Assembly (NCBI RefSeq): GCF_020520425.1
Contig: NC_079487.1
Location: 82,961,141 to 83,025,140, forward strand
Length of the DNA: 64,000 nt
From: Spinacia oleracea
Taxonomy: Eukaryota; Streptophyta; Magnoliopsida; Caryophyllales; Amaranthaceae
Reading direction: 5' to 3'
In this document: one piece after another, positions 1 through 64,000 of the stretch
Layout: every line of letters begins with the position of its first letter
How positions within the stretch are numbered: position 1 is the stretch's first letter
Translations under genes and position numbers: made by a program
The notes under the pieces: generated by a model
What the model saw: the letters and a program-made list of their open reading frames with translations, nothing else
Databases searched by the model: none
Told to the model about the DNA's origin: nothing

Positions 1-1506
1 TCAAACATGAATTCATAACAACATATATATAAGTTCACATGATTCACATTCAATACACTTCACAAAGTCCTCAAGGGATGGGTGGTCACCCTAGTCTTGT
101 ACGTACCTGGAATACCTAAGTACGGGGGCCACTGTGCGAATCACGACTCACTAGAAATCAAATCAACTCCTATAAACACAAAAGGAGAAACTAAATTATT
201 ATCCATGTTTACTAAATTTCCAGCAACTATTTAAGATTCTAAAACTCTTAGTTTAATTAGAAATCATTCATTAATCATTAATTTAATAGTCTCAAATAAT
301 CAACTCAAGCCCTAACATAAAAACATTGACTTTTTAGCTTTAAAACCATTAAAAACCAACTTTTTAAAGCTTATAAACAATCTGAAAATTTAAGTTGATT
401 CCCATAACTTAATTTGTCATTAAACTATGTGAATCAATCGCTTAATTAATTGAAATCAAAACCCTAATAATAGTTTATCATAAAAGCATGTTTTGACTTC
501 AAAAATCAACACTTTATAAACTTATTAAATCTGAAAATAATAATTTAAATCATCAAAACAAATCTCTTTAATTAAAACACAACTCTAACCCAATACGGTG
601 TTCATAACCGTTCTAATCAATTTAAACAATCCCGATATTTAAAATAATCACAACAATTAAAACAATTTAAAACTGAAAATTAATGTTTTTGAAAACATAA
701 TTTGATTGAAACAATTGATCAACACACACACACACACACAACGATTAATTGTTCGTGTGTGTGTGCGCCGACCAACGCAACACAACAAGCAACAACAACA
801 GCAGCGCACGCAACGCACTGCAAGTAGGGCGCGCGCACACGAAGGGACGAGAGGGGCGACGAGGCTGGGCGCGGGCACAGGCGAGACGCGCACACACAGC
901 AGGGGTGCTGTGCTGCGACGCGACGAGCACGACCACACAGCGTGCAGGCACGATGTGCTACGCTGCGGCTGCGGGACGGGCGAGCTGGGCGAGCACGAGG
1001 CTGGGGCGCGCACGGCTGCCTTGGGCCGCAAGCAAAGACAGACGAAGAAGGGGTGTGGGGCGTGCCGCAAGGAGAGGAAAGAGAGGAGAGAGAGAGAGAG
1101 TTCTGAATTTTTCTTGTGAGGGTTTGATATGAGGTCTATTTATAGTTTTTCTCTCCCATGTGGGCTAGGTTAGGGTAATTTTGAGTTGGGCTTATTACCG
1201 GGCTCATTTAAGTTTACTCCTTGCAAGCTTTGTTCGGCTTGCTCAAGACAAATCGACCGGGCTTTAATTAAATTAAATTCGCTTTCGAAATACGACCCAA
1301 CAAATCCCGATTAAATAAATTCATTGAATTTATTTAATAGAATTCGGTTTTCGTAATTAATTAATAATTAAATTAATTAAAAATAAAAGTGCATGTAATT
1401 CTCATTAAATGGAATTAATTTATAAAAATACTTTATAAATACAACGAAATGCTTTATAAATATAATAAAATATATTTATAATTATAAAAAAATACGAGGT
1501 ATTACA
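1..1506 (-). mobile_element. partial LTR of a retrotransposon (probably Ty3/gypsy)
   Basis: The minus strand starts at 1506 with TGTAATACCTCG, a start typical of many plant gypsy LTRs. It runs through an AT-rich U3-like stretch to a TATA box (1136-1145), then a CT-rich leader and a GC-rich block (about 770-1070). The other LTR end (TG on the plus strand) and any internal region would lie to the left, outside the window, so the element cannot be completed. No gag or pol coding is seen. The open frames in the GC-rich block are low-complexity and are not treated as genes. Assignment to gypsy rests only on the terminal sequence and is an inference. Confidence 0.55.
1136..1145 (-). promoter_or_regulatory. 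LTR TATA box
   Basis: CTATAAATAG on the minus strand, followed about 35 bases later by a CT-rich leader. It is placed as expected between U3 and R of the minus-strand LTR. Confidence 0.6.
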
Positions 1507-1539
1507 ATAATTTAGTTGAAATTTGTTATTCTGTATGTT

Positions 1540-2147
1540 GTTGATGATTTTGTAGAAGAATTTGATGGACATAATGATACTTCCTTACAGCCACCAACTA
1601 TGACCAGTGATGGAAGCTGTGAGTTTGCATGTGGTCACCACTACTTAGCATACTCTTGGAGACGTTAATAACCCTGTTGAGTAAGGATTTCAGTGTATTT
1701 ATTGTCCAATTTCATGCCGTAGTGGGTGATATGTTTCATTGTTTATGATCCATATCCCTTTTTTTTTGTGATAGGTGTCTGAAGCTTCTTGCTTCTCATG
1801 TCCAATGTGGATTCAGGTGTCACAACAAAGAATATCATAGATGAACTTGAAGCAACACAACGTGATTTTATTCGAGCTTCTGTTGGTGTGAGTAGCAAAG
1901 GGAAAGTAGCTGGTGCCAAAGATGCAACACTACTTTTCCAGAAATAACGCAGATGATTCAAAACTTGCTTAGTGGATATCGCGTTATCTGTCTCAGGAGC
2001 AGGCTGCTTTCATCGAGCAACACATTACTCAAAAGCAGCAACAGCTGTTCGGTTCTCGGAATCGTGGGGTCCTTCCTTTTGATTCTCGATTTTGCTACCT
2101 TTTTGTGTCTGGAATGGTTTACCAAGAACTGTGTGCTTGTTTAGTGT
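1540..2147 (+). pseudogene. captured fragments of an unidentified host gene
   Basis: Three exon-like pieces sit close together. 1551-1612 reads FVEEFDGHND in one frame. 1798-1947 is an open piece containing DELEATQRDF, stopped at 1945. 1951-2147 reads SRYLSQEQAAFIEQH but has an in-frame stop just before this and another at its end. The composition is coding-like (amphipathic, Gln-rich), yet the pieces are in different frames with stops and without a start. I do not recognise the parent protein. The position inside a Helitron suggests capture. Confidence 0.4.
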
Positions 2148-3032
2148 AGTTTAGAATCAAGTCTGTAGAGTCAATCAGGAATAGGCGACAGTGGGTGTTT
2201 TTTTTATGCCAAAGAGCGAATTTTACTTGGATTTTCTGGTAAATATTTATGTAAATACATATACAGTGCAATTGAAGACTTGTCAGTGCAAATAAATTTA
2301 GTTTCTCCAACTGTATGATACTATTATGCATAAGCCTTATATCAGGTGAACGAGTACGATAGTAGTCTATGTATACTATTCCGCCTGTTTGTATTACGGT
2401 TCTGGATAGGCTAGCTCTACTGTGTTTTCAGGTGTAGCATTATGGCTGATAATAGGTGTTGTACAGATTGGTGTTGGTCTCTGGTGGCTAGATGAAGAAG
2501 GTTGTCTTCGATTTTAGTGATTGTTGTCTGAATCTGCTTGGTCTTGAACATATTCATTTTCGGTATTTTCCCTTGCTCCTTTTACTGCTACTTTTTGTAT
2601 TGTACATTTTACTTGCATGCTTTTATTGGTTGCTTACATATTTGTTTATTTGCATGTTGTAGCCTTTTGCGGTCTGAATATGCCGAGTTGTTCCTGATGG
2701 AATGCTTATAACAAAGGGTCATTGTATGTTTCATTTGTACGGTTTAAAATGTTCATTATATGTTTAAAAATGGTCATTATCTAAAACAATGTAATTAACG
2801 CCCAAAAACCTTCAAATTGACGTTTTTTCTATCTTGTACTTCCGACTCCCCAATTATGAGTTTTTTCATTAACCCTCATTGATGATAACGAGGCCTAAGT
2901 ATCATTTGTATGCGTATTATTTCCAGGTCTAAGTCAGATCATTAACAATATGTTTTGCATTTGCCATAAAGTTTTTTCCACCAATATTTTGCATAAACCT
3001 ATTTACATAACAGATTTTAATATCTTGGGGGA

Positions 3033-3064
3033 CCGTGCGCGCTAGCGCACGGGCCAACAACTAG
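3033..3064 (+). other. Helitron 3' terminal hairpin and CTAG end
   Basis: CCGTGCGC (3033-3040), loop GCTA, GCGCACGG (3045-3052), spacer GCCAACAA, CTAG, then T at 3065. Stem, spacing and terminal tetranucleotide match the Helitron consensus. Confidence 0.75.
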
Positions 3065-3351
3065 TACTATGAAATACACAAACGGAGCGTAATCGAGCAT
3101 AATAACTACAATTATGCAAATGTGATCCTAAATGCAACTAAAATGAGACGAATGTCTAGAAATACAACCTAAATGCTCCTAAAATACCTTATACAACTAT
3201 TGATTCATCAATTAGTTAAGGGCTGGTTTGGTGACTGTCAGTTTTCAATTTTTAGTTTTTGGGTTTAGTAAGTCATACAATTTAATTTGAATCATGAACT
3301 AAAAATAAACATAAAATTGGCAACAAAAAACCGAAAACTACTTTTTGTGGT

Positions 3352-3473
3352 TTTCATATTGGAAAATTTGTTAAAAATAATCCCACCTTTGGCCCGGTTT
3401 TCTTTAATTAATCCCACCTACAACATATTATTTATTAATCCCACCTTAAGTACCCATTGACTTTTATTGAACC
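3352..3473 (+). repeat. MULE-1 left TIR with target duplication
   Basis: Target duplication TTTCATATT at 3352-3360, then a TIR of 113 bp that differs from the inverted right TIR by one base of length (GGCCCGG against GGCCGG). Near identity of the TIRs suggests a fairly recent insertion. Confidence 0.9.
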
Positions 3474-3716
3474 TAGCAGGTCAAAAACCGGATTTATCCG
3501 GTAAAATGTCCTACGTGGCATATATCCGTTGCAAAATTAATAATTTTTTTTTTTGTTTATCTTTTTAACAGGTTTCTCTTTCTCTTTCCTTCTCATTTTT
3601 TCGCGCTCCTCTGGTTCATTTCTCCACCATTTTTGCATCTTCAAATTCTCTCCTCCACCATTTTTCTCAATTGTTCTGTAATTTTGGGATTTGGAAAAAA
3701 GAGTTCGCCCACTACA

Positions 3717-4451
3717 ATGGCTGGGTTAAACATATTTTCTGTGGGATCTGGTTCTTCATCAAATTCAAAGGGAGGAATTGTACCGTCGTTGATATGTGAG
3801 TGCGGAAATGTAGCTGTTGTGCGTACTGTTAAGCGCGGCCCTAATGTTGGAATGAAGTTTCATGGCTGTCCTTTATGGCCGGTAAGGTCTCTGAATCTCC
3901 TCAATTTTGTTTCCCCTAAAATTGACGAATTTAGGGTAGAGGGTGAGTAAGTCTATGAACTTTGCAATTAGGTGTAATTAGGGTAATTAAGGTACAATTT
4001 TTATAACGAATTTGGGTATAATTGATTTTTGTGGGGTGAATTTGTGTTTAATTGATTTGTTGTGGGTTTGATTGATTTGGGTTTTGTTGATAAAATTCTG
4101 ATGGTTTGGTCGATTATTTTGGTTGTTGTAATCGTATCGTAGGATACGAAGTGTGAATTTTTCAGGTGGATTCTTCCTGATAGCAATGCAGTTGACAACC
4201 TTCAAGTTCATGTTTTGGAAGCTAATACGACTATAGCTGAGATGGAGTATGAGAAAAAGTTGCTGGAGGAAAAGATAAGGAAATTGCAGATTAAAAAGGA
4301 AAATCTAGAGGAAGATGCACATGAAATGAAGAACGAACTTTGCGAAATGCGTATTGAGTTGATGAAGAGTTCAAGGAACGAAAGGAATTGTACAATGGCT
4401 CTGTATTTATCATGGGTGATTTTTGCCCTTGTTGTATTTTGGTTGAAGTAG
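3717..4451 (+). CDS. GRF-type zinc finger, coiled-coil, tail-anchored protein (MULE-1 accessory gene)
   Basis: Two exons, 3717-3881 and 4143-4451, give 157 residues. The intron starts GTAAGG and ends CGTAG; only this acceptor rebuilds the finger. Residues about 30-65 form a GRF zinc finger: CECG, a central Cys in HGCPLWP, then the split motif CEFFRW completed by exon 2. Residues about 75-130 are a charged coiled coil. The last 20 residues are a hydrophobic helix ending VVFWLK, a likely tail anchor. GRF fingers bind nucleic acid in several DNA-repair and RNA-related proteins. The role of this small membrane form is unknown to me. It starts about 240 bp inside the left TIR and converges on the transposase gene. 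A gene of the same plan sits at the same place in MULE-2. The reading frame is intact, unlike the transposase. Confidence 0.75.
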
Positions 4452-4539
4452 ATGACAATAAGTTGATATTTTCCCTTGTTGTATTTTGGTTGAAGTAGAT
4501 GACAATGTTACCATGAATAAAATTATCAAGGTTCGGTTG

Positions 4540-5130
4540 TTGACTTTAAAGTGTGAGTTATTTTGACACATTTGCGTAGTCGTACTTATATAACTAATTT
4601 TATGACAATTAGTTGACTTTAAACGAACGAGCAAGAGTTGACTTTTAACGAGCGAGCAAGAGTTGACTTGAAATGAACGAGCAAGAGTTGACTTGAAACG
4701 AACGAGCAAGAGTTGACTTGAAACGAACGAGAGTGGACTTGAAACGACAATGCTAATATCAAAGTTTGATAGGAGCATAAGATATGAAAAAATGTGCAAT
4801 TTCACTTTAGATGAACATAAGTGGATGTTAGTTGCACCAACATAGGTCCACTAAAATAATTTGCATAAATTGAAGATGATACTAGTGTAAGTTGTGAAAT
4901 ACGCATGAATTAAAGTCACAAATTTTCCATATCATGTTCTGAACTACACAAAAGATGGCATATGACTTGGTTGTTTGCAAAATCTGCTAACATGAAGGCC
5001 ACAGTTAACTACACAAAATACTACCACAGTTGACTTTTAACTACCCAAAAAAATCCCACAGTTGACTTTTAACTACCCCAAAAAGTCCCACAGTTGACTT
5101 TTAAGTAGGCAGAGTTGACTTATAAGTAGC
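4540..5130 (+). repeat. TTGACT-rich spacer between the convergent MULE-1 genes
   Basis: About ten copies of GTTGACT(T) occur here. At 4605-4740 they are in a tandem repeat of roughly 24 bp built on GAGCAAGAGTTGACTTGAAA. At 5020-5120 the unit is CCCACAGTTGACTTTTAA. TTGACC/T is the W-box core bound by WRKY factors. Whether they bind here is inference. Confidence 0.6.
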
Positions 5131-5427
5131 CATTGCTTGTTCTGAACTACACAAAAACATGAAATGACGCTACTGGAGTTGGCTTCTGGAGTTGCTTGCT
5201 GCTGCTACTGTAAGCTTGCTGCTGCTACTGTAAGCTTGGTTCAAGGATGCTACTGTGTTGGTTTATGTCCACTCGAGACTTGGCTCGACTGCGTTCCAAT
5301 ATTGCTTGTCGTCTGTGTCACCAAGTTTGACAACATCAGTAAGCATACATAACATGAAGTCCACTTGTGATTTCAACTACTACACAACATCAGTACTCAG
5401 TAATGCAACTATGTACAAGAGTTGTAC

Positions 5428-8400
5428 CTGTTTTTTAGGCCTCCCTCTCCCCCTGCTTGCACTTGTCATTGCAGTCCCGTCTGAAGCAACAAACATTCCA
5501 ACACCAACAGGAACCTATCATCAGAGGAGTCACACCAAACTTTCCACTAAAATTTATAAAACCAAAAAGCAAAACAATAGGATAGACTTACCTTATTTGG
5601 TATCCTCCCTCCACTATTTCCCCTTCCTCTTCCAGTTGTTCCACCTCGTCCGGTTGTTCCAATTGTTCCACCTCTTCCACCTCTTCCAGTTGTTCCACCT
5701 CTCCCACCTCTTGAACCCCTACCAGATAGAATCATCCTCCCACCTCTACCAAGTTGGCTCGGTTGACATGTAGAAGAGTGTTGTTGATTATTAGTCGATC
5801 GAGTGATTCGGGAAGAAGAAACTTGCGAGGTGGATACGTTTGGTGTAGGTGCTGCTACTGTAGAGGCAGCAGCAGTAGATGGAGCAGTGACAGACGGAGC
5901 ACGAGCGTGAGGGGGTTGACCATCATGTCTTGGTCTACCCCTAGGCCTTTTTGGGGCTGGTTCTGCAACACCAGTTGTGTCCCTGTTAGGACACCTTCGT
6001 TTGTTATGGCCTTTGACTTGACATATGCTGCAAGTCATTTCAATTCCAGTCCTTGACAGGTGACCAGGTTTCTTCGGGTTCTCAAAAGGGTCCTTCACCC
6101 TTTTTGTCCTTGGTCTGCCAGGCCCTATTTTGATGGGAGGGGGATCCAAGTGGTATTCCATCCTTGGCCAATACCTTTCTCCATCAATAGGAGGTATTGA
6201 ACCTGTACACATACACAAACACACAAACGGGAAGAATGTTACGCACACATAACTTTCAGAGCATACACCTACAATTACACACAATGAAACAAGGCATGTA
6301 CCTGCGTATGCAGTTAAGTATTCCTGTCTCCTGTAGCATTGATCAACAAACTCCTCGGCTTCTTTGTTTTGGAAAAAGATGCATGCAATGGCATGACAAC
6401 ATGGGATTCCTAGCATGTCCCACTTTCTGCATGTACATGTCCTTGCTTCCAAGTCCACCACCAACTGATCGAGATAGTAGTTCACATTGAACAACGTGTC
6501 TGTCGAGGGTATGACATCGCAGTTGGCAGCCTTGTCCTTCTCCTTTTCCAGCTTCTATTGGATTCTTGGGCATAGGATAGATGTGGACTTTTCCATTTGC
6601 TGTCTTTTCACCACCAACCTTTGCATCAAATTGTTTCTGATATCTTCTAACATGAAGATCAAATGTTTGGTTCTGGCTTGAATAATATAGCCGTTGAATG
6701 TTTCTGCTATGTTGGAGGTTATTGCATCGGTCTTCATTGATGTATCGAGGAAAGCTCCACAGAATACCTCTGGTCTGTACCCCTTAAAAGCAGTGGCAGC
6801 ATCCTCATTTAACTGAGTTAGTTCGTCCATGACATCATTATAGTCAGCAAGGTTGTAGGCTTTGGCAATCTTCCAGAACAGGAGCTTCATCTCATCACCT
6901 CTGTAAGACTTGTGCCAATGAGCAAAAATATGCCTTGCACAATGTCGATGCTCTGCTTTTGGTAGAACTAATGCCACTGCATTTAATATAGCCTTTGAAG
7001 CAACAAAAACAACCACATATTAGGATAATATTTACAGAATCAGGGATTCAAAACAGAAAACAACGCACCAGGTATTAAAAAAACAGAACACATGTTCAGA
7101 GATTCAACAATGCATCATGTATCCAGATTCGAGTCGGATACTTTGACACGTACCCGAGCCATATTACATGGTTCAAATCATGTGAACTTAGGTCAGTTAT
7201 GATCAACTAAAGAGAATTTAGGTCAAATGTAGTACTTAGGCCTAAATCTTGTGAACTTAGGTTAGTTATGATCAACATTAGTTGAATTTAGGTCAACTGT
7301 AGTTATCTCTGGTCAACTAGGTCAAACTTAGGTCAATTGAAGTCACATTACCTCAATTTGGGTCAAGTAAGGTTAAATTAGTCCTAATTACCTCATTTTG
7401 GTCCAACTTATGCCAATTTGGGTCAACTTAAGTCAATTGAAGTCACATTAGGCCAACTTGAGCACGATCGTTTCAATTTAGGTAATATTAGGCCATTTAA
7501 GTCAATCTAAGTCATATTAGGCCAATTTTGGTCAAAATACATCAAGTAAGGTCAATTTGGGTCAACTTGGGTCATTTAGGTAAACTAAGGTACATTTGGG
7601 TCAAAATATATCATTTTGGGTCAATTTAGGTCAACTTGGGTCATTTTGGGTCAATTTAGGTAAACTAAGGCCAATTTGGGTCAAAATATATCAAGTAAGG
7701 TCAATTTGGGTCAACTTGGGTCATTTTAGGTAAACTAAGGCCAATTTGGGTCAAAATATATCAAGTAAGGTCAATTTGGGTCAACTTGGGTCATTTTGGG
7801 TAAACTAAGGCCAATTTGGGTCAAAATATATCAAGTAAGGTCAATTTGGGTCAACTTGGGTCATTTTGGGTCAAACTATATCAAGTAAGGTCAATTTAGG
7901 TAAACTAAGGTAATATTAGGCCATTTAAGTCAATTTAAGTCACATTTGGCCAACATGAGCACGATCGTTTCAATTTAGGTAATATTAGGCCATTTGTTTC
8001 AATTTAGGTAATATTAAGTCATATTGGGTCAACTTAGGTCATGTTAGGCCAACTTGGGTTAGTATGAGTCAAAGTTAACATAAAATACACAACCTAGCTA
8101 CACACACATACAACAAACATATGTAAATACATACAACTTGTTAAGATGTAGAAAACAAACCTGATGCTCATCTGAAATGATGGCAATTCCCTCTCCTTCG
8201 CCAAGATCGAGGGACCTCTGAAGTAGGAGAAAAAACCACTGCCAAGACAAGTTATTCTCACCCTCTACTACTGCCCAAGCAATAGGGTACATCTGGTCAT
8301 TCCCATCCCTCCCTATAGCACTCATCAACTGCCCACCCAGGAAGGTTTTCAGGAAACAAGCATCGACAGCTATCACCTTCCTGCAACCCAACTTCCAACC

Positions 8401-8770
8401 CTTCTGCAATCCCTCAAAACAGGTATAAAACCTCTGGAAAACAGGAGGGAATGCCTGTTTACTGACATCAGTCACTACCTCCACCATGGTACCAGGGCTC
8501 TTACTTTTTAGTGCTTCCACATACCCCCCAACTTTCTTGTAATGCTCGTGCATCGACCCATGTAACAGCTTGTGCGCGGCATACTTCACCTTATATGCAA
8601 ACTCCTTTTTCACAACAATCTTGAATGCCCTTCTTATAGTCTCCATAATTTCACTAGCTGGCCAATGGGGTCTAGCCTTGAACACCTCGAGAAATTGTTT
8701 TGCCACCCAAGTCGTCTTCAACTGCCGATTTCTTTTCATATTTCTGTGACAGCTATGCTCACCATCTACC
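5428..8770 (-). pseudogene. MULE-1 MURA-like transposase, C-terminal part
   Basis: This is the downstream part of a MuDR-type DDE transposase. Exons on the minus strand are 8770-8161, 6992-6302, a third from about 6200 to 5592, and 5514-5428, with GT-AG introns; further 3' exons below 5428 were not resolved. The first holds the catalytic core: IAVDACFLK with the first Asp, and AIISDEHQ with the second. The next exon carries NIAETFNGY with the Glu and a SWIM zinc finger (CTCRKW ... CCHAI). The third has a CCHC knuckle (CSICQVKGHNKRRC) and Gly/Arg-rich repeats. A TAG at 6555-6557 interrupts the frame after CPRIQ, with homologous sequence continuing in the same frame. The N-terminal part lies at 19217-20616 beyond the copia insertion. 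The gene is dead in this copy. Confidence 0.85.
6993..8160 (-). repeat. transposase intron made of GGTCAA-based tandem repeats
   Basis: The intron (donor at 8160, acceptor at 6993) is almost entirely a degenerate repeat of about 10 bp, GGTCAAYTTG, between 7140 and 8070. In 7581-7910 it becomes a higher-order repeat whose marker TAAACTAAGG recurs at 7661, 7731 and 7801, a period of exactly 70 bp. On the transcribed strand the unit reads TTGACC, a W-box core. Confidence 0.8.
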
Positions 8771-10155
8771 TGTTAGGTTATGATACATATGACATTACAT
8801 AAATCATGCGGAAACAACCATTAACCCAGGACAACATATTATTTACACATAATCATATAGCATAATTTAGATGCATACTCTTTGTTGCGTGCCCTCCCTA
8901 GCTGCGCCCGAACCGAACAAGAACAAGTCTTTTAGGACTCCAAGTGTCGTCCCTCCGTAGATAGTCCACAGCACGTCCGGATCCGCCTTAAGATTGACCA
9001 ACTAGAATCGCCCTTAAGGTACTAGAAAATTTCGGCACTTTTGAGCAAGATGTGTGTTTGATTTTCTCTCAAAAAACTCACTTTTGAATACTTTGAAACT
9101 TGTGTATAAATTATGACCCCTAGGCCTTTATTTATAGAGTTATGGAAAAGGAATCGTAATCCTAGTAGGATGCGAATTAATTGGAATTAGAATCCTACAT
9201 GAATTCTATTTAATTAATTTATCCAATTAGGAATAGAAATTTAATCATACACTGACTCTTGTAGATTCAGGAATCACGCATGAGCACAAACTCACACACA
9301 CACGGCAGCCACAAGGGCTGCCCATGCGCGTGCGAGCAGCAGCCCGCGCAGCACGGCCCACGCAGCCGTGGCCTCTTGGCGCGCGCTGGGCCTGCCTTGC
9401 GGTAGGCCTGGGCGCTGCCTTGGCTGGGCTTGTGGCGCGCATGCTTGCTGGGCGATGGCCCCGGCTTCGTGCTGGGCCTTCGTCCGGCAAGCCTCGTCCG
9501 ATGCTAATTCGTACGATACGCTTCCGATTAAATTTCCATTTCCGGAATCTATTTCCGATACGAACAATATTTAATATTTCCGATTCCGGAATTAATTTCC
9601 GTTTCGAACAAATATTTAATATTTCCGTTTCCGGAATTATTTTTCGATTCCGGTAATATTTCCGATTCTGACAATATTTCCGTTTCCGGCAATATTTCCG
9701 ATTCTGGTAATATTTCCATTTCCAATAATATTTTCCGATACGTACCATGTTTCCGTTTCCGGCAACATCTACGACTTGGATAATATTCATATTTCCGACA
9801 CGATCCATATTTCCGTTTCCGGCAATATCATCGCTTCCGGAGTATTCATTTCTTGCCTGTGACGATCTTAGCTCCCACTGAAACCAAGATCCGTCGGTTC
9901 CGAATATTCATAGATGGAGTATTTAATGCCATTAAATACTTGATCCGTTTACGTACTATTTGTGTGACCCTACGGGTTCAGTCAAGAGTAAGCTGTGGAT
10001 TAATATCATTAATTCCACTTGAACTGAAGCGGCCTCTAGCTAGGCATTCAGCTCACTTGATCTCACTGAATTATTAACTTGTTAATTAATACTGAACCGC
10101 ATTTATTAGACTTAACATAGAATGCATACTTGGACCAAGGGCATTATTTCCTTCA
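8771..10155 (-). repeat. Copia-1 3' LTR
   Basis: 1385 bp, TG...CA ends. It contains a GC-rich block (about 9300-9500) and an array of short units built on ATTTCCGTTTCCGG (about 9520-9850). Its open frames duplicate those of the other LTR and are not genes. Confidence 0.95.
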
Positions 10156-10166
10156 GTCTCCCACTT
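10156..10166 (-). other. Copia-1 polypurine tract
   Basis: AAGTGGGAGAC on the minus strand directly adjoins the 3' LTR, the position used to prime plus-strand synthesis. Confidence 0.75.
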
Positions 10167-11019
10167 GTCCTTAGGGACAAGTGTGCATTTCCTAATTCCT
10201 TTGTCGCTCGATGCTTGCTCTTGAACATAAGGTAAGAGTTGTCATCCTTATTATGTCCAGAGGTGTTTCTCGGTTTCAGAGTTCAACTGATCAAATAAAC
10301 AGATAATCATAGCCTATGATTCATCCGAGCACGGCCATGCATTTCACAGTTTCTAGCTCTCCGAGTGGCCTTGTACAACTTTTAAGCATCTCATCCCGAT
10401 TTATGGGAGGACAATCCCAATCTTGCGATCTTGAGATTAGACTTCGTTTGATAGGTGATTACCTGAGCGTTGCCTTTATAGCCTCCTTTTACGGTGCGAC
10501 GGTTGGTCAACGTCAAAGCAACCAGTTCTCAAACAAGTAATCTCAAATCACTCAGGTATTGAGGATTTAGTGTCTAATAATTTAATGAAATTTACTTATG
10601 ACAGACTTTCATCTCTTACAGTAAAGTTTCATAGGTCTTGTCCGATACTAGTCTTCCCAAAGTAAGTATCTATGCAAATGATTATGACATTGCCATGTCC
10701 ACATAGTTCAAGAAACAGAACTACTAGTCATCTTGCATTCTAATCGTCTAACGTTTTCTATGCGTCCAATTTTATAGAAAACTCCGATTAGGGACCATTT
10801 TCAACCTTTGACATTCAAGTTCACTTGATAGACATTTCTTAGTCACAGGACTGGTCCTGACAGTCTATCTTGAATATATCGTCAAATTGAAGGGACTCAT
10901 CATTTAATAAACCACAAATTAAATGGAAAAATGAATTTCTTTCATTTATTGTGAATGATTAACCAATAATGTTTTACAAAGATTTAAACTCTAAAACTTT
11001 AAAACATTAAACAGAGACA
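10167..11019. other. Copia-1 region between gag-pol and the 3' LTR
   Basis: About 850 bp with no convincing coding. An open frame of 74 codons on the plus strand (10316-10540) has no recognisable domain. This is element sequence downstream of gag-pol. Confidence 0.6.
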
Positions 11020-14000
11020 TCAAAGCCATTCTCCAATATGCTTGATTCCCATAGCTGCAGTGTGCGAGTTGTGCTTCGCTTGCGGCAGAGGTTTAGTTAA
11101 TGGATCTGATATGTTGTCATCAGTTCCAATTTTGCTTATCTCGACTTCTTTTCTTTCAACGAACTCTCGTAGAAGGTGAAATCTACGAAGTACATGCTTG
11201 ACTCTCTGGTGGTGTCTAGGCTCTTTTGCCTGTGCAATAGCTCCGTTATTATCACAATACAGGGCTATTGGTCCTTTAATGGAGGGGACTACACCAAGTT
11301 CTCCTATGAACTTCCTTAGCCATATAGCTTCCTTTGCTGCTTCATGTGCAGCAATGTACTCCGCTTCAGTTGTAGAATCCGCAATGGTGCTTTGCTTAGC
11401 ACTTTTCCAGCTTACTGCTCCTCCGTTGAGGCAGAAGACAAACCCAGACTGTGATCTGAAATCATCTTTGTCGGTTTGGAAACTTGCGTCCGTATAGCCT
11501 TTAACAATTAATTCATCATCTCCACCATAGACCAGGAAGTCATCTTTGTGCCTTTTCAGGTACTTCAGAATGTTCTTGGCAGCAGTCCAATGCGCCTCTC
11601 CTGGGTCTGACTGGTATCTGCTCGTAGCACTGAGTGCGTACGCAACATCCGGGCGTGTACATATCATAGCATACATTATTGAACCAATCAATGATGCATA
11701 TGGAATCCCATTCATTCGTCTACGCTCATCAAGTGTTTTTGGGCACTGAGTCTTGCTTAGAGTCATTCCATGAGACATGGGTAGGTAGCCTCGCTTGGAG
11801 TCCGCCATCTTGAACCTATCAAGCACCTTATTGATATAAGTGCTTTGACTAAGTCCAATCATCTTTTTAGATCTATCTCTGTAAATCTTGATGCCCAATA
11901 TGTACTGTGCTTCTCCTAGATCCTTCATCGAAAAACATTTCCCAAGCCAAATCTTGACAGAGTTCAACATAGGAATGTCATTTCCGATAAGTAATATGTC
12001 GTCGACATATAATACTAGGAAAGCAATTTTGCTCCCACTGACCTTCTTGTATACACAAGATTCGTCTGCGTTCTTGATGAAACCAAAGTCACTGACTGCT
12101 TCATCAAAACGTATATTCCAGCTCCTGGATGCCTGCTTCAATCCGTAGATTGACTTCTTTAGCTTGCATACCTTTTTAGCATTCTTTGGATCCTCAAAAC
12201 CTTCAGGCTGTGTCATAAACACAGTTTCTGTTAAAACGCCGTTTAAGAAAGCAGTTTTGACATCCATCTGCCATATTTCGTAATCGTAATATGCAGCGAT
12301 TGCTAACATTATTCGAATAGACTTTAGCATTGCAACTGGTGAAAAGGTTTCATCGTAATCCACACCGTGGACTTGCCTGTAACCTTTTGCAACCAATCTA
12401 GCTTTGAAAACTTCAAGTTTCCCATCCTTGTCCTTTTTCAGTTTGAAAACCCATTTGCTTCCAATGGCTTGGTAGCCATCTGGCAAATCGACCAAATCCC
12501 ATACTTGGTTTTCAGACATGGAGTCTAATTCAGATTGCATGGCTTCTTGCCATTGCTTGGAGCTAGGGCTCGTCATAGCTTGCTTGTAAGTCGCAGGTTC
12601 ATCACTTTCAAGTAATAGAACGTCATAGCTCTCGTTCGTCAAAATACCTAAGTACCTCTCCGGTTGAGATCTATATCTTTGCGATCTACGCGGGGTAACA
12701 TTTCTAGATTGACCATGATTCTCACCAGATTCTTCTAAAGATCTCTGAGTTTCATCCTGAATGTCATCTTGAGCATTCTCTAGAGTTTGTTGTTCGACTC
12801 GAATTTCTTCGAGGTCTACTTTTCTCCCACTTGTCATTTTGGAAATGTGATCCTTCTCCAAAAAGACACCATCTCGAGCAACAAACACTTTGTTCTCAGA
12901 TGTATTGTAGAAGTAATACCCCTTTGTTTCCTTTGGATAGCCCACAAGGATACATTTGTCAGATTTTGGATGAAGTTTGTCTGAAATTAATCGTTTGACG
13001 TATACTTCACATCCCCAAATCTTAAGAAAAGACACATTTGGAGGTTTTCCAAACCATAATTCGTATGGAGTCTTTTCGACAGCTTTAGACGGAGCTCTAT
13101 TTATAGTGAGTGCAGCTGTATTTAGTGCATGTCCCCAAAATTCTAATGGAAGTTCGGCCTGACCCATCATTGACCTGACCATGTCTAGCAAGGTTCTGTT
13201 CCTCCGTTCTGACACACCGTTCCATTGTGGTGTTCCAGGAGGAGTCAATTCTGATAGAATTCCACATTCTTTCAGATGGTCATCAAATTCATAGCTCAGA
13301 TATTCACCGCCTCTATCAGACCGCAGTGCCTTAATCTTCTTGCCTAATTGATTCTCTACTTCACTCTGAAATTCCTTGAATTTGACAAAGGATTCAGACT
13401 TATGCTTCATTAGGTAGACATAACCATACCTACTGAAGTCATCAGTGAAAGTGATAAAGTAGCTGAAACCACCTCTAGCATTTGTACTCATTGGTCCACA
13501 TACATCTGTATGGATTAAACCCAATAGTTCATTTGCTCTTTCTCCAACTTTAGAGAAAGGTTGCTTTGTCATTTTGCCAAGTAAACATGATTCGCATTTA
13601 CCATAATCCTCTAAGTCAAATGGTTCTAGAATTCCTTCTCTTTGAAGTCTTTCTAAGCGTTTCAAGTTTATATGGCCTAATCGACAATGCCACAGATAGG
13701 TGAGATCTGAATCATCCTTTTTGGCCTTTTTGGTATTTATGTTATATACTTGTTTGTCGTGATCTAATAAATAAAGTCCATTGACTAATCTAGCAGATCC
13801 ATAAAACATCTCTTTAAAATAAAACGAACAACTATTGTCTTTTATTATAAAGGAAAATCCCTTAGCATCTAAGCAAGAAACTGAAATGATGTTTTTAGTA
13901 AGACTTGGAACATGGAAACATTCTTCCAGTTCCAAAACTAGCCCGGAGGGCAACGACAAATAGTAAGTTCCTACGGCTAATGCAGCAATCCGTGCTCCAT

Positions 14001-14985
14001 TTCCCACTCGTAGGTCGACTTCTCCCTTGCTTAACTTTCTACTTCTTCTTAGTCCCTGTGGATTGGAACATAAGTGTGAGCCACAACCAGTATCTAATAC
14101 CCAAGAAGTTGAATTAGCAAGTATACAGTCTATAACGAAAATACCTGAAGATGGAACGACTGTTCCGTTCTTCTGATCTTCCTTTAGCTTCAAGCAATCT
14201 CTCTTCCAATGCCCCTTCTTCTTGCAGTAGAAGCATTCGGATTCAGAAGTGGGTTGACTGACCTTCCTCTTTGCAGATTTGGCGCCAGTTTGCTTAGTTG
14301 GGCTGGCCTTGTTGCCACCTTTCTTAGCATTCCTCTTCTTTCCAGATTTCTTGAACTTGCCCCCACGCACCATAAGCACATCTTGCTTATTACTTTTGAG
14401 CGTCTTTTCAGCGGTCTTCAGCATACCGTGAAGCTCAGTGAGCGTTTTGTCCAGACTATTCATACTGTAGTTCAGTTTGAACTGATCATACCCGCTATGA
14501 AGAGAATGGAGGATGGTGTCTATAGCCATTTCCTGAGAAAATTGCTGATCCAGCCGACTCATATTCTCAATGAGTCCAATCATTTTGAGAACATGTGGAC
14601 TTACGGGCTCGCCTTTCTTAAGCTTGGTCTCAAGAATTTGCCTATGAGTCTCGAATCTTTCGACTCGAGCCAGATCTTGGAACATGTTCTTCAACTCACT
14701 GATGATTGTGAAAGCATCTGAGTTGATGAACGTTTTCTGCAGATCCGCACTCATGGTGGCGAGCATTAGACATTTCACATCCTTGTTGGCATCAATCCAA
14801 CGATTGAGGGCAGCCTGAGTGACCCCGTCGCCAGGAGCTTCGGGCATCGCCTCATCCAGGACATACTCCTTTTCTTCCTGCATAAGAACTATTTGCAAGT
14901 TCCTTTGCCAGTCAAGGAAGTTTTTCCCGTTCAACTTCTCCTTTTCGAGAATTGATCGAATGTTGAATGAATTGTTGTTTGCCAT
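11020..14985 (-). CDS. Copia-1 gag-pol polyprotein
   Basis: A single uninterrupted frame of 1321 residues, counted from the Met before ANNNSFNIRS (an upstream in-frame Met at 15078 is possible but starts in leader sequence). Order: Gag with copia-type gag domain, CCHC knuckle CFYCKKKGHWKRDC (near residue 250), aspartic protease with LDTGCGSH, pre-integrase HCRLGH, integrase with HTDVCGP, LRSDRGGEY and the Glu in GVSERRNR, reverse transcriptase with DVKTAFLNG and YVDDILL, and RNase H with YTDASF and STTEAEY. The integrase-before-RT order is diagnostic of Ty1/copia. All catalytic residues I can check are present, so the copy may be able to move. I cannot assign the lineage firmly. Confidence 0.95.
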   Translation of the reverse strand: MANNNSFNIRSILEKEKLNGKNFLDWQRNLQIVLMQEEKEYVLDEAMPEAPGDGVTQAALNRWIDANKDVKCLMLATMSADLQKTFINSDAFTIISELKNMFQDLARVERFETHRQILETKLKKGEPVSPHVLKMIGLIENMSRLDQQFSQEMAIDTILHSLHSGYDQFKLNYSMNSLDKTLTELHGMLKTAEKTLKSNKQDVLMVRGGKFKKSGKKRNAKKGGNKASPTKQTGAKSAKRKVSQPTSESECFYCKKKGHWKRDCLKLKEDQKNGTVVPSSGIFVIDCILANSTSWVLDTGCGSHLCSNPQGLRRSRKLSKGEVDLRVGNGARIAALAVGTYYLSLPSGLVLELEECFHVPSLTKNIISVSCLDAKGFSFIIKDNSCSFYFKEMFYGSARLVNGLYLLDHDKQVYNINTKKAKKDDSDLTYLWHCRLGHINLKRLERLQREGILEPFDLEDYGKCESCLLGKMTKQPFSKVGERANELLGLIHTDVCGPMSTNARGGFSYFITFTDDFSRYGYVYLMKHKSESFVKFKEFQSEVENQLGKKIKALRSDRGGEYLSYEFDDHLKECGILSELTPPGTPQWNGVSERRNRTLLDMVRSMMGQAELPLEFWGHALNTAALTINRAPSKAVEKTPYELWFGKPPNVSFLKIWGCEVYVKRLISDKLHPKSDKCILVGYPKETKGYYFYNTSENKVFVARDGVFLEKDHISKMTSGRKVDLEEIRVEQQTLENAQDDIQDETQRSLEESGENHGQSRNVTPRRSQRYRSQPERYLGILTNESYDVLLLESDEPATYKQAMTSPSSKQWQEAMQSELDSMSENQVWDLVDLPDGYQAIGSKWVFKLKKDKDGKLEVFKARLVAKGYRQVHGVDYDETFSPVAMLKSIRIMLAIAAYYDYEIWQMDVKTAFLNGVLTETVFMTQPEGFEDPKNAKKVCKLKKSIYGLKQASRSWNIRFDEAVSDFGFIKNADESCVYKKVSGSKIAFLVLYVDDILLIGNDIPMLNSVKIWLGKCFSMKDLGEAQYILGIKIYRDRSKKMIGLSQSTYINKVLDRFKMADSKRGYLPMSHGMTLSKTQCPKTLDERRRMNGIPYASLIGSIMYAMICTRPDVAYALSATSRYQSDPGEAHWTAAKNILKYLKRHKDDFLVYGGDDELIVKGYTDASFQTDKDDFRSQSGFVFCLNGGAVSWKSAKQSTIADSTTEAEYIAAHEAAKEAIWLRKFIGELGVVPSIKGPIALYCDNNGAIAQAKEPRHHQRVKHVLRRFHLLREFVERKEVEISKIGTDDNISDPLTKPLPQAKHNSHTAAMGIKHIGEWL

Positions 14986-16393
14986 ATTAAAAACTACAAT
15001 TGAAAAGAATAAACAAATAAATAACCATTCACAGTTTCTCTTAATAAACTTAAATTCTAGCATACATGCATAATTCAATGTTTATTAAGCATTTTATTCA
15101 AGTTATGTGTTCCGGCAGGTGTGAATAAAATGATTCCAAGATCCTAAAATCATTGAAGAACTAAGCACAGTTTGTCGACTTAATCCTAGAACATCTTAGG
15201 TAAGCAAAAGCCTTTTGCTAATAGTCTAGAAACTATTCTTGGTTGATAGGTACGTCTAAGAACTTATTAGGTAAACCTATCGAATTTGCCACGACATAAA
15301 AGGACTCCTTACTTATATCGTTGAGTTTCACCAAAACTAACATGTACTCACAATTATTTGTGTACCTTGCCCCTTTAGGACCAATAAGTAACACCTCGCT
15401 GAGCGAAAACTATTACTAGATTGATGTAAAGGATATCCAAGCAAGTGTATATTTTGGCATGGCACCTTTTAACTCAATTTTTAAGTTTGGAACTTAAGGC
15501 TCTTACTATGTTGGTTAGATTTTAAGTGAACTAAAATCCTTAATCATGCAACATAATCAAGCTTTTGATCTCATGCATTTTAAGACATATTTAAAGCAAT
15601 AAATAACTTAAAACATGCATAAGATATTTGTGATCTAGTATGGCCCGACTTCATCTTGAAGCTTTGACTTCAAAGTCCGTCTTGAAAATCTCCGTGGGAG
15701 GCACCATTTTCTTCAAATAGGATAAGCTATAACTAATTACAACTATTTGATGGTTCGCAGACCATATTTGAATTGAAAATTAACTTTGGTACTTTAGACC
15801 AATTACATTCAAATTAATGGTACGCAGACCATATTTTCTATCCTATTTGGGCCATACTAGTCACTTCATAACCTGCAAAACAGTACATATACAATATATA
15901 CCATTCACCCATTCATTATCATGAATGGCCCACATAGCTGGTTAGTTAAAACACATTATGCATCACGTAAACATTTGCAGCAATTAATCAAGGGCACCAA
16001 TAATCTACCAATTATTCAGTCCTTATTAATTCTAATCGAGTTGTTTTAACCTTAAGGATTTGTAGACCTAATCAAGAGTTTATGACTAAAAAGCGCTCCC
16101 ATTCAAACCAATAAATTCATATGCTTTACTAATTTTAAACATAAAATTGTATTTCTAGTCTAACCGGAAACATACAAATTTAATTAAAATTTAAAGCTCA
16201 TATAAATTTATAATTGAATCCAAAAAATTTAATTTAATTTCAGTCGTATTTAAATTAATTCATGATTTTAATTTTAGTAAAATAATTAGAATAAATTCCA
16301 TTTATTATAATTATAATATTCAAAATTAAAATCCAAGAAATTAATTCAAATTATTAATTTTAAAATTAATTAAAATTACGTGAACTGAAATTT
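14986..16393. other. Copia-1 leader, AT-rich part
   Basis: Non-coding leader between the GC-rich repeat and gag. No open frame of note. It contains repeated phrases about (GGTACGCAGACCATA), seen near 15745-15835. Confidence 0.5.
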
Positions 16394-16429
16394 TCAAATT
16401 AAACATTCAAAACGATCTAATCGTAACGC

Positions 16430-17010
16430 AAACACCCTACGCGTTGCACGCCCATGGGCCGTACGCACACAGCCATTGCTGGCCATGTGCGCGCAGCCCA
16501 TGCGCTCGTCGCATAGCTGCTGCTGTCCTATCGCAAGCCTCCGCACAGCGCCCCATCGCACGCGAGCTATCGCTCGCAGTGCGCGCGCGAGATCGCTCGC
16601 TGGGCGCGCTGGCTCGCTCGCTGTGCGCGCGAGCCATCGCTCGCTGGGGCGCGACATCGCTCGTTGGGCGAGCGACATCGCGCGCTGCGCGCGCGAGCCA
16701 TCGCTCGCTGGGGCGCGACATCGCTCGCTGGGCGAGCGACATCGCGCGCTGCGCGCGCGAGCAGTGCTGGGCGCAGCGCTCGTGGCACGCGAGCTTGCGC
16801 TCGCTGCGCGCGAGGCTGCGCGCACTTGTGCGAGGCAGCGCGCGTTGTGGCGCAGCTCGCTTGCTGCCCACACGCGACTGCCTTGGCTCGCCCTTCGCCC
16901 ATGCCCATTCGTTCATTGCTCGTGGCACACGACACAAGGCAGGGCTTCTGCCTTGTGCTCGTGCACTACGCCCTTGCTCATTGCATTCGTGCCGCACGGG
17001 CGACGAGCTC
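16430..17010. repeat. GC-rich internal repeat in the Copia-1 leader
   Basis: Strongly GC-rich and palindrome-rich (GCGCGC, GCGAGC, CGCTCG) between AT-rich flanks. A block of about 63 bp starting CATCGCTCGCTGGGGCGCG is repeated near 16636 and 16699. Long open frames exist in all frames here because stops are rare. They are low-complexity Ala/Arg/Ser and are not called as genes. Confidence 0.7.
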
Positions 17011-17817
17011 CCTTGCTCGTCGTCTCATGCCCGCATTATACAACACCCCTTAAGGGTAACACGAAGCGTCCATTGCTTCGTGCGTGCAAGTTAATTGAAC
17101 GAATCGCATAAAATTTTAAAATTTTATATTTAAAATTAATGACAAATTAATAAATCTTATTAATTTCATAATTTTAGGGCGAAAAAATCGAAAATTTATT
17201 ATCCAATTGATTTCCGATTGATATGGATTCAAGTCTAGGTCATAAAAATTTAAAATTTATCGTAAATTTACAATTTTTATGGTGGTTTTTAATCATAGGT
17301 TTCTAATTAAATTACAATTAATTATGAAAATCAAATTAATTCTAAATTATTCTAATTTTCAACAAATTAATCATAATTACAAATTAGATTGCATAATTAA
17401 CAAGACTAGGCATTCAAACTTGTTAAACATATGCAGTAGGTCAATCAAAAATTCAAGATTTATCAACAGGAATCGCAAATATTTAATTTAACATCTTAAA
17501 TTTACGAAATTTTGCATTCGAAAAACTAAAACCTTCGAAAAGTCATAGTTAGGCTTCGAATTTGAGAATTCTGGGTTCGGCAGAAAAACACTATTTTTGT
17601 CAAAATTTTAGAATGCCTTTTACATGCGGAATTGACACAAAAATCACTCAATTCGGATGAGTAATGAAGAAACTGCCGAAAAACTGCGTACATATAATTA
17701 AATAAACGCAATTTGCAATTAATTAACAATTACGAAAATTAATCACCCCTTTTAATTCTTGCAAATTTGTAATATTTAACCATGTTCATGCAATTTAGAT
17801 TATGAAAATAATAAGGG

Positions 17818-17830
17818 GCTCGTGATACCA
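17818..17830 (-). other. Copia-1 primer binding site (initiator tRNA-Met)
   Basis: One base from the 5' LTR the minus strand reads TGGTATCACGAGC. This matches the usual plant copia PBS TGGTATCAGAGC except for one extra base. Confidence 0.75.
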
Positions 17831-17831
17831 C

Positions 17832-19216
17832 TGTTAGGTTATGATACATATGACATTACATAAATCATGCGGAAACAACCATTAACCCAGGACAACATAT
17901 TATTTACACATAATCATATAGCATAATTTAGATGCATACTCTTTGTTGCGTGCCCTCCCTAGCTGCGCCCGAACCGAACAAGAACAAGTCTTTTAGGACT
18001 CCAAGTGTCGTCCCTCCGTAGATAGTCCACAGCACGTCCGGATCCGCCTTAAGATTGACCAACTAGAATCGCCCTTAAGGTACTAGAAAATTTCGGCACT
18101 TTTGAGCAAGATGTGTGTTTGATTTTCTCTCAAAAAACTCACTTTTGAATACTTTGAAACTTGTGTATAAATTATGACCCCTAGGCCTTTATTTATAGAG
18201 TTATGGAAAAGGAATCGTAATCCTAGTAGGATGCGAATTAATTGGAATTAGAATCCTACATGAATTCTATTTAATTAATTTATCCAATTAGGAATAGAAA
18301 TTTAATCATACACTGACTCTTGTAGATTCAGGAATCACGCATGAGCACAAACTCACACACACACGGCAGCCACAAGGGCTGCCCATGCGCGTGCGAGCAG
18401 CAGCCCGCGCAGCACGGCCCACGCAGCCGTGGCCTCTTGGCGCGCGCTGGGCCTGCCTTGCGGTAGGCCTGGGCGCTGCCTTGGCTGGGCTTGTGGCGCG
18501 CATGCTTGCTGGGCGATGGCCCCGGCTTCGTGCTGGGCCTTCGTCCGGCAAGCCTCGTCCGATGCTAATTCGTACGATACGCTTCCGATTAAATTTCCAT
18601 TTCCGGAATCTATTTCCGATACGAACAATATTTAATATTTCCGATTCCGGAATTAATTTCCGTTTCGAACAAATATTTAATATTTCCGTTTCCGGAATTA
18701 TTTTTCGATTCCGGTAATATTTCCGATTCTGACAATATTTCCGTTTCCGGCAATATTTCCGATTCTGGTAATATTTCCATTTCCAATAATATTTTCCGAT
18801 ACGTACCATGTTTCCGTTTCCGGCAACATCTACGACTTGGATAATATTCATATTTCCGACACGATCCATATTTCCGTTTCCGGCAATATCATCGCTTCCG
18901 GAGTATTCATTTCTTGCCTGTGACGATCTTAGCTCCCACTGAAACCAAGATCCGTCGGTTCCGAATATTCATAGATGGAGTATTTAATGCCATTAAATAC
19001 TTGATCCGTTTACGTACTATTTGTGTGACCCTACGGGTTCAGTCAAGAGTAAGCTGTGGATTAATATCATTAATTCCACTTGAACTGAAGCGGCCTCTAG
19101 CTAGGCATTCAGCTCACTTGATCTCACTGAATTATTAACTTGTTAATTAATACTGAACCGCATTTATTAGACTTAACATAGAATGCATACTTGGACCAAG
19201 GGCATTATTTCCTTCA
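17832..19216 (-). repeat. Copia-1 5' LTR
   Basis: Same 1385-bp sequence as 8771-10155, offset by 9061 bases. On the minus strand the sequence TTTATAAAT within CTCTATAAATAAAGG (near 18187-18200) is a plausible LTR TATA box. Confidence 0.95.
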
Positions 19217-20616
19217 CTACCCTCTTCACAACCAGTATTGCTCTCCTAGAATCCCAAGAAGCATATACGTAGAACGGACAACCAGTGACACACTTCACCC
19301 CTAACCTTTGTTGCCTACGCATGTTGCTAGCTTGTATGAACAAATTTCTCCCTTGTAGAACAGCATACTTGGCCACTGCATCATTGAAGGCAGCCCTGTT
19401 GGGAAACCTTTGCCCCACTTTCCACTGGAACACAGAAAAATCTGTGTGTTCACCAACCAAGACAGCTCGCCTTCTCCTCCTCCCAACAGTCAAATCCTCA
19501 TCACCACTATCAGGGGGAGTGTGTATATCATCCTCGCTATCCTCGTACTCACTCACATAACCACCATCAGCACTAGTACCCTCCCCTGTTGTAGGCTTTG
19601 ACGGAACATAACCTAACTTTCCCTCAGCTGCCTCCCTTTGAAGTTGTTGAGCTACTTCAAAGAGCTTGTTGTTACAGCTCTTTATCCTTTCCCTAGCTAC
19701 AACATACTCCTCATCGCTTTCATCCGAGTCAGATTGTTTCTCATCAGCTAACAACTCCTCATTCTCTACCTCCAGCTCCAGATTATCAACATAGTCACTC
19801 AGCTCACCATCTGATTCACCTTCTTCTACCTCAAAGTTGGAATCCACATCATCTTCATCACTTATGTCAGAGAGCAATTCTCTGTATTTCAATGGACTTT
19901 CAGGTCTGGGATCCTCCCATTCATAGTTTTCTAGGAATTCATTTTCATTGGTTTCAAGGGGGGGGGGTTGCTGTTGAGATTTTCAGATTTTTGAGAGGGG
20001 GAGTTGATGTTTTTTCTGGATTTTTTTGGGGTGGACTTGGTTTTTTTGGGTAGCAGATCTGTTTTGGTTTGTTTTGTGGGGTTTCCAGGGGTAGGGGACA
20101 GTTTCTTTTTGGCTGTGGCATCATCTTTTATGGTAGTTGATGAGGTGGCAACATCATTTTTGGCTAAATGTGAGGTGGAAGCATCTTTTTTTCCTGTTAA
20201 TGAGGTGGCAGCATCTTTCTTAGCTGCTGATGACAAGGCAGGAATTTTTGGGGGGATGAAAAAACAACATTTTTAACTGTTGTGTTTGTGTCTTTTAAGT
20301 TAGGTAACTCACCACCATGAAACACATATAGCTCAACACACCTATACTTCAACACCAATTCAGCCAACTTCAAAACCTCTTCATCTTTATACACCTTCCT
20401 TAATCCATTTGCTAAACTTTGCCCAGGAATCAAGTAATAAAGCCCTTCAATACTCTCATGTCCACATTTCTTAGCTAAATCTTCTAAATCCCACCAACAC
20501 AACTCATCAATATCAACATTAAAGGTTCTACCTCGACCTCCCTCGTAAACTGTCTCACCATTCGAAACCTTTTTAAACACACCACTATGCCAAAATTTCA
20601 CAGTACCCGGAGCCAT
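19217..20616 (-). pseudogene. MULE-1 MURA-like transposase, N-terminal part
   Basis: This part starts at the Met of MAPGTVKFWH (20616). The first 130 residues form the N-terminal region shared with MULE-2 (compare YEGGRGRTFNVD here with YSGGRVDVFDYI there). Then comes an acidic linker and the MuDR-type zinc-binding region (KCVTGCPFYVYASW). The frame shifts twice: near 20245 between a T6 and a C6 run, and at a nine-base C run at 19960-19968. The coding ends at the copia insertion (19216) in ...VVKRVD and resumes at 8770, and the CTACC duplication rejoins the frame exactly. The homopolymer shifts could be sequencing errors; the copia insertion is not. Confidence 0.85.
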
Positions 20617-21199
20617 CCTACCAATTTTCAAACATAAATAGATAAATCAACAACAATTCAACTAATTCTAACACATAAACAATCCTTCAAATTTGAATTC
20701 AAGAACGAATTTTTACCCAACTTTTTTTCAAATTTACGAAAATTAAAAGAAATTAACAACTTCATTACCAACTAATTAGCAGAAAAGCTAGGGTTTTGAG
20801 CAAAACACGAGAAATCAAGCCTAGATTACAAAAACAACCAAAAATGGTAAGCAAAAAAATTAGGGTTTGTAGGTCTGACCTTCAATTGTACGATTTGTGG
20901 GGCAGAAATTCAATGCGCGTTGATGAAGTTGACTAATTCCACCAAAAACGTCGCTGATGATATCATGAGGAAGTACAATTGCAGTTGGAGGTTAGTAATG
21001 GAGGAGAGAGAGAGAGAGGAAATTGCGAGCAGAGGTTTTGGAGAGGAGATGAAGTACAATTGCTGACTTAGTGTTTAGGTTTTTAATTTTTTGGGAGATT
21101 TTTAATTAATGTATGACGTGGCAAAGATTTTTGGGGGGAAACCAAGTTTTTTTTGTCAACGTAATATCGTTGACTTATTAGCCGGTCACCAGTCAAGTT
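20617..21199 (-). promoter_or_regulatory. MULE-1 transposase upstream region
   Basis: No coding is seen. The region holds an AT-rich leader, a possible 5' UTR, and a GA tract (21005-21020, GAGAGAGAGAGAG), then a T-rich stretch before the right TIR. No TATA box could be fixed. Confidence 0.35.
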
Positions 21200-21320
21200 G
21201 GTTCAATAAAAGTCAATGGGTACTTAAGGTGGGATTAATAAATAATATGTTGTAGGTGGGATTAATTAAAGAAAACCGGCCAAAGGTGGGATTATTTTTA
21301 ACAAATTTTCCTTTCATATT
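21200..21320 (-). repeat. MULE-1 right TIR with target duplication
   Basis: Inverted copy of 3361-3473 over 112 bp, followed by TTTCATATT at 21312-21320. Both TIRs carry the motif AATCCCACCT three times, which could be sites for transposase (inference). Confidence 0.9.
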
Positions 21321-21393
21321 TTGGTTTTTAGTTTTATAGAAAACAAAAACGATAAAGAACGAACCCTAAGATTTTATTAATTTTAGTTTTGTA

Positions 21394-21422
21394 CTCCCTC
21401 CATTCCCTTTTGTTCTTCCCCT
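21394..21422 (+). repeat. mariner left TIR
   Basis: CTCCCTCCATTCCCTTTTG then TTCTTCCCCT, after TA at 21392-21393. It matches the inverted right end with one mismatch over the first 27 bases. Confidence 0.9.
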
Positions 21423-21810
21423 AAAGAATGTTGGGTGTGGTTTAAGAAAACTGAATCTTGGTTTGTATTGGGATATGAGTAATGATTGGGTGTAAGAATA
21501 ATGATTGGGTGTAAGAAATTGAATAAAGTAAAGAGAGAGAAAGTATTTAATTAATAGGGAGAAAAGTAGATATTTTATTAAAGTATTGAAAGAAATCAGC
21601 AAAAAAATTCAGTCACATGGGGTATGGGACCCATCTGCTGTTACATGGACCAATCAGAAACAATCATACAATGACTCACGTTTTTTTTGGCTGGAAATTT
21701 AGCCCAAACAATTGATTTCAGTTTTCCCTCCAAATTTTCCCCCAAATAAAAAAACAGGGGATTTTCATTTTCCCTCCAAATTTTTGAGGGGTTGACATAG
21801 TGAATTCCCT

Positions 21811-21820
21811 TTATAAATAG
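21811..21820 (+). promoter_or_regulatory. TATA box of mariner transposase gene
   Basis: TTATAAATAG about 120 bp before the start codon at 21940. Transcription would start near 21845, leaving a leader of about 95 bases. Confidence 0.65.
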
Positions 21821-21939
21821 GGTCACTTTCCCCCCACAAAAGACCAAAATCTGACTTTTACCAAGTTCAATAAATACAAGGAAAACACCAAAATTTCTTC
21901 CTCAATTCAGCATTAAATAGCAAAAAAACAGGGGACTTA

Positions 21940-23576
21940 ATGGCTTCAGATCAAGAGGATGACGATTTCCTCGGATTTTCTGATGATGAAGGCGATGGCA
22001 TTAACTCCGATTCTGACTCGGAGGTAGGTGATGATGCTCCTGACTTGGTACAAGCTTCTCAAAATACTGCTGCTGATTTTGGGGACATTGGGTTTAATGA
22101 AGATGTACCAAACAGCACTGAATATGTACAGCAAGTACCAGAAGTAGAAGGGGAAGGGCAGCAGCAAACTACCAACTTTCAAGAGGTACCATTTCTTTTT
22201 GATTTGAACTTTCCACCACCATCAGAAAATGCATCACCAATTCATCATCAAACAGCAACACAAAGAACAGATCATCATAAGCCTAGGACTCCTAGAATAA
22301 ATAATGAATTGAGGCTTGAAATTTTGGTGTACCTGCTGAATAGAAAAATTCCAGATTCAGAAACTCTTTTGTTTGGGACAATAAGGGATGCAGCCATAGA
22401 ATTTGATTACAACAGAAAAACCATAGGGTCAATATGGGACAAAGCAAAGAAGCAGAAGGCAGCAATGAATTCATATGTGGTGGAAAGTAAGTATCACAAG
22501 TGTGGCAGGAAAAAGGTTCAAGTCACATATGACTCTATTGCACAAATAGCCATGGGGGACAGAACATGCATTAAAGAATGCTCAATTTGGGACCAACAAC
22601 AGTATGGAGGCTCATCAAGAGGAAAATTATTAAGCCACACTCAAGTCCCTTGCATCCAGGCATTTCAGATGCATGCAAAATGGCAAGGATGAGGTGGGTA
22701 CTCAGACTAATAATGGATTACACTATACCACAAGAACCAACATATTACAGCATGTATGACTTCATTCATATTGATGAGAAGTGGTTTTATTTGACTCAAA
22801 AAAACCAGAGAGTTTATCTTGCAAACAATGAACCCTATCCACATAGAAGTGCAAGTTCAAGAACCAAGATACCAAAATTCATGTTCATGGCAGCAGTAGC
22901 CAGACCAAGGTGGGGTGAAAATGGGAATTGTGAATTTGATGGTAAAATAGGCATATTTCCATTCACAAATGCAGTTGCAGCCAAGAGGACATCAAAAAAC
23001 AGAGTAAAGGGGACCATTGAAACAAAGCCTGTGAAGTCTGTGAATCAAATTGAAACAAGGGCAATGATGATCAACATGCTAATTCCAGCAATCAAGGCAA
23101 AGTGGCCATCACATGAAGGGGAAAAGGTCATCTATATTATTCAAGATAATGCAAAGGCACATATATTGCAAGATGGTCCTGAATGGCAACTACACTACAA
23201 ACAAGATGGGTTCACTTTTGTGTTGACTCAACAGCCAACAAACAGTCCAGATTGCAACATATTGGACTTGGGATTTTTCAGGTCCATTCAATCACTTATG
23301 CACAAGAAAATGCCTAAAACTGTGGAGGACTTAAGTGGAGCAGTGTATGATTCTTTTAATGAGTTGCATCCTAAGACATTGTCTAATGTGTGGATGACAT
23401 TACAGTTTGTGTCTAATGAGATTCTTAAACACAAGGGCAACAATGATTACCAACTTCCACACAACAAGAAGAAGATTCTAGAAGATGAAGGCAGACTGCC
23501 AGAGTAAGTCAAGGCACCTATATGGGCAGTTAATGAATGCATGCAACTCTATGATGAATGGAAAGCAAACCAGTGA
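21940..23576 (+). pseudogene. mariner transposase (D,D39D), broken
   Basis: It starts at MASDQEDDDF. An acidic N-terminal third is followed by helix-turn-helix regions (RLEILVYLLN; later PTTVWRLIKR). The catalytic core has HIDEKWFYL (Asp 1), IIQDNAKAH (Asp 2) and CNILDLGFF (Asp 3), with 39 residues between the second and third Asp, the plant mariner spacing. Two lesions are visible. A one-base frameshift lies near 22570, after RTCIKE, where the protein continues in the frame starting at 22578. A TAA lies at 23505-23507, after which homologous C-terminal sequence (KAPIWAVNEC) runs to a TGA at 23576. The copy is therefore probably not autonomous. The catalytic triad is intact, so the decay is recent. 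Confidence 0.9.
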
Positions 23577-23804
23577 AGCAAAGAAAAAACAATTAGATAA
23601 CTTTTTGTGTTTTGGGGACATGTTTTTAAATTGACAAGTAAAACCAATGTGTCACTTTTGTAAGCTTAAATGCAAGCATAACATTAGGCAAAACATTTTG
23701 TAAGCATATCTTTTGGAAGCATCAATGAATGAATCTCATGTTTAAGTTTAGTAAAGTTTTTTTTCATCATTCTTATTCACATCAATATAGACTAATCTAT
23801 AAAC

Positions 23805-24190
23805 AAGGCAGCATTGGCAGAAAAAGGCAGCATTGGCAGAAAAAGGCAGCATTGGCAGAAAAAGAACAAGGCAGAAGAGGTAAGGCAGCATTGGCAAAAC
23901 TATAAACAAGGAAGGCAATAAACAAGGAAGAAGTACATAACAAGAACAAGGCAGCATTGGCAGAAAAAGAACAAGGCAGAAGAGGTAAGGCAGCATTGGC
24001 AGAAAAAGAACAAGGCAGAAGAGGTAAGGCAGCATTGGCAAAACTATAAACAAGGCAGCATTGGGTAATTAAGAACAAGGCAGCATTGGCAAAACAAGAA
24101 CAAGGCAGCATTGGCAAACCATGAACAAGGCAGCATTGGCAAGGCAACAAATAAGCAACATTGGCAAGGCAACAAATAGGCAGCAGAGGC
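23805..24190. repeat. AAGGCAGCATTGGCA tandem array
   Basis: About 15 imperfect copies of a unit of 18 to 40 bp built on CAAGGCAGCATTGGCAAAA, some extended by AGAACAAGGCAGAAGAGGT. The Cys/Leu/Pro-rich open frames on the minus strand (23748-24210) are products of the repeat and are not genes. Confidence 0.85.
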
Positions 24191-24280
24191 AAGGGGACTT
24201 GCAAACACAAAGACCAGTCAATCTAATTGTTATTCTCAGTTACAAGTTGGTTTTTCATCATTGAATCTTATGACATTAAT

Positions 24281-26044
24281 ATCCTCTTGCCGAATGGAGC
24301 AAATTACTAACACAATTTAAAAGGGTTAAGGAAACTGACTCCATTAAGCAAAGGATACTAAGGGCCTAAGAAACTCAGGACATACAAATTCACATACAAA
24401 TTTGACTTAAACAACCATTTCATCATTGATAACAAATGAAAGACAAGGCAAGAACAAGGCAACATAGGCAAGGTAGTGAATTACAACATGAATGATCATT
24501 GAGACATAAAACTCAGGACATACAAAATCACAACTCTAAACACATCGGCTTCAAAATGGAAATAAATAATAATATCACATCATTTTCGGATGGAAATTAT
24601 TCCCACTTTGAAACCGATGCATCGAAAGATGTAATTTGACAAAAACAATCAATTCATCATTGATAACACATGGAATATGCCTCACATAAACAAAGAATCA
24701 TAAATATCTCAGAATGTCCCCAAAAATCATTGAATCAAACCCTTTCCAATTAAACTTAGCTCCTGAAAAACACCATGGATGCTAATGGTGCATGAGTTTG
24801 ATTGAAAAACATAGGGTTTGACACTCATAAAATGAAGACTCATCACAGATCACAAGACATAAGTACAAAACTTTATCACATCACATCTCTAAACACATCG
24901 GCATCCAAATGGAAAGAATGGAAATTCTTCCCAATTGGAGGCCGATGTGCCAAAAGATGTAATGGACAAGGAAACAAGAACAAAGCAGCAAAAACAAGGA
25001 AGCAATGAACAAGGCAACATCATTGAATCTCAGTTAAGTTGTTTTACATCATTGACAGATTTGTTTCTAAATGATTTACAACCTCATCACCAATTTACCA
25101 AAGGGGATACATGATCAATCAATGATGTGACATGATCTGTATTCCCTTTTGTAATTGGTGATGAAGGACATGTTTAGAATCAAATATCTCAGGTTATCAA
25201 CACATACATCACAGAATATCAACACTAACATCATTGAATATCAGAAACACATTATACATGTTTTGCAAGACATGAATTGCCTCTCCCGTCTAATGCCAGT
25301 TTATATGTGAAGGATTCAATTTCATTGTATCCTAACACATTAAGACTGGAAAAAGACCGGAAAGCCAAAATAAATCATTTACACAACATATATAACATGA
25401 CATAAGATCTCAGAATGTCCCCAAGCATCATTGACACAAACCCTATCCCCTAACACTTAGCTCCGGAAGAGCATCAATGATGCTAATGGTGCACAAGTGT
25501 TATTGGAACATTGGGTTTGAGTCTCAGCAAATGAAAGACTCATCACAGATCAAGCATAACAATAACAATCAACAATGCATCAGATCACCATGAACTGATC
25601 AAAACATAGGGTTTGAACCTCATCAAATGAAAGACTCATCACAGACCTCCCACTGATTCATGGACATGAAGCATTAATCAATCATAAATACATGTAGGGT
25701 TTCATTTCTCAGACATATTGACACACATCATTGATCAAGTAGTTTCAATACTATCATATCTTTAACGTTCTTCTGCCCAATGGAATGATTGATATTCACA
25801 TTTGATTGTGTGAAATGACATTCACTCCGTTGGATCGACAAAAGAAGTTAAAGGACAATTATTAAAACAAAGATCTCAGAATATCAACAATCACATCATT
25901 GAACATCACAAACCTCCTAATATTGATCTCAGAATGTCCCCAAGCATCATTAAAACAAATCCAAACCACAAACACTTAGCGCCCGAGAAATATCATTACT
26001 GATACTAATGGCAGCACGAGCATTTGTGGTTAGTAAGACTTGTT
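24281..26044. repeat. array of at least nine hairpins inside the mariner
   Basis: Nine stem-loops lie in series: 24281-24356, 24543-24619, 24736-24820, 24894-24949, 25085-25163, 25279-25366, 25437-25519, 25760-25853 and 25954-26044. Stems run to about 25-37 bp with few mismatches. Several are related copies (24543 with 24894; 24736 with 25437 and 25965; 24281 with 25760) whose arms differ in sequence but still pair. For example, AACACTT/AAGTGTT in one copy corresponds to AAACT/AGTTT in another. Spacers share phrases such as ACTCATCACAGATCA and TCAGAATGTCCCCAA. There is no coding. Function is unknown; a structured RNA, a small-RNA precursor or transposase-related DNA structure are all possible. 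Confidence 0.7.
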
Positions 26045-26545
26045 CCTCAGCATTAAAAAGACTCATCATCGATCACAATAAATAAAGGGACATTACTTTA
26101 TCCTAAAGGGACATACTTGGACATTAAGCATTCAACACAAGGCCACACTGATAGGACTGAAATTATATTCATTTCATGCCTTTACTAATCCAAAACATAG
26201 TTATACTGATCAAATCTCATACTCACCAAAGCATCATATTTATCATACACAAAACATACCATAAAACAGGGGACATTAAGCCATCAAATCATGTTCATCA
26301 CACAGACAACATTCCACAAAATTTCATAACCATATGGCAACACCATCATCCAATCATCATTATCAATATCATTATACCAACATCATTATCTAACATCAAC
26401 ATCCATACAACTAATCACAACATCATCATCCAAACATCAACACCCCTGGCCAACAACAGATCACAGTTGTTGGCATCCACCTTATGACTCCACAGCTAGC
26501 CAGCATTCAATAAAATTAAAAAAGGGAGAAAGGAGACAGACTTAT
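26045..26545. other. mariner spacer, no gene seen
   Basis: AT-rich, with many CATCATC and ATCAACA runs. The 103-codon open frame at 26176-26487 is low-complexity Ile/Thr/His/Asn and is not called. Confidence 0.5.
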
Positions 26546-27841
26546 CTAAGCATCATCAGATGCTGAAGCCGAGTTTTTTCCCTTTTCAACTTTCTTTGAG
26601 GAGGGATAACCAGATGAAAGTTGTCCTGGAGACCCAACAGCATCACCATTCTCATTTTCACACTCTCCAACATATACCAGATCAAATGAATCAGACCCAC
26701 TTGGTTCCTTGCAATCAATAGGGGACAACAACATGATTAGTGTCATCATAAAATAACAGGGGACCATGAATTAAAATCAGATTTAATCAAACAACTCAAA
26801 ATAAAGTTCCAAATAATTTCAGATCACCATGGTTACCACATGCAAGGAGATAAATGAGAGCAAACCACACAATAATTCCATTAAAATCCAACAAATATTG
26901 TAAAAATCAAAATAAATTTCCAAATACATCCAGATCCCATTTTTGACCACATGCAATGAGATAAATGAGAGCAAACCACAAAATAATTCCATTGTAATCC
27001 AACTACTTTTCCGAATACATCCAGATCCCATTTTTACCCAAAAAATTTCAAAAATTAATCCCAAATACATCCAGATCCCATTTTTAACCACATGCAATGG
27101 GAAAACAGATCAACAAAACACATGAATATTCCGATTTTCTTCAAATATTTTCCAAATATATCCAAATAAAATCAGAACTCAATTTTAACAACATGCAATG
27201 AGAAAACAGAGCACAAAATAAAATCAGAACTCAATTTTAACAACATGCAATGATAAAACAGGGCACAAAATAACATAAAAAGCCCGATTGAATCCAACAA
27301 ATCTCCAAAAAATTCCCAACAAATTCGAATAATATCAGATCTGCATTTTTAACACATGCAATGGGAAATCAGAGCAACTTATCCAATAAATAATCCGAGT
27401 TCAATGAACAATACTCCAAATAAATCCAACATTTATCAAATCCCACATTTTTAGACATGCAAACAATCATCAAACCATTTTAATAAAACCGACATAAATA
27501 ACCCTAAATAAATCGCAAAAAATCAAAATTAATACCTCATCGGAATCTCCTTCACCGAAAAAATGCAGATCTGAGGGAGTGGGTTTTCGATCGTCATATT
27601 TTGACTCAACCTCCTCTCCTGGCTCCACTTCCCTCTTCCGAAACCATTCTTTCAAATAGTTTCGAGTACTCGTATTTTCTTTTTGGGCCAAATACAGATT
27701 GTTTTTATATTCGTCGGAGTAGGAATGCTCGTTATTGGGACAGTTGCACTTGGATCCCCAATCACAGTTGGAATCGGGGATTCTTTGACCGGAAGTTCCC
27801 ACCCCAGAATCACCTCGAGATCTAGAGAAAGAAGAACCCAT
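26546..27841 (-). CDS. mariner accessory gene: small acidic protein with N-myristoylation-type start
   Basis: Two exons on the minus strand, 27841-27536 and 26707-26546, give 155 residues. Exon 1 is exactly 102 codons and ends GATGAG before a GTATTA donor; exon 2 follows a GATTGCAAG acceptor in phase 0 and ends with TAG. The start MGSSFSRSRG fits the N-myristoylation pattern (Gly2, Ser6). The middle has Cys residues (NCDWGSKCNC) and a charged helix (YLKEWFRKRE). The rest is acidic and Ser-rich (FFGEGDSDE, SASASDDA). I recognise no domain. It reads inward from the right TIR, convergent with the transposase, as the GRF genes do in both MULEs. CT-rich leader sequence (about 28030-28110) lies upstream. 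The gene model is by eye and needs transcript support. Confidence 0.5.
26820..27460. repeat. diverged tandem repeat in the accessory-gene intron
   Basis: Five to six imperfect copies of a unit of about 60-120 bp containing CCAGATCCCATTTTT, CACATGCAATGAGA and CAAACCACA. No coding. Confidence 0.65.
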
Positions 27842-28174
27842 CGCGTACCAGAAAAACCGAGATAAACAACACAATCAGCGACGATTAGGGACCAAAAAGG
27901 GGACAAAAACAGAGGGGATCTGCTCGGAATATGATTCCGAATAATTTTTATGAAAGAATTTATGCGAAAACGTTTCAGATTTGAGAGAGTTGGAGAGGAA
28001 AACTCAGAACAGAGGCGGAAACCCTAGGGTTTTCTCAAGAACAGGGGAGGGATTTTAAGAGAGAGAGAGTGAAATAAGAGAGAGAGAGAGAGAGAGAGAG
28101 ATCCGAAGAGGTGAGAGAGAGAAATCAGAATGAGAGGTGAGATAATGAGAGGTGAGATAGCGACGGGTTATAAA

Positions 28175-28190
28175 GGGGGGGGGGGGGGGG
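28175..28190 (+). repeat. poly-G tract
   Basis: About 16 consecutive G on the plus strand, near the right end of the mariner and upstream of the accessory gene. A G-quadruplex is possible. Length in the assembly may be inexact. Confidence 0.8.
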
Positions 28191-28334
28191 TGGGGTTAGG
28201 TTAAATAATTAAATAAGGTGGGTGGGTAAAAGTGGGTGGGAAAGGGTAGAATCTTAGGGTATTTTTGGTAAATAGTGGGGAATCTTAGGGTAAATTGGTA
28301 AAAAAACTATGGCCAAAAATAGTAAAGATTCAGT

Positions 28335-28397
28335 AGGGGAAGAACAAAAATAAATGCTAAAAAAGGAAATGGGAAGAACAAAAAGGAATGGAGGGAG
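28335..28397 (-). repeat. mariner right TIR with internal duplication
   Basis: The minus strand begins CTCCCTCCATTCC at 28397. The TGTTCTTCCC part of the TIR occurs a second time about 35 bases inward (near 28337-28347), there followed by CTACTGAAT, close to the left-end CTAAAGAAT. Confidence 0.8.
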
Positions 28398-29454
28398 TAC
28401 TACACTAGTTTAGTTAGTATTTTAGAAAAAAAATTGAACTTTTTTAGAGAAAAAAGTAAATTAAAAATATGACGTCGGCATGATGCGTGTGTTCTTTCCT
28501 TAACGATTCTATCACGCGGTGTTATACAAAAGTTATTGTTATTTATTTTTAGTGTAGAGATAGTCATAAGAACAATAATATAAACGAGATTCAATCCCAG
28601 ATTATGGTATAACTCCCAACCCTTTAAATCAATTAAACTACTCATATACATTATTATCCTTTAATAGGGAGGCTAAGTTCATAGAATATACCTTGTGAGA
28701 AAGCATTGATTAACTCATTTTATCCTTCCACAAAACTTTGACACCCCCATAAAATAAACTCAAAGGAAACGTGAACAACCTCAACCACATAAAATAAAGA
28801 AAAACACACATAAATAAATAAATCTCAAATCTTCTTCTGCTCAACAAACCGTTAACCAACCAAAACTCACTCACTCTCTTTCTATCTATCTATCCCTCTT
28901 TATCTCTCTAAATTCTGAACGAATTTTCAGTCTAGTTTTATTAAGCTGAATTCATCACACCCTTAATTAATTATCAGGTACAAGTTTATATGATCATATA
29001 GTGTATACTATATGATCATTTGTCTCATCTCCTTTAAATTTGTTATTCTTGTGCGTGAATGTTTTGTTGTTTCTGTTATATTATTTGTTATTTGTTCAAT
29101 TGCAATCTGTTTTTATGATTTATTGTTCGATTGTAATCCGTCCATTAAAAAAAACTGCAGCATTAATTTCATACTGGTTATTTGTTAGAAAATATGGGTT
29201 GTTTTTTGTAATGTGATCTTTGTTTCTATTTGTTTAGTGTTTTTTTTGTACTGTTTTTAATTGTAGTTCTTTGAATCTGGGTAAATTCGAATGAAGTTGT
29301 TTCTTCTTTGTTTAATCCGCCAATGTCAAAATTTCACACCATAATCCACTTGAAAAGCTGAAAGCAGAGAATTTTCAACTAGAAAAACAAATTCCAACCT
29401 CGAAGTACCCGGAATCTAGATTAGGGACATGGTTCAATTGGAAAAATCTATCAT

Positions 29455-29712
29455 AAAATTCATTGAGGATAGCGTAGTTTTCCTAGTTGATAGATACTGA
29501 CATACTGTTATGTAATCTTAGCCGATACAAATTGTTATGAAAATTATTGGAGGATAACATAGTTTTCCTAGTTGATAGATATTGTTATGTAATCTTAGCG
29601 GTAGAAATTGTTATGAAAATATTGTGGATAACGTACATTTCCTAGTTGATAGATATTGTTATGTAATCTAGATATAAATTGTTACGATAATTATTGAGGA
29701 TAAAGTAGTTTT
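29455..29712 (+). repeat. tandem repeat of about 85-100 bp, 3-4 copies
   Basis: Each copy has GGATAACATAGTTTTCCTAG, then TTGATAGATATTGTTATG and TAATCTTAG. It lies in the presumed SIG1 leader intron. Confidence 0.75.
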
Positions 29713-29820
29713 CTCTGGAGGAATGGAGGGGAAAAGAATGTGCATCATTATCTTACTGCTAAGTTGTTTTAGAAAGAGAAAAGTAACCGTGGGGTTCCTA
29801 GAAATCCGAAATTCTTTGAA

Positions 29821-30151
29821 GCTCCGTTTGATAGGGCGTATGTTTTCATAGAAAATGATTTTCCCCTTTTTAATAATTTTACATTGTTTGGTTTGACCAA
29901 GGTATGGAAAATAAATTTCCATAAGTCATTTAAAGGTGGAAAAACCTTTTCCATTTGAAAGAGAGGAAAACCACTTTTCCACCTTCCTCCTTACCTCCCT
30001 CTCCCTTATTCCCCTGAATCTTAACCATTTTCTCCCATTTTCTTTAAGAAACCAAGCAAAGAAAAACTAGTGAATCATGTTTTTCCTTGGAATATGTTTT
30101 CCATGGAAAATCATTTTGCACTGAAAACGTTTACACCCTACCAAGCGGAGC
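29821..30151. mobile_element. MITE with inverted ends
   Basis: The left end GCTCCGTTTGATAGGG matches the inverted right end GGCTCCGCTTGGTAGGG, and pairing continues inward through AAAATGATTTTCC. About 330 bp, no coding. No certain target duplication was found, so the superfamily is open (hAT or Harbinger). Confidence 0.6.
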
Positions 30152-30528
30152 CTGAATGTTGAGCATTTCTCAATGCTAGTCCATAATTTAGCCAACAAAT
30201 GTTTTGCTTGACTACGAATACAAACTAGCTCGTTTCGTTAAATTGGCAGTGACTTAGTGCGTGAGACTTTTTATGTACTTTGGTGGTGGTTGTCGATTGC
30301 TGTTGTTGCTGTGTGTTGTACTTTTTTTTGTGGTGCACTCTCCAATGTTTCCATCCCCTCCCGACATTAGACAAAAGAAATTGGAAAAATGAAATATATA
30401 ATAATGAGAAGGCTAACAAAAGATACCTGGGGCAGATTGTAGAAGAAAATTTCTTGGGACAAAGTGATTGGCTTGAGCTTTGGAGTAGTGGAGTACCATG
30501 TTCTGATGGTGTTGCATGGTTCAGTCTT

Positions 30529-33500
30529 ATGATGGCCACAGCTGCTGTCGTTGGGCTTAATGCTGGCAAAAGGCTTTTGAGCTCCTCTTTCTATTATTCT
30601 GATTTCACCGAAAAGCTCTCTTATTCCGGCGAACAATATCAGATTGCTCCCACTAAAAACGTAATTGTCGCCAAAAAAACAACTAATTTTAATCACAGAG
30701 GATCATCAATCAAGGCACTTAGGGAGTGTATAGATGGTACTACAATTCCTCCTATTGCTGAGCCATGGATTCCGAGATCTTCTCCTTTAGAAGAGGAAAC
30801 TTTGGATCCTGAAACTCCATTGGAAGCTCTCCTTTTGCTTCAGAAGTCGATGCTTGAAAATCAGTTAGAGTTATCCTTTGAACGCCCTGGCATTAATGAT
30901 ATGTTTAGGGAGAACACTTGTAAGGAATCACATGTCACATCGTCAGGAACTCCAGCTCGAGTACGAAGGATAAATGCTAAGAAGAGAAGTCAGGTTGAAA
31001 GCAAACGAGAGATACCTCCAGTTGTTACTGTAAGTCCTGAGCTTCTTCAGAATCGTTCGATAGGGTATGTCAGAGGTATGACAAGTGATGTATTGCTGAC
31101 TCATGCCCAAGTTGTCAATTTATCTCGAAAGATCGAAGCTGGTCTATCCTTGGAGGAGCATAAATCAAGGTACCTAATATTCTTCTCACTAGCTCTATGA
31201 TTTCCAGTTTGAGACTGTTTTTGATTGAAATATTACCGGAATGATCTTCATGTCTCAGTGTTGGATAAATTTATACGTAGTATATCGATGAGTTTAACCA
31301 TAAAATATTGTATTTCTTTTGGTATATTTAGAAAGAAGTTAGGTAGCATTGTTATTGCAAGTTGCTATTATAGTTTGTTCAACTGTTAATTGTCATCAAA
31401 TTCCACCTTCTCTTTCTTGCTTTTTTCTTTTTACTTCCTGCTCCTTTCTGGTTTGATTGGTGACAATGACGATCTCCTATGACGATTCATGTTAGCTGAC
31501 CCCAAATCATTTTGGGACTAAGGCTTTGTTGTTGTTGTTGTTGCCTTCAGACTGAAAGAAAAACTAGGGTGTGAACCTTCTGACGAGCAACTTGCGAATT
31601 CCTTAAAGATGAACCGCGCTGAAGTAAGATCCAAAATAATTGAGTGTTCGCTGGCCAGAGAAAAGTTGGCTATGAGCAATGTACGCTTGGTCATGTCAAT
31701 TGCTCAAAGGTATGAGAACATGGGTGCTGACATGGCTGACCTTGTTCAGGTGAATTTCTTTCATGAACTTAATTCTGCCTTTTTCTTATCCAATAATGCT
31801 TCATATAGCACATCATCAACATTGTCATGTGAAACTCATCAAATATTTAATCTAGGGCGGACTGATTGGACTACTTCGTGGAATTGAGAAGTTTGATTCC
31901 TCCAAAGGGTTCAAAATTTCAACATATGTTTACTGGTGGATACGTCAAGTAAGTGGATTGCTCGTGTTACTTGTTATTATATAGAACTTATCCCCTTAAA
32001 ATACTGCTTTTCTGTTGGATCTTGATAATTCCCTATTCGTCCTGGTGACTACTTGTAGTTATTCATTAGTTTAATCTCGAGAATAGAAAACGGTCAATTT
32101 TTTTTTTTTAAATTATTTATGAAAGTAATAGGAATTAATAATGGGTCTATTGTAGATTGTATGCCTGTTTAGTTCCAATTGAGAGATACAGCTAATCAAA
32201 GAAGCTATATCGATCTTTCATTTCTACGAGTATTTGCTGGCAATGTTAGCTTTCTCTCTTGGTTTCAATCTCAGCTTTGACTTCTTCTGCAGGGTGTTTC
32301 TAGAGCACTAGTTGAAAATTCAAGAACTTTGAGGTTACCTACTCATCTTCATGAAAGATTAAGTTTAATTCGCAGCGCGAAAACTAAACTTGAAGAGAAA
32401 GGGATAACTCCTACGGTTGATGTAAGTTGTATATCTAACTTTAACGAGCAACCAATTCATCATACTCATTACCATATGTCTATACTGAGGACTAGTTGTT
32501 ACTCTTTGAACCTTAATTTTCTGTAACATATTGTGGTAAGTTGGTAACTTTCTTAACCTTTTGCAGAAAATAGCTGAATCTCTGAACATGTCTCATAAAA
32601 AAGTTAAGAATGCAACAGAGGTTAGTAAAACATTGATAGCACTCCGTAGTAAATAATTTTAGAAGGCGTGTTAAGTTGTGTTTGTCTTTTGTAATTTTTC
32701 TTACTGTTACTTATAATTGGTGCAGGCTGTCAGATCTGTCTTATCATTTGACAGGGAACCCTTCCCCTCTTTGAATGGTCTTCCAGGAGAGACATATCAT
32801 AGTGTAAGTATTTTGAGGAAAGAGAACTCAGATAAGCGAGACGGTCATGTTCTTCGGTTACACCCTATTATATACGAAGTATTTATATTCACCTGATTTT
32901 ACTGAACTGGGATTAAATTACTGAATAAATTGATGTTTACTGCTTAAAACTGATTGTCACTAATTCACTAGGATACGCAGTTATTAGTTAACTTATGAAA
33001 ATTGACTGCTTTTTACTAAATACTAATTTCAAGTTGGAGAAGTTAGTTTTGACTTTCATGATTAATTTGAGCTCATTCTTAACACACTTTTTACTTGGCT
33101 GACAGTATATCGCGGACAATCGTCTTGAGAATAATCCGTGGCATTGTGTAGATGAATGGGCACTCAAGGTAATTGACATTAAATCAGACAGTGTCTGTCA
33201 TGTTTGTGAAATACTTGTTTCAGTTGTTTGTCTCATCTTGACATTTGACTTAATTGGAATCAGCTCTAATTGATCAATTCGAGACTTCAGGATGCACATA
33301 ATTTCTGTTCCTAATTCTAAATTCATTATCTACTTTAAAGAGAAAATATAGAAACAACAGATAATGAGTGTGTTGTTTAACTGTAGTTGAGAATTATGAG
33401 CAAATGTTGGAAACTTGATAACTTTCCTATCAGTCATAACTTCTTCCAGCTATATGTTTTTGAAACAGGAACTCTGAAAGACGTATAAATTTCTGTAGTT

Positions 33501-34695
33501 GAGATCATTTAAGTTATTTTTTCATTGAAAGAACATAAATATTACGAATGATGTACTATGTACGATTTTATTTTATTAAATTACCTATTTCTATATGGCA
33601 AGTTTTGATTGAAGTTTTCAGACTGTATGAAAATGATGTGTTTAAAGAGAAATGCATACTACACTTGCACGTCTTTGAAATATACTTATGTGATGTATAA
33701 TTTTCATTTTTTTCACATTCATTAACATTAGCATCACTCTTCTTTGCAGCAAGATGTAAGCAATCTTATAGATACCACACTCAGGGAACGAGAGAAAGAT
33801 ATAATACGCCTTTATTATGGTCTGGATGATGAATCTCTGACTTGGGAAGAAATTAGCAAAAGGTGAGCCGGGATAATTATCGTTCTCATTAGCATGGCCC
33901 CCTCCCCCCTGATTTGGAGTCTTAGAGTCGGTGTCAGGAATAAAACAAGGGAAAGAATAGCATTTCAATGCAATATGAGAGTAAAACCAATATTTCCTAC
34001 TTCTTTTTGAAGGAAGTGGTGGTTCTGTTAAGTCACCTGTTAAATCTGTGTCCGTGGATTTTTTTTCTTTTTCTGGTCCACCGAGAAAAATGAAAGCTGA
34101 CTACTTAACTTAGCTGAGGAAATATATTTGTTTACACGATGTTTGGTCTTTTTTTTTTTTTTTTTCTTTTTTCTGATACCAAGGAATTTTTGATATGATT
34201 GTGTCAATCAACATTACCGACCAGGCGACCACCTCTAAAGTCTAACTGATATACTAGATCATGTGTGTATTATACATTTTATACTCTCTCCCATCCCAGT
34301 TAAAAGTTAACGTACTCATACTCTATATCACCTGTTGTGTCATGGATATATGTTAACTACTTTTAGTAAGTTTTTTTTCCAATTTTTCTCTAAGTGTTCA
34401 CTTCTTTTGTCCATGTTTTCTTTCTGTTTAATTGTTGCGTCTTTAATTCTCTTACGTTAAGTTTCAACTAGGACGGAGGGAGTATGACTAAAACTTTCAA
34501 GTCCAATCCCATTTTCAATGATGTCCTGTTTTCTGAACTCCATGCATATCTTGATTTCACTTACATGACATTATTTGTGGGTTCAGGATTGGTTTGTCAA
34601 GAGAAAGAGTCCGGCAGGTTGGGCTAGTGGCGTTAGAGAAACTAAAACATGCTGCGAGAAAGAGAAGGATGGAAGCCTTGCTGGTGAAACACTAG
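30529..34695 (+). CDS. SIG1: plastid RNA polymerase sigma factor SIG1 (sigma-70 type)
   Basis: Nine exons: 30529-31169, 31551-31749, 31856-31948, 32293-32421, 32567-32620, 32726-32803, 33106-33168, 33750-33862 and 34587-34695. They give 492 residues, all introns GT-AG and the frame kept throughout. It directs the plastid-encoded (bacterial-type) RNA polymerase to promoters. The start [20 protein letters not shown] resembles SIG1 proteins and is rich in Ser, a plastid transit peptide. Region 1.2 lies near residues 190-245. Region 2 (about 247-315) has [15 protein letters not shown] and [10 protein letters not shown] for -10 binding and melting. Region 3 holds [10 protein letters not shown]. 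Region 4 ends with the helix-turn-helix [19 protein letters not shown]. Length is close to Arabidopsis SIG1 (about 500). The frame is open for 83 codons before this Met, but that sequence does not look like sigma factor. Expressed in the nucleus, acts in plastids. Confidence 0.93.
31489..31542 (+). repeat. possible SINE tail in SIG1 intron 1
   Basis: CTGACCCCAAATCATTTTGG, then GACTAAGGC and a run of five GTT/TTG units. A TTG-repeat tail is known in some plant SINEs. No polymerase III boxes were found, so only a tail fragment is suggested. Confidence 0.3.
34284..34482. mobile_element. Stowaway MITE in SIG1 intron 8
   Basis: TIRs CTCTCTCCCATCCCAGTTAA and, inverted, CTCCCTCCGTCCTAGTTGAA, with TA duplications at 34282-34283 and 34483-34484. 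199 bp, AT-rich, no coding. Confidence 0.8.
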
Positions 34696-35677
34696 TATGA
34701 CATACGGTTCGTAGTCTTTTGTAGAGCTTATCGACCTGTGTATATATATATAACAGAACAGAACAGAACAGAACAGAAACGAACAGTACATTCACTTGCT
34801 TACAGTAAGTACAAGTTTTTATCAGGGGCGGCCTACCTTTAAACTTTATTTATTATTATATCCACTGTTTCTGAGATTAAGGAAGATCGTTGTATAGTTT
34901 TATGTAAGGATCACAACACAATTACTTGCGCATTATGTATTAATACAAGTTTGAATTTTGATCAGACATTTCTTTTTCTAATAAAAGGGCGCATATGATG
35001 TCTATGTACTTTTTTTTTCCACTTTCTGGTCCTGGCCGGTATAAAGTTGGATGCTTGAATGATTTTTGCTTATGGGTCTGCTTGTCTGTTGAAATAATCT
35101 TGGTTTTAAGGTAGTATATCATAACTCATATGTATAAGACCTTCACCTTCACAGTTCATACAATAAGGTTCATGAAGAAATGCAGGTTGCAGATGTTGTG
35201 CAGTCACGCGTGTATCATATAAAGCAGGTTGTTTTAGATTTTAAGATAGATTAATGTCAATATTTGAATGATTTGTTGATCATTGGTCATATTTTGCATA
35301 CTGATGAACCAGTCTTTAAAGTGCTTGTTTTGAACGGATATGAGTTAACACTTAACAGTGACGGTGGCCTATTGATCGTTTGGCGATGGTGGTGGCTCGT
35401 AGGTTATTCGTTTATGGTGGTGGCCAGATCATTATTTTAGGTTCATGCTGCAGGGTATCCAAGTGAAAGCAAGTCAAGTCATGGACTTGAAGCAAAAACA
35501 TAATCAACATCTTTATAGAATATATAGTTTTGGGTTGGCATAGATAATGCATAATGTAACCAAACAACCACTAACATAACATGATATAGCAATCCTTTTT
35601 ATTTTAACGAACACTCCAAAACCCAGTTATAAGATCCATTAATCCAGTAGCTTGTCTTTAACTTGAGAATCAACATC
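34696..35677. other. intergenic region between convergent SIG1 and the glycine-rich gene
   Basis: SIG1 3' UTR is likely to about 34960 (contains five AACAG units near 34753-34780). The rest is AT-rich; no gene, RNA or clear element end was seen. The 3' UTR of the glycine-rich gene would end within about 100-200 bases of 35678. Confidence 0.5.
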
Positions 35678-36327
35678 CTAGACAGGATGGGGGCAACACC
35701 TTTGGCAGATACCATTGTAGTCACGACGACCACAACAACCAAATCTGCAGCTGTTGCGACCACCAGGACCGCCACCACCGGGGTATCCTCCACCTCGGCC
35801 AGGGTATCCACCACCGCCAGGGTAATTTCCATATTTGGCATCTTCAATGCCGTCCACCTTGTTGTGAGCTACATGACCTATTTAACGGCGGAACCAAAAA
35901 AAAGAAAGTTAGTAGGGGACCCAACATAAAGTTAGAGCAAAAATCAAATGCATACATAATCTAGTAACAACTCAATGTTTACCCTAGATCAAACATCATA
36001 ACATACATACTTGGTACTAAATAGTTAGGAGTATAACAAGTTAACAACGACCTTGATTTAAGAGTACGTACTAGATAAATTGAGAAATACTCTCTTCATC
36101 CGGATTTCACACTATTAATTTGGATCACTAATTGTCATGTTACTAGTTCAAATTTCACTATCAACGTGACTATTAATTCTGGACGGAGAGAGTGCGTATA
36201 AAAAAAACTTACCAACGTTCTCAGCATCGCCGGAGTGCATAGTCACATCTCGGGCTGCTTCGCCAGCGTAAGCAATCATGAAAATAACAGCCAGAATGCT
36301 TAGCAAAAGTAAAGTTTTGGGAGCCAT
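35678..36327 (-). CDS. secreted glycine-rich protein with cysteine-rich tail (GRP3-like)
   Basis: Two exons on the minus strand, 36327-36213 and 35877-35678, give 104 residues. Residues 1-25 are a signal peptide (LLLLSILAVIFMIAYAGEA). After the intron comes HVAHNKVDGIEDAKYGNY, then a glycine repeat of GGGGYPGR/GGGYPGGGG type (about 58-78), then a tail with cysteines in CRFGCC and CQRCC. This order (signal peptide, glycine repeat, cysteine-rich end) defines class II plant glycine-rich proteins. Arabidopsis GRP3, of this class, binds the wall-associated kinase WAK1 in the cell wall. That role here is inferred by family. The gene converges on SIG1. A MITE-like sequence sits in its intron and another about 30 bp upstream of its TATA box. 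Confidence 0.88.
36090..36195. mobile_element. short Stowaway-like MITE in the glycine-rich gene intron
   Basis: ACTCTCTTCATCCGGATTTC at the left pairs roughly with the inverted right end ACTCTCTCCGTCCAGAATTA. TA precedes the left end, but the right TA is not exact. About 105 bp. Confidence 0.5.
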
Positions 36328-36405
36328 ATTTAAACTTTTAGCTCTACAAAAACATACAAAAATAGAAGATAGTTGTGGATGCTAAGATGCAGCTACATTG
36401 GCTTC

Positions 36406-36413
36406 CTTTTATA
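36406..36413 (-). promoter_or_regulatory. TATA box of the glycine-rich gene
   Basis: TATAAAAG on the minus strand, about 80 bp upstream of the start codon at 36327. Confidence 0.75.
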
Positions 36414-36443
36414 GAGAATTAGGCATCAAAAGGTCTTGCGCGC

Positions 36444-36727
36444 ACAAGGTGTACAATAAATTTATTGTACACCAAGATAACTTTTACCCATTTTTTTGTA
36501 ACTTTAACTTAGTTTTGATTAACTTTTATATTAGTAAAAAAAAGTTGATAGATAAACATTCAATGATTAATTTTATACATTATTAGTGATTTTGAAAAAA
36601 TAAGTTTTATTAAAATGAAAAAATTTATCACTATAAAATAGATAACTTTTACATATATAAGCTTAAATTTTACGCATTTTGAGTTAACTTTTACTTCGTT
36701 GTACAATATTTATTGTACAACCCTTGT
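36444..36727. mobile_element. MITE with self-complementary ends, upstream of the glycine-rich gene
   Basis: The left end ACAAGGTGTACAATAAATTT matches the inverted right end ACAAGGGTTGTACAATAAAT. Each end is itself near-palindromic (GTACAATAAATTTATTGTAC). About 285 bp, AT-rich, no coding. The target duplication is unclear. Confidence 0.6.
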
Positions 36728-37454
36728 AAATAAGAATTTGTGATTAGGCATTGGGTGGGGGCGGCCGGGCGGGGAGGATGCATGGGGTTGCCGTGGGATA
36801 GACAAGAAGTCGGGAGCCATATGACCAAGGAATGGGATGTCTGAATTATACAGTTGATTGTTATCATATTTAACACTATTATTTAGCTGTCTTTAATAAT
36901 ATTTTAACTAAATGGGATAACGTAAAATATCTACGTAGTACTACATATGCATACATTGCACAAGTATATATTTAAGCCCGTTGTTACCGCAATTTTATGT
37001 TACGTGAATATATGATTGCGATTTAGATAGTGGACCATGATGTATAATGAGTATGGTACACCTTAAGAACATAAATACATAGCTAAAAAAACATTACCTT
37101 ATTTTACAAAAACGAAATATATTTATTATTTATATTTTAACAAAATGTAAAATAATATATTTGTATTGCATGTTCTTTTCTGTGTGTACAAATGTCATTT
37201 GCGTGCACCATACTCATGTGCATCATTAATTGTCCATAGTCCACGAGAAAACGTGTATTTAGCAATCTAAACACCGCAACAACTTTATATTTTAATTTAT
37301 AATTCAAATCAAAAGATATTAAAATCTAGCTTGTACTTTACCTAAAAAAAAATCTAGCTTGTACTATCTTCGATCATTAGCTTGAACATCTAATATAAGT
37401 CTCCTTTCTTATTGTTAGTGTACCGTACTTGTGCTTGCTTAGAACGAAGCACGG
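36728..37454. other. intergenic, no feature seen
   Basis: AT-rich sequence without convincing coding, RNA or element ends. Confidence 0.5.
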
Positions 37455-37879
37455 AGTATGATTAGGGGTGAAAGTTTAGTAGCAAAAAACCGAAAATCGA
37501 ATCGAACCAAATCGAATAAGAAATTCGGTTCGGTTTGGACTGAGATTTTAAAAAAAATTGGTTTTATGGTTTTGATTGTACTGAAAAGTCTGAAACCGAA
37601 TAAACCGAACTAAAACCGAATAAATCGAACTTGGCTAAAAAGTATAATAAGGGCCCAAAAATTGGCTAAAAACATGTATAATATAGGCCCAAAAAAAGGG
37701 CTCGAATGAAAGGCCCATGAAAATTTGGTTTTATGGAAATAAAAATCCGATTTGGTTTGGATTAAAAGGTTATTTGATTTGGATTCGGTTTCAAAAAATG
37801 AAAACCGAATTATTTCGGCTTGGATTCGGTTTGGGCCTTAATCCAAACCGAAAACCGAACTTTCACCCCTAAGTATGAT
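37455..37879. mobile_element. hAT-type MITE (37463-37871) with 8-bp duplication
   Basis: TIR TAGGGGTGAAAG at 37463 is matched exactly, inverted, by CTTTCACCCCTA ending at 37871. The flanks are AGTATGAT at 37455-37462 and 37872-37879, an 8-bp duplication as made by hAT elements. The interior (about 400 bp) is a run of AAACCGAA-type repeats without coding. Confidence 0.88.
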
Positions 37880-38034
37880 TGCATATAAATTGTATTTGGT
37901 TTTTTTTTTTTTTGGCATTGGATACAAAGAAGAAAAAAACATCCGTAATTCCAAATAGCCTACAGCTGATTTATCGGAGATATAACTAACTTTAACATAA
38001 TCCTTGACCTTACTAGTGGACATACAATAAGATT

Positions 38035-38981
38035 CTACACTAGCACAAGACTCGACAATACTAGAACAAGACGTAGTACAACTATACAGAGGCAAAGACA
38101 TAGACATATGCTTCTTCTTTGGTCGATTAGAGACTCCCAACATAGGGGTAACAAACTTCCTCTTCTTTCCCATTCGATACCTGCAATCAGAAACATCATG
38201 AGGATGATCTCCAGAGACAGATTCCTTATAGTCATTCGCCTTCTCGGGGTGACTATCTTCTGTTGAATCCTGACCTTCACTTTTCCCACAGATGATAGAT
38301 CATGCTTTCGATCATGTTGATAAGTAGGAGCTGGAGTGATATTTTCACCAACTGACTTGCTCGGCAAAGCACTACTAAGATGATTATCAGGTAGGTTGCT
38401 CGAAGCTTCACTATCAGCAACGTCCTCTTCCATGGACTCTTCTATGGACTTCCCTCTCCTTAGGTGGCAAATGCCTTGACTTAGACGCTAACTGGATAAC
38501 TATGGGGGAACCCAATCTGGAATGAACATATTGGACAGATTTTCCTACAACTAATTTTTTATAATCCTTCTTTGAAATACAAACAAAGGAGTTAGCCTTT
38601 TTTCGTTTAACAAACCAATATTTGGACTCCGCGAGATTAAAATTCTTCAAAGTGGAGGAACTTGCATCATCCTCCGTATCTCCACCAACTAACATTTTAA
38701 CTCACATTACTATCATCCCCTATGCCTGAATTATCCTCTGAGCCCATATCGGTGTTTGTAATTGTAGAGCTATCACTTTTGGAATCAGACTCCCTATACT
38801 CCATGTCATCATCCCTAACCACATTTCCCACCATGCTTGAAGATATCTTATCATCATAACAATCATTCAAAAACTCATCATTCACTGTTATATTGCCTTG
38901 TTCACTACTCTTCTCATCCATACTCAAAAACATATGCTTGTCATGTTGGATTTCACTAGAAGATCCTGGCTCTTTAACACC
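38035..38981 (-). pseudogene. degenerate coding-like region downstream of the TPR frame
   Basis: The TPR frame stops at TAG (38982-38984), but the same frame stays open to about 38697, with a Ser/Asp-rich sequence (MDEKSSEQGN ... GIGDDSNVS). Two further frames follow: 38695-38414 (KYWFVKRKKANSFVCISKKD) and 38433-38035. The composition is coding-like, and the frames overlap or shift by one base. This may be the decayed C-terminal part of the TPR gene. I do not recognise the domain. Confidence 0.35.
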
Positions 38982-39599
38982 CTATTTTTTCTTTGGGGAG
39001 GACAAATCAATTCCTAGTCCAACTGGAATACCACCTGGGGAACGAGATTTTTGCACCTTTTTAATGACAAAAGGTTGAACTTGCCCAAGTTTTTTAGATA
39101 TTTCACCGTTTGTAGGATCAATTTCTTTAGTTGTTGATAAGTCCCAGTATGCAAAATCACATCTACCCAATTCAATTGAAGCCGAGGCTCGCCTGAATAA
39201 GGCCTTGACATTATTTGGATTATATTCCAATATGATAGAGAAAATATAACCAACCAGTTCAAACTCCTTTCTCTTATTAAAACAAGCAGCCAAATTCAAC
39301 AAAATACAATTAGCCAATTCAAAGAACTTAATCCTATCCTCTTCCAAATAAAAAATATATCGGGCCAATATCAAACCTGCATAACCATATTTCTCCAAAG
39401 CATCCTTTATGCTCCCACTCTTGAACAACAAATTCCCTTCCTCCTTCGGTCCTTTGGCAAGATCCAATACTTCTCTTGGGATTTCTGACTCTAAAATTAA
39501 GGAAATCAAAATTTCATCCTCTTCCTTTAGATTATCTCCTTCTATAAGAAGTTTGTTTACCTCACCCCTAAACTTTTCATAACCTCCCAAAAAAAGCAT
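38982..39599 (-). CDS. TPR protein related to FKBP-type co-chaperones (short; possible pseudogene)
   Basis: A single frame gives 206 residues from the Met of MLFLGGYEKF. Residues about 55-165 form tetratricopeptide repeats: KEEGNLLFKSGSIKDALEKY, CILLNLAACFNKRKEFEL, and NPNNVKALFRRASASIELGR. The latter resembles the TPR of plant FKBP and related co-chaperones, which bind the C-terminus of Hsp90/Hsp70. No prolyl isomerase domain precedes it. It ends at a TAG followed by more open frame, and has no introns. It may be a truncated or retroposed copy. Sure of the TPR, unsure of function. Confidence 0.6.
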   Translation of the reverse strand: MLFLGGYEKFRGEVNKLLIEGDNLKEEDEILISLILESEIPREVLDLAKGPKEEGNLLFKSGSIKDALEKYGYAGLILARYIFYLEEDRIKFFELANCILLNLAACFNKRKEFELVGYIFSIILEYNPNNVKALFRRASASIELGRCDFAYWDLSTTKEIDPTNGEISKKLGQVQPFVIKKVQKSRSPGGIPVGLGIDLSSPKKK

Positions 39600-39927
39600 C
39601 TTTAATTGAAGAAGAACAACAGAATTAGAGAAGAAAAGGTGATCGAAACAACAAAATGAAATTGCTACCAAAAGAAGAAGAAACAAAAAGAAGAAGAAAC
39701 TTAGACTACAGGCTAAATTTACCCCTCGTCGGATATTCGAAAGGAAACTAGCCCTTCATCATCTTCGGCGAGTCAAAGCAAAATAAATTACACCTCCCAA
39801 TACAATTTTTGAAGCGAGATATAAATTTTATTTGTAAATTTTGAATAGAACTGTGATAGCATGTAATCTTACTAGATCCATACAAAATTATTATTAACTG
39901 GTCGTTATCAGATACTTTTTACTTCTA

Positions 39928-40189
39928 CTTCCTCCGTTCCACAATAGATGCATCGTTTCTCATTTGCGCACTTTCATCAATCAACTTTGACAATTCAATC
40001 ATTTTTTCACTGTTGTGTAAGAAAAAACATAGTCAGGTGAGATCTTGTTAAATTCGTATTAATGCAAGGATTCCAAATATCAACTTTTTATAATTTTTAC
40101 TTATACGCATTTAAAGATATTGATGTTAAAAGAAGCGTATTGGCATACGTGCAAATAGAAATGATGCATCCTTTGCGGAACGGAGGAAG
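39928..40189. mobile_element. Stowaway MITE
   Basis: TIR CTTCCTCCGTTCCACAATAG (left) and CTTCCTCCGTTCCGCAAAGG (right, inverted), continuing through GATGCATC. TA duplications at 39926-39927 and 40190-40191. 262 bp, no coding. Confidence 0.88.
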
Positions 40190-40191
40190 TA

Positions 40192-41515
40192 TAATTGAAT
40201 GATATTCATAATTGTATTCGTAATCGCTATTCAAATTTTAGGATTTAGTACCTGATTCAATAACCATATCGTTTAGAGTATATATTTTTTAGATTGGATC
40301 GGGTTTTGAGTTCTTGGGTAATTCTTTTTTGAACCCAGTTTTTAACACTTATTTTACATAAATCGTAATAAAATAAACGACTATGGACGTATAATAACAC
40401 ATGATTTATTTTTTTTACTGTTGTAGTCATCTTTTAAAGTAATTAAGTAGGCTAAGGGTGTTATATATTGAAAAAGGATAATAGTGATTTCCTCTCTCCC
40501 CTCTTCTCCTTTCTTTGTCGAGGCTTTAAAAAAATTAGGGTTTTTTTAGGCCCGAAATAGCCAAATTTCTTCGAACATTTGGTTATTTTCGACCATTTTT
40601 CTTTCAAATATTTTTTTTAAAAAAAAAATTCATTTGCGTTTGATCTCAATAAAATTACATATTTTCAGTGTAGTAAGTACCCCTATGGTGGGTTTGATTC
40701 TAGTTAAGTTTTGTGTATTTAATTTAGTTCAGGTTATTTCTTTGGTAAAGATTTGCGAGGTATCGAAATGGAGGTTAATCTTTCGACTACAATCAGATGA
40801 TCAGATGGAAATCATGTTTATCACTACTACAACACATCTATAGACCCCTCGTCGAATAAGGTTGTAAATAACAACGATATAAAAGAGGGTATACAGAATG
40901 TTCGATATGGATATCTTTCAATGTTGTCATTTTTGATAGCTCGTCCAGTTGAGACCTCTTCTATATCAACATTTTTTCTCCTTTTGAACCCCTATTTGAG
41001 CCCCCTGATGCCTCGAGTATGTTGGATTATATAGGGCTCACGCAAGTGATAATGTAATGATTTCCACTTTACTTAATCCTATGACACTACAATAAATGTA
41101 GTAGGCGACGGGTAAGTAAGAGTTTGGATTCTCGGGGATCAAGCGTATTCTATACTAACTACAAGCACGCAATCACTAACACACTTTACTGTAATAAACA
41201 ATCGTTGGATTGTGATTGTTTCCACACTTGTCAATAACAATGTGTGTCGGAAACTCTAATTTAATGAGAAAAAGTGTGTAAATTTGTAGAAATAGGAGAA
41301 TTCCTTACTTTTACCTTGTTTGATAATTTAAATGGAAAAGTGGGGAAAATGGAATGTGTGGAAATCTGTGGAAATCAACTAGTTTTATTTTGTCTGTTTT
41401 ATTTTTCTACATTTTCCCCTCAAAAGTGATTGAAAAACTGTGGAAATTTGTGGAAAACAAAATTTAGAAAGTGAAAAAATGTAATATTCCAATTCCTCAG
41501 GTTTCCGTAATAATT
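40192..41515. other. intergenic, no gene seen
   Basis: AT-rich. Two CACTA-like starts (CACTACTACAACA at 40822 and CACTACAATAAATG at 41095) are present, without matching ends. Nothing else can be supported. Confidence 0.4.
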
Positions 41516-41660
41516 AGCCGAAAAATTTGTCAATTACTACCTATGTAGTTTGTGAGTTTGTGAATTACTATTTAGCTCTTTAAAAGTTGTAAATTACTAC
41601 CTAGGTTTCTAACATTTGTTGTTAATTACTACCTAGATGTCAATTAATCCACCTTCACAC
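41516..41660 (+). repeat. repeat with TCAATTACTACCTA motifs (possible MULE-type TIR)
   Basis: The phrase (T)AATTACTACCTAG occurs three to four times. Its last part, TTACTACCTAGATGTCAATT, recurs inverted at about 63955-63985 at the window end. Confidence 0.5.
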
Positions 41661-41757
41661 TAATTAGACTACTAATTACATCATTAACGAATAAAAAATA
41701 AAATAACCTAAAACTAGATAAAATAACCCAAAAGTTATCCCTCGCGCAAATATGATG

Positions 41758-44101
41758 GTGCAGGGGTGTGCACAGTGCTCTTGGTGCACTGGTGTCCAAA
41801 CGACATGCAATAAATATAAAACGCGGATATCTTGTTGAATCCGGAGAAGAAAAGAACAAACGTTGTTTTTTTGATAAGAAAAAGAACAAACGTTGTTCTT
41901 TTGTTAAAAAAAAGAACAATGACTGCTCTGTCCCTTTTTTTTCGTTCTTTTGTTTTTCACTCCATTTTTCTGGTATATATACCTTCTTTTTTATAATTTT
42001 CGAATCAGAATTTGTGAAGAGGAGAGAGAAAAACTATGGAAAGGAGAGAGAAACTGTGAAGAGAAGAGAGAAAGTAATAGAAAATTCTCAGATTTTGGTT
42101 GATTTTTCTACTTCAATATCAAATTCTATTGATTCTTTAATTTTTCAATTTTTTAAAACGAATTACTTATTTATGATGATTTTGATTTCCATGTTCATTA
42201 TTTTCATCATTTCAATTTATTTTGATTTTTTGGATCATTTCGATTTCTGCATTTCTCAATAACCTTGATTAATGTATTTTGATTCTATATTTTGATAATT
42301 TTGATGATTAATGTATCTTGATTATATATTTCTGATGATTTTGATTTCTGTTCTTTTTTCGATTTTATATGTTCTTTTAGTTTTATCTTTTGTTCTTTTA
42401 TATATTGGTTCTCATATATGTATTAAGAGATTGTAATAATACAGAAAATAATTATTGAACATGTTGTTCTTTTTTGCTTTAGCTTGTTGTTCTTTGTTCT
42501 TTTTTGCTTTAGCTTGTTGTTCTTTGTTCTTTTTTGCTTTAGCTTGTTGTTCTTTTGATATTACACACTTCAGATCAAATTGTTCTTTTACCATTTTTGT
42601 TGTTCTTTTATCTTTTTTGTTGTTCTTTTTTCACATGGTTAAAATAAGTGTTCTACATGATATGTTCTTTTCTGCTATTTTTAATGTTCTTTTTCTTTAC
42701 TTTATTATGTTCTTTTATGCTCTATTGTTGTTCGTTTTTTTATTGGTAATGTTGTTTTACATGGTTAAAATAAGTGTTCTACATGATATGTTCTTTTCTG
42801 TATTTATAATGTTCTTTTTCTTTATTTATAATGTTCTTTTAGGTTCATCCTCTTTTTGTTCTTTTGAGGAATTGCTCTGTTTATTCAGCCTCTCTTCTTG
42901 TTCTTTCAGCTGTTTTTGAAGATTTAACATCATTTGTTGCTGGTCAAGTAAAAGCTTCCTTTGCTCTTCAATACTGTACTTTTTGAAAAAAGAACAAAAA
43001 TAAAAGAACATTAAGATTTATATCTAATAAACATAAAAGAACAGAACAACAAAACCCCAAAAAAAAAAAAAACAAACAAGTGCACCGTTCTTATCATGAA
43101 CATGGCTTGTATTTCTTCTCCTTCCCCCTCTTTTGTTTTATTTTTTTTATTTTTCATTTTCTATATATATAATATTTCTCCTATTGGATTCATAACTTCT
43201 CATTTTAGAAACACATTCTTGAGAGAGAAAGAGGAGAGCTTTTAGTTTCTCCCAACAAAAGAGAGATTTTATGAGAGAGAAAGTTCAAAACAAATTTTCT
43301 CCTCCTTCTTTCTCTGAAATGTGATTTTAATTGAATTACGTTTACAAAAAACTAGTTTATTAAGAGAAAAACTATTTCAATTTCGCTATTTTTTGAATTT
43401 TTTTATTCATTCAAAGAGGTTTATGCTGTTGATGAAGGTGCATCGGGTGATTAAGGTAAATTTTCTCGTTTTTAATTCTATGTTCTTTTTAAATTTTAAT
43501 GTTCTTTTCTTATAACTTTCTATTTCTGTGGCATCAAAACAGTGTGTTCTTTTTTAGAATCAGCAATTGTTCTTTTTACATATTTATAGTGTTGTTTTCA
43601 GATATCTTTTGATAAATAAAATAACGGAATTAGAACATAAATTGGTTGAAAAAGAACATTTCCAGAACTTAAAAGAACAAGAAAAAATATAGATCTGGTT
43701 TTAAAGTTCATCAAAGGTTCGTCGTTTTATTTTTTAATTAGAACATAAATTGGTTGGAAAAGAACATTTCCAGAACTTAAAAGAACAAGAAAAATTATAA
43801 ATCTGGTTTTAAAGTTCATCAAAGGTTCGTCGTTTTATTTTTTAATTAGAACATACTGTAAATTGGTTGGAAAAGAACATTTCCAAAACTTAAAAGAACA
43901 AGAAAAAATATAACTGCTTTTTATATTTGTACTTTTTATCTGATTTGTCAATATTAGTGTTCTTTTTGTTAATGTTCTTTTTGTTAATGTTCTTTTGTTA
44001 ATGTTCTTTTTTTTTTGCGGTTTTTATTTTTGTTGCGTATTATTGTTATTTATGTGCATTTTGGGACAGATGCACCAAGAGCACCATGCACACCCCTGCA
44101 C
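41758..44101. mobile_element. TIR-bounded element rich in GTTCTTTT motifs
   Basis: The left end GTGCAGGGGTGTGCACAGTG (41758) is matched by the inverted right end GTGCAGGGGTGTGCATGGTG (44101), and both continue CTCTTGGTGCA. No clear target duplication was seen. The interior, 2.3 kb, carries dozens of GTTCTTTT or AAAAGAAC motifs, a 30-bp tandem repeat (42460-42550, TTGCTTTAGCTTGTTGTTCT) and a tandem repeat of about 115 bp (43630-43915). A minus-strand frame at 42826-43011 (EEQRKLLLDQQQMMLNLQKQ) looks like a coiled-coil exon, perhaps captured. No transposase is present. Confidence 0.65.
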
Positions 44102-45133
44102 AATCTGAGCGTTGGAAAAACCAACCCAAAAAAAAAAAACCAAGATTATTTTTATTTCATCATCTTCCTACGGATGTTCTCCTTGCTTAGCTCCTTCTTC
44201 TGATCCAGCAACCTTACCTCTCATTAATCTCTCATCTTCGTCTTTACCCCTTTATAACAATTGGCAGTTTATTCTCTTCAAAATTCTTCGATCTATTTCC
44301 AGCTACTGAAGTGAGTAATCCATCCAATTCACCATGCTCCTTTATAAGAAGATGAAAAGTGAAAGGATTGAATCCGATACAATGGTGATTTGTTGATTTT
44401 GGGGTTATTTATTTGTCAGATTTCTCCAAATTAGATGATTAATTGTCTGAATCTATGAATTTCGACCTGAATTGCAAGTTTATGTTATTAATTTTTTTTC
44501 TCTCTTTTTTCTTTTATCCGATTGTAACTTGTTTGAATTGTTCATAATAAGTTGGAAAAATAATATTATTTCTCGATTTTAACTCGATTTCTGTTCTTTT
44601 ACTGAATAAACTATGCTATATTGATGTTCTTAGTTTTATTAATTAGTTCTTTCTATAATATTTGGTTGTGGTTTAATACGAAGTCTGGAACTACGTGAAT
44701 TGATGAAGTTAGGAGAACATCACAATGAGGAAGATGATGAACTAAAGATAATCGTTTTTTTATTAGGGGGGGGGGGGGGGGGTTGGGGTAAATTCTGGGT
44801 TATTTTATTTAGTTTTGGGTTATTTTATTTTTTTCGTTAATTAAAATATAATTAGGGTGATACTCCCTCTACATTGATTTAAGGGATACATTTGTCTTTT
44901 CCGACCGTATTTATTTAAGAGGTACACTTGTCATTTTTAGTAACTTATCAACCCCATCATCTAATTAAATAACATATCTACACCCCACCCCTACCCCTCA
45001 CTTCCTAAAATGACATGGTCCCCACTTGTTTTTCTATTAAAATATCTATTCAACCCCACTTGTTTTATTACTTTATTTCATTCAATTCTTTTTCTTAATA
45101 CCTGTGCCTGACCAAGTGTATCTCTTAAATAAA
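44102..45133. other. no gene seen; poly-G run and truncated Stowaway-like end
   Basis: A CT-rich stretch (44150-44310) could be a captured 5' UTR. A run of about 17 G lies at 44766-44782. At 44863 ACTCCCTCTACATTGATTTA resembles a Stowaway end, and a related inverted sequence (AGTGTATCTCTTAAATAAA) stops at 45133, exactly where the Helitron end begins. The MITE was probably interrupted by the Helitron. Confidence 0.4.
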
Positions 45134-45162
45134 CTAGGATCAGACAGCGCACTATCGCGCGC
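45134..45162 (-). mobile_element. Helitron 3' end (minus strand); body extends to the right
   Basis: On the minus strand a hairpin GCGCGC-GATA-GTGCGC (45162-45147, one G-T pair) is followed by 9 bases and CTAG (45137-45134), then T. This is a second Helitron terminus, of a different family from that at 3064. The element would run rightward; its 5' end was not found. The thiolase, kinesin and acyl-CoA oxidase fragments to the right have the same orientation, as captured genes in Helitrons usually do. Confidence 0.6.
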
Positions 45163-45495
45163 GAATGCCTACCGAAAAAAACGATGAATTTTTTTTATTT
45201 CCAGTCGATTTATACCAAAGTAACCATGCCTTAGATTTGAGATAAACATCTCGTGAGTAGTTCAGAACACATGAACATAAAAATACTCAATATCCTCAAC
45301 TATCAATCTCTCTCATACTACTGGAAGTGTGAATTAATTTTCCTACTTGCTAATCTAATAACAAAAACACATAACTGAAAAGTTGTCAGACTCTTTGCCA
45401 ATTATTCTTCAAAAATCTCTTAATCTGGTATGTTGGGTGATTCTGTTCATTTACATGAGGTTGGCTAGTAAAATCAGCATGTTTAGGGGAGTAAC

Positions 45496-45615
45496 TTCAT
45501 TGATTTCAAACAGATCAATATCGTCTACTTTCAGCCAGATTTCACAGCAACAGGAATGGGAAAAGTTGGGCCAATCCCTATAACAGTAGGATCCACACCA
45601 ACAGCAGCAAAACTC
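45496..45615 (-). pseudogene. exon fragment of peroxisomal 3-ketoacyl-CoA thiolase
   Basis: The minus strand after a TTGTTTAG acceptor reads FAAVGVDPTVIGIGPTFPIP, then VAVKSG, and, after a one-base deletion, KVDDIDLFEINE. This is the thiolase segment around the conserved GVDP...GIGP and FEINEAF motifs. Thiolase does the last step of fatty-acid beta-oxidation. Only one exon is present and it is frameshifted. A gene fragment probably captured by the adjacent Helitron (inference). Confidence 0.7.
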
Positions 45616-47911
45616 CTAAACAAGAAACACAGGATATGACTAAAAATCAATAATAATAGAACATTCAAACATGCACTATTATAAAAATTGGCAAAGAGAC
45701 CTGTCCAAACTGGCCTAAGAGACCTTCTTTAAGGGGGTCTCTATCGCAGAGGTCTCTTTGATAAAGAAACCTCCTCATCTAGAGGGGTCTGTTTGTCAAA
45801 AATAAGAGATCCTTTAGGTAAGAAGGGGGTCTATTATGTAAATCCTACAAAAAATAGTTTAGAAGAAGAAGTGATCCATTATTAGAGATGTTTATTAAAT
45901 AATTGAGACCTCATATATAAGATATGGGATCTCTTTGAATCTAAAATCAAACACTAATCTAAAAATCAAACAATGTAATCCGTAAAAAAAATCAAATACT
46001 GTAAAAATTAAAAATAAATCCAAACTAAAGTTCAATCCAAAATTAAATACTAATCTAAAATAAAATTGAATCCAATATTAAAGCTCCATGTAGGAAATAT
46101 AATTATTTCGGCCAATGAAAAATAAGATTACTAAATTATTTTTTGAATTAAAAAAGTTGGATGCCACGTATATAAATAATTAGGTGTCACGGTAGATTGT
46201 TTTTTATTAATTAATTATTAATATATACAACTCCAACCAAAAAATCAAAAACTTTAATAATTAAAAAAATTCAATCCAAAATCAAAAACTAAACCAATCA
46301 AATATATAAAATATAGCCGTTGATATAAGAGTTTTATTTAAGTTAACAATTTAATAAAATCCGTGATATCTAATTTTTTTTATTTTTTTTTTCACTATGA
46401 TATCTGAGAGGGTTATTTATTTTATTTTGTAAATAACATATTTTAGGACCAACAGGTAGAAAAATCAAAGTCCTAAACAAATACAAACGAAAAAAAAGAA
46501 TAGGTTGCACACCCGCAACCCGTACAAACAAAAAAGCAAAAGCCTAACAACAGTCGAGCACCAGCAAAGACCAGCAGCAATAGCAGGACAGCAACAACCC
46601 AACCAGCAAGCCAACACAAATGCATAGGAAAGAACTGATGCAGCCCAAACAGCAACAGAACCTGCACTCGTGAAGACAAGCACCAACAGCAAGATCATAT
46701 TGCACCAGCAGGAGGAAGCACAAAAACAACAGCAGGAAAAAGGACCAGCCTGCACAGCAGCCACTGGACCACACAAAGAAAATAACGAGCCAGGAAACTG
46801 AACTGCAGTCAGCAGCTTCTGAAGTCTGCCCATAAGATCAGCAGCAGCAGGTACAACCACAACATTGTACCAACACGTTGAACTGTACCAGAACAAAAGG
46901 TAGCAGAACAGAAGTGCAAAGGAGCCAATAGACGAAACCAAGACACAAGCCGGATCAAAAAACTAAGGCATATAACCTTGCAGATTCTTGAACTGCAGAC
47001 ATCAAAGGCACATCATAACCTGCATTTCTTTTAATAGGGAGCTGCTACTCTGTTGTTTCTGTTGAAATCTTCAAGTACAATATACCACAATACACAGAGC
47101 CATTCGGTAAAGTTGATGGAGACTCGTATTCGAGTGGAACTTGGTGCACGCAACCTGGAGAGAGCCTTTTTTTAATACCTAACAGGAGTCCTTTTTTTAT
47201 ATATTTTAAAAAAAACAGCATAAACAAGCTATATTTCGGTGCAAAAAAATCAGCATTAAACCAATATCCTACTCTGAAAGATTCATAGAGTCTATTGGGT
47301 CTAATGTCCAAAATGGGTGTTGAACTTGCTACTTTTCATATTCATAGCTTAATATCCTGCCTGTATGACGAATAACAAACCTAGCAATAATAACAAAGCG
47401 GAGGAACAAGCATATATGATAGTTTAAACTTAAAGTTGGTTAAGCTAATGTAAGAAAACAAAAGGTGAAACCTTCACCAACATTATCAAGGCAAACAAAT
47501 AAAAATTCAAGCGGTCACACAAATCACCCGAGTTCCATCACAATTCAGAGTCAGATTAGGGAAAACCAGTTAACTTGTTAGGTGTTTCAGATTTTCATCT
47601 TGTAATATAAAAATGAAAAATATAATGTATGTGGGTCAGATCTGGGTAAGGCCTAGGTCTGAAAACATACACCTTTAAGAAGAGGACCTTGAACCAGATC
47701 CAACGCTAGGACACAGATCACAGGGTCAGAAAAAATAGACCTATAAAAGAGGTGTCTTCATAAGAAGATGTCCTGCATAAAAGGACAATCATCATTGTTC
47801 TACCACAACCCAGAGAGCAGAAAATAACAAGTTCTTAATCATAAATAATTAGTAGGAAGAAGATTCAAGGTAGAGTTCTTCCCATGTCCACCTTACCCTT
47901 GTCCACCTTAC
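45616..47911. other. region without supported genes
   Basis: A CACTA-like start (CACTATTATAAAAATTGGC at 45674) is followed by repeats of GAGACC/GGTCTCT (45690-45790), like subterminal repeats, but no matching end was found. 46470-46940 is CAGCAG-rich, low complexity. The minus strand near 46975-47035 reads AGYDVPLMSAVQESA in an exon-like frame of unknown origin. Confidence 0.35.
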
Positions 47912-48002
47912 CCTTCAGGTCTTGCATTATGTTGTACATTTTGCGGTTCTCTTGAAGAACATTCTGATATCCTGAGGCGGCATAGGCCAAAAGCAACATG
48001 AA
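47912..48002 (-). pseudogene. exon fragment of a kinesin-14
   Basis: The minus strand reads AASGYQNVLQENRKMYN then IMQDLKG, ending at a GTAAGG donor. This is the neck segment just before the motor domain in plant kinesin-14 proteins (usually followed by IRVYCRIRP, absent here). No other kinesin exon was found nearby. Confidence 0.6.
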
Positions 48003-48574
48003 CTACTCACAAAACAGAAAATTATAAAGCGCATAGCCACTATCTATCTTATGCTCATACATTTTCTCACATGATGCTAAGTATTCTATTCTTTACAATG
48101 AATTTGATTTTCTTTACAGTATTGTATATCTGTAATATTCTTTACACCTAATATAGGATTCCATGAAAATGACCAAATCAAGCCACAATTAATGAGACCC
48201 CCCAAAACACGTAAAATGGTTACTATGGAAAAAACTTAATTAACCATTTTATTATATTAAAATCAGTATAACTAAAATCTCTTAGTCCATATTTAATATA
48301 ATCAAAATCAATGTCAGATGTTAAGAAACAAATTGGAAAAGCTTTTACAATGAATTATAAGCACTAAATAAAATCAAACTTATTAAGCTCCACTCCACAC
48401 TCGCTTCCCAGACAGGTCTGTAACAAAACCATACAATTACTACAATGAACCACATATCCATAAAGTCAACAAAATTTATGCTTAGAGGCAATTTATACTA
48501 ATGAAACCCCCGGAAAAGGCTAAATCCATATTGATCTTGCTAAAAACTTCCCACAACTTTCACCGGTTCACTAC
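48003..48574. other. no feature seen
   Basis: AT-rich spacer between the kinesin fragment and the mini-MULE, ending in the mini-MULE target duplication GTTCACTAC (48566-48574). Confidence 0.5.
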
Positions 48575-48707
48575 GAGCGATTTCCTTCAATATTGCATAA
48601 AGATCCAACAATCCCTAAATACGTTACTTTTTAAGTTATTTCCCACCATACCGTCCACGTAAGCAAGGGAGAAAGAGAAGTAAATTTTTTTTTCCGGTTC
48701 AGCATTG

Positions 48708-48836
48708 AACCGCTATATGAGATAGCGGTTTCGTTTTAAAGCAAACCGCCATCTCAGATGGCGGTTCAATGTTATAAACCGCTATCTCAGATAGCGGTTT
48801 GTATTAAAACAAAACCGCTATCTCAGATGGCGGTTT
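48708..48836. repeat. four near-perfect 23-25 bp palindromes
   Basis: At 48708-48730, 48744-48766, 48776-48800 and 48812-48836. The core is AACCGCTATCTCAGATAGCG. In the second both arms are changed (GCCATC/GATGGC), keeping the pairing; the fourth has one arm of each kind. Confidence 0.85.
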
Positions 48837-48917
48837 ACTTAATTGTAAATTATTTTTAACATGAATTACAGTTTAAATAGAAATATAATTTAGAAGTAAC
48901 CTCTTATGACATCAATT

Positions 48918-48990
48918 GTGTCTGTAGCTCAGTGGATAGAGTGTGTTGTTTCTACGCAGGAGGTCGTGGGTTCGAATCCTACCTGATGTG
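48918..48990 (+). tRNA. tRNA-Arg-like sequence 1 (probably degenerate)
   Basis: A tRNA fold can be traced: an A box TAGCTCAGTGG, a variable arm, and a B box GGTTCGAATCC at the expected spacing, 73 bases. It matches plant tRNA-Arg(CCT) best. The aligned anticodon loop would read TCT, but the anticodon stem pairs poorly (TGTTG with GCAGG), so it is probably not a working tRNA. The promoter boxes look intact, so transcription by RNA polymerase III is possible. Confidence 0.6.
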
Positions 48991-49057
48991 TTTATTTCTT
49001 TTTAACCATTTATTAATATTAATTATAAACATTTCTAAATTTAACTTATCAACATTA

Positions 49058-49130
49058 GTGTCTGTAGCTCAGCGGATAGAGTGTTTATTTCCTAACCAAA
49101 AGGTCGTGGGTTCGACCCCTAGCTGATGCA
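49058..49130 (+). tRNA. tRNA-Arg(CCT)-like sequence 2
   Basis: 73 bases, related to the copy at 48918. A box TAGCTCAGCGG, anticodon loop TTCCTAA with CCT, B box GGTTCGACCCC, acceptor arms GTGTCTG and CTGATGC, with one mismatch and G-T pairs. The anticodon stem is weak (TTTAT with CCAAA), so it is more likely a tRNA pseudogene than a functional gene. Both copies lie in tandem inside a mini-MULE. Confidence 0.6.
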
Positions 49131-49134
49131 TTAT

Positions 49135-49191
49135 AAACCGCTATCTCAGATAGCGGTTTACTTAAGTCAACCGCTACCTGAGATAGCGGTT
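49135..49191. repeat. two more palindromes of the same family
   Basis: At 49135-49159 and 49169-49191, with the core AACCGCTATCTCAGATAGCG (second: CTACCTGAGATAG). Together with 48708-48836 they bracket the tRNA-like pair. Confidence 0.85.
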
Positions 49192-49331
49192 TAGTGTCGC
49201 TTCGTTAAAAAAAAAAAAGACCGGTTTTAATGCTGACGTGGACGGTATGGTGGGAATTAAGTTAAAAAGTGGCGCATTTTGGGAATTTGACGTTTTTTAA
49301 ACAATATTGAAGGAAATCGCTCGTTCACTAC

Positions 49332-49921
49332 TGCCATTCTAGGGCCTGACAACATACAAAAAACTGAAATGGAATATTATGTTGGAGTTTTCAAGTCCGT
49401 AAAATGTAACATAGAGTCTAATCATGAGCTGTTCCCAGTTGGGAGTTGGGAGTGCCTTCTGTTCATCATGGGGGTAATTTTGGTGTCACAGGAACGCATA
49501 GGAGGTATTATGAGGGCATTGTGAAATAATACAGGGGCATTTCTAGGTATATACAGATTGTGACAATTGGGAAGTCCCTTGTTTAGCCATACAATTATAG
49601 AAACTTTGGCTTCAGGTTCTGAAATATGCTCATGGAAATACATAGCAGAAGGAAATTGGCCTCTAATTACCAGCTGAATACAGATTTACCACATAAAAAC
49701 AAGATATTGCTCACAAGCATTATCATAACACCCACATCCAAAGTCAAACAGCAAAACGCTAAAAGAACTGGGAAACATACTAACCAATCTCCAGATAAAT
49801 AATTCAATAGCCAAAAGCCATCAAAAACTAAAGTAAATATTCATGATTTTCTATTGCCAAGAGGTGGAAACCAAATGCATCATGATTTTCTATTGCAAAA
49901 GCCACTAAATGCATGACTTAC
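49332..49921. other. no gene seen
   Basis: Spacer downstream (on the minus strand) of the acyl-CoA oxidase exons; the expected next exons of that gene were not found. Confidence 0.45.
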
Positions 49922-50747
49922 GTCTTTGCAAGAAGAGGCAAGAGTCGGCGCTGGTGGCTTGGATAGTCGAGCAATAACACTTCAGGTTCATTTGCTGCTA
50001 GAGAAAAGGCTCGCCTTGACAAAGAATACCTTAAAGCGGTAGCTAAACCAACCTAAAGAAAAACGCCAACGTAACTCAACAAAATCATAGAAGAATAGAA
50101 GTTAACAAATTTATTCCATAAAATCTGGCATCAGTCACCTTTGATATGTAAATGGAACTGACTGCAATATTGACACGACCAGACGTCAATGGAGCAAGAA
50201 ATGCTGCAAATCTCTGAACAAATCCAAGCACATTGAATTACAAATTAGTTCAGGACTGCAGTTACATTAAATGTTCATTATTGTACATAATATAAAATGG
50301 AACTGACAAAAAAACAATACAAGGGGAAAAAATAGCTTATTTTAAGTATTTAAGAGTTTAAGTAAGTAGAATAAAAACCTAAACAAGGTCTTTTATAGCA
50401 CTAAGATACTGGCCATCAGGAGAAACATCAGCAACTGAATTCAATAGATTCTCCCTCGGGATGCGAACATTGTCAAACCTAGAAAAGAAAAGAAACACTG
50501 AATCTTATACTACGATAGCTAAAGCAATGACTGGCATTTTAGGGGGAAATATCATCACCAATTACCAGATACGACCATTTTCAACACCATTCAGCCCGAT
50601 CTTATGACCACAATCAGCAATACATATATTTGGACTAACATTGCCTTCCTCATCCCTGATCTGCACTATAAATGCATGGACCCCTTCTTCTTTCCCATTT
50701 ATATGGAGTTGTGAGAAAACAACAGTATGAGTTACAAATGTGCAATA
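49922..50747 (-). pseudogene. ACX3: partial acyl-CoA oxidase gene, ACX3-like (four internal exons)
   Basis: Exons on the minus strand are 50747-50576, 50478-50385, 50213-50139 and 50052-49922. They read [36 protein letters not shown], then FDNVRIPRENLLNSVADVS, RFAAFLAPLTSGRVN, and LATALRYSLSRRAF ... YPSHQRRLLPLLAKT. This is the central part of a peroxisomal acyl-CoA oxidase of the ACX3 type, which does the first step of beta-oxidation. The N-terminal and C-terminal exons are missing, and the second exon joins the third without the usual Asp-Gln. It is a fragment, not a working gene. Confidence 0.75.
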
Positions 50748-50951
50748 CTACCCAGCAGTCCTTATGCCCAAGCTCCCTTCACGCCTGGTACCCATAATTA
50801 CTATTACACCTGACCACTAAAACATAACCCATATTTCCTGTCAATTCTTGCATAACACCATATTTATCATGATTATGTACCCAACATGTATTAGCATCCA
50901 TATTTAGTAGTTGCTGCTGTTTTTACAATTAGTGGTGTTGATTTTCATCAG

Positions 50952-51562
50952 GAGGACTGCTTTACATGAGTCATGAGAGATGGAGCCAATTTGCAGTATG
51001 CTACAGCTGCAGCTTTGGCATTCAACGTCTACGGTGATTTGCTTGCAAGATACAAACAGCAGGTCTTTTGTCGCAGCAAGCAATTTGGATCTGCTGACGG
51101 CTGACCTCCTCGGTTTTACTAAGAAACAGGTACTCACATAGATAATCTTGCATCTAAAATGATCAGCTTCATTATAAGCCCAACACTTTCTGTCATACTA
51201 ATATATCAAGTGATGGGTGGGACAGATGGATTATATATTGGGAGCGAATCCACAGCAGAGGTCATACATGCTAGGATTTGGAAAGAATTTCCCACAACAG
51301 CCACATCATAGAGGAGCATCAAATCCTGTCATGCCAAAGTCTCAACTCTCAAGTAGTGACTTGTGCTAACACTTTTCTTGACTACTTCGTTAAAAATTCT
51401 CCAAACCCAAACGAGCTCACTGGTGCCATCGTTGGTGGTCCTGACTCCTGACAAGGGTGATAATTTTCAAGACCGGCGTAACCTTGGGAACTATGAAGAA
51501 CCATGTACCTATATTAACTCTTGCGCTATTGGTGCCTTGGCTAGATTGACGTCCTCATCCTA
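50952..51562 (+). pseudogene. 3' part of a GH9 endoglucanase gene, broken
   Basis: Exons are 50952-51062, 51077-51129 and 51226-51562. They read [63 protein letters not shown], then LTGAIVGGPD and the late EPCTYIN. These are the C-terminal motifs of plant cellulases of family GH9 (DYILG, HHRGAS, GAIVGGPD). A frameshift lies between MPKS and VTCANTF. A duplicated TCCTGAC at about 51440-51455 makes a stop. The upstream two-thirds of the gene is missing. It is on the strand opposite to ACX3. A copia element inserted 21 bp after it. Confidence 0.78.
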
Positions 51563-51583
51563 AATAATAAGTACATTACCTAT

Positions 51584-51901
51584 TGTAGAAAGATTCAAAG
51601 AGTTTTGCTGCTAAAATGCAGTGGTTTCTTCACCAGAAATTCTGGTGTTTTTGTGTTTTGTATTCTGTGTTTTGTGAGGTCTCAAACGGCACAAAAGGCC
51701 TGCCTTCACCTTATATACAAAGGTCTATGCACAACCCTAAATTACATGTGTACAAGAGGCCAAAACAAAGCTGGCAAGATCCACCTAGGATCACTACAAA
51801 ACAGACTACCTAGGAAGAGTAAAAGAACAAACCAGAAAACATATGCATGTGACTATCCTAGGTGTAGAATTTACTATAAATACCATGATATTCTCAATAC
51901 A
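51584..51901 (-). repeat. Copia-2 3' LTR
   Basis: 318 bp. Frames seen within it match those in the 5' LTR and are not genes. The TATA-like TATTTATAG on the minus strand lies near 51874-51882. Confidence 0.93.
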
Positions 51902-51918
51902 CCCCCTCAAGTTGGAGC
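51902..51918 (-). other. Copia-2 polypurine tract, overlapping the gag-pol stop
   Basis: The minus strand reads CAACTTGAGGGGG immediately before the LTR start TGTATTGAG; the TGA within it is the gag-pol stop codon. Confidence 0.8.
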
Positions 51919-54900
51919 TGAGGGAGTGATGCCCAACTTGAAAGAGAGATGATTATGCTGTTGCTCACTGAGAGACTTAGTCATTAAGTCAGCTAACTGG
52001 AGAAAGGATCGAACATGAAGAACGTTTAGCAGCCCATCCAGGATGTGATCTCTCACATAATGACAATCCACATTCAAGTGTTTTGTTCTTTCATGGAAAA
52101 CAGGGTTATATGCAAGATGAATTGCTGACTTGTTGTCACAGAATAAATCAATAGGCTTAGGTACAGTGAACCCCAGGTCTTCTAGTACCCCATTCAACCA
52201 AACAATCTCACTTGTTGTTTGTGACATACATCTATATTCTGCTTCTGTTGATGACTTTGACACAGTCTTTTGCTTCTTTGTTTTCCAAGATACCAGTGAT
52301 TTTCCTAAGAAAACACAGTATCCAGTGAGAGATCTTGAACTAAAGGCACACTTTCCCCAATCTGAATCACAGAATGAGCTTAGCTTTACTTCAGAATCAG
52401 CAGGGTAGTATAAACCCCAATCAATTGTACCAGCCAAGTACTTTACCACATGGATAGCAGCCTGCAAGTGTGGTTTTCTTGGCTCACACATAAACTGACT
52501 CAACTGCTGCACACTATAGGAAATATCAGGTCTTGTCAGATTCAAGTACAACAACCTTCCAATGATTCTTCTATATATTTCAGGATCTTCTAGTAGTTCA
52601 CCTTGATCAACTGATAATTTGATCCCTTTGGGAAAGGGGAACTTTGCAGGTTTACAGTCCTCAGTCCCTGTTGATTTCAGTATGTCAAGAATGAACTTTC
52701 TTTGATTTAACATGGTTCCTTTTGGACTTCTTGAAACTTTTATCCCAAGAAAATATCTCATCTCTCCAAGATCCTTCACAGTGAAGGCATTGTCAAGGTC
52801 TGTTTTGAGCTTTTTCATCTCATTTGTGTCATCTCCAGTGACAAGAAGATCATCAACATAAACTAGCACAATTGTCTGCTTTCCATTTTCAATTTTAGAG
52901 AACATTGAATAATCTCTTTTGGATTGTGTATAGCCATGCTCAATGAAGAACTTGGTCAGTTCTAGATTCCATTGCCTAGAAGCTTGCTTCAGACCATATA
53001 AGCTTCTTTTCAGCCTACATACTTGCCCCTCCTTTCCTCCAGTGTAACCTTTTGGTGGTTTCATGTACACTTCTTCATCCAGGAACCCATGCAAGAAGGC
53101 ATTGTTGATATCAAGTTGTTCCAACTTCCAATTCATGGCTGTTGCCAAGGCTATCAGAGTTCTCACAGTAGTAAACTTAGCTACTGGTGAGAAAGTATGT
53201 TTGTAATCTTTGCCTTTGATCTGTTTATCACCTCTTGCCACTAATCTAGCTTTGAGTTTCTCTATGTTCCCATCTCTGTCAAACTTGATTCTATATACCC
53301 ATTTAGAATCTATTGCCTTCTTTCCTTCTGGTAAATCTGTCATTTCCCATGTTTCATTCTTATCAAGAGCATTCAGCTCTTCCTTCATTGCTTCCATCCA
53401 CCCTTGATCTTCAGATGCTTCTCCATAGTGAATTGGCTCTCTTTCTCTCAGAACATTATTCAGAGATGCTAAGTATTCCTCTGAATAGTATTCTGAATCC
53501 ATGAGCCTTGCTATGATCAAGTTAGCTGTATGTGTTGCAGCTCTTTTTCCTGGGATATCAAAGACAAAATCTTTGAACTTAGCTGGTATTGTTCTGTCCC
53601 TCTCTGATCTTCTCACAGTTTCTTGAGTGTTTGTTTCCACATTGGTGACATCAAGGTCAGTCTGACCTTGTTCTACCACCATAGTGTCTTCTTGAATCAT
53701 TTCTTCTTGCATCTCCTCCAATTCTGGTTCTATTTGATCAATATCCTGCTCAAACTCTTCAGTGAAGATATTAGAGAAATCAATATCATTTTCAGTTTCT
53801 GTACTTGACAAATTGTTCCTCAAACAAGTTGCAAAATCATTGTTTCCTTGTTTAAGAAGAAAAGGAAATATCCTTTCTTTGAACACCACATCTCTGCTCA
53901 CAAAAATTTTTCTAGTTTCCAGATCCATAAGCTTATACCCTTTCTGACAATAAGGGTATCCAATCATGATACACCTTATTCCTCTTGCTGCAAATTTATC
54001 AGTAGGCTTCTTGTGGGGACTTGCATAGCACAGGCTTCCTATGACCCTCAAATGGTCATAGTCAGGTTCTTTCTTCATCATTCTCTTATATGGAGTTTCC
54101 CAACCAATCACTGCACTAGGCAATAAATTGATTAAGTGAGTTGCAGCCAGAATACACTCACCCCATAAATATGCAGGCAGTCCTGCATGGATCTTCAGGG
54201 CTCTTGCTGTCTCAAGCAGGAACCTGTGCTTCCTCTCAACTCTTGCATTCTGTTGAGGTACACCTGGCACACTTCTTTGGTGTGTAATGCCCTTTTGAGC
54301 AAAGATTTGTGCACATTCATTCTGAAAAATTTCTGTTCCATTGTCACTTCTCAGGGTTTTAACAGTGGTGTTAAAATGATTTTCTATATGAGCAAGGAAA
54401 CCAACCAGGATTCCCTTAACCTCTTCCTTGTTTGACAACAAATGTGTCCAAGTCACTCTACTATAGTCATCAACTATAGTTAGGAAATAACTTGCACCTG
54501 TAATACTCTTAGTCCTGTAAGGACCCCATAAATCAACATGAATCAATTCAAAAACATTTCCAGCAATAGATTTACTTGGAGAGAAAGGTAACTTGTGATG
54601 TTTAGCAACAGAACAAGTGTCACAGAAGTAGCTCTTTAAGTCTTTACATTTGCAAAAATCCAAATGTTCCATCTTAGAAATAGAAACATGCCCTAGTCTA
54701 GCATGAATTAAATCTAGTTTCTCTACTTTATTACAGCTCTTTGATTCTTTTCCTTCTTCCTTCACCAAGCAAACCTCCTCCCTTCCTTTTCTCCTTCTTG
54801 TCAGCTTACTTTCAAAGTTGATCAGCTTGTACAGATCACTTTCATTTTCTCCAAACACTACATTATCTTCAGTGGAAAGGCCCTGAAGAGAACACCCATG

Positions 54901-56343
54901 TTTATCAAATAAAAGCTTCAGGTCATCTTTGTGAACCAATTTGCTCACTGACAGCAAGTTGTGTTTGAAATCACTTACATATAACACATCAAAAAGAGTC
55001 ACATTATCATTCAATTTCACATCTCCTATTTCTTTAACTGTTTTGACATTTCCATCAGGTAATCCTACCCTTATCTGCTTGTCTAATGTTCTCATGTTAG
55101 TAAGAACACTTTTGTTTCCTGTCATGTGATCACTAGCTCCTGAATCTATGAGCCATGTATTACAGTAAGAGTCATCATAATGATTCATTGCATTAGAAAG
55201 AATTTCTTTACCTGCAAAGTTGCTGTGACTGCTAGCTGTTGCATTCTGCTTCTCACCAATTGCTTTCATCACTTCCTGTACAACAGAAGAAATGAACTTG
55301 TCATCATGTTTCATTGCATTACCTCCTGCATTTCCAAACTCCAGGGGATTGTCTCCAGAATATTCTTCTTCACTCCTAGTTGCATTTGCAGCTTGTCTTG
55401 TGTTTCCTTTTCCCTTTGGATTGTTCTTAAACCAGTCAGGATATCCAACTAGCTTAAAACACTCTTCCCTTAAATGTCCCTTCATTCCACAATGCTGACA
55501 TTTCTTTGCATCTCTTTCAATCTTCTCAAGTCTCATTTTTTTGTATTCTCTCTTATTAAAGTTCATCAGAGGACCAAGACTCTCTCCTTGCCTGTTTGCT
55601 GCTAGAGCACTTGTTTGACTCCCAATACTGATTTCTCCTGTGATCTGCTTTTGTTTCTCAACCTGCATGACTAGATTGTACACCTTGTTCACAGGCATCA
55701 GTGGATCCATCCCAAGGAAATTTGTCTTCATCTGCTCATAATCAGAGTTCAGACCCATGAGAAACTTCATGAGCTTGGTGGATGATTCCCTCTCAATCAT
55801 TTTTTTGACAATGCTGCAGCTGCATTTTGCCAGAGCTCCACAAGAACACTCTGGTATGTCTTCAATTTCTGAGATTTGATCCCAAAAATCCTTCAATTTG
55901 CAGTAGTATTCACTTACACTGAGATACCCTTGCTGCAGTTCCCACATGTCTTTTTTCAGTTGAAAGAGAAGAGGAGCACTTGTTTGCCCATGCCTTTCAA
56001 TAATTTCTTCCCACAACCTCTTAGTTGATTGCATAGTCACAAGGCTGCTTGCAACTTCAGGCTTCATGGTGGCCAACAACCATGACCTCACCATATAATC
56101 ACATCTAGTCCATTTCTGGATTTCATCAGGACCTTCAGAAGGTTTAGGATGCTTCCCTTCTAAGAATCCCAGTTTGTTCTTGGCACCAAGAGCAATCCTG
56201 ATGCTTCTGCTCCAATTCAGGAAATTCTTTCCATCAAACAAGATACTTCCAAGTGGTGTTGCAGCACTCTCATTTACTGCAATAAAGAGAGGATCTTTGT
56301 AGGGATTCAGGTTGTTTGTTGAGGAGGAATTTGTTTCACCCAT
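51907..56343 (-). CDS. Copia-2 gag-pol polyprotein
   Basis: An intact frame of 1478 residues starting MGETNSSSTN. Order: gag (LNWSRSIRIALGAKNK), CCHC knuckle CQHCGMKGHLREEC (near residue 280), protease LIDSGASDHM, pre-integrase HARLGH, integrase HVDLWGPY, LRSDNGTE and the Glu in ARVERKHR, reverse transcriptase DINNAFLHG and YVDDLLV, RNase H FCDSDW and SSTEAEY. All catalytic motifs are present. The TGA stop lies inside the polypurine tract, 5 bases from the LTR, so coding and the PPT overlap. Confidence 0.95.
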   Translation of the reverse strand: MGETNSSSTNNLNPYKDPLFIAVNESAATPLGSILFDGKNFLNWSRSIRIALGAKNKLGFLEGKHPKPSEGPDEIQKWTRCDYMVRSWLLATMKPEVASSLVTMQSTKRLWEEIIERHGQTSAPLLFQLKKDMWELQQGYLSVSEYYCKLKDFWDQISEIEDIPECSCGALAKCSCSIVKKMIERESSTKLMKFLMGLNSDYEQMKTNFLGMDPLMPVNKVYNLVMQVEKQKQITGEISIGSQTSALAANRQGESLGPLMNFNKREYKKMRLEKIERDAKKCQHCGMKGHLREECFKLVGYPDWFKNNPKGKGNTRQAANATRSEEEYSGDNPLEFGNAGGNAMKHDDKFISSVVQEVMKAIGEKQNATASSHSNFAGKEILSNAMNHYDDSYCNTWLIDSGASDHMTGNKSVLTNMRTLDKQIRVGLPDGNVKTVKEIGDVKLNDNVTLFDVLYVSDFKHNLLSVSKLVHKDDLKLLFDKHGCSLQGLSTEDNVVFGENESDLYKLINFESKLTRRRKGREEVCLVKEEGKESKSCNKVEKLDLIHARLGHVSISKMEHLDFCKCKDLKSYFCDTCSVAKHHKLPFSPSKSIAGNVFELIHVDLWGPYRTKSITGASYFLTIVDDYSRVTWTHLLSNKEEVKGILVGFLAHIENHFNTTVKTLRSDNGTEIFQNECAQIFAQKGITHQRSVPGVPQQNARVERKHRFLLETARALKIHAGLPAYLWGECILAATHLINLLPSAVIGWETPYKRMMKKEPDYDHLRVIGSLCYASPHKKPTDKFAARGIRCIMIGYPYCQKGYKLMDLETRKIFVSRDVVFKERIFPFLLKQGNNDFATCLRNNLSSTETENDIDFSNIFTEEFEQDIDQIEPELEEMQEEMIQEDTMVVEQGQTDLDVTNVETNTQETVRRSERDRTIPAKFKDFVFDIPGKRAATHTANLIIARLMDSEYYSEEYLASLNNVLREREPIHYGEASEDQGWMEAMKEELNALDKNETWEMTDLPEGKKAIDSKWVYRIKFDRDGNIEKLKARLVARGDKQIKGKDYKHTFSPVAKFTTVRTLIALATAMNWKLEQLDINNAFLHGFLDEEVYMKPPKGYTGGKEGQVCRLKRSLYGLKQASRQWNLELTKFFIEHGYTQSKRDYSMFSKIENGKQTIVLVYVDDLLVTGDDTNEMKKLKTDLDNAFTVKDLGEMRYFLGIKVSRSPKGTMLNQRKFILDILKSTGTEDCKPAKFPFPKGIKLSVDQGELLEDPEIYRRIIGRLLYLNLTRPDISYSVQQLSQFMCEPRKPHLQAAIHVVKYLAGTIDWGLYYPADSEVKLSSFCDSDWGKCAFSSRSLTGYCVFLGKSLVSWKTKKQKTVSKSSTEAEYRCMSQTTSEIVWLNGVLEDLGFTVPKPIDLFCDNKSAIHLAYNPVFHERTKHLNVDCHYVRDHILDGLLNVLHVRSFLQLADLMTKSLSEQQHNHLSFKLGITPSAPT

Positions 56344-56440
56344 TTTTGTTTCTGTTTCGAAAGCTTTGATTTTTCTTGCTGGTTTGTTATTTCAGAACAG
56401 CAAACTCTCAAAATCTTTAAGATTTAAGAACGTTTAAACC

Positions 56441-56453
56441 TGCTCTGATACCA
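56441..56453 (-). other. Copia-2 primer binding site (initiator tRNA-Met)
   Basis: TGGTATCAGAGCA on the minus strand, directly adjoining the 5' LTR. Confidence 0.92.
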
Positions 56454-56769
56454 TGTAGAAAGATTCAAAGAGTTTTGCTGCTAAAATGCAGTGGTTTCTT
56501 CACCAGAAATTCTGGTGTTTTTGTGTTTTGTATTCTGTGTTTTGTGAGGTCTCAAACGGCACAAAAGGCCTGCCTTCACCTTATATACAAAGGTCTATGC
56601 ACAACCCTAAATTACATGTGTACAAGAGGCCAAAACAAAGCTGGCAAGATCCACCTAGGATCACTACAAAACAGACTACCTAGGAAGAGTAAAAGAACAA
56701 ACCAGAAAACATATGCATGTGACTATCCTAGGTGTAGAATTTACTATAAATAGCATGATATTCTCAATA
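56454..56769 (-). repeat. Copia-2 5' LTR
   Basis: Same sequence as 51584-51899 with one difference. The terminal CA is absent before the target duplication CCTAT. Confidence 0.93.
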
Positions 56770-56911
56770 CCTATCTCACATTTCACTCTGCATTAATATA
56801 CGAAGTATATCTACTGATCTATTAGCATCTAGCTTAAGAACTCAATGTGACCTGTGCAGACTGCAGAACTTACATGGTTAAGAAGAAACTTAATGGCATG
56901 TACAACACCTA

Positions 56912-56913
<2 letters not shown>

Positions 56914-56957
<44 letters not shown>
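56914..56957. repeat. (TA)n microsatellite
   Basis: About 22 TA units without interruption. Confidence 0.95.
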
Positions 56958-56961
<4 letters not shown>

Positions 56962-57987
56962 AAGTAATTAAACTTACAATAAGAAATTATTCACCCACGT
57001 TGTAACCAAGAGAACTTTACGTAAGATCCTATAAAAAGCCAGAAATTGGGAAATTACTTTGTAATTCTTTTTTCTCTTCCCCACTCTTTATTTCTGTCTT
57101 CCTCCCTGTTTGTCAATCATGACATAAATTCTTCCTTCCCCTCTTTGTTTCTCTCAATAGGAATTTCAGTTTATTTCAACTTAAATGTATTTACCCTATA
57201 AATGATTTTAATTGGACTAAATTCATCAGATTTTTCGACAATACTAATGAAATAAGTGTAATTCTATTTAATTTTTACTCATCAAGTGGTAATGATTAGA
57301 CCTAAAATTCATTGAAAGTCTCTTCCAATATGTATTACAACAAGAAGTTCATACTTATGCATTATAATTTGATAATTAAGAACATTGAAAGGACAAATTA
57401 GTAATTCATTGAAAAACTCGCCGCCCTTCCTTGCGACACCTCATCCGACCACCCAAGACCTACCGAAACTCTACCAATTTCAGCAACATACATCAAAATC
57501 CTAAATCAAAATCAAAATAAAGAACCTAAATCAAAATCCTAAAATAAAAAACCTAAATCAAAATCCTAAATCAAAAACCTAAAATAAAAAACCTAAATCA
57601 AAATCCTAAATCAAAATTAAAATAAAAAAAAAACTCTACCAATTTCAGCAACATAAATCAATTTCAATTAGTAATATTTCGCAAGATAAAATGAGCACGG
57701 AAAATCAAGAGAAGAGAGAACAACAAACCTCTACTCTTCGCTGTCCTACCCTGTCGGCCACCATTATTCGGTCTACAGAAGGAGAAGGAACGCGCATCAA
57801 CGTCGGCAAGGAGGTGACGGAGACGGTGGTTGAGGTTGAGACGGCTTGGCTGGTGAGTTTTTCTGGGTGCAATTACTGAGGGAGAGGAGAAGATCACATA
57901 TGGCAAAGAAGGTTGGGCGCCATTACTGAGGGAGAGGAGGTTGGGCGTCATTACTGAGTGAGAGGATAATCGAAAGCAGCTGGCAAA
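56958..57987. other. no gene seen; CCTAAATCAAAAT repeats
   Basis: At 57495-57625 a degenerate repeat of (AATC)CTAAATCAAAA and ACCTAAAATAAAA occurs. 57660-57980 is locally GC-richer, with TTGGGCG..CATTACTGAGGGAGAGGA repeated twice. The open frames there are not convincing genes. Confidence 0.4.
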
Positions 57988-58141
57988 GGTAAGAGGTGAG
58001 TAAACTGTACTGAAGGTCCCTAAACTTTGCCAAAAGGAGCAGTTAGGTCCCTCAAGTTTCAAAAGGAGCATTTAGGTCCCTCAAAATGGATGGAAAACGC
58101 TGTTTTTTGTTTTCCGTCACTAACGTAACGGCCGTTAAAAT
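57988..58141 (+). repeat. MULE-2 left TIR with target duplication
   Basis: Duplication GGTAAGAGGT at 57988-57997, then the TIR. The phrase TTAGGTCCCTCAA and its relatives occur three times in the TIR. Confidence 0.9.
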
Positions 58142-58387
58142 GAATATAATAATATAAAAAATTATTAAAATAAAAGGAGAATTAATATACACGTAGATTA
58201 ATGATTGAAAACAGATGATTTTGATGAAAATAAGTCTTTTCCAATTACTTAGCCTTTTCAACTTACTTTTTCAATGTGTACACGTGGAAACCTTCCAACT
58301 TCCCTCGTTTTTTCTGGTTCCTTCCTAATAATGTTTTGGCGGTATTTTTTTTACTGTTCCCAACCCTATTTCCCCCCTTTTCACTTC

Positions 58388-58398
58388 CTATTTATATG
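58388..58398 (+). promoter_or_regulatory. possible TATA box in MULE-2
   Basis: CCTATTTATAT about 105 bp before the short frame at 58493, followed by a pyrimidine-rich leader. Confidence 0.45.
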
Positions 58399-58492
58399 GT
58401 CCCCCCTCCCATTTTCACTCTCAGTTGTCTTTTTCCCATTTACTCAAACACTTAAGAGAATTTGAAGTTATTTCTCTGAGTTTTCTGCAAAA

Positions 58493-58582
58493 ATGGGTTC
58501 TTGCGTATCCAACAAGAGGACTGCTGATAAGTGGGAAGTTCGCACCCCCACGAGAACAAGAATTTGTCGGTTTTTTCAATAA
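58493..58582 (+). CDS. short frame MGSCVSNKR (possible first exon)
   Basis: 29 codons: MGSCVSNKRTADKWEVRT and a further 11, to TAA at 58580-58582. MGSCVS fits a dual N-myristoylation and palmitoylation start (Gly2, Cys4, Ser6). It follows a TATA-like box and a plausible leader. It could be the first exon of a gene continuing in the F-box-like frame at 59041-59379; a donor GTCGG at 58571 would allow this. The model is uncertain. Confidence 0.3.
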   Translation: MGSCVSNKRTADKWEVRTPTRTRICRFFQ

Positions 58583-59040
58583 ATGTTTGCAGTTGAGCCA
58601 TGATAAATTAGGGCTTTTTTGTTAAGTAACTTTTTCCCAAAATTGGTGCATGTATTATCTTGATTGTGGTGTTTTATATGTTAATTTAAACAATCGTGGG
58701 CTGATTTCGCATAATTTATCAATTGAAGTTGAAATTAGGGTTTCGTCCGTTTTTACTTTCCAATATTTAATTCGAATTGATGCTTGCATGTTCTTGAAAA
58801 TGGTGTTTAATATGTTAAATTATACAATTGTTGCCTAATTTGGAATTAATTTAAACTAGATTTTGTAGTAATTAGGGTTTCACTTACTGTTTTTGATTCA
58901 CTTAAACAAAAAACAGAGTTTGATTAATTCGAATGGATGCTTGCATGTTCTTGAAAATGGTGTTTATTTAAACTATTGTTTAATTTGGAAGTATTTTAAT
59001 CTAGATTCCGTATAATAATTAGGGTTTACTTACTGTTTTA

Positions 59041-59379
59041 TTGACTTTGGCCGTTACTTTGACTTTAGGAGACCTTGCTTTAAGGGAGGCACACCCCCTT
59101 TGTCATCATCAAGACATCCTCATCACCCAGATCTTCACCAAGCTGGACTGGGAGGGGCAGGCTGCTGTGCAGATGGTATGCAAGCAGTGGCGTAGGTGGG
59201 CCAAGTTGCGGTACCGCCTCCCATACCACTACCCTCAAGGATGCTACCGCGCGTGGCTGCGGGAGTGGGTGATCATGGACATCATTGACAATGATGGCCG
59301 TGACTTCCACGCCTGGATGGACAAGGACATGACCGTCTACTTTGACGGCTTCCCCCTCCTTTTCAAGGAGGAGGAGTAG
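59041..59379 (+). CDS. F-box-like frame inside MULE-2
   Basis: A frame of up to 112 codons, coding-like from about codon 10. The section DILITQIFTKLDWEGQAAVQ followed by MVCKQWRRWA resembles an F-box (the motif that binds SKP1 in SCF ubiquitin ligases). The rest, YHYPQGCYRAWLREWVIMDI and DFHAWMDKDMTVYFDGFP, is unknown to me. The stretch is clearly GC-richer than the surrounding MULE, a sign of captured host coding sequence. The start is not fixed: an acceptor-like CTTTAG (59063-59068) precedes the GDLALREAHPL part, so this may be a later exon. It lies between the left TIR and the transposase, on the same strand. Confidence 0.5.
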   Translation: MTLAVTLTLGDLALREAHPLCHHQDILITQIFTKLDWEGQAAVQMVCKQWRRWAKLRYRLPYHYPQGCYRAWLREWVIMDIIDNDGRDFHAWMDKDMTVYFDGFPLLFKEEE

Positions 59380-59820
59380 CTGGTGGTGGAGGCCATGCAG
59401 GGGTGGGTGGTGGTGGCGCTGGTGGTGGCCCCTCTTTTGTCAAGCTTATGATGATCCAGCTTGTTTATAGCTTTTTTTATTTTTAATTTTCAAGGACAAT
59501 TACATTACTACTGTCATTGCAATTATGTTTTTGTGAATGTGACAAATGTTGGTTTTTGGTATTTGTCACTGCTATGACAGTAGTTTATATCTAACCGTAG
59601 GCTTCTCCCTCAATAGTGGATTGAGGTTTGAAATGTAAGGGTTGAAGCCTACCCTTTTGTAAATGCAACTGAAATGATCATGATGAATGGATGAATGAAT
59701 GAATGCAACTTTAACCTTTTGTTATCTCTTGTGTTGTTATTCAAGATTTGGTTTGGTTTGATTTCTTAAAGTTTTTTTTTTTATTTGATATTGTTTTAAC
59801 TTTGATCAGATGTTGATGAT
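59380..59820. other. spacer before MULE-2 transposase
   Basis: 3' flank of the F-box-like frame and upstream sequence of the transposase. A GAATGGATGAATGAATGAAT run lies near 59684-59703. No gene. Confidence 0.5.
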
Positions 59821-62770
59821 TTGACTTTGAACCCTTGCATATATGTGCATCATGGTGGTGAATGGGTTGTGCAAGGTGATATGGTTTATAGTGGGGGGAG
59901 GGTGGATGTCTTTGATTACATCCATGAGAATGCAGATGGCAAATATGTTAAGGAATTAGTGGATAGTTTAGGTTATAATGATATAGAGAAAGTACATTTC
60001 TGGGACCCTAGGAAAGAATTCAAGAATGGGGTTAGATTTTTAGGTTTTGATAGTAGTACTTGTGACTCATTCTTAGCTTTACTCTTTGAATACAAAAGCA
60101 TTCATATATACATTGAACATAAAATCAAACCCACCTACAACTTTAACCTAAACAGGAGTGGAGGAGGGGGAGGAGGGAGAGGTAGCTTCCTTGAGTTGTT
60201 GAATACTGATGTGGTTGACTTAAATTCTGATTATGTGGAACCACCTTTTACAGTACTCCCACCCAAACAAACTGAACCTCAACCTGAACCTCAAAATCAA
60301 CCTCAAGATGTGCCCCAACCTGAAATTGATTATGATTCAGAGGGTACAGATGAGGATGATGATGAGTTAGCCACTGCTAGGTCTAAGATATCTGATGATA
60401 TGAGAAGGGAAAAGGCTTATTTTGAGGAGTTAGTAATGCTGAAAAAACTAGCAGAAAGTAAAGTAGAAGGTGGTCTGAATTTGGGGGATGACTTTGATGG
60501 ATACAGTGACTTAGACAGCCCTAGTGAGTCAGAAGATGAGGATGATGTTGGTTACTTAGTTGCACCACAACACCATAAGAGGGGGAGAGGGAAACAGAAG
60601 CAAAACAACACTGAAACTGAAGAGAGGGAAGCCACTTTCTATGTTGGGCAACAGTTTGAGAATCCAAAGACATTTAGGAAAGCAATCATAGATTATTCAA
60701 TTGATAAAGGAAGAAACATTCCATTTTCTAAAAATGATTCCACTAGGGTTTGTGCAGAGTGTGAGCACAAAGATAAAGGTTGTAAATGGAGAATTTGGGC
60801 TTCATGGGAGAGAGGAAGAAGGTCATTTACAGTGAAAACATTTGTCAGTGAGCAAACTTGTGGTAGGACACCTATCATTAAGAAGATGACTTCACATTGG
60901 ATTGCAGAACACTACCAGAATCTGTTTAAGGTTAACCCTTACATGAGAGTGCAAGATATTCAGGAAACCATTTGGTTAGAAAATGGTATAAGGGTGAGCA
61001 AAGACAAGGCTGCCAGGGCTAGGAGAAGGGGTCAAGCACTCATTGTTGGTGAATACAAAGAGCAGTATGCATTACTCCCAAGGTATGCAGCTGAGATACT
61101 AAGAAGCAATCCAGGGAACACAGTGAAGTTGAAGTTGGATGCAAATGTGTTTGACATACTGTATTTGTGTTTTGAGGCACTTAGGAAAGGGTTCTTGGCA
61201 GGATGAAGACCTTTCATATCACTTGATGGATGTTTCTTAAAGGGACCATTTGGGGGTCAATTGTTAGTAGCAGTAGGGAGGGATATAAAAAAATAAAATG
61301 TTCCCTTTGGCTTGGGCTGTCTGTGAGGTTGAGAGCACTGACACATGGAGTTGGTTTCTAGAACTTCTAGCTACTGATTTAGGCACTAGTGAAGGAGCAG
61401 GGTACACATTCATGTCTGACCAACAAAAGGGTTTACTTGCTGCTGTGTCAAATGTGTTTCCACAAGCTGAAAGTAGGGTGTGTACTGTAACTTTAGGGGA
61501 GTGTTTGGAGGTGGTTTAGAGTACAGAAAACAATTCTGGACTATTGCAAAAAGCAACACAGTAAATCACTTCAATGAAAACATTGAAGTAATGAGGGGTA
61601 TTTCACATGAAGCTGCTGAAGACCTACTGAAAAGGAACTACAAGAAATGGTGTAGGGCATTCTACACTCCATTATCTTGTTGTGACAGTGTAGACAACAA
61701 CATGAGTGAGGTGTTTAATGCATACATCTTGAGTGCAAGGCACAAGCCTATTATTACCATGTTGGAAGATATCAGAGAGGGTTTGATGGAAAGACTGCAT
61801 AAGAAAAGAGATTTCATTGGGAAAAAGGAGATAATGTTGTGTCCTAGGATCCAAATTCAGTTAAAGAAACACAAAATTTGGGCTAGGGGTTGGAATGCAT
61901 ACTGGGATGGTGGGTTTTGCTATGGAGTAAGAGAAGGTGCAACACACGTTAAGTATGTGGTGGATCTGAACCAACATACTTGCAGTTGCAATGCATGGCA
62001 GGTGAGTGGGATTCCATGCAAACATGCAATTGTTGCTATATGGAATAAAGTAGACCACCCAGAACAATATGTCAATGCATATTTCTGCAAACAGACCTAC
62101 ATGAAGGCATATGAATTTTTGTTAGAGCCTTTAAATGGTCCTCAAGAGTGGCCTACTTCTGATAACATTGTTGTGGCTCCAAAGGTGAAAAAGGTCAATG
62201 AAAGACCTAAAACAAAGAGGAGATATGGTGTTGGAGAGGTAACTGCATCTGGTAAGCTGAAGAGAACAGGTTGTTCTATGAAATACAGCTTATGTGGTGT
62301 GATAGGCCACAACAAAAGGTTGCAAGAATGCCCCTAAGCAACAACAACACAGCAACAATCATGCTATTGCAGAGCAGACCACACCACAGCAACAACACCC
62401 AAGAACCAGTTCAGCTATACCAATGCACAATAGGGGTGTGGGTATTTATACCTACCCAAATGGGTATCAAAGAATAGCTACTGTAAGTCATTCAATAGAC
62501 TCAAATTCTTTCTTACATGTTACTTTACTGTACTGAAGCCAACTTGTTCCTAATTTGTTTTAATTAATGCAGCCTATATCACAACATTTCCCCACACCAC
62601 AGAGGCAAAGACCTCCTGCAGCTTTCTATTCTGATCATGGGGGTGAGAAAACCATCTACTCCTTCCCTGCACATGACTTTCCATTGTCACAGACTCAACC
62701 AAGTCAAGGACACACAATATCAAGCCAAGCATTGCAGGATCTTGCAATGGCTAGAAGATTAGAAAAATGA
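59821..62770 (+). pseudogene. MULE-2 MURA-like transposase, broken
   Basis: It starts at MTLNPCIYVH. The N-terminal region (to about residue 110) is like that of MULE-1. An acidic linker follows, then the MuDR-type zinc-binding region (CAECEHKDKGCKWRIWASW). The catalytic Asp in SLDGCFLKG comes after a TGA (61204-61206). The frame shifts near 61290, at an A run in GRDIKK. The second Asp is in TFMSDQQKG. Another lesion lies near 61480, after AESRVC. The catalytic Glu is in NNMSEVFNAY, the SWIM finger is CSCNAW...CKHAI, and the terminal knuckle lacks its first Cys (MKYSLC). A last exon (62574-62770) after an intron (62483-62573) encodes a Gln-rich end (QALQDLAMARRLEK). The element cannot make its own transposase. 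Confidence 0.85.
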
Positions 62771-62861
62771 CCATGAGGTTAGATTTTATTGAATTTAAAG
62801 TCTTCATTACATTTCATTAGTGCAGATCATTACATTTACCTACCCACTTAACCCACTTAAC

Positions 62862-63284
62862 TTAAAACAAACCAGATAAAAAAAACAGAACCACTAGGAT
62901 TACAACCCACACTTCACATTTCACACTAATAGGTCTTCTCATCTTGCTCATCACATAGTCTGCCTCCCTCTTCCTTGCATAATTGTTAGCTTCACTAGGT
63001 TTTGTCCTAAAACTATCAACTTCAGCAGCAAGACTTTGTTTATCTTGCATTAACCCTAGTATGACAATTATTTGCCAAGTTGTTGGTTCTTGTTCATCAA
63101 TCCATCTAAAAAAGATGCAACCCCTTCTGTTTGTTTCAACATCATAATCTGGACAAACAATGAACCTCCTTCCAGGATTTTCTTTTGTCCATGCCTTTTG
63201 AATGGATACTGTGAATCCACAGTAGCACCTCTTAGGGTGTTCATTATCACCATTGTTGAACAAAGAGATAGCCCTGTTCATCAT
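62862..63284 (-). CDS. GRF-type zinc finger, tail-anchored protein (MULE-2 accessory gene)
   Basis: A frame of 140 residues. Residues about 17-63 form a GRF zinc finger: KRCYCG, the Cys in FIVCPDYD, and GCIFFRW. Residues about 65-115 are a mostly helical, charged stretch. The last 20 residues (EVWVVILVVLFFLSGLF) are a membrane anchor at the C-terminus. The start codon pair follows an intron-like acceptor TTTGCAG by one base, so a 5' UTR intron is likely. The gene reads inward from the right TIR and converges on the transposase. Same domain order and position as the gene at 3717-4451 in MULE-1. The reading frame is intact although the transposase has several lesions. Confidence 0.78.
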   Translation of the reverse strand: MMNRAISLFNNGDNEHPKRCYCGFTVSIQKAWTKENPGRRFIVCPDYDVETNRRGCIFFRWIDEQEPTTWQIIVILGLMQDKQSLAAEVDSFRTKPSEANNYARKREADYVMSKMRRPISVKCEVWVVILVVLFFLSGLF

Positions 63285-63657
63285 TCTGCAAATAAATTAC
63301 GTTTTAATAATTATTTCCTAAATATGTTTAATTATTGTTAAAATAAGCTAACTTAAGATTTTAAAAAAAATGGCAGAAAAATACCTTTTTGTTGAGAAGA
63401 GTCAGCTATGGTGGAGCAACAGAGAAAAAACACAGAGCAGAAGATGGAGAAGAAAGTTTTTTTTTTAAAGTGTTTTATTGTTGTTTTGTTGGCCATGGAA
63501 TGTTAAATACTCTGTTTTTTTAGAGCCACAACGGCTATATTTTTGTAAAAAGCTAACTGAAATGAATTTCCCTTTATTTAATTATTGGTAAATGGTAAAT
63601 GTAACTGTTTTTTTGTCGTTTAGTGCCTTTTATTTAGTTTCCTTTTAATTTAATTGA
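63285..63657 (-). promoter_or_regulatory. upstream region of the MULE-2 GRF gene
   Basis: A leader intron probably lies from 63285 to about 63380, and the promoter beyond. No certain TATA box. No coding. Confidence 0.35.
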
Positions 63658-63806
63658 ATTTTAACGGCCGTTAGTGACGGAAAACAAAAAGCAGCGTTTT
63701 CCATCCATTTTGAGGGACCTAAATTCTCCTTTTGAGACTTGAGGGACCTAACTGCTCCTTTTGACAAAGTTTAGGGACCTCCAGACCTATTTACTCGGTA
63801 AGAGGT
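63658..63806 (-). repeat. MULE-2 right TIR with target duplication
   Basis: Inverted copy of the left TIR with scattered mismatches, then GGTAAGAGGT at 63797-63806. The TIRs are more diverged from each other than those of MULE-1, suggesting an older insertion. Confidence 0.9.
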
Positions 63807-64000
63807 GGCAGAGAATTGAAAGGAGCAACGTGGAACAAGTAGGGGTAAAATAGGTAGTTCATGTAAAGTTACTGTTCCAAACTTCAAGTTGTTGCTTTTA
63901 TAAGGGTTATAGATACGGAGGGAGTAATGATACAAGAGGATTAATTGGTGTACAAGAGGATTAATTGACATCTAGGTAGTAATTGACAACAAATTTTCAC
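63807..64000. other. right flank of MULE-2; Stowaway-like end and repeat
   Basis: GATACGGAGGGAGTA (63912-63926) looks like the right end of a Stowaway MITE; its left end was not found. 63955-64000 is the inverted copy of part of 41626-41650 (AATTACTACCTAGATGTCAA on the minus strand). Confidence 0.45.

Follow-up and report, generated by a model that had tools for sequence, protein, structure and literature searches.

We conclude that the GRF gene carried by two transposable elements of spinach belongs to a MULE clade as its second gene, and is both old and under selection. It is present in several element families in a constant position and orientation, is under purifying selection, and encodes a protein of conserved architecture. 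The two elements lie in a 64,000-bp window of the Spinacia oleracea genome (contig NC_079487.1), where an initial annotation had described two MULEs with unrelated TIRs and the same accessory gene. The TIR comparison, the exact 9- and 10-bp duplications and the GRF genes within both elements bear this out.

Two MULEs with a convergent GRF gene

3361..21311, no strand: complete MULE-1, with a Copia element nested inside (TIR pair and exact 9-bp duplication)
3361..3473, + strand: MULE-1 TIR, GRF side (99% identity to 21200-21311)
3717..3881, + strand: GRF-1 exon 1, encoding the N-terminus and the larger part of the finger (open frame, Pfam PF06839)
4143..4451, + strand: GRF-1 exon 2, remaining finger, long helix and hydrophobic C-terminus (open frame, Pfam, hydropathy; model of relative P0003)
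5550..8769, - strand: MULE-1 transposase 3' part, frame broken (8101-8769 DDE/MULE domain; 6558-7019; 5550-6554 SWIM)
8770..19216, - strand: Copia element nested in the MULE-1 transposase (two identical LTRs of 1386 bp; 5-bp duplication CTACC)
19176..20646, - strand: MULE-1 transposase 5' part, pieces 20200-20646 and 19176-19982, frame broken (open frames, Pfam)
21200..21311, - strand: MULE-1 TIR, transposase-start side (pairs with 3361-3473)
57998..63796, no strand: MULE-2, whole element (TIR pair and exact 10-bp duplication)
57998..58141, + strand: MULE-2 TIR, transposase-start side (90% identity to 63658-63796)
59806..62334, + strand: MULE-2 transposase, two main pieces, broken between (59806-61203 DBD_Tnp_Mut; 61477-62334 SWIM)
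62862..63284, - strand: GRF-2 coding sequence, 140 aa, with finger, helix and hydrophobic C-terminus (open frame, Pfam, predicted structure)
63286..63384, - strand: probable 5'-leader intron of GRF-2 (GT...AG boundaries in the sequence)
63658..63796, - strand: MULE-2 TIR, GRF side (pairs with 57998-58141)

Exact target-site duplications flank both elements, of 9 bp for MULE-1 (TTTCATATT, 3352-3360 and 21312-21320) and 10 bp for MULE-2 (GGTAAGAGGT, 57988-57997 and 63797-63806). The TIRs are 112-144 bp long, and those of MULE-1 have no obvious sequence in common with those of MULE-2. On the strand opposite to the GRF genes, frames match DBD_Tnp_Mut, MULE and SWIM piecewise over both elements in Pfam; the DBD_Tnp_Mut match of MULE-1 lies slightly under the cut-off (23.6 vs 25 bits), and the Pfam search did not match the MULE domain in the broken transposase pieces of MULE-2. 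Long TIRs, duplications within the 8-11 bp range and a MURA-type transposase with DBD, MULE/DDE and SWIM domains place the elements in the MULE class.

Accessory genes had been annotated at 3717-4451 and 62862-63284. Both are there, and both converge on the transposase, but GRF-1 is not a single-exon gene: the sequence shows a splice junction, with which proteins P0003 and P0004 agree, and the two exons together encode 157 aa. The pattern of a broken transposase beside an open accessory frame fits both elements of the window. The MULE-1 transposase is interrupted by the Copia element (8770-19216) and has a frame change in addition, and that of MULE-2 carries a stop and frame changes. Longer open relatives of both were found elsewhere in the spinach genome, including a 919-aa relative of the MULE-2 transposase with DBD, MULE and SWIM domains (locus L022). 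As a general rule the pattern fails, because 48 of 68 full-length MULE-2-like pieces (at least 92% identity) are stop-free among the matches listed.

Pairing and its extent in the spinach genome

We searched the 894-Mb spinach genome that contains the window. The three GRF lists hold the best 150 of 380, of 371 and of 305 candidates (172 matches in the last), the transposase lists 138 matches (136 scored of 1115) and 126 matches (123 scored of 1347), and a further genome list 148 matches (best 150 of 485 candidates scored). From these, 117 of 150, 147 of 150 and 106 of the third list's shown rows were compiled by hand for GRF, and 122 of 138 and 118 of 126 for the transposase. Rows left out were second pieces or exons of one copy and, for the GRF list with 117 rows, also most rows below 45% identity.

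Among the matches listed, 183 of the 370 compiled GRF matches have one of the 240 compiled transposase matches within 4.5 kb, and every one of these 183 neighbours is convergent. At 4.5-20 kb, nine neighbours are convergent and one is not; a transposase fragment about 7.5 kb from a GRF match on the same strand (L023) was counted as unpaired. Counting GRF genes near MURA genes had been proposed as a check, and we ran it in spinach with a position control on six large contigs, drawing on two of the three GRF lists minus two matches on small contigs. Paired GRF matches numbered 174 of 262, whereas random positions gave 0.68 on average and positions shifted by 50-500 kb gave 1.03, which rules out chance pairing. 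Nor are these genes mainly free-standing host genes in spinach, an outcome that would have spoken against the initial reading; host-like GRF genes account for 6 of the 28 fetched loci, one of them APE2-like by eye (L016). Only seven of 106 MULE-1-type GRF matches were paired, a figure that is not evidence of absence because the transposase lists included no MULE-1-type query.

In the MULE-2 family, among the matches listed, a transposase lies within 3 kb of 82 of the 92 GRF copies (at least 80% identity), and a GRF gene accompanies 86 of the 94 transposases. The ten GRF copies that persist without a nearby transposase could be taken to mean that the GRF protein is a brake, holding the transposase or the element ends at a membrane and so limiting copy number. 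GRF frames also outlive transposase frames in this family, with 4 stops in 10,805 codons (80 copies) compared with 24 in 19,021 (68 pieces; Fisher p=0.017, the copies not being independent). However, GRF-less copies are about equally frequent (8 of 94 transposases), and on general grounds selection should favour a self-imposed brake only weakly; we consider a brake unlikely.

Complete elements extend the pairing beyond the two families of the window. Of the 28 fetched GRF loci, eight are enclosed by a complete pair of TIRs and flanked by exact duplications of 9 or 10 bp, the near-homopolymer duplications of L019 and L028 being weaker evidence. These loci represent four families, and all eight elements hold both the GRF gene and the transposase. 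TIR length in the eight further elements is 113-195 bp, and in MULE-1, MULE-2, L019, L022, L028 and L029 the distance between the GRF ATG and the end of the element is 0.36-0.62 kb. Transposases of the MULE-1, MULE-2 and third-family types are 27-37% identical to one another. The gene is not a universal second gene of MULEs, a possibility ruled out by three of the five stretches fetched behind GRF-less transposases, from which it is absent (L037, L038 and L040). Among the matches listed, 12 compiled transposases share 60-80% identity with that of MULE-2, and 10 of these lack a compiled GRF match within 4.5 kb.

Selection and shared history of the two genes

The initial annotation had proposed a comparison of dN/dS, with values near 1 speaking against a conserved gene. 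In three unsaturated pairs, GRF dN/dS is well below 1, at 0.11 (L030-L034), 0.18 (L034-L035) and 0.16 (L034-L032), and the transposase C piece gives similar values of 0.13 (L030-L034) and 0.18 (L034-L035). GRF dN/dS is 1.0 in L030-L032, and so is the value for the tail only in L029-L034. MULE-2 vs L022 gives 0.65 on just 11 changes, and L026 vs L028 gives 0.18 on just 5. Between L029-L035 and members of the third family dS is saturated, and values for the L019 transposase piece, which is partly out of frame, were excluded. GRF and transposase distances are congruent over 8 elements (Mantel r=0.87, p=0.0005).

MULEs are known to take up genes (PMC13317346), and the GRF gene might be a host gene captured by chance, in the manner of Pack-MULEs, and carried as a functionless passenger. 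The host-like GRF genes of spinach would offer a source, and some MULE lineages lack the gene. We nevertheless regard this as highly improbable. Position and orientation are constant across families with transposases as far apart as those above, long-term dN/dS is below 0.2 in the informative pairs, and the distances of the two genes agree. Unlike Pack-MULEs, which have lost the transposase and carry host gene fragments, the complete elements all retain it. Helix and tail were seen in none of the six host-like loci in the one frame read, that of the finger exon. Selection, congruent distances and multi-family spread rule out recent capture in particular. The conserved second gene that had been suggested for a MULE lineage therefore finds support in convergence, the position control, complete elements and dN/dS.

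The two genes have not always been inherited together, as is evident from recombination between element arms. Across the first 1.75 kb, which holds the TIR and the GRF gene, MULE-1 and L036 share 97-100% identity, but beyond it 60-88%. Synonymous divergence is unequal between the two genes in L027-L028 and L030-L035, and L017 joins a MULE-2-like GRF gene to a transposase closer to the third family.

Protein architecture and a possible role

A GRF finger, a helical middle and a hydrophobic C-terminal stretch had been noticed in both proteins of the window, and Pfam, hydropathy and predicted structure agree. The PF06839 profile scores 47.0 bits in GRF-1 and 28.6 bits in GRF-2 (cut-off 25.9), and no other Pfam family exceeds its cut-off in either protein. 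The finger resembles those of the host proteins NEIL3, APE2 and ZCCHC4 in sequence (E-values of 3e-20, 9e-7 and 9e-4), and the top Foldseek matches of the fold are the GRF fingers of NEIL3 and APE2 (probability 0.97-1.00, with weak E-values of 0.004-0.16). GRF fingers of NEIL3 and APE2 are reported to bind single-stranded DNA (PMC9266487, PMC8593216). Unlike these three host proteins, the MULE GRF proteins have no enzyme domain that we found, possess a long helix and a hydrophobic C-terminus, and are transposon-borne.

As in tail-anchored proteins, each window protein has one hydrophobic segment, located at its very C-terminus, the best 17-residue segment ending 1 residue (GRF-1) or 0 residues (GRF-2) before the end. 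Of 60 relatives scored, 54 retain the tail (17-residue hydropathy of at least 1.6, ending at most 15 residues from the C-terminus). The scored set comprises those of 97 retrieved proteins that are 135-190 aa long; it was retrieved as whole proteins and so favours full-length architecture, and the tail was judged by hydropathy alone. Six relatives fall short (P0018, P0027, P0044, P0047, P0048 and P0088), although P0088 has a hydrophobic segment 21 residues from its end. Hydropathy and predicted structure suggest a membrane link, yet a C-terminus of this kind does not have to anchor a protein in a membrane. It could instead serve as a packing, transposase-binding or degradation signal on a soluble DNA-binding partner. 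In the predicted model of the MULE-1-type relative P0003, one unbroken helix runs from finger to C-terminus, and tail residues vary more freely than finger residues, as a soluble partner would allow. The widespread retention of hydropathy in the relatives argues against it, as does GRF-2, where the tail is predicted as a separate helix; we hold a soluble partner possible but doubtful.

The GRF gene has several counterparts in position or presence. Like mudrB of maize MuDR, compared here by position only, it is a second MULE gene, placed by the other TIR in convergent orientation to the transposase; the mudrB product MURB is reported to be necessary for insertion (PMC9168764, PMC6446971). Like ORFR of barley Abermu and other grass MULEs, it is antisense between transposase and 3' TIR (PMC9168764). 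ORFR is under purifying selection (Ka/Ks 0.39-0.56; PMC9168764), but the ORFRs are described as lacking similarity among distant plants and no domain is named for them (PMC9168764), whereas GRF is one recognisable family in several MULE families. MULEs also carry vanB and vanC of VANDAL/Hiun, KIU (Ulp1), PMD and MutB as extra genes (PMC6446971, PMC13317346), PMD often antisense (PMC6446971, Table 1); the GRF proteins are set apart from these by their Pfam match only. The term 'GRF' is absent from the main texts of PMC9168764, PMC6446971 and PMC13317346. No paper among the literature matches listed names a GRF gene of MULEs, and none of the MULE papers among them contains 'GRF zinc finger', though an earlier description may exist in print.

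VANC is an earlier case of a second MULE gene under selection (PMC6446971, PMC13317346), and the GRF protein might likewise counter methylation or RNA-directed silencing rather than aid catalysis. A membrane tail suits a chromatin factor poorly, unless at the nuclear envelope. VANC is not known to have a GRF finger or a membrane-like tail, and we judge an anti-silencing factor improbable.

We favour, at a probability of roughly 60%, an old MULE second gene that acts as a membrane-tethered, single-strand-DNA-binding helper of transposition. The gene adjoins the inner edge of the TIR that lies opposite the transposase start, and it reads towards the transposase; its protein would be made from the TIR promoter and act in trans. 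Where ends have been cut or joined, the finger may grip the single-stranded or branched DNA, and the long helix may pair the molecules. The hydrophobic tail may tether the complex to the ER/nuclear-envelope membrane, which would help the cut element to insert or the donor site to be recovered. More speculatively, a class of flowering-plant MULEs may encode a tail-anchored cofactor that binds single-stranded DNA, brings the intermediates of transposition to the ER membrane or the nuclear envelope and steers insertion there.

The roles of MULE second genes such as mudrB, ORFR and vanB are largely open. The GRF gene is recognisable by its domain, selected, and common to families with transposases about 30-50% identical, so that its role is directly testable. 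Such genes are annotated as host genes, which has practical consequences: a zf-GRF gene, SOV5g022430, is reported as a vitamin C candidate from a spinach GWAS (PMC11844115), and our GRF-1 genome search has a 53%-identical match at its place. A membrane anchor on a DNA-transposon protein would be unexpected. If the proposed role is true, cut-and-paste transposition would include a membrane-coupled step, and many plant genes annotated as GRF-type would be transposon genes.

Two elements with a facing GRF gene

Both Mutator-like elements (MULEs) of the window have TIRs within a range of 112–144 bp and exact target duplications, and in both a small GRF zinc-finger gene lies just internal to one TIR, facing the transposase that begins at the opposite TIR.

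3361–21311: MULE-1, exact 9-bp target duplication
3717–3881 and 4143–4451, forward strand: exons of GRF-1, the GRF gene of MULE-1
8770–19216: Copia element nested in MULE-1, identical 1386-bp LTRs, 5-bp duplication CTACC
21874–23507: two overlapping open frames, by eye resembling a mariner-like transposase
51584–56770: another Copia element, 317-bp LTRs 99.7% identical, open frame of 1494 aa
57998–63796: MULE-2, exact 10-bp target duplication
62862–63284, reverse strand: GRF-2, the GRF gene of MULE-2
62862–62900: T run holding the end of GRF-2

The initial annotation had described the GRF frame as open and the transposase as broken in both elements, and this was borne out. The Copia insertion in MULE-1 is very recent, as its LTRs are identical. 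The T run varies in length among copies (relatives P0001 and P0002), and the last GRF-2 residues shift frame among these variants, remaining largely hydrophobic.

Pairing and selection across the spinach genome

In our judgement the GRF gene is very probably a conserved second gene of a MULE lineage (probability about 0.95). From the matches listed in five protein searches we compiled 370 GRF and 240 transposase positions; among them, 183 GRF–transposase neighbours lie ≤4.5 kb apart, all 183 convergent. On six large contigs, 174 of the 262 matches in two GRF lists are paired with a listed transposase, against a mean of 0.68 (maximum 5) for random positions and 1.03 (maximum 6) after shifts of 50–500 kb, many paired matches being same-family copies and hence non-independent. 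Among the matches listed, pairing involves 59/89 transposases at 40–60% identity to that of a third family, apart from the MULE-1 and MULE-2 types, and 8/16 at 30–60% identity to that of MULE-2.

The 894-Mb genome searched, to which the window belongs, holds at least 148 GRF matches (Pfam search; 150 of 485 candidates scored). It is identified as spinach by the closest named proteins, which are spinach ones, and by a match coinciding with the published chromosome 5 position of a spinach gene. We fetched 28 loci, 20 from the Pfam match list (most of its top 20) and eight from GRF protein-search lists, meant to broaden the sample. A convergent MULE transposase occurs at 16 (L011, L017–L022, L024, L026–L030, L034–L036). 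Six are host-gene-like (L009, L010, L013–L016), their fetched stretches showing neither a transposase match nor a repeat pair around the finger, and six are GRF-helix relatives or remnants (L012, L023, L025, L031–L033), with no convergent transposase in the fetched stretches. Complete TIR pairs enclose eight loci (L018–L022, L026, L028, L029), all with an exact 9- or 10-bp duplication; these represent four families, of which the MULE-2 family has the termini GAGTAAA; the remaining three share GGAAA with MULE-1. A GRF-1-like exon (G000:C5:41335683-41335979) sits at the position of SOV5g022430, reported as a candidate gene in a spinach vitamin C GWAS (PMC11844115).

Three pairs were informative (at least 39 synonymous changes, unsaturated dS), with GRF dN/dS of 0.11, 0.18 and 0.16. 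For the transposase C piece, which two of these pairs include, the values are 0.13 and 0.18. By region (L030–L034, L034–L035, MULE-1–L019), values are 0.06–0.13 for the finger, 0.13–0.20 for the middle and 0.22–0.33 for the tail, the last individually significant in only one pair. However, dN/dS reaches 1.0 for GRF in L030–L032 and for the tail alone in L029–L034. L032 may be a dying copy, as no transposase lies nearby.

Shared history, exchange and absence

GRF and transposase distances are correlated (r=0.87 across 8 elements, p=0.0005; 12 elements give r=0.93), but congruence is imperfect. MULE-1 (3361–5250) and L036 (672–2555) share a TIR and GRF arm 97–100% identical, on far more diverged transposase arms; judged from sequence, this mosaic is a recombinant or converted element. 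In L017 (1459–3543), the GRF is closest to that of MULE-2 (48%) and the transposase to the third family (44%), an apparent partner swap. The correlation and these mismatches indicate that the two genes mostly co-travelled, with arm exchange.

Among the matches listed, a compiled GRF is missing near 10 of 12 transposases 60–80% identical to that of MULE-2. In five stretches inspected behind transposases scored as GRF-less (L037–L041), no GRF gene was found within 3.5 kb behind the transposase in L037, L038 and L040, nor in L039, where a Copia-like insertion lies, whereas L041 has an intron-split GRF gene. The GRF gene is therefore common among these MULEs, not universal, and its absence is most simply explained by loss.

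The GRF protein and its proposed role

The MULE-1-type profile can be aligned with that of the MULE-2/third-family type from the finger through the tail, a span of 131 columns (hhalign E 6e-14, probability 98.2, identity 20%), although helix and tail composition may inflate these scores. GRF-2 is predicted to form a GRF sheet and two helices, one long and one at the C-terminus (mean pLDDT 77), and the relative P0003 a GRF sheet with a single long helix reaching the C-terminus (pLDDT 87). A profile search (908 candidates) gave 93 relatives at E ≤0.001, chiefly in Amaranthaceae, with single or few in each of Saponaria, Gypsophila, Euphorbia, Castilleja, Tagetes and Helianthus; 54 of 60 scored retain a hydrophobic C-terminus. 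Several are named in databases after topoisomerase or endonuclease, presumably from the finger alone.

Second genes of MULEs are already known (mudrB, vanB/vanC, KIU, PMD, MutB, ORFR). Since none is described as a GRF protein in the papers covered (PMC6446971, PMC9168764, PMC13317346), and ORFRs of distant plants are reported to lack mutual similarity (the Abermu paper, PMC9168764), a GRF-type second gene appears new, given an incomplete literature search. In place and orientation it is the counterpart of mudrB, by analogy and not homology. The mudrB product is reported to be necessary for insertion (PMC9168764). A putative helper role of the GRF protein in transposition is somewhat favoured. 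The closest solved structures to the finger, the NEIL3 and APE2 GRF fingers, are reported to bind single-stranded or forked DNA (PMC9266487, PMC8593216). Cut ends and strand-transfer junctions give rise to such DNA, and a finger-coil-anchor protein could keep it at a membrane, a candidate being the nuclear envelope, continuous with the ER; we hold this putative tethering tentatively, at a little under even odds. L037, the stretch behind an open transposase frame of 927 aa, 63% identical to that of MULE-2, shows no GRF gene within 3.5 kb and provides a natural control on the need for GRF.
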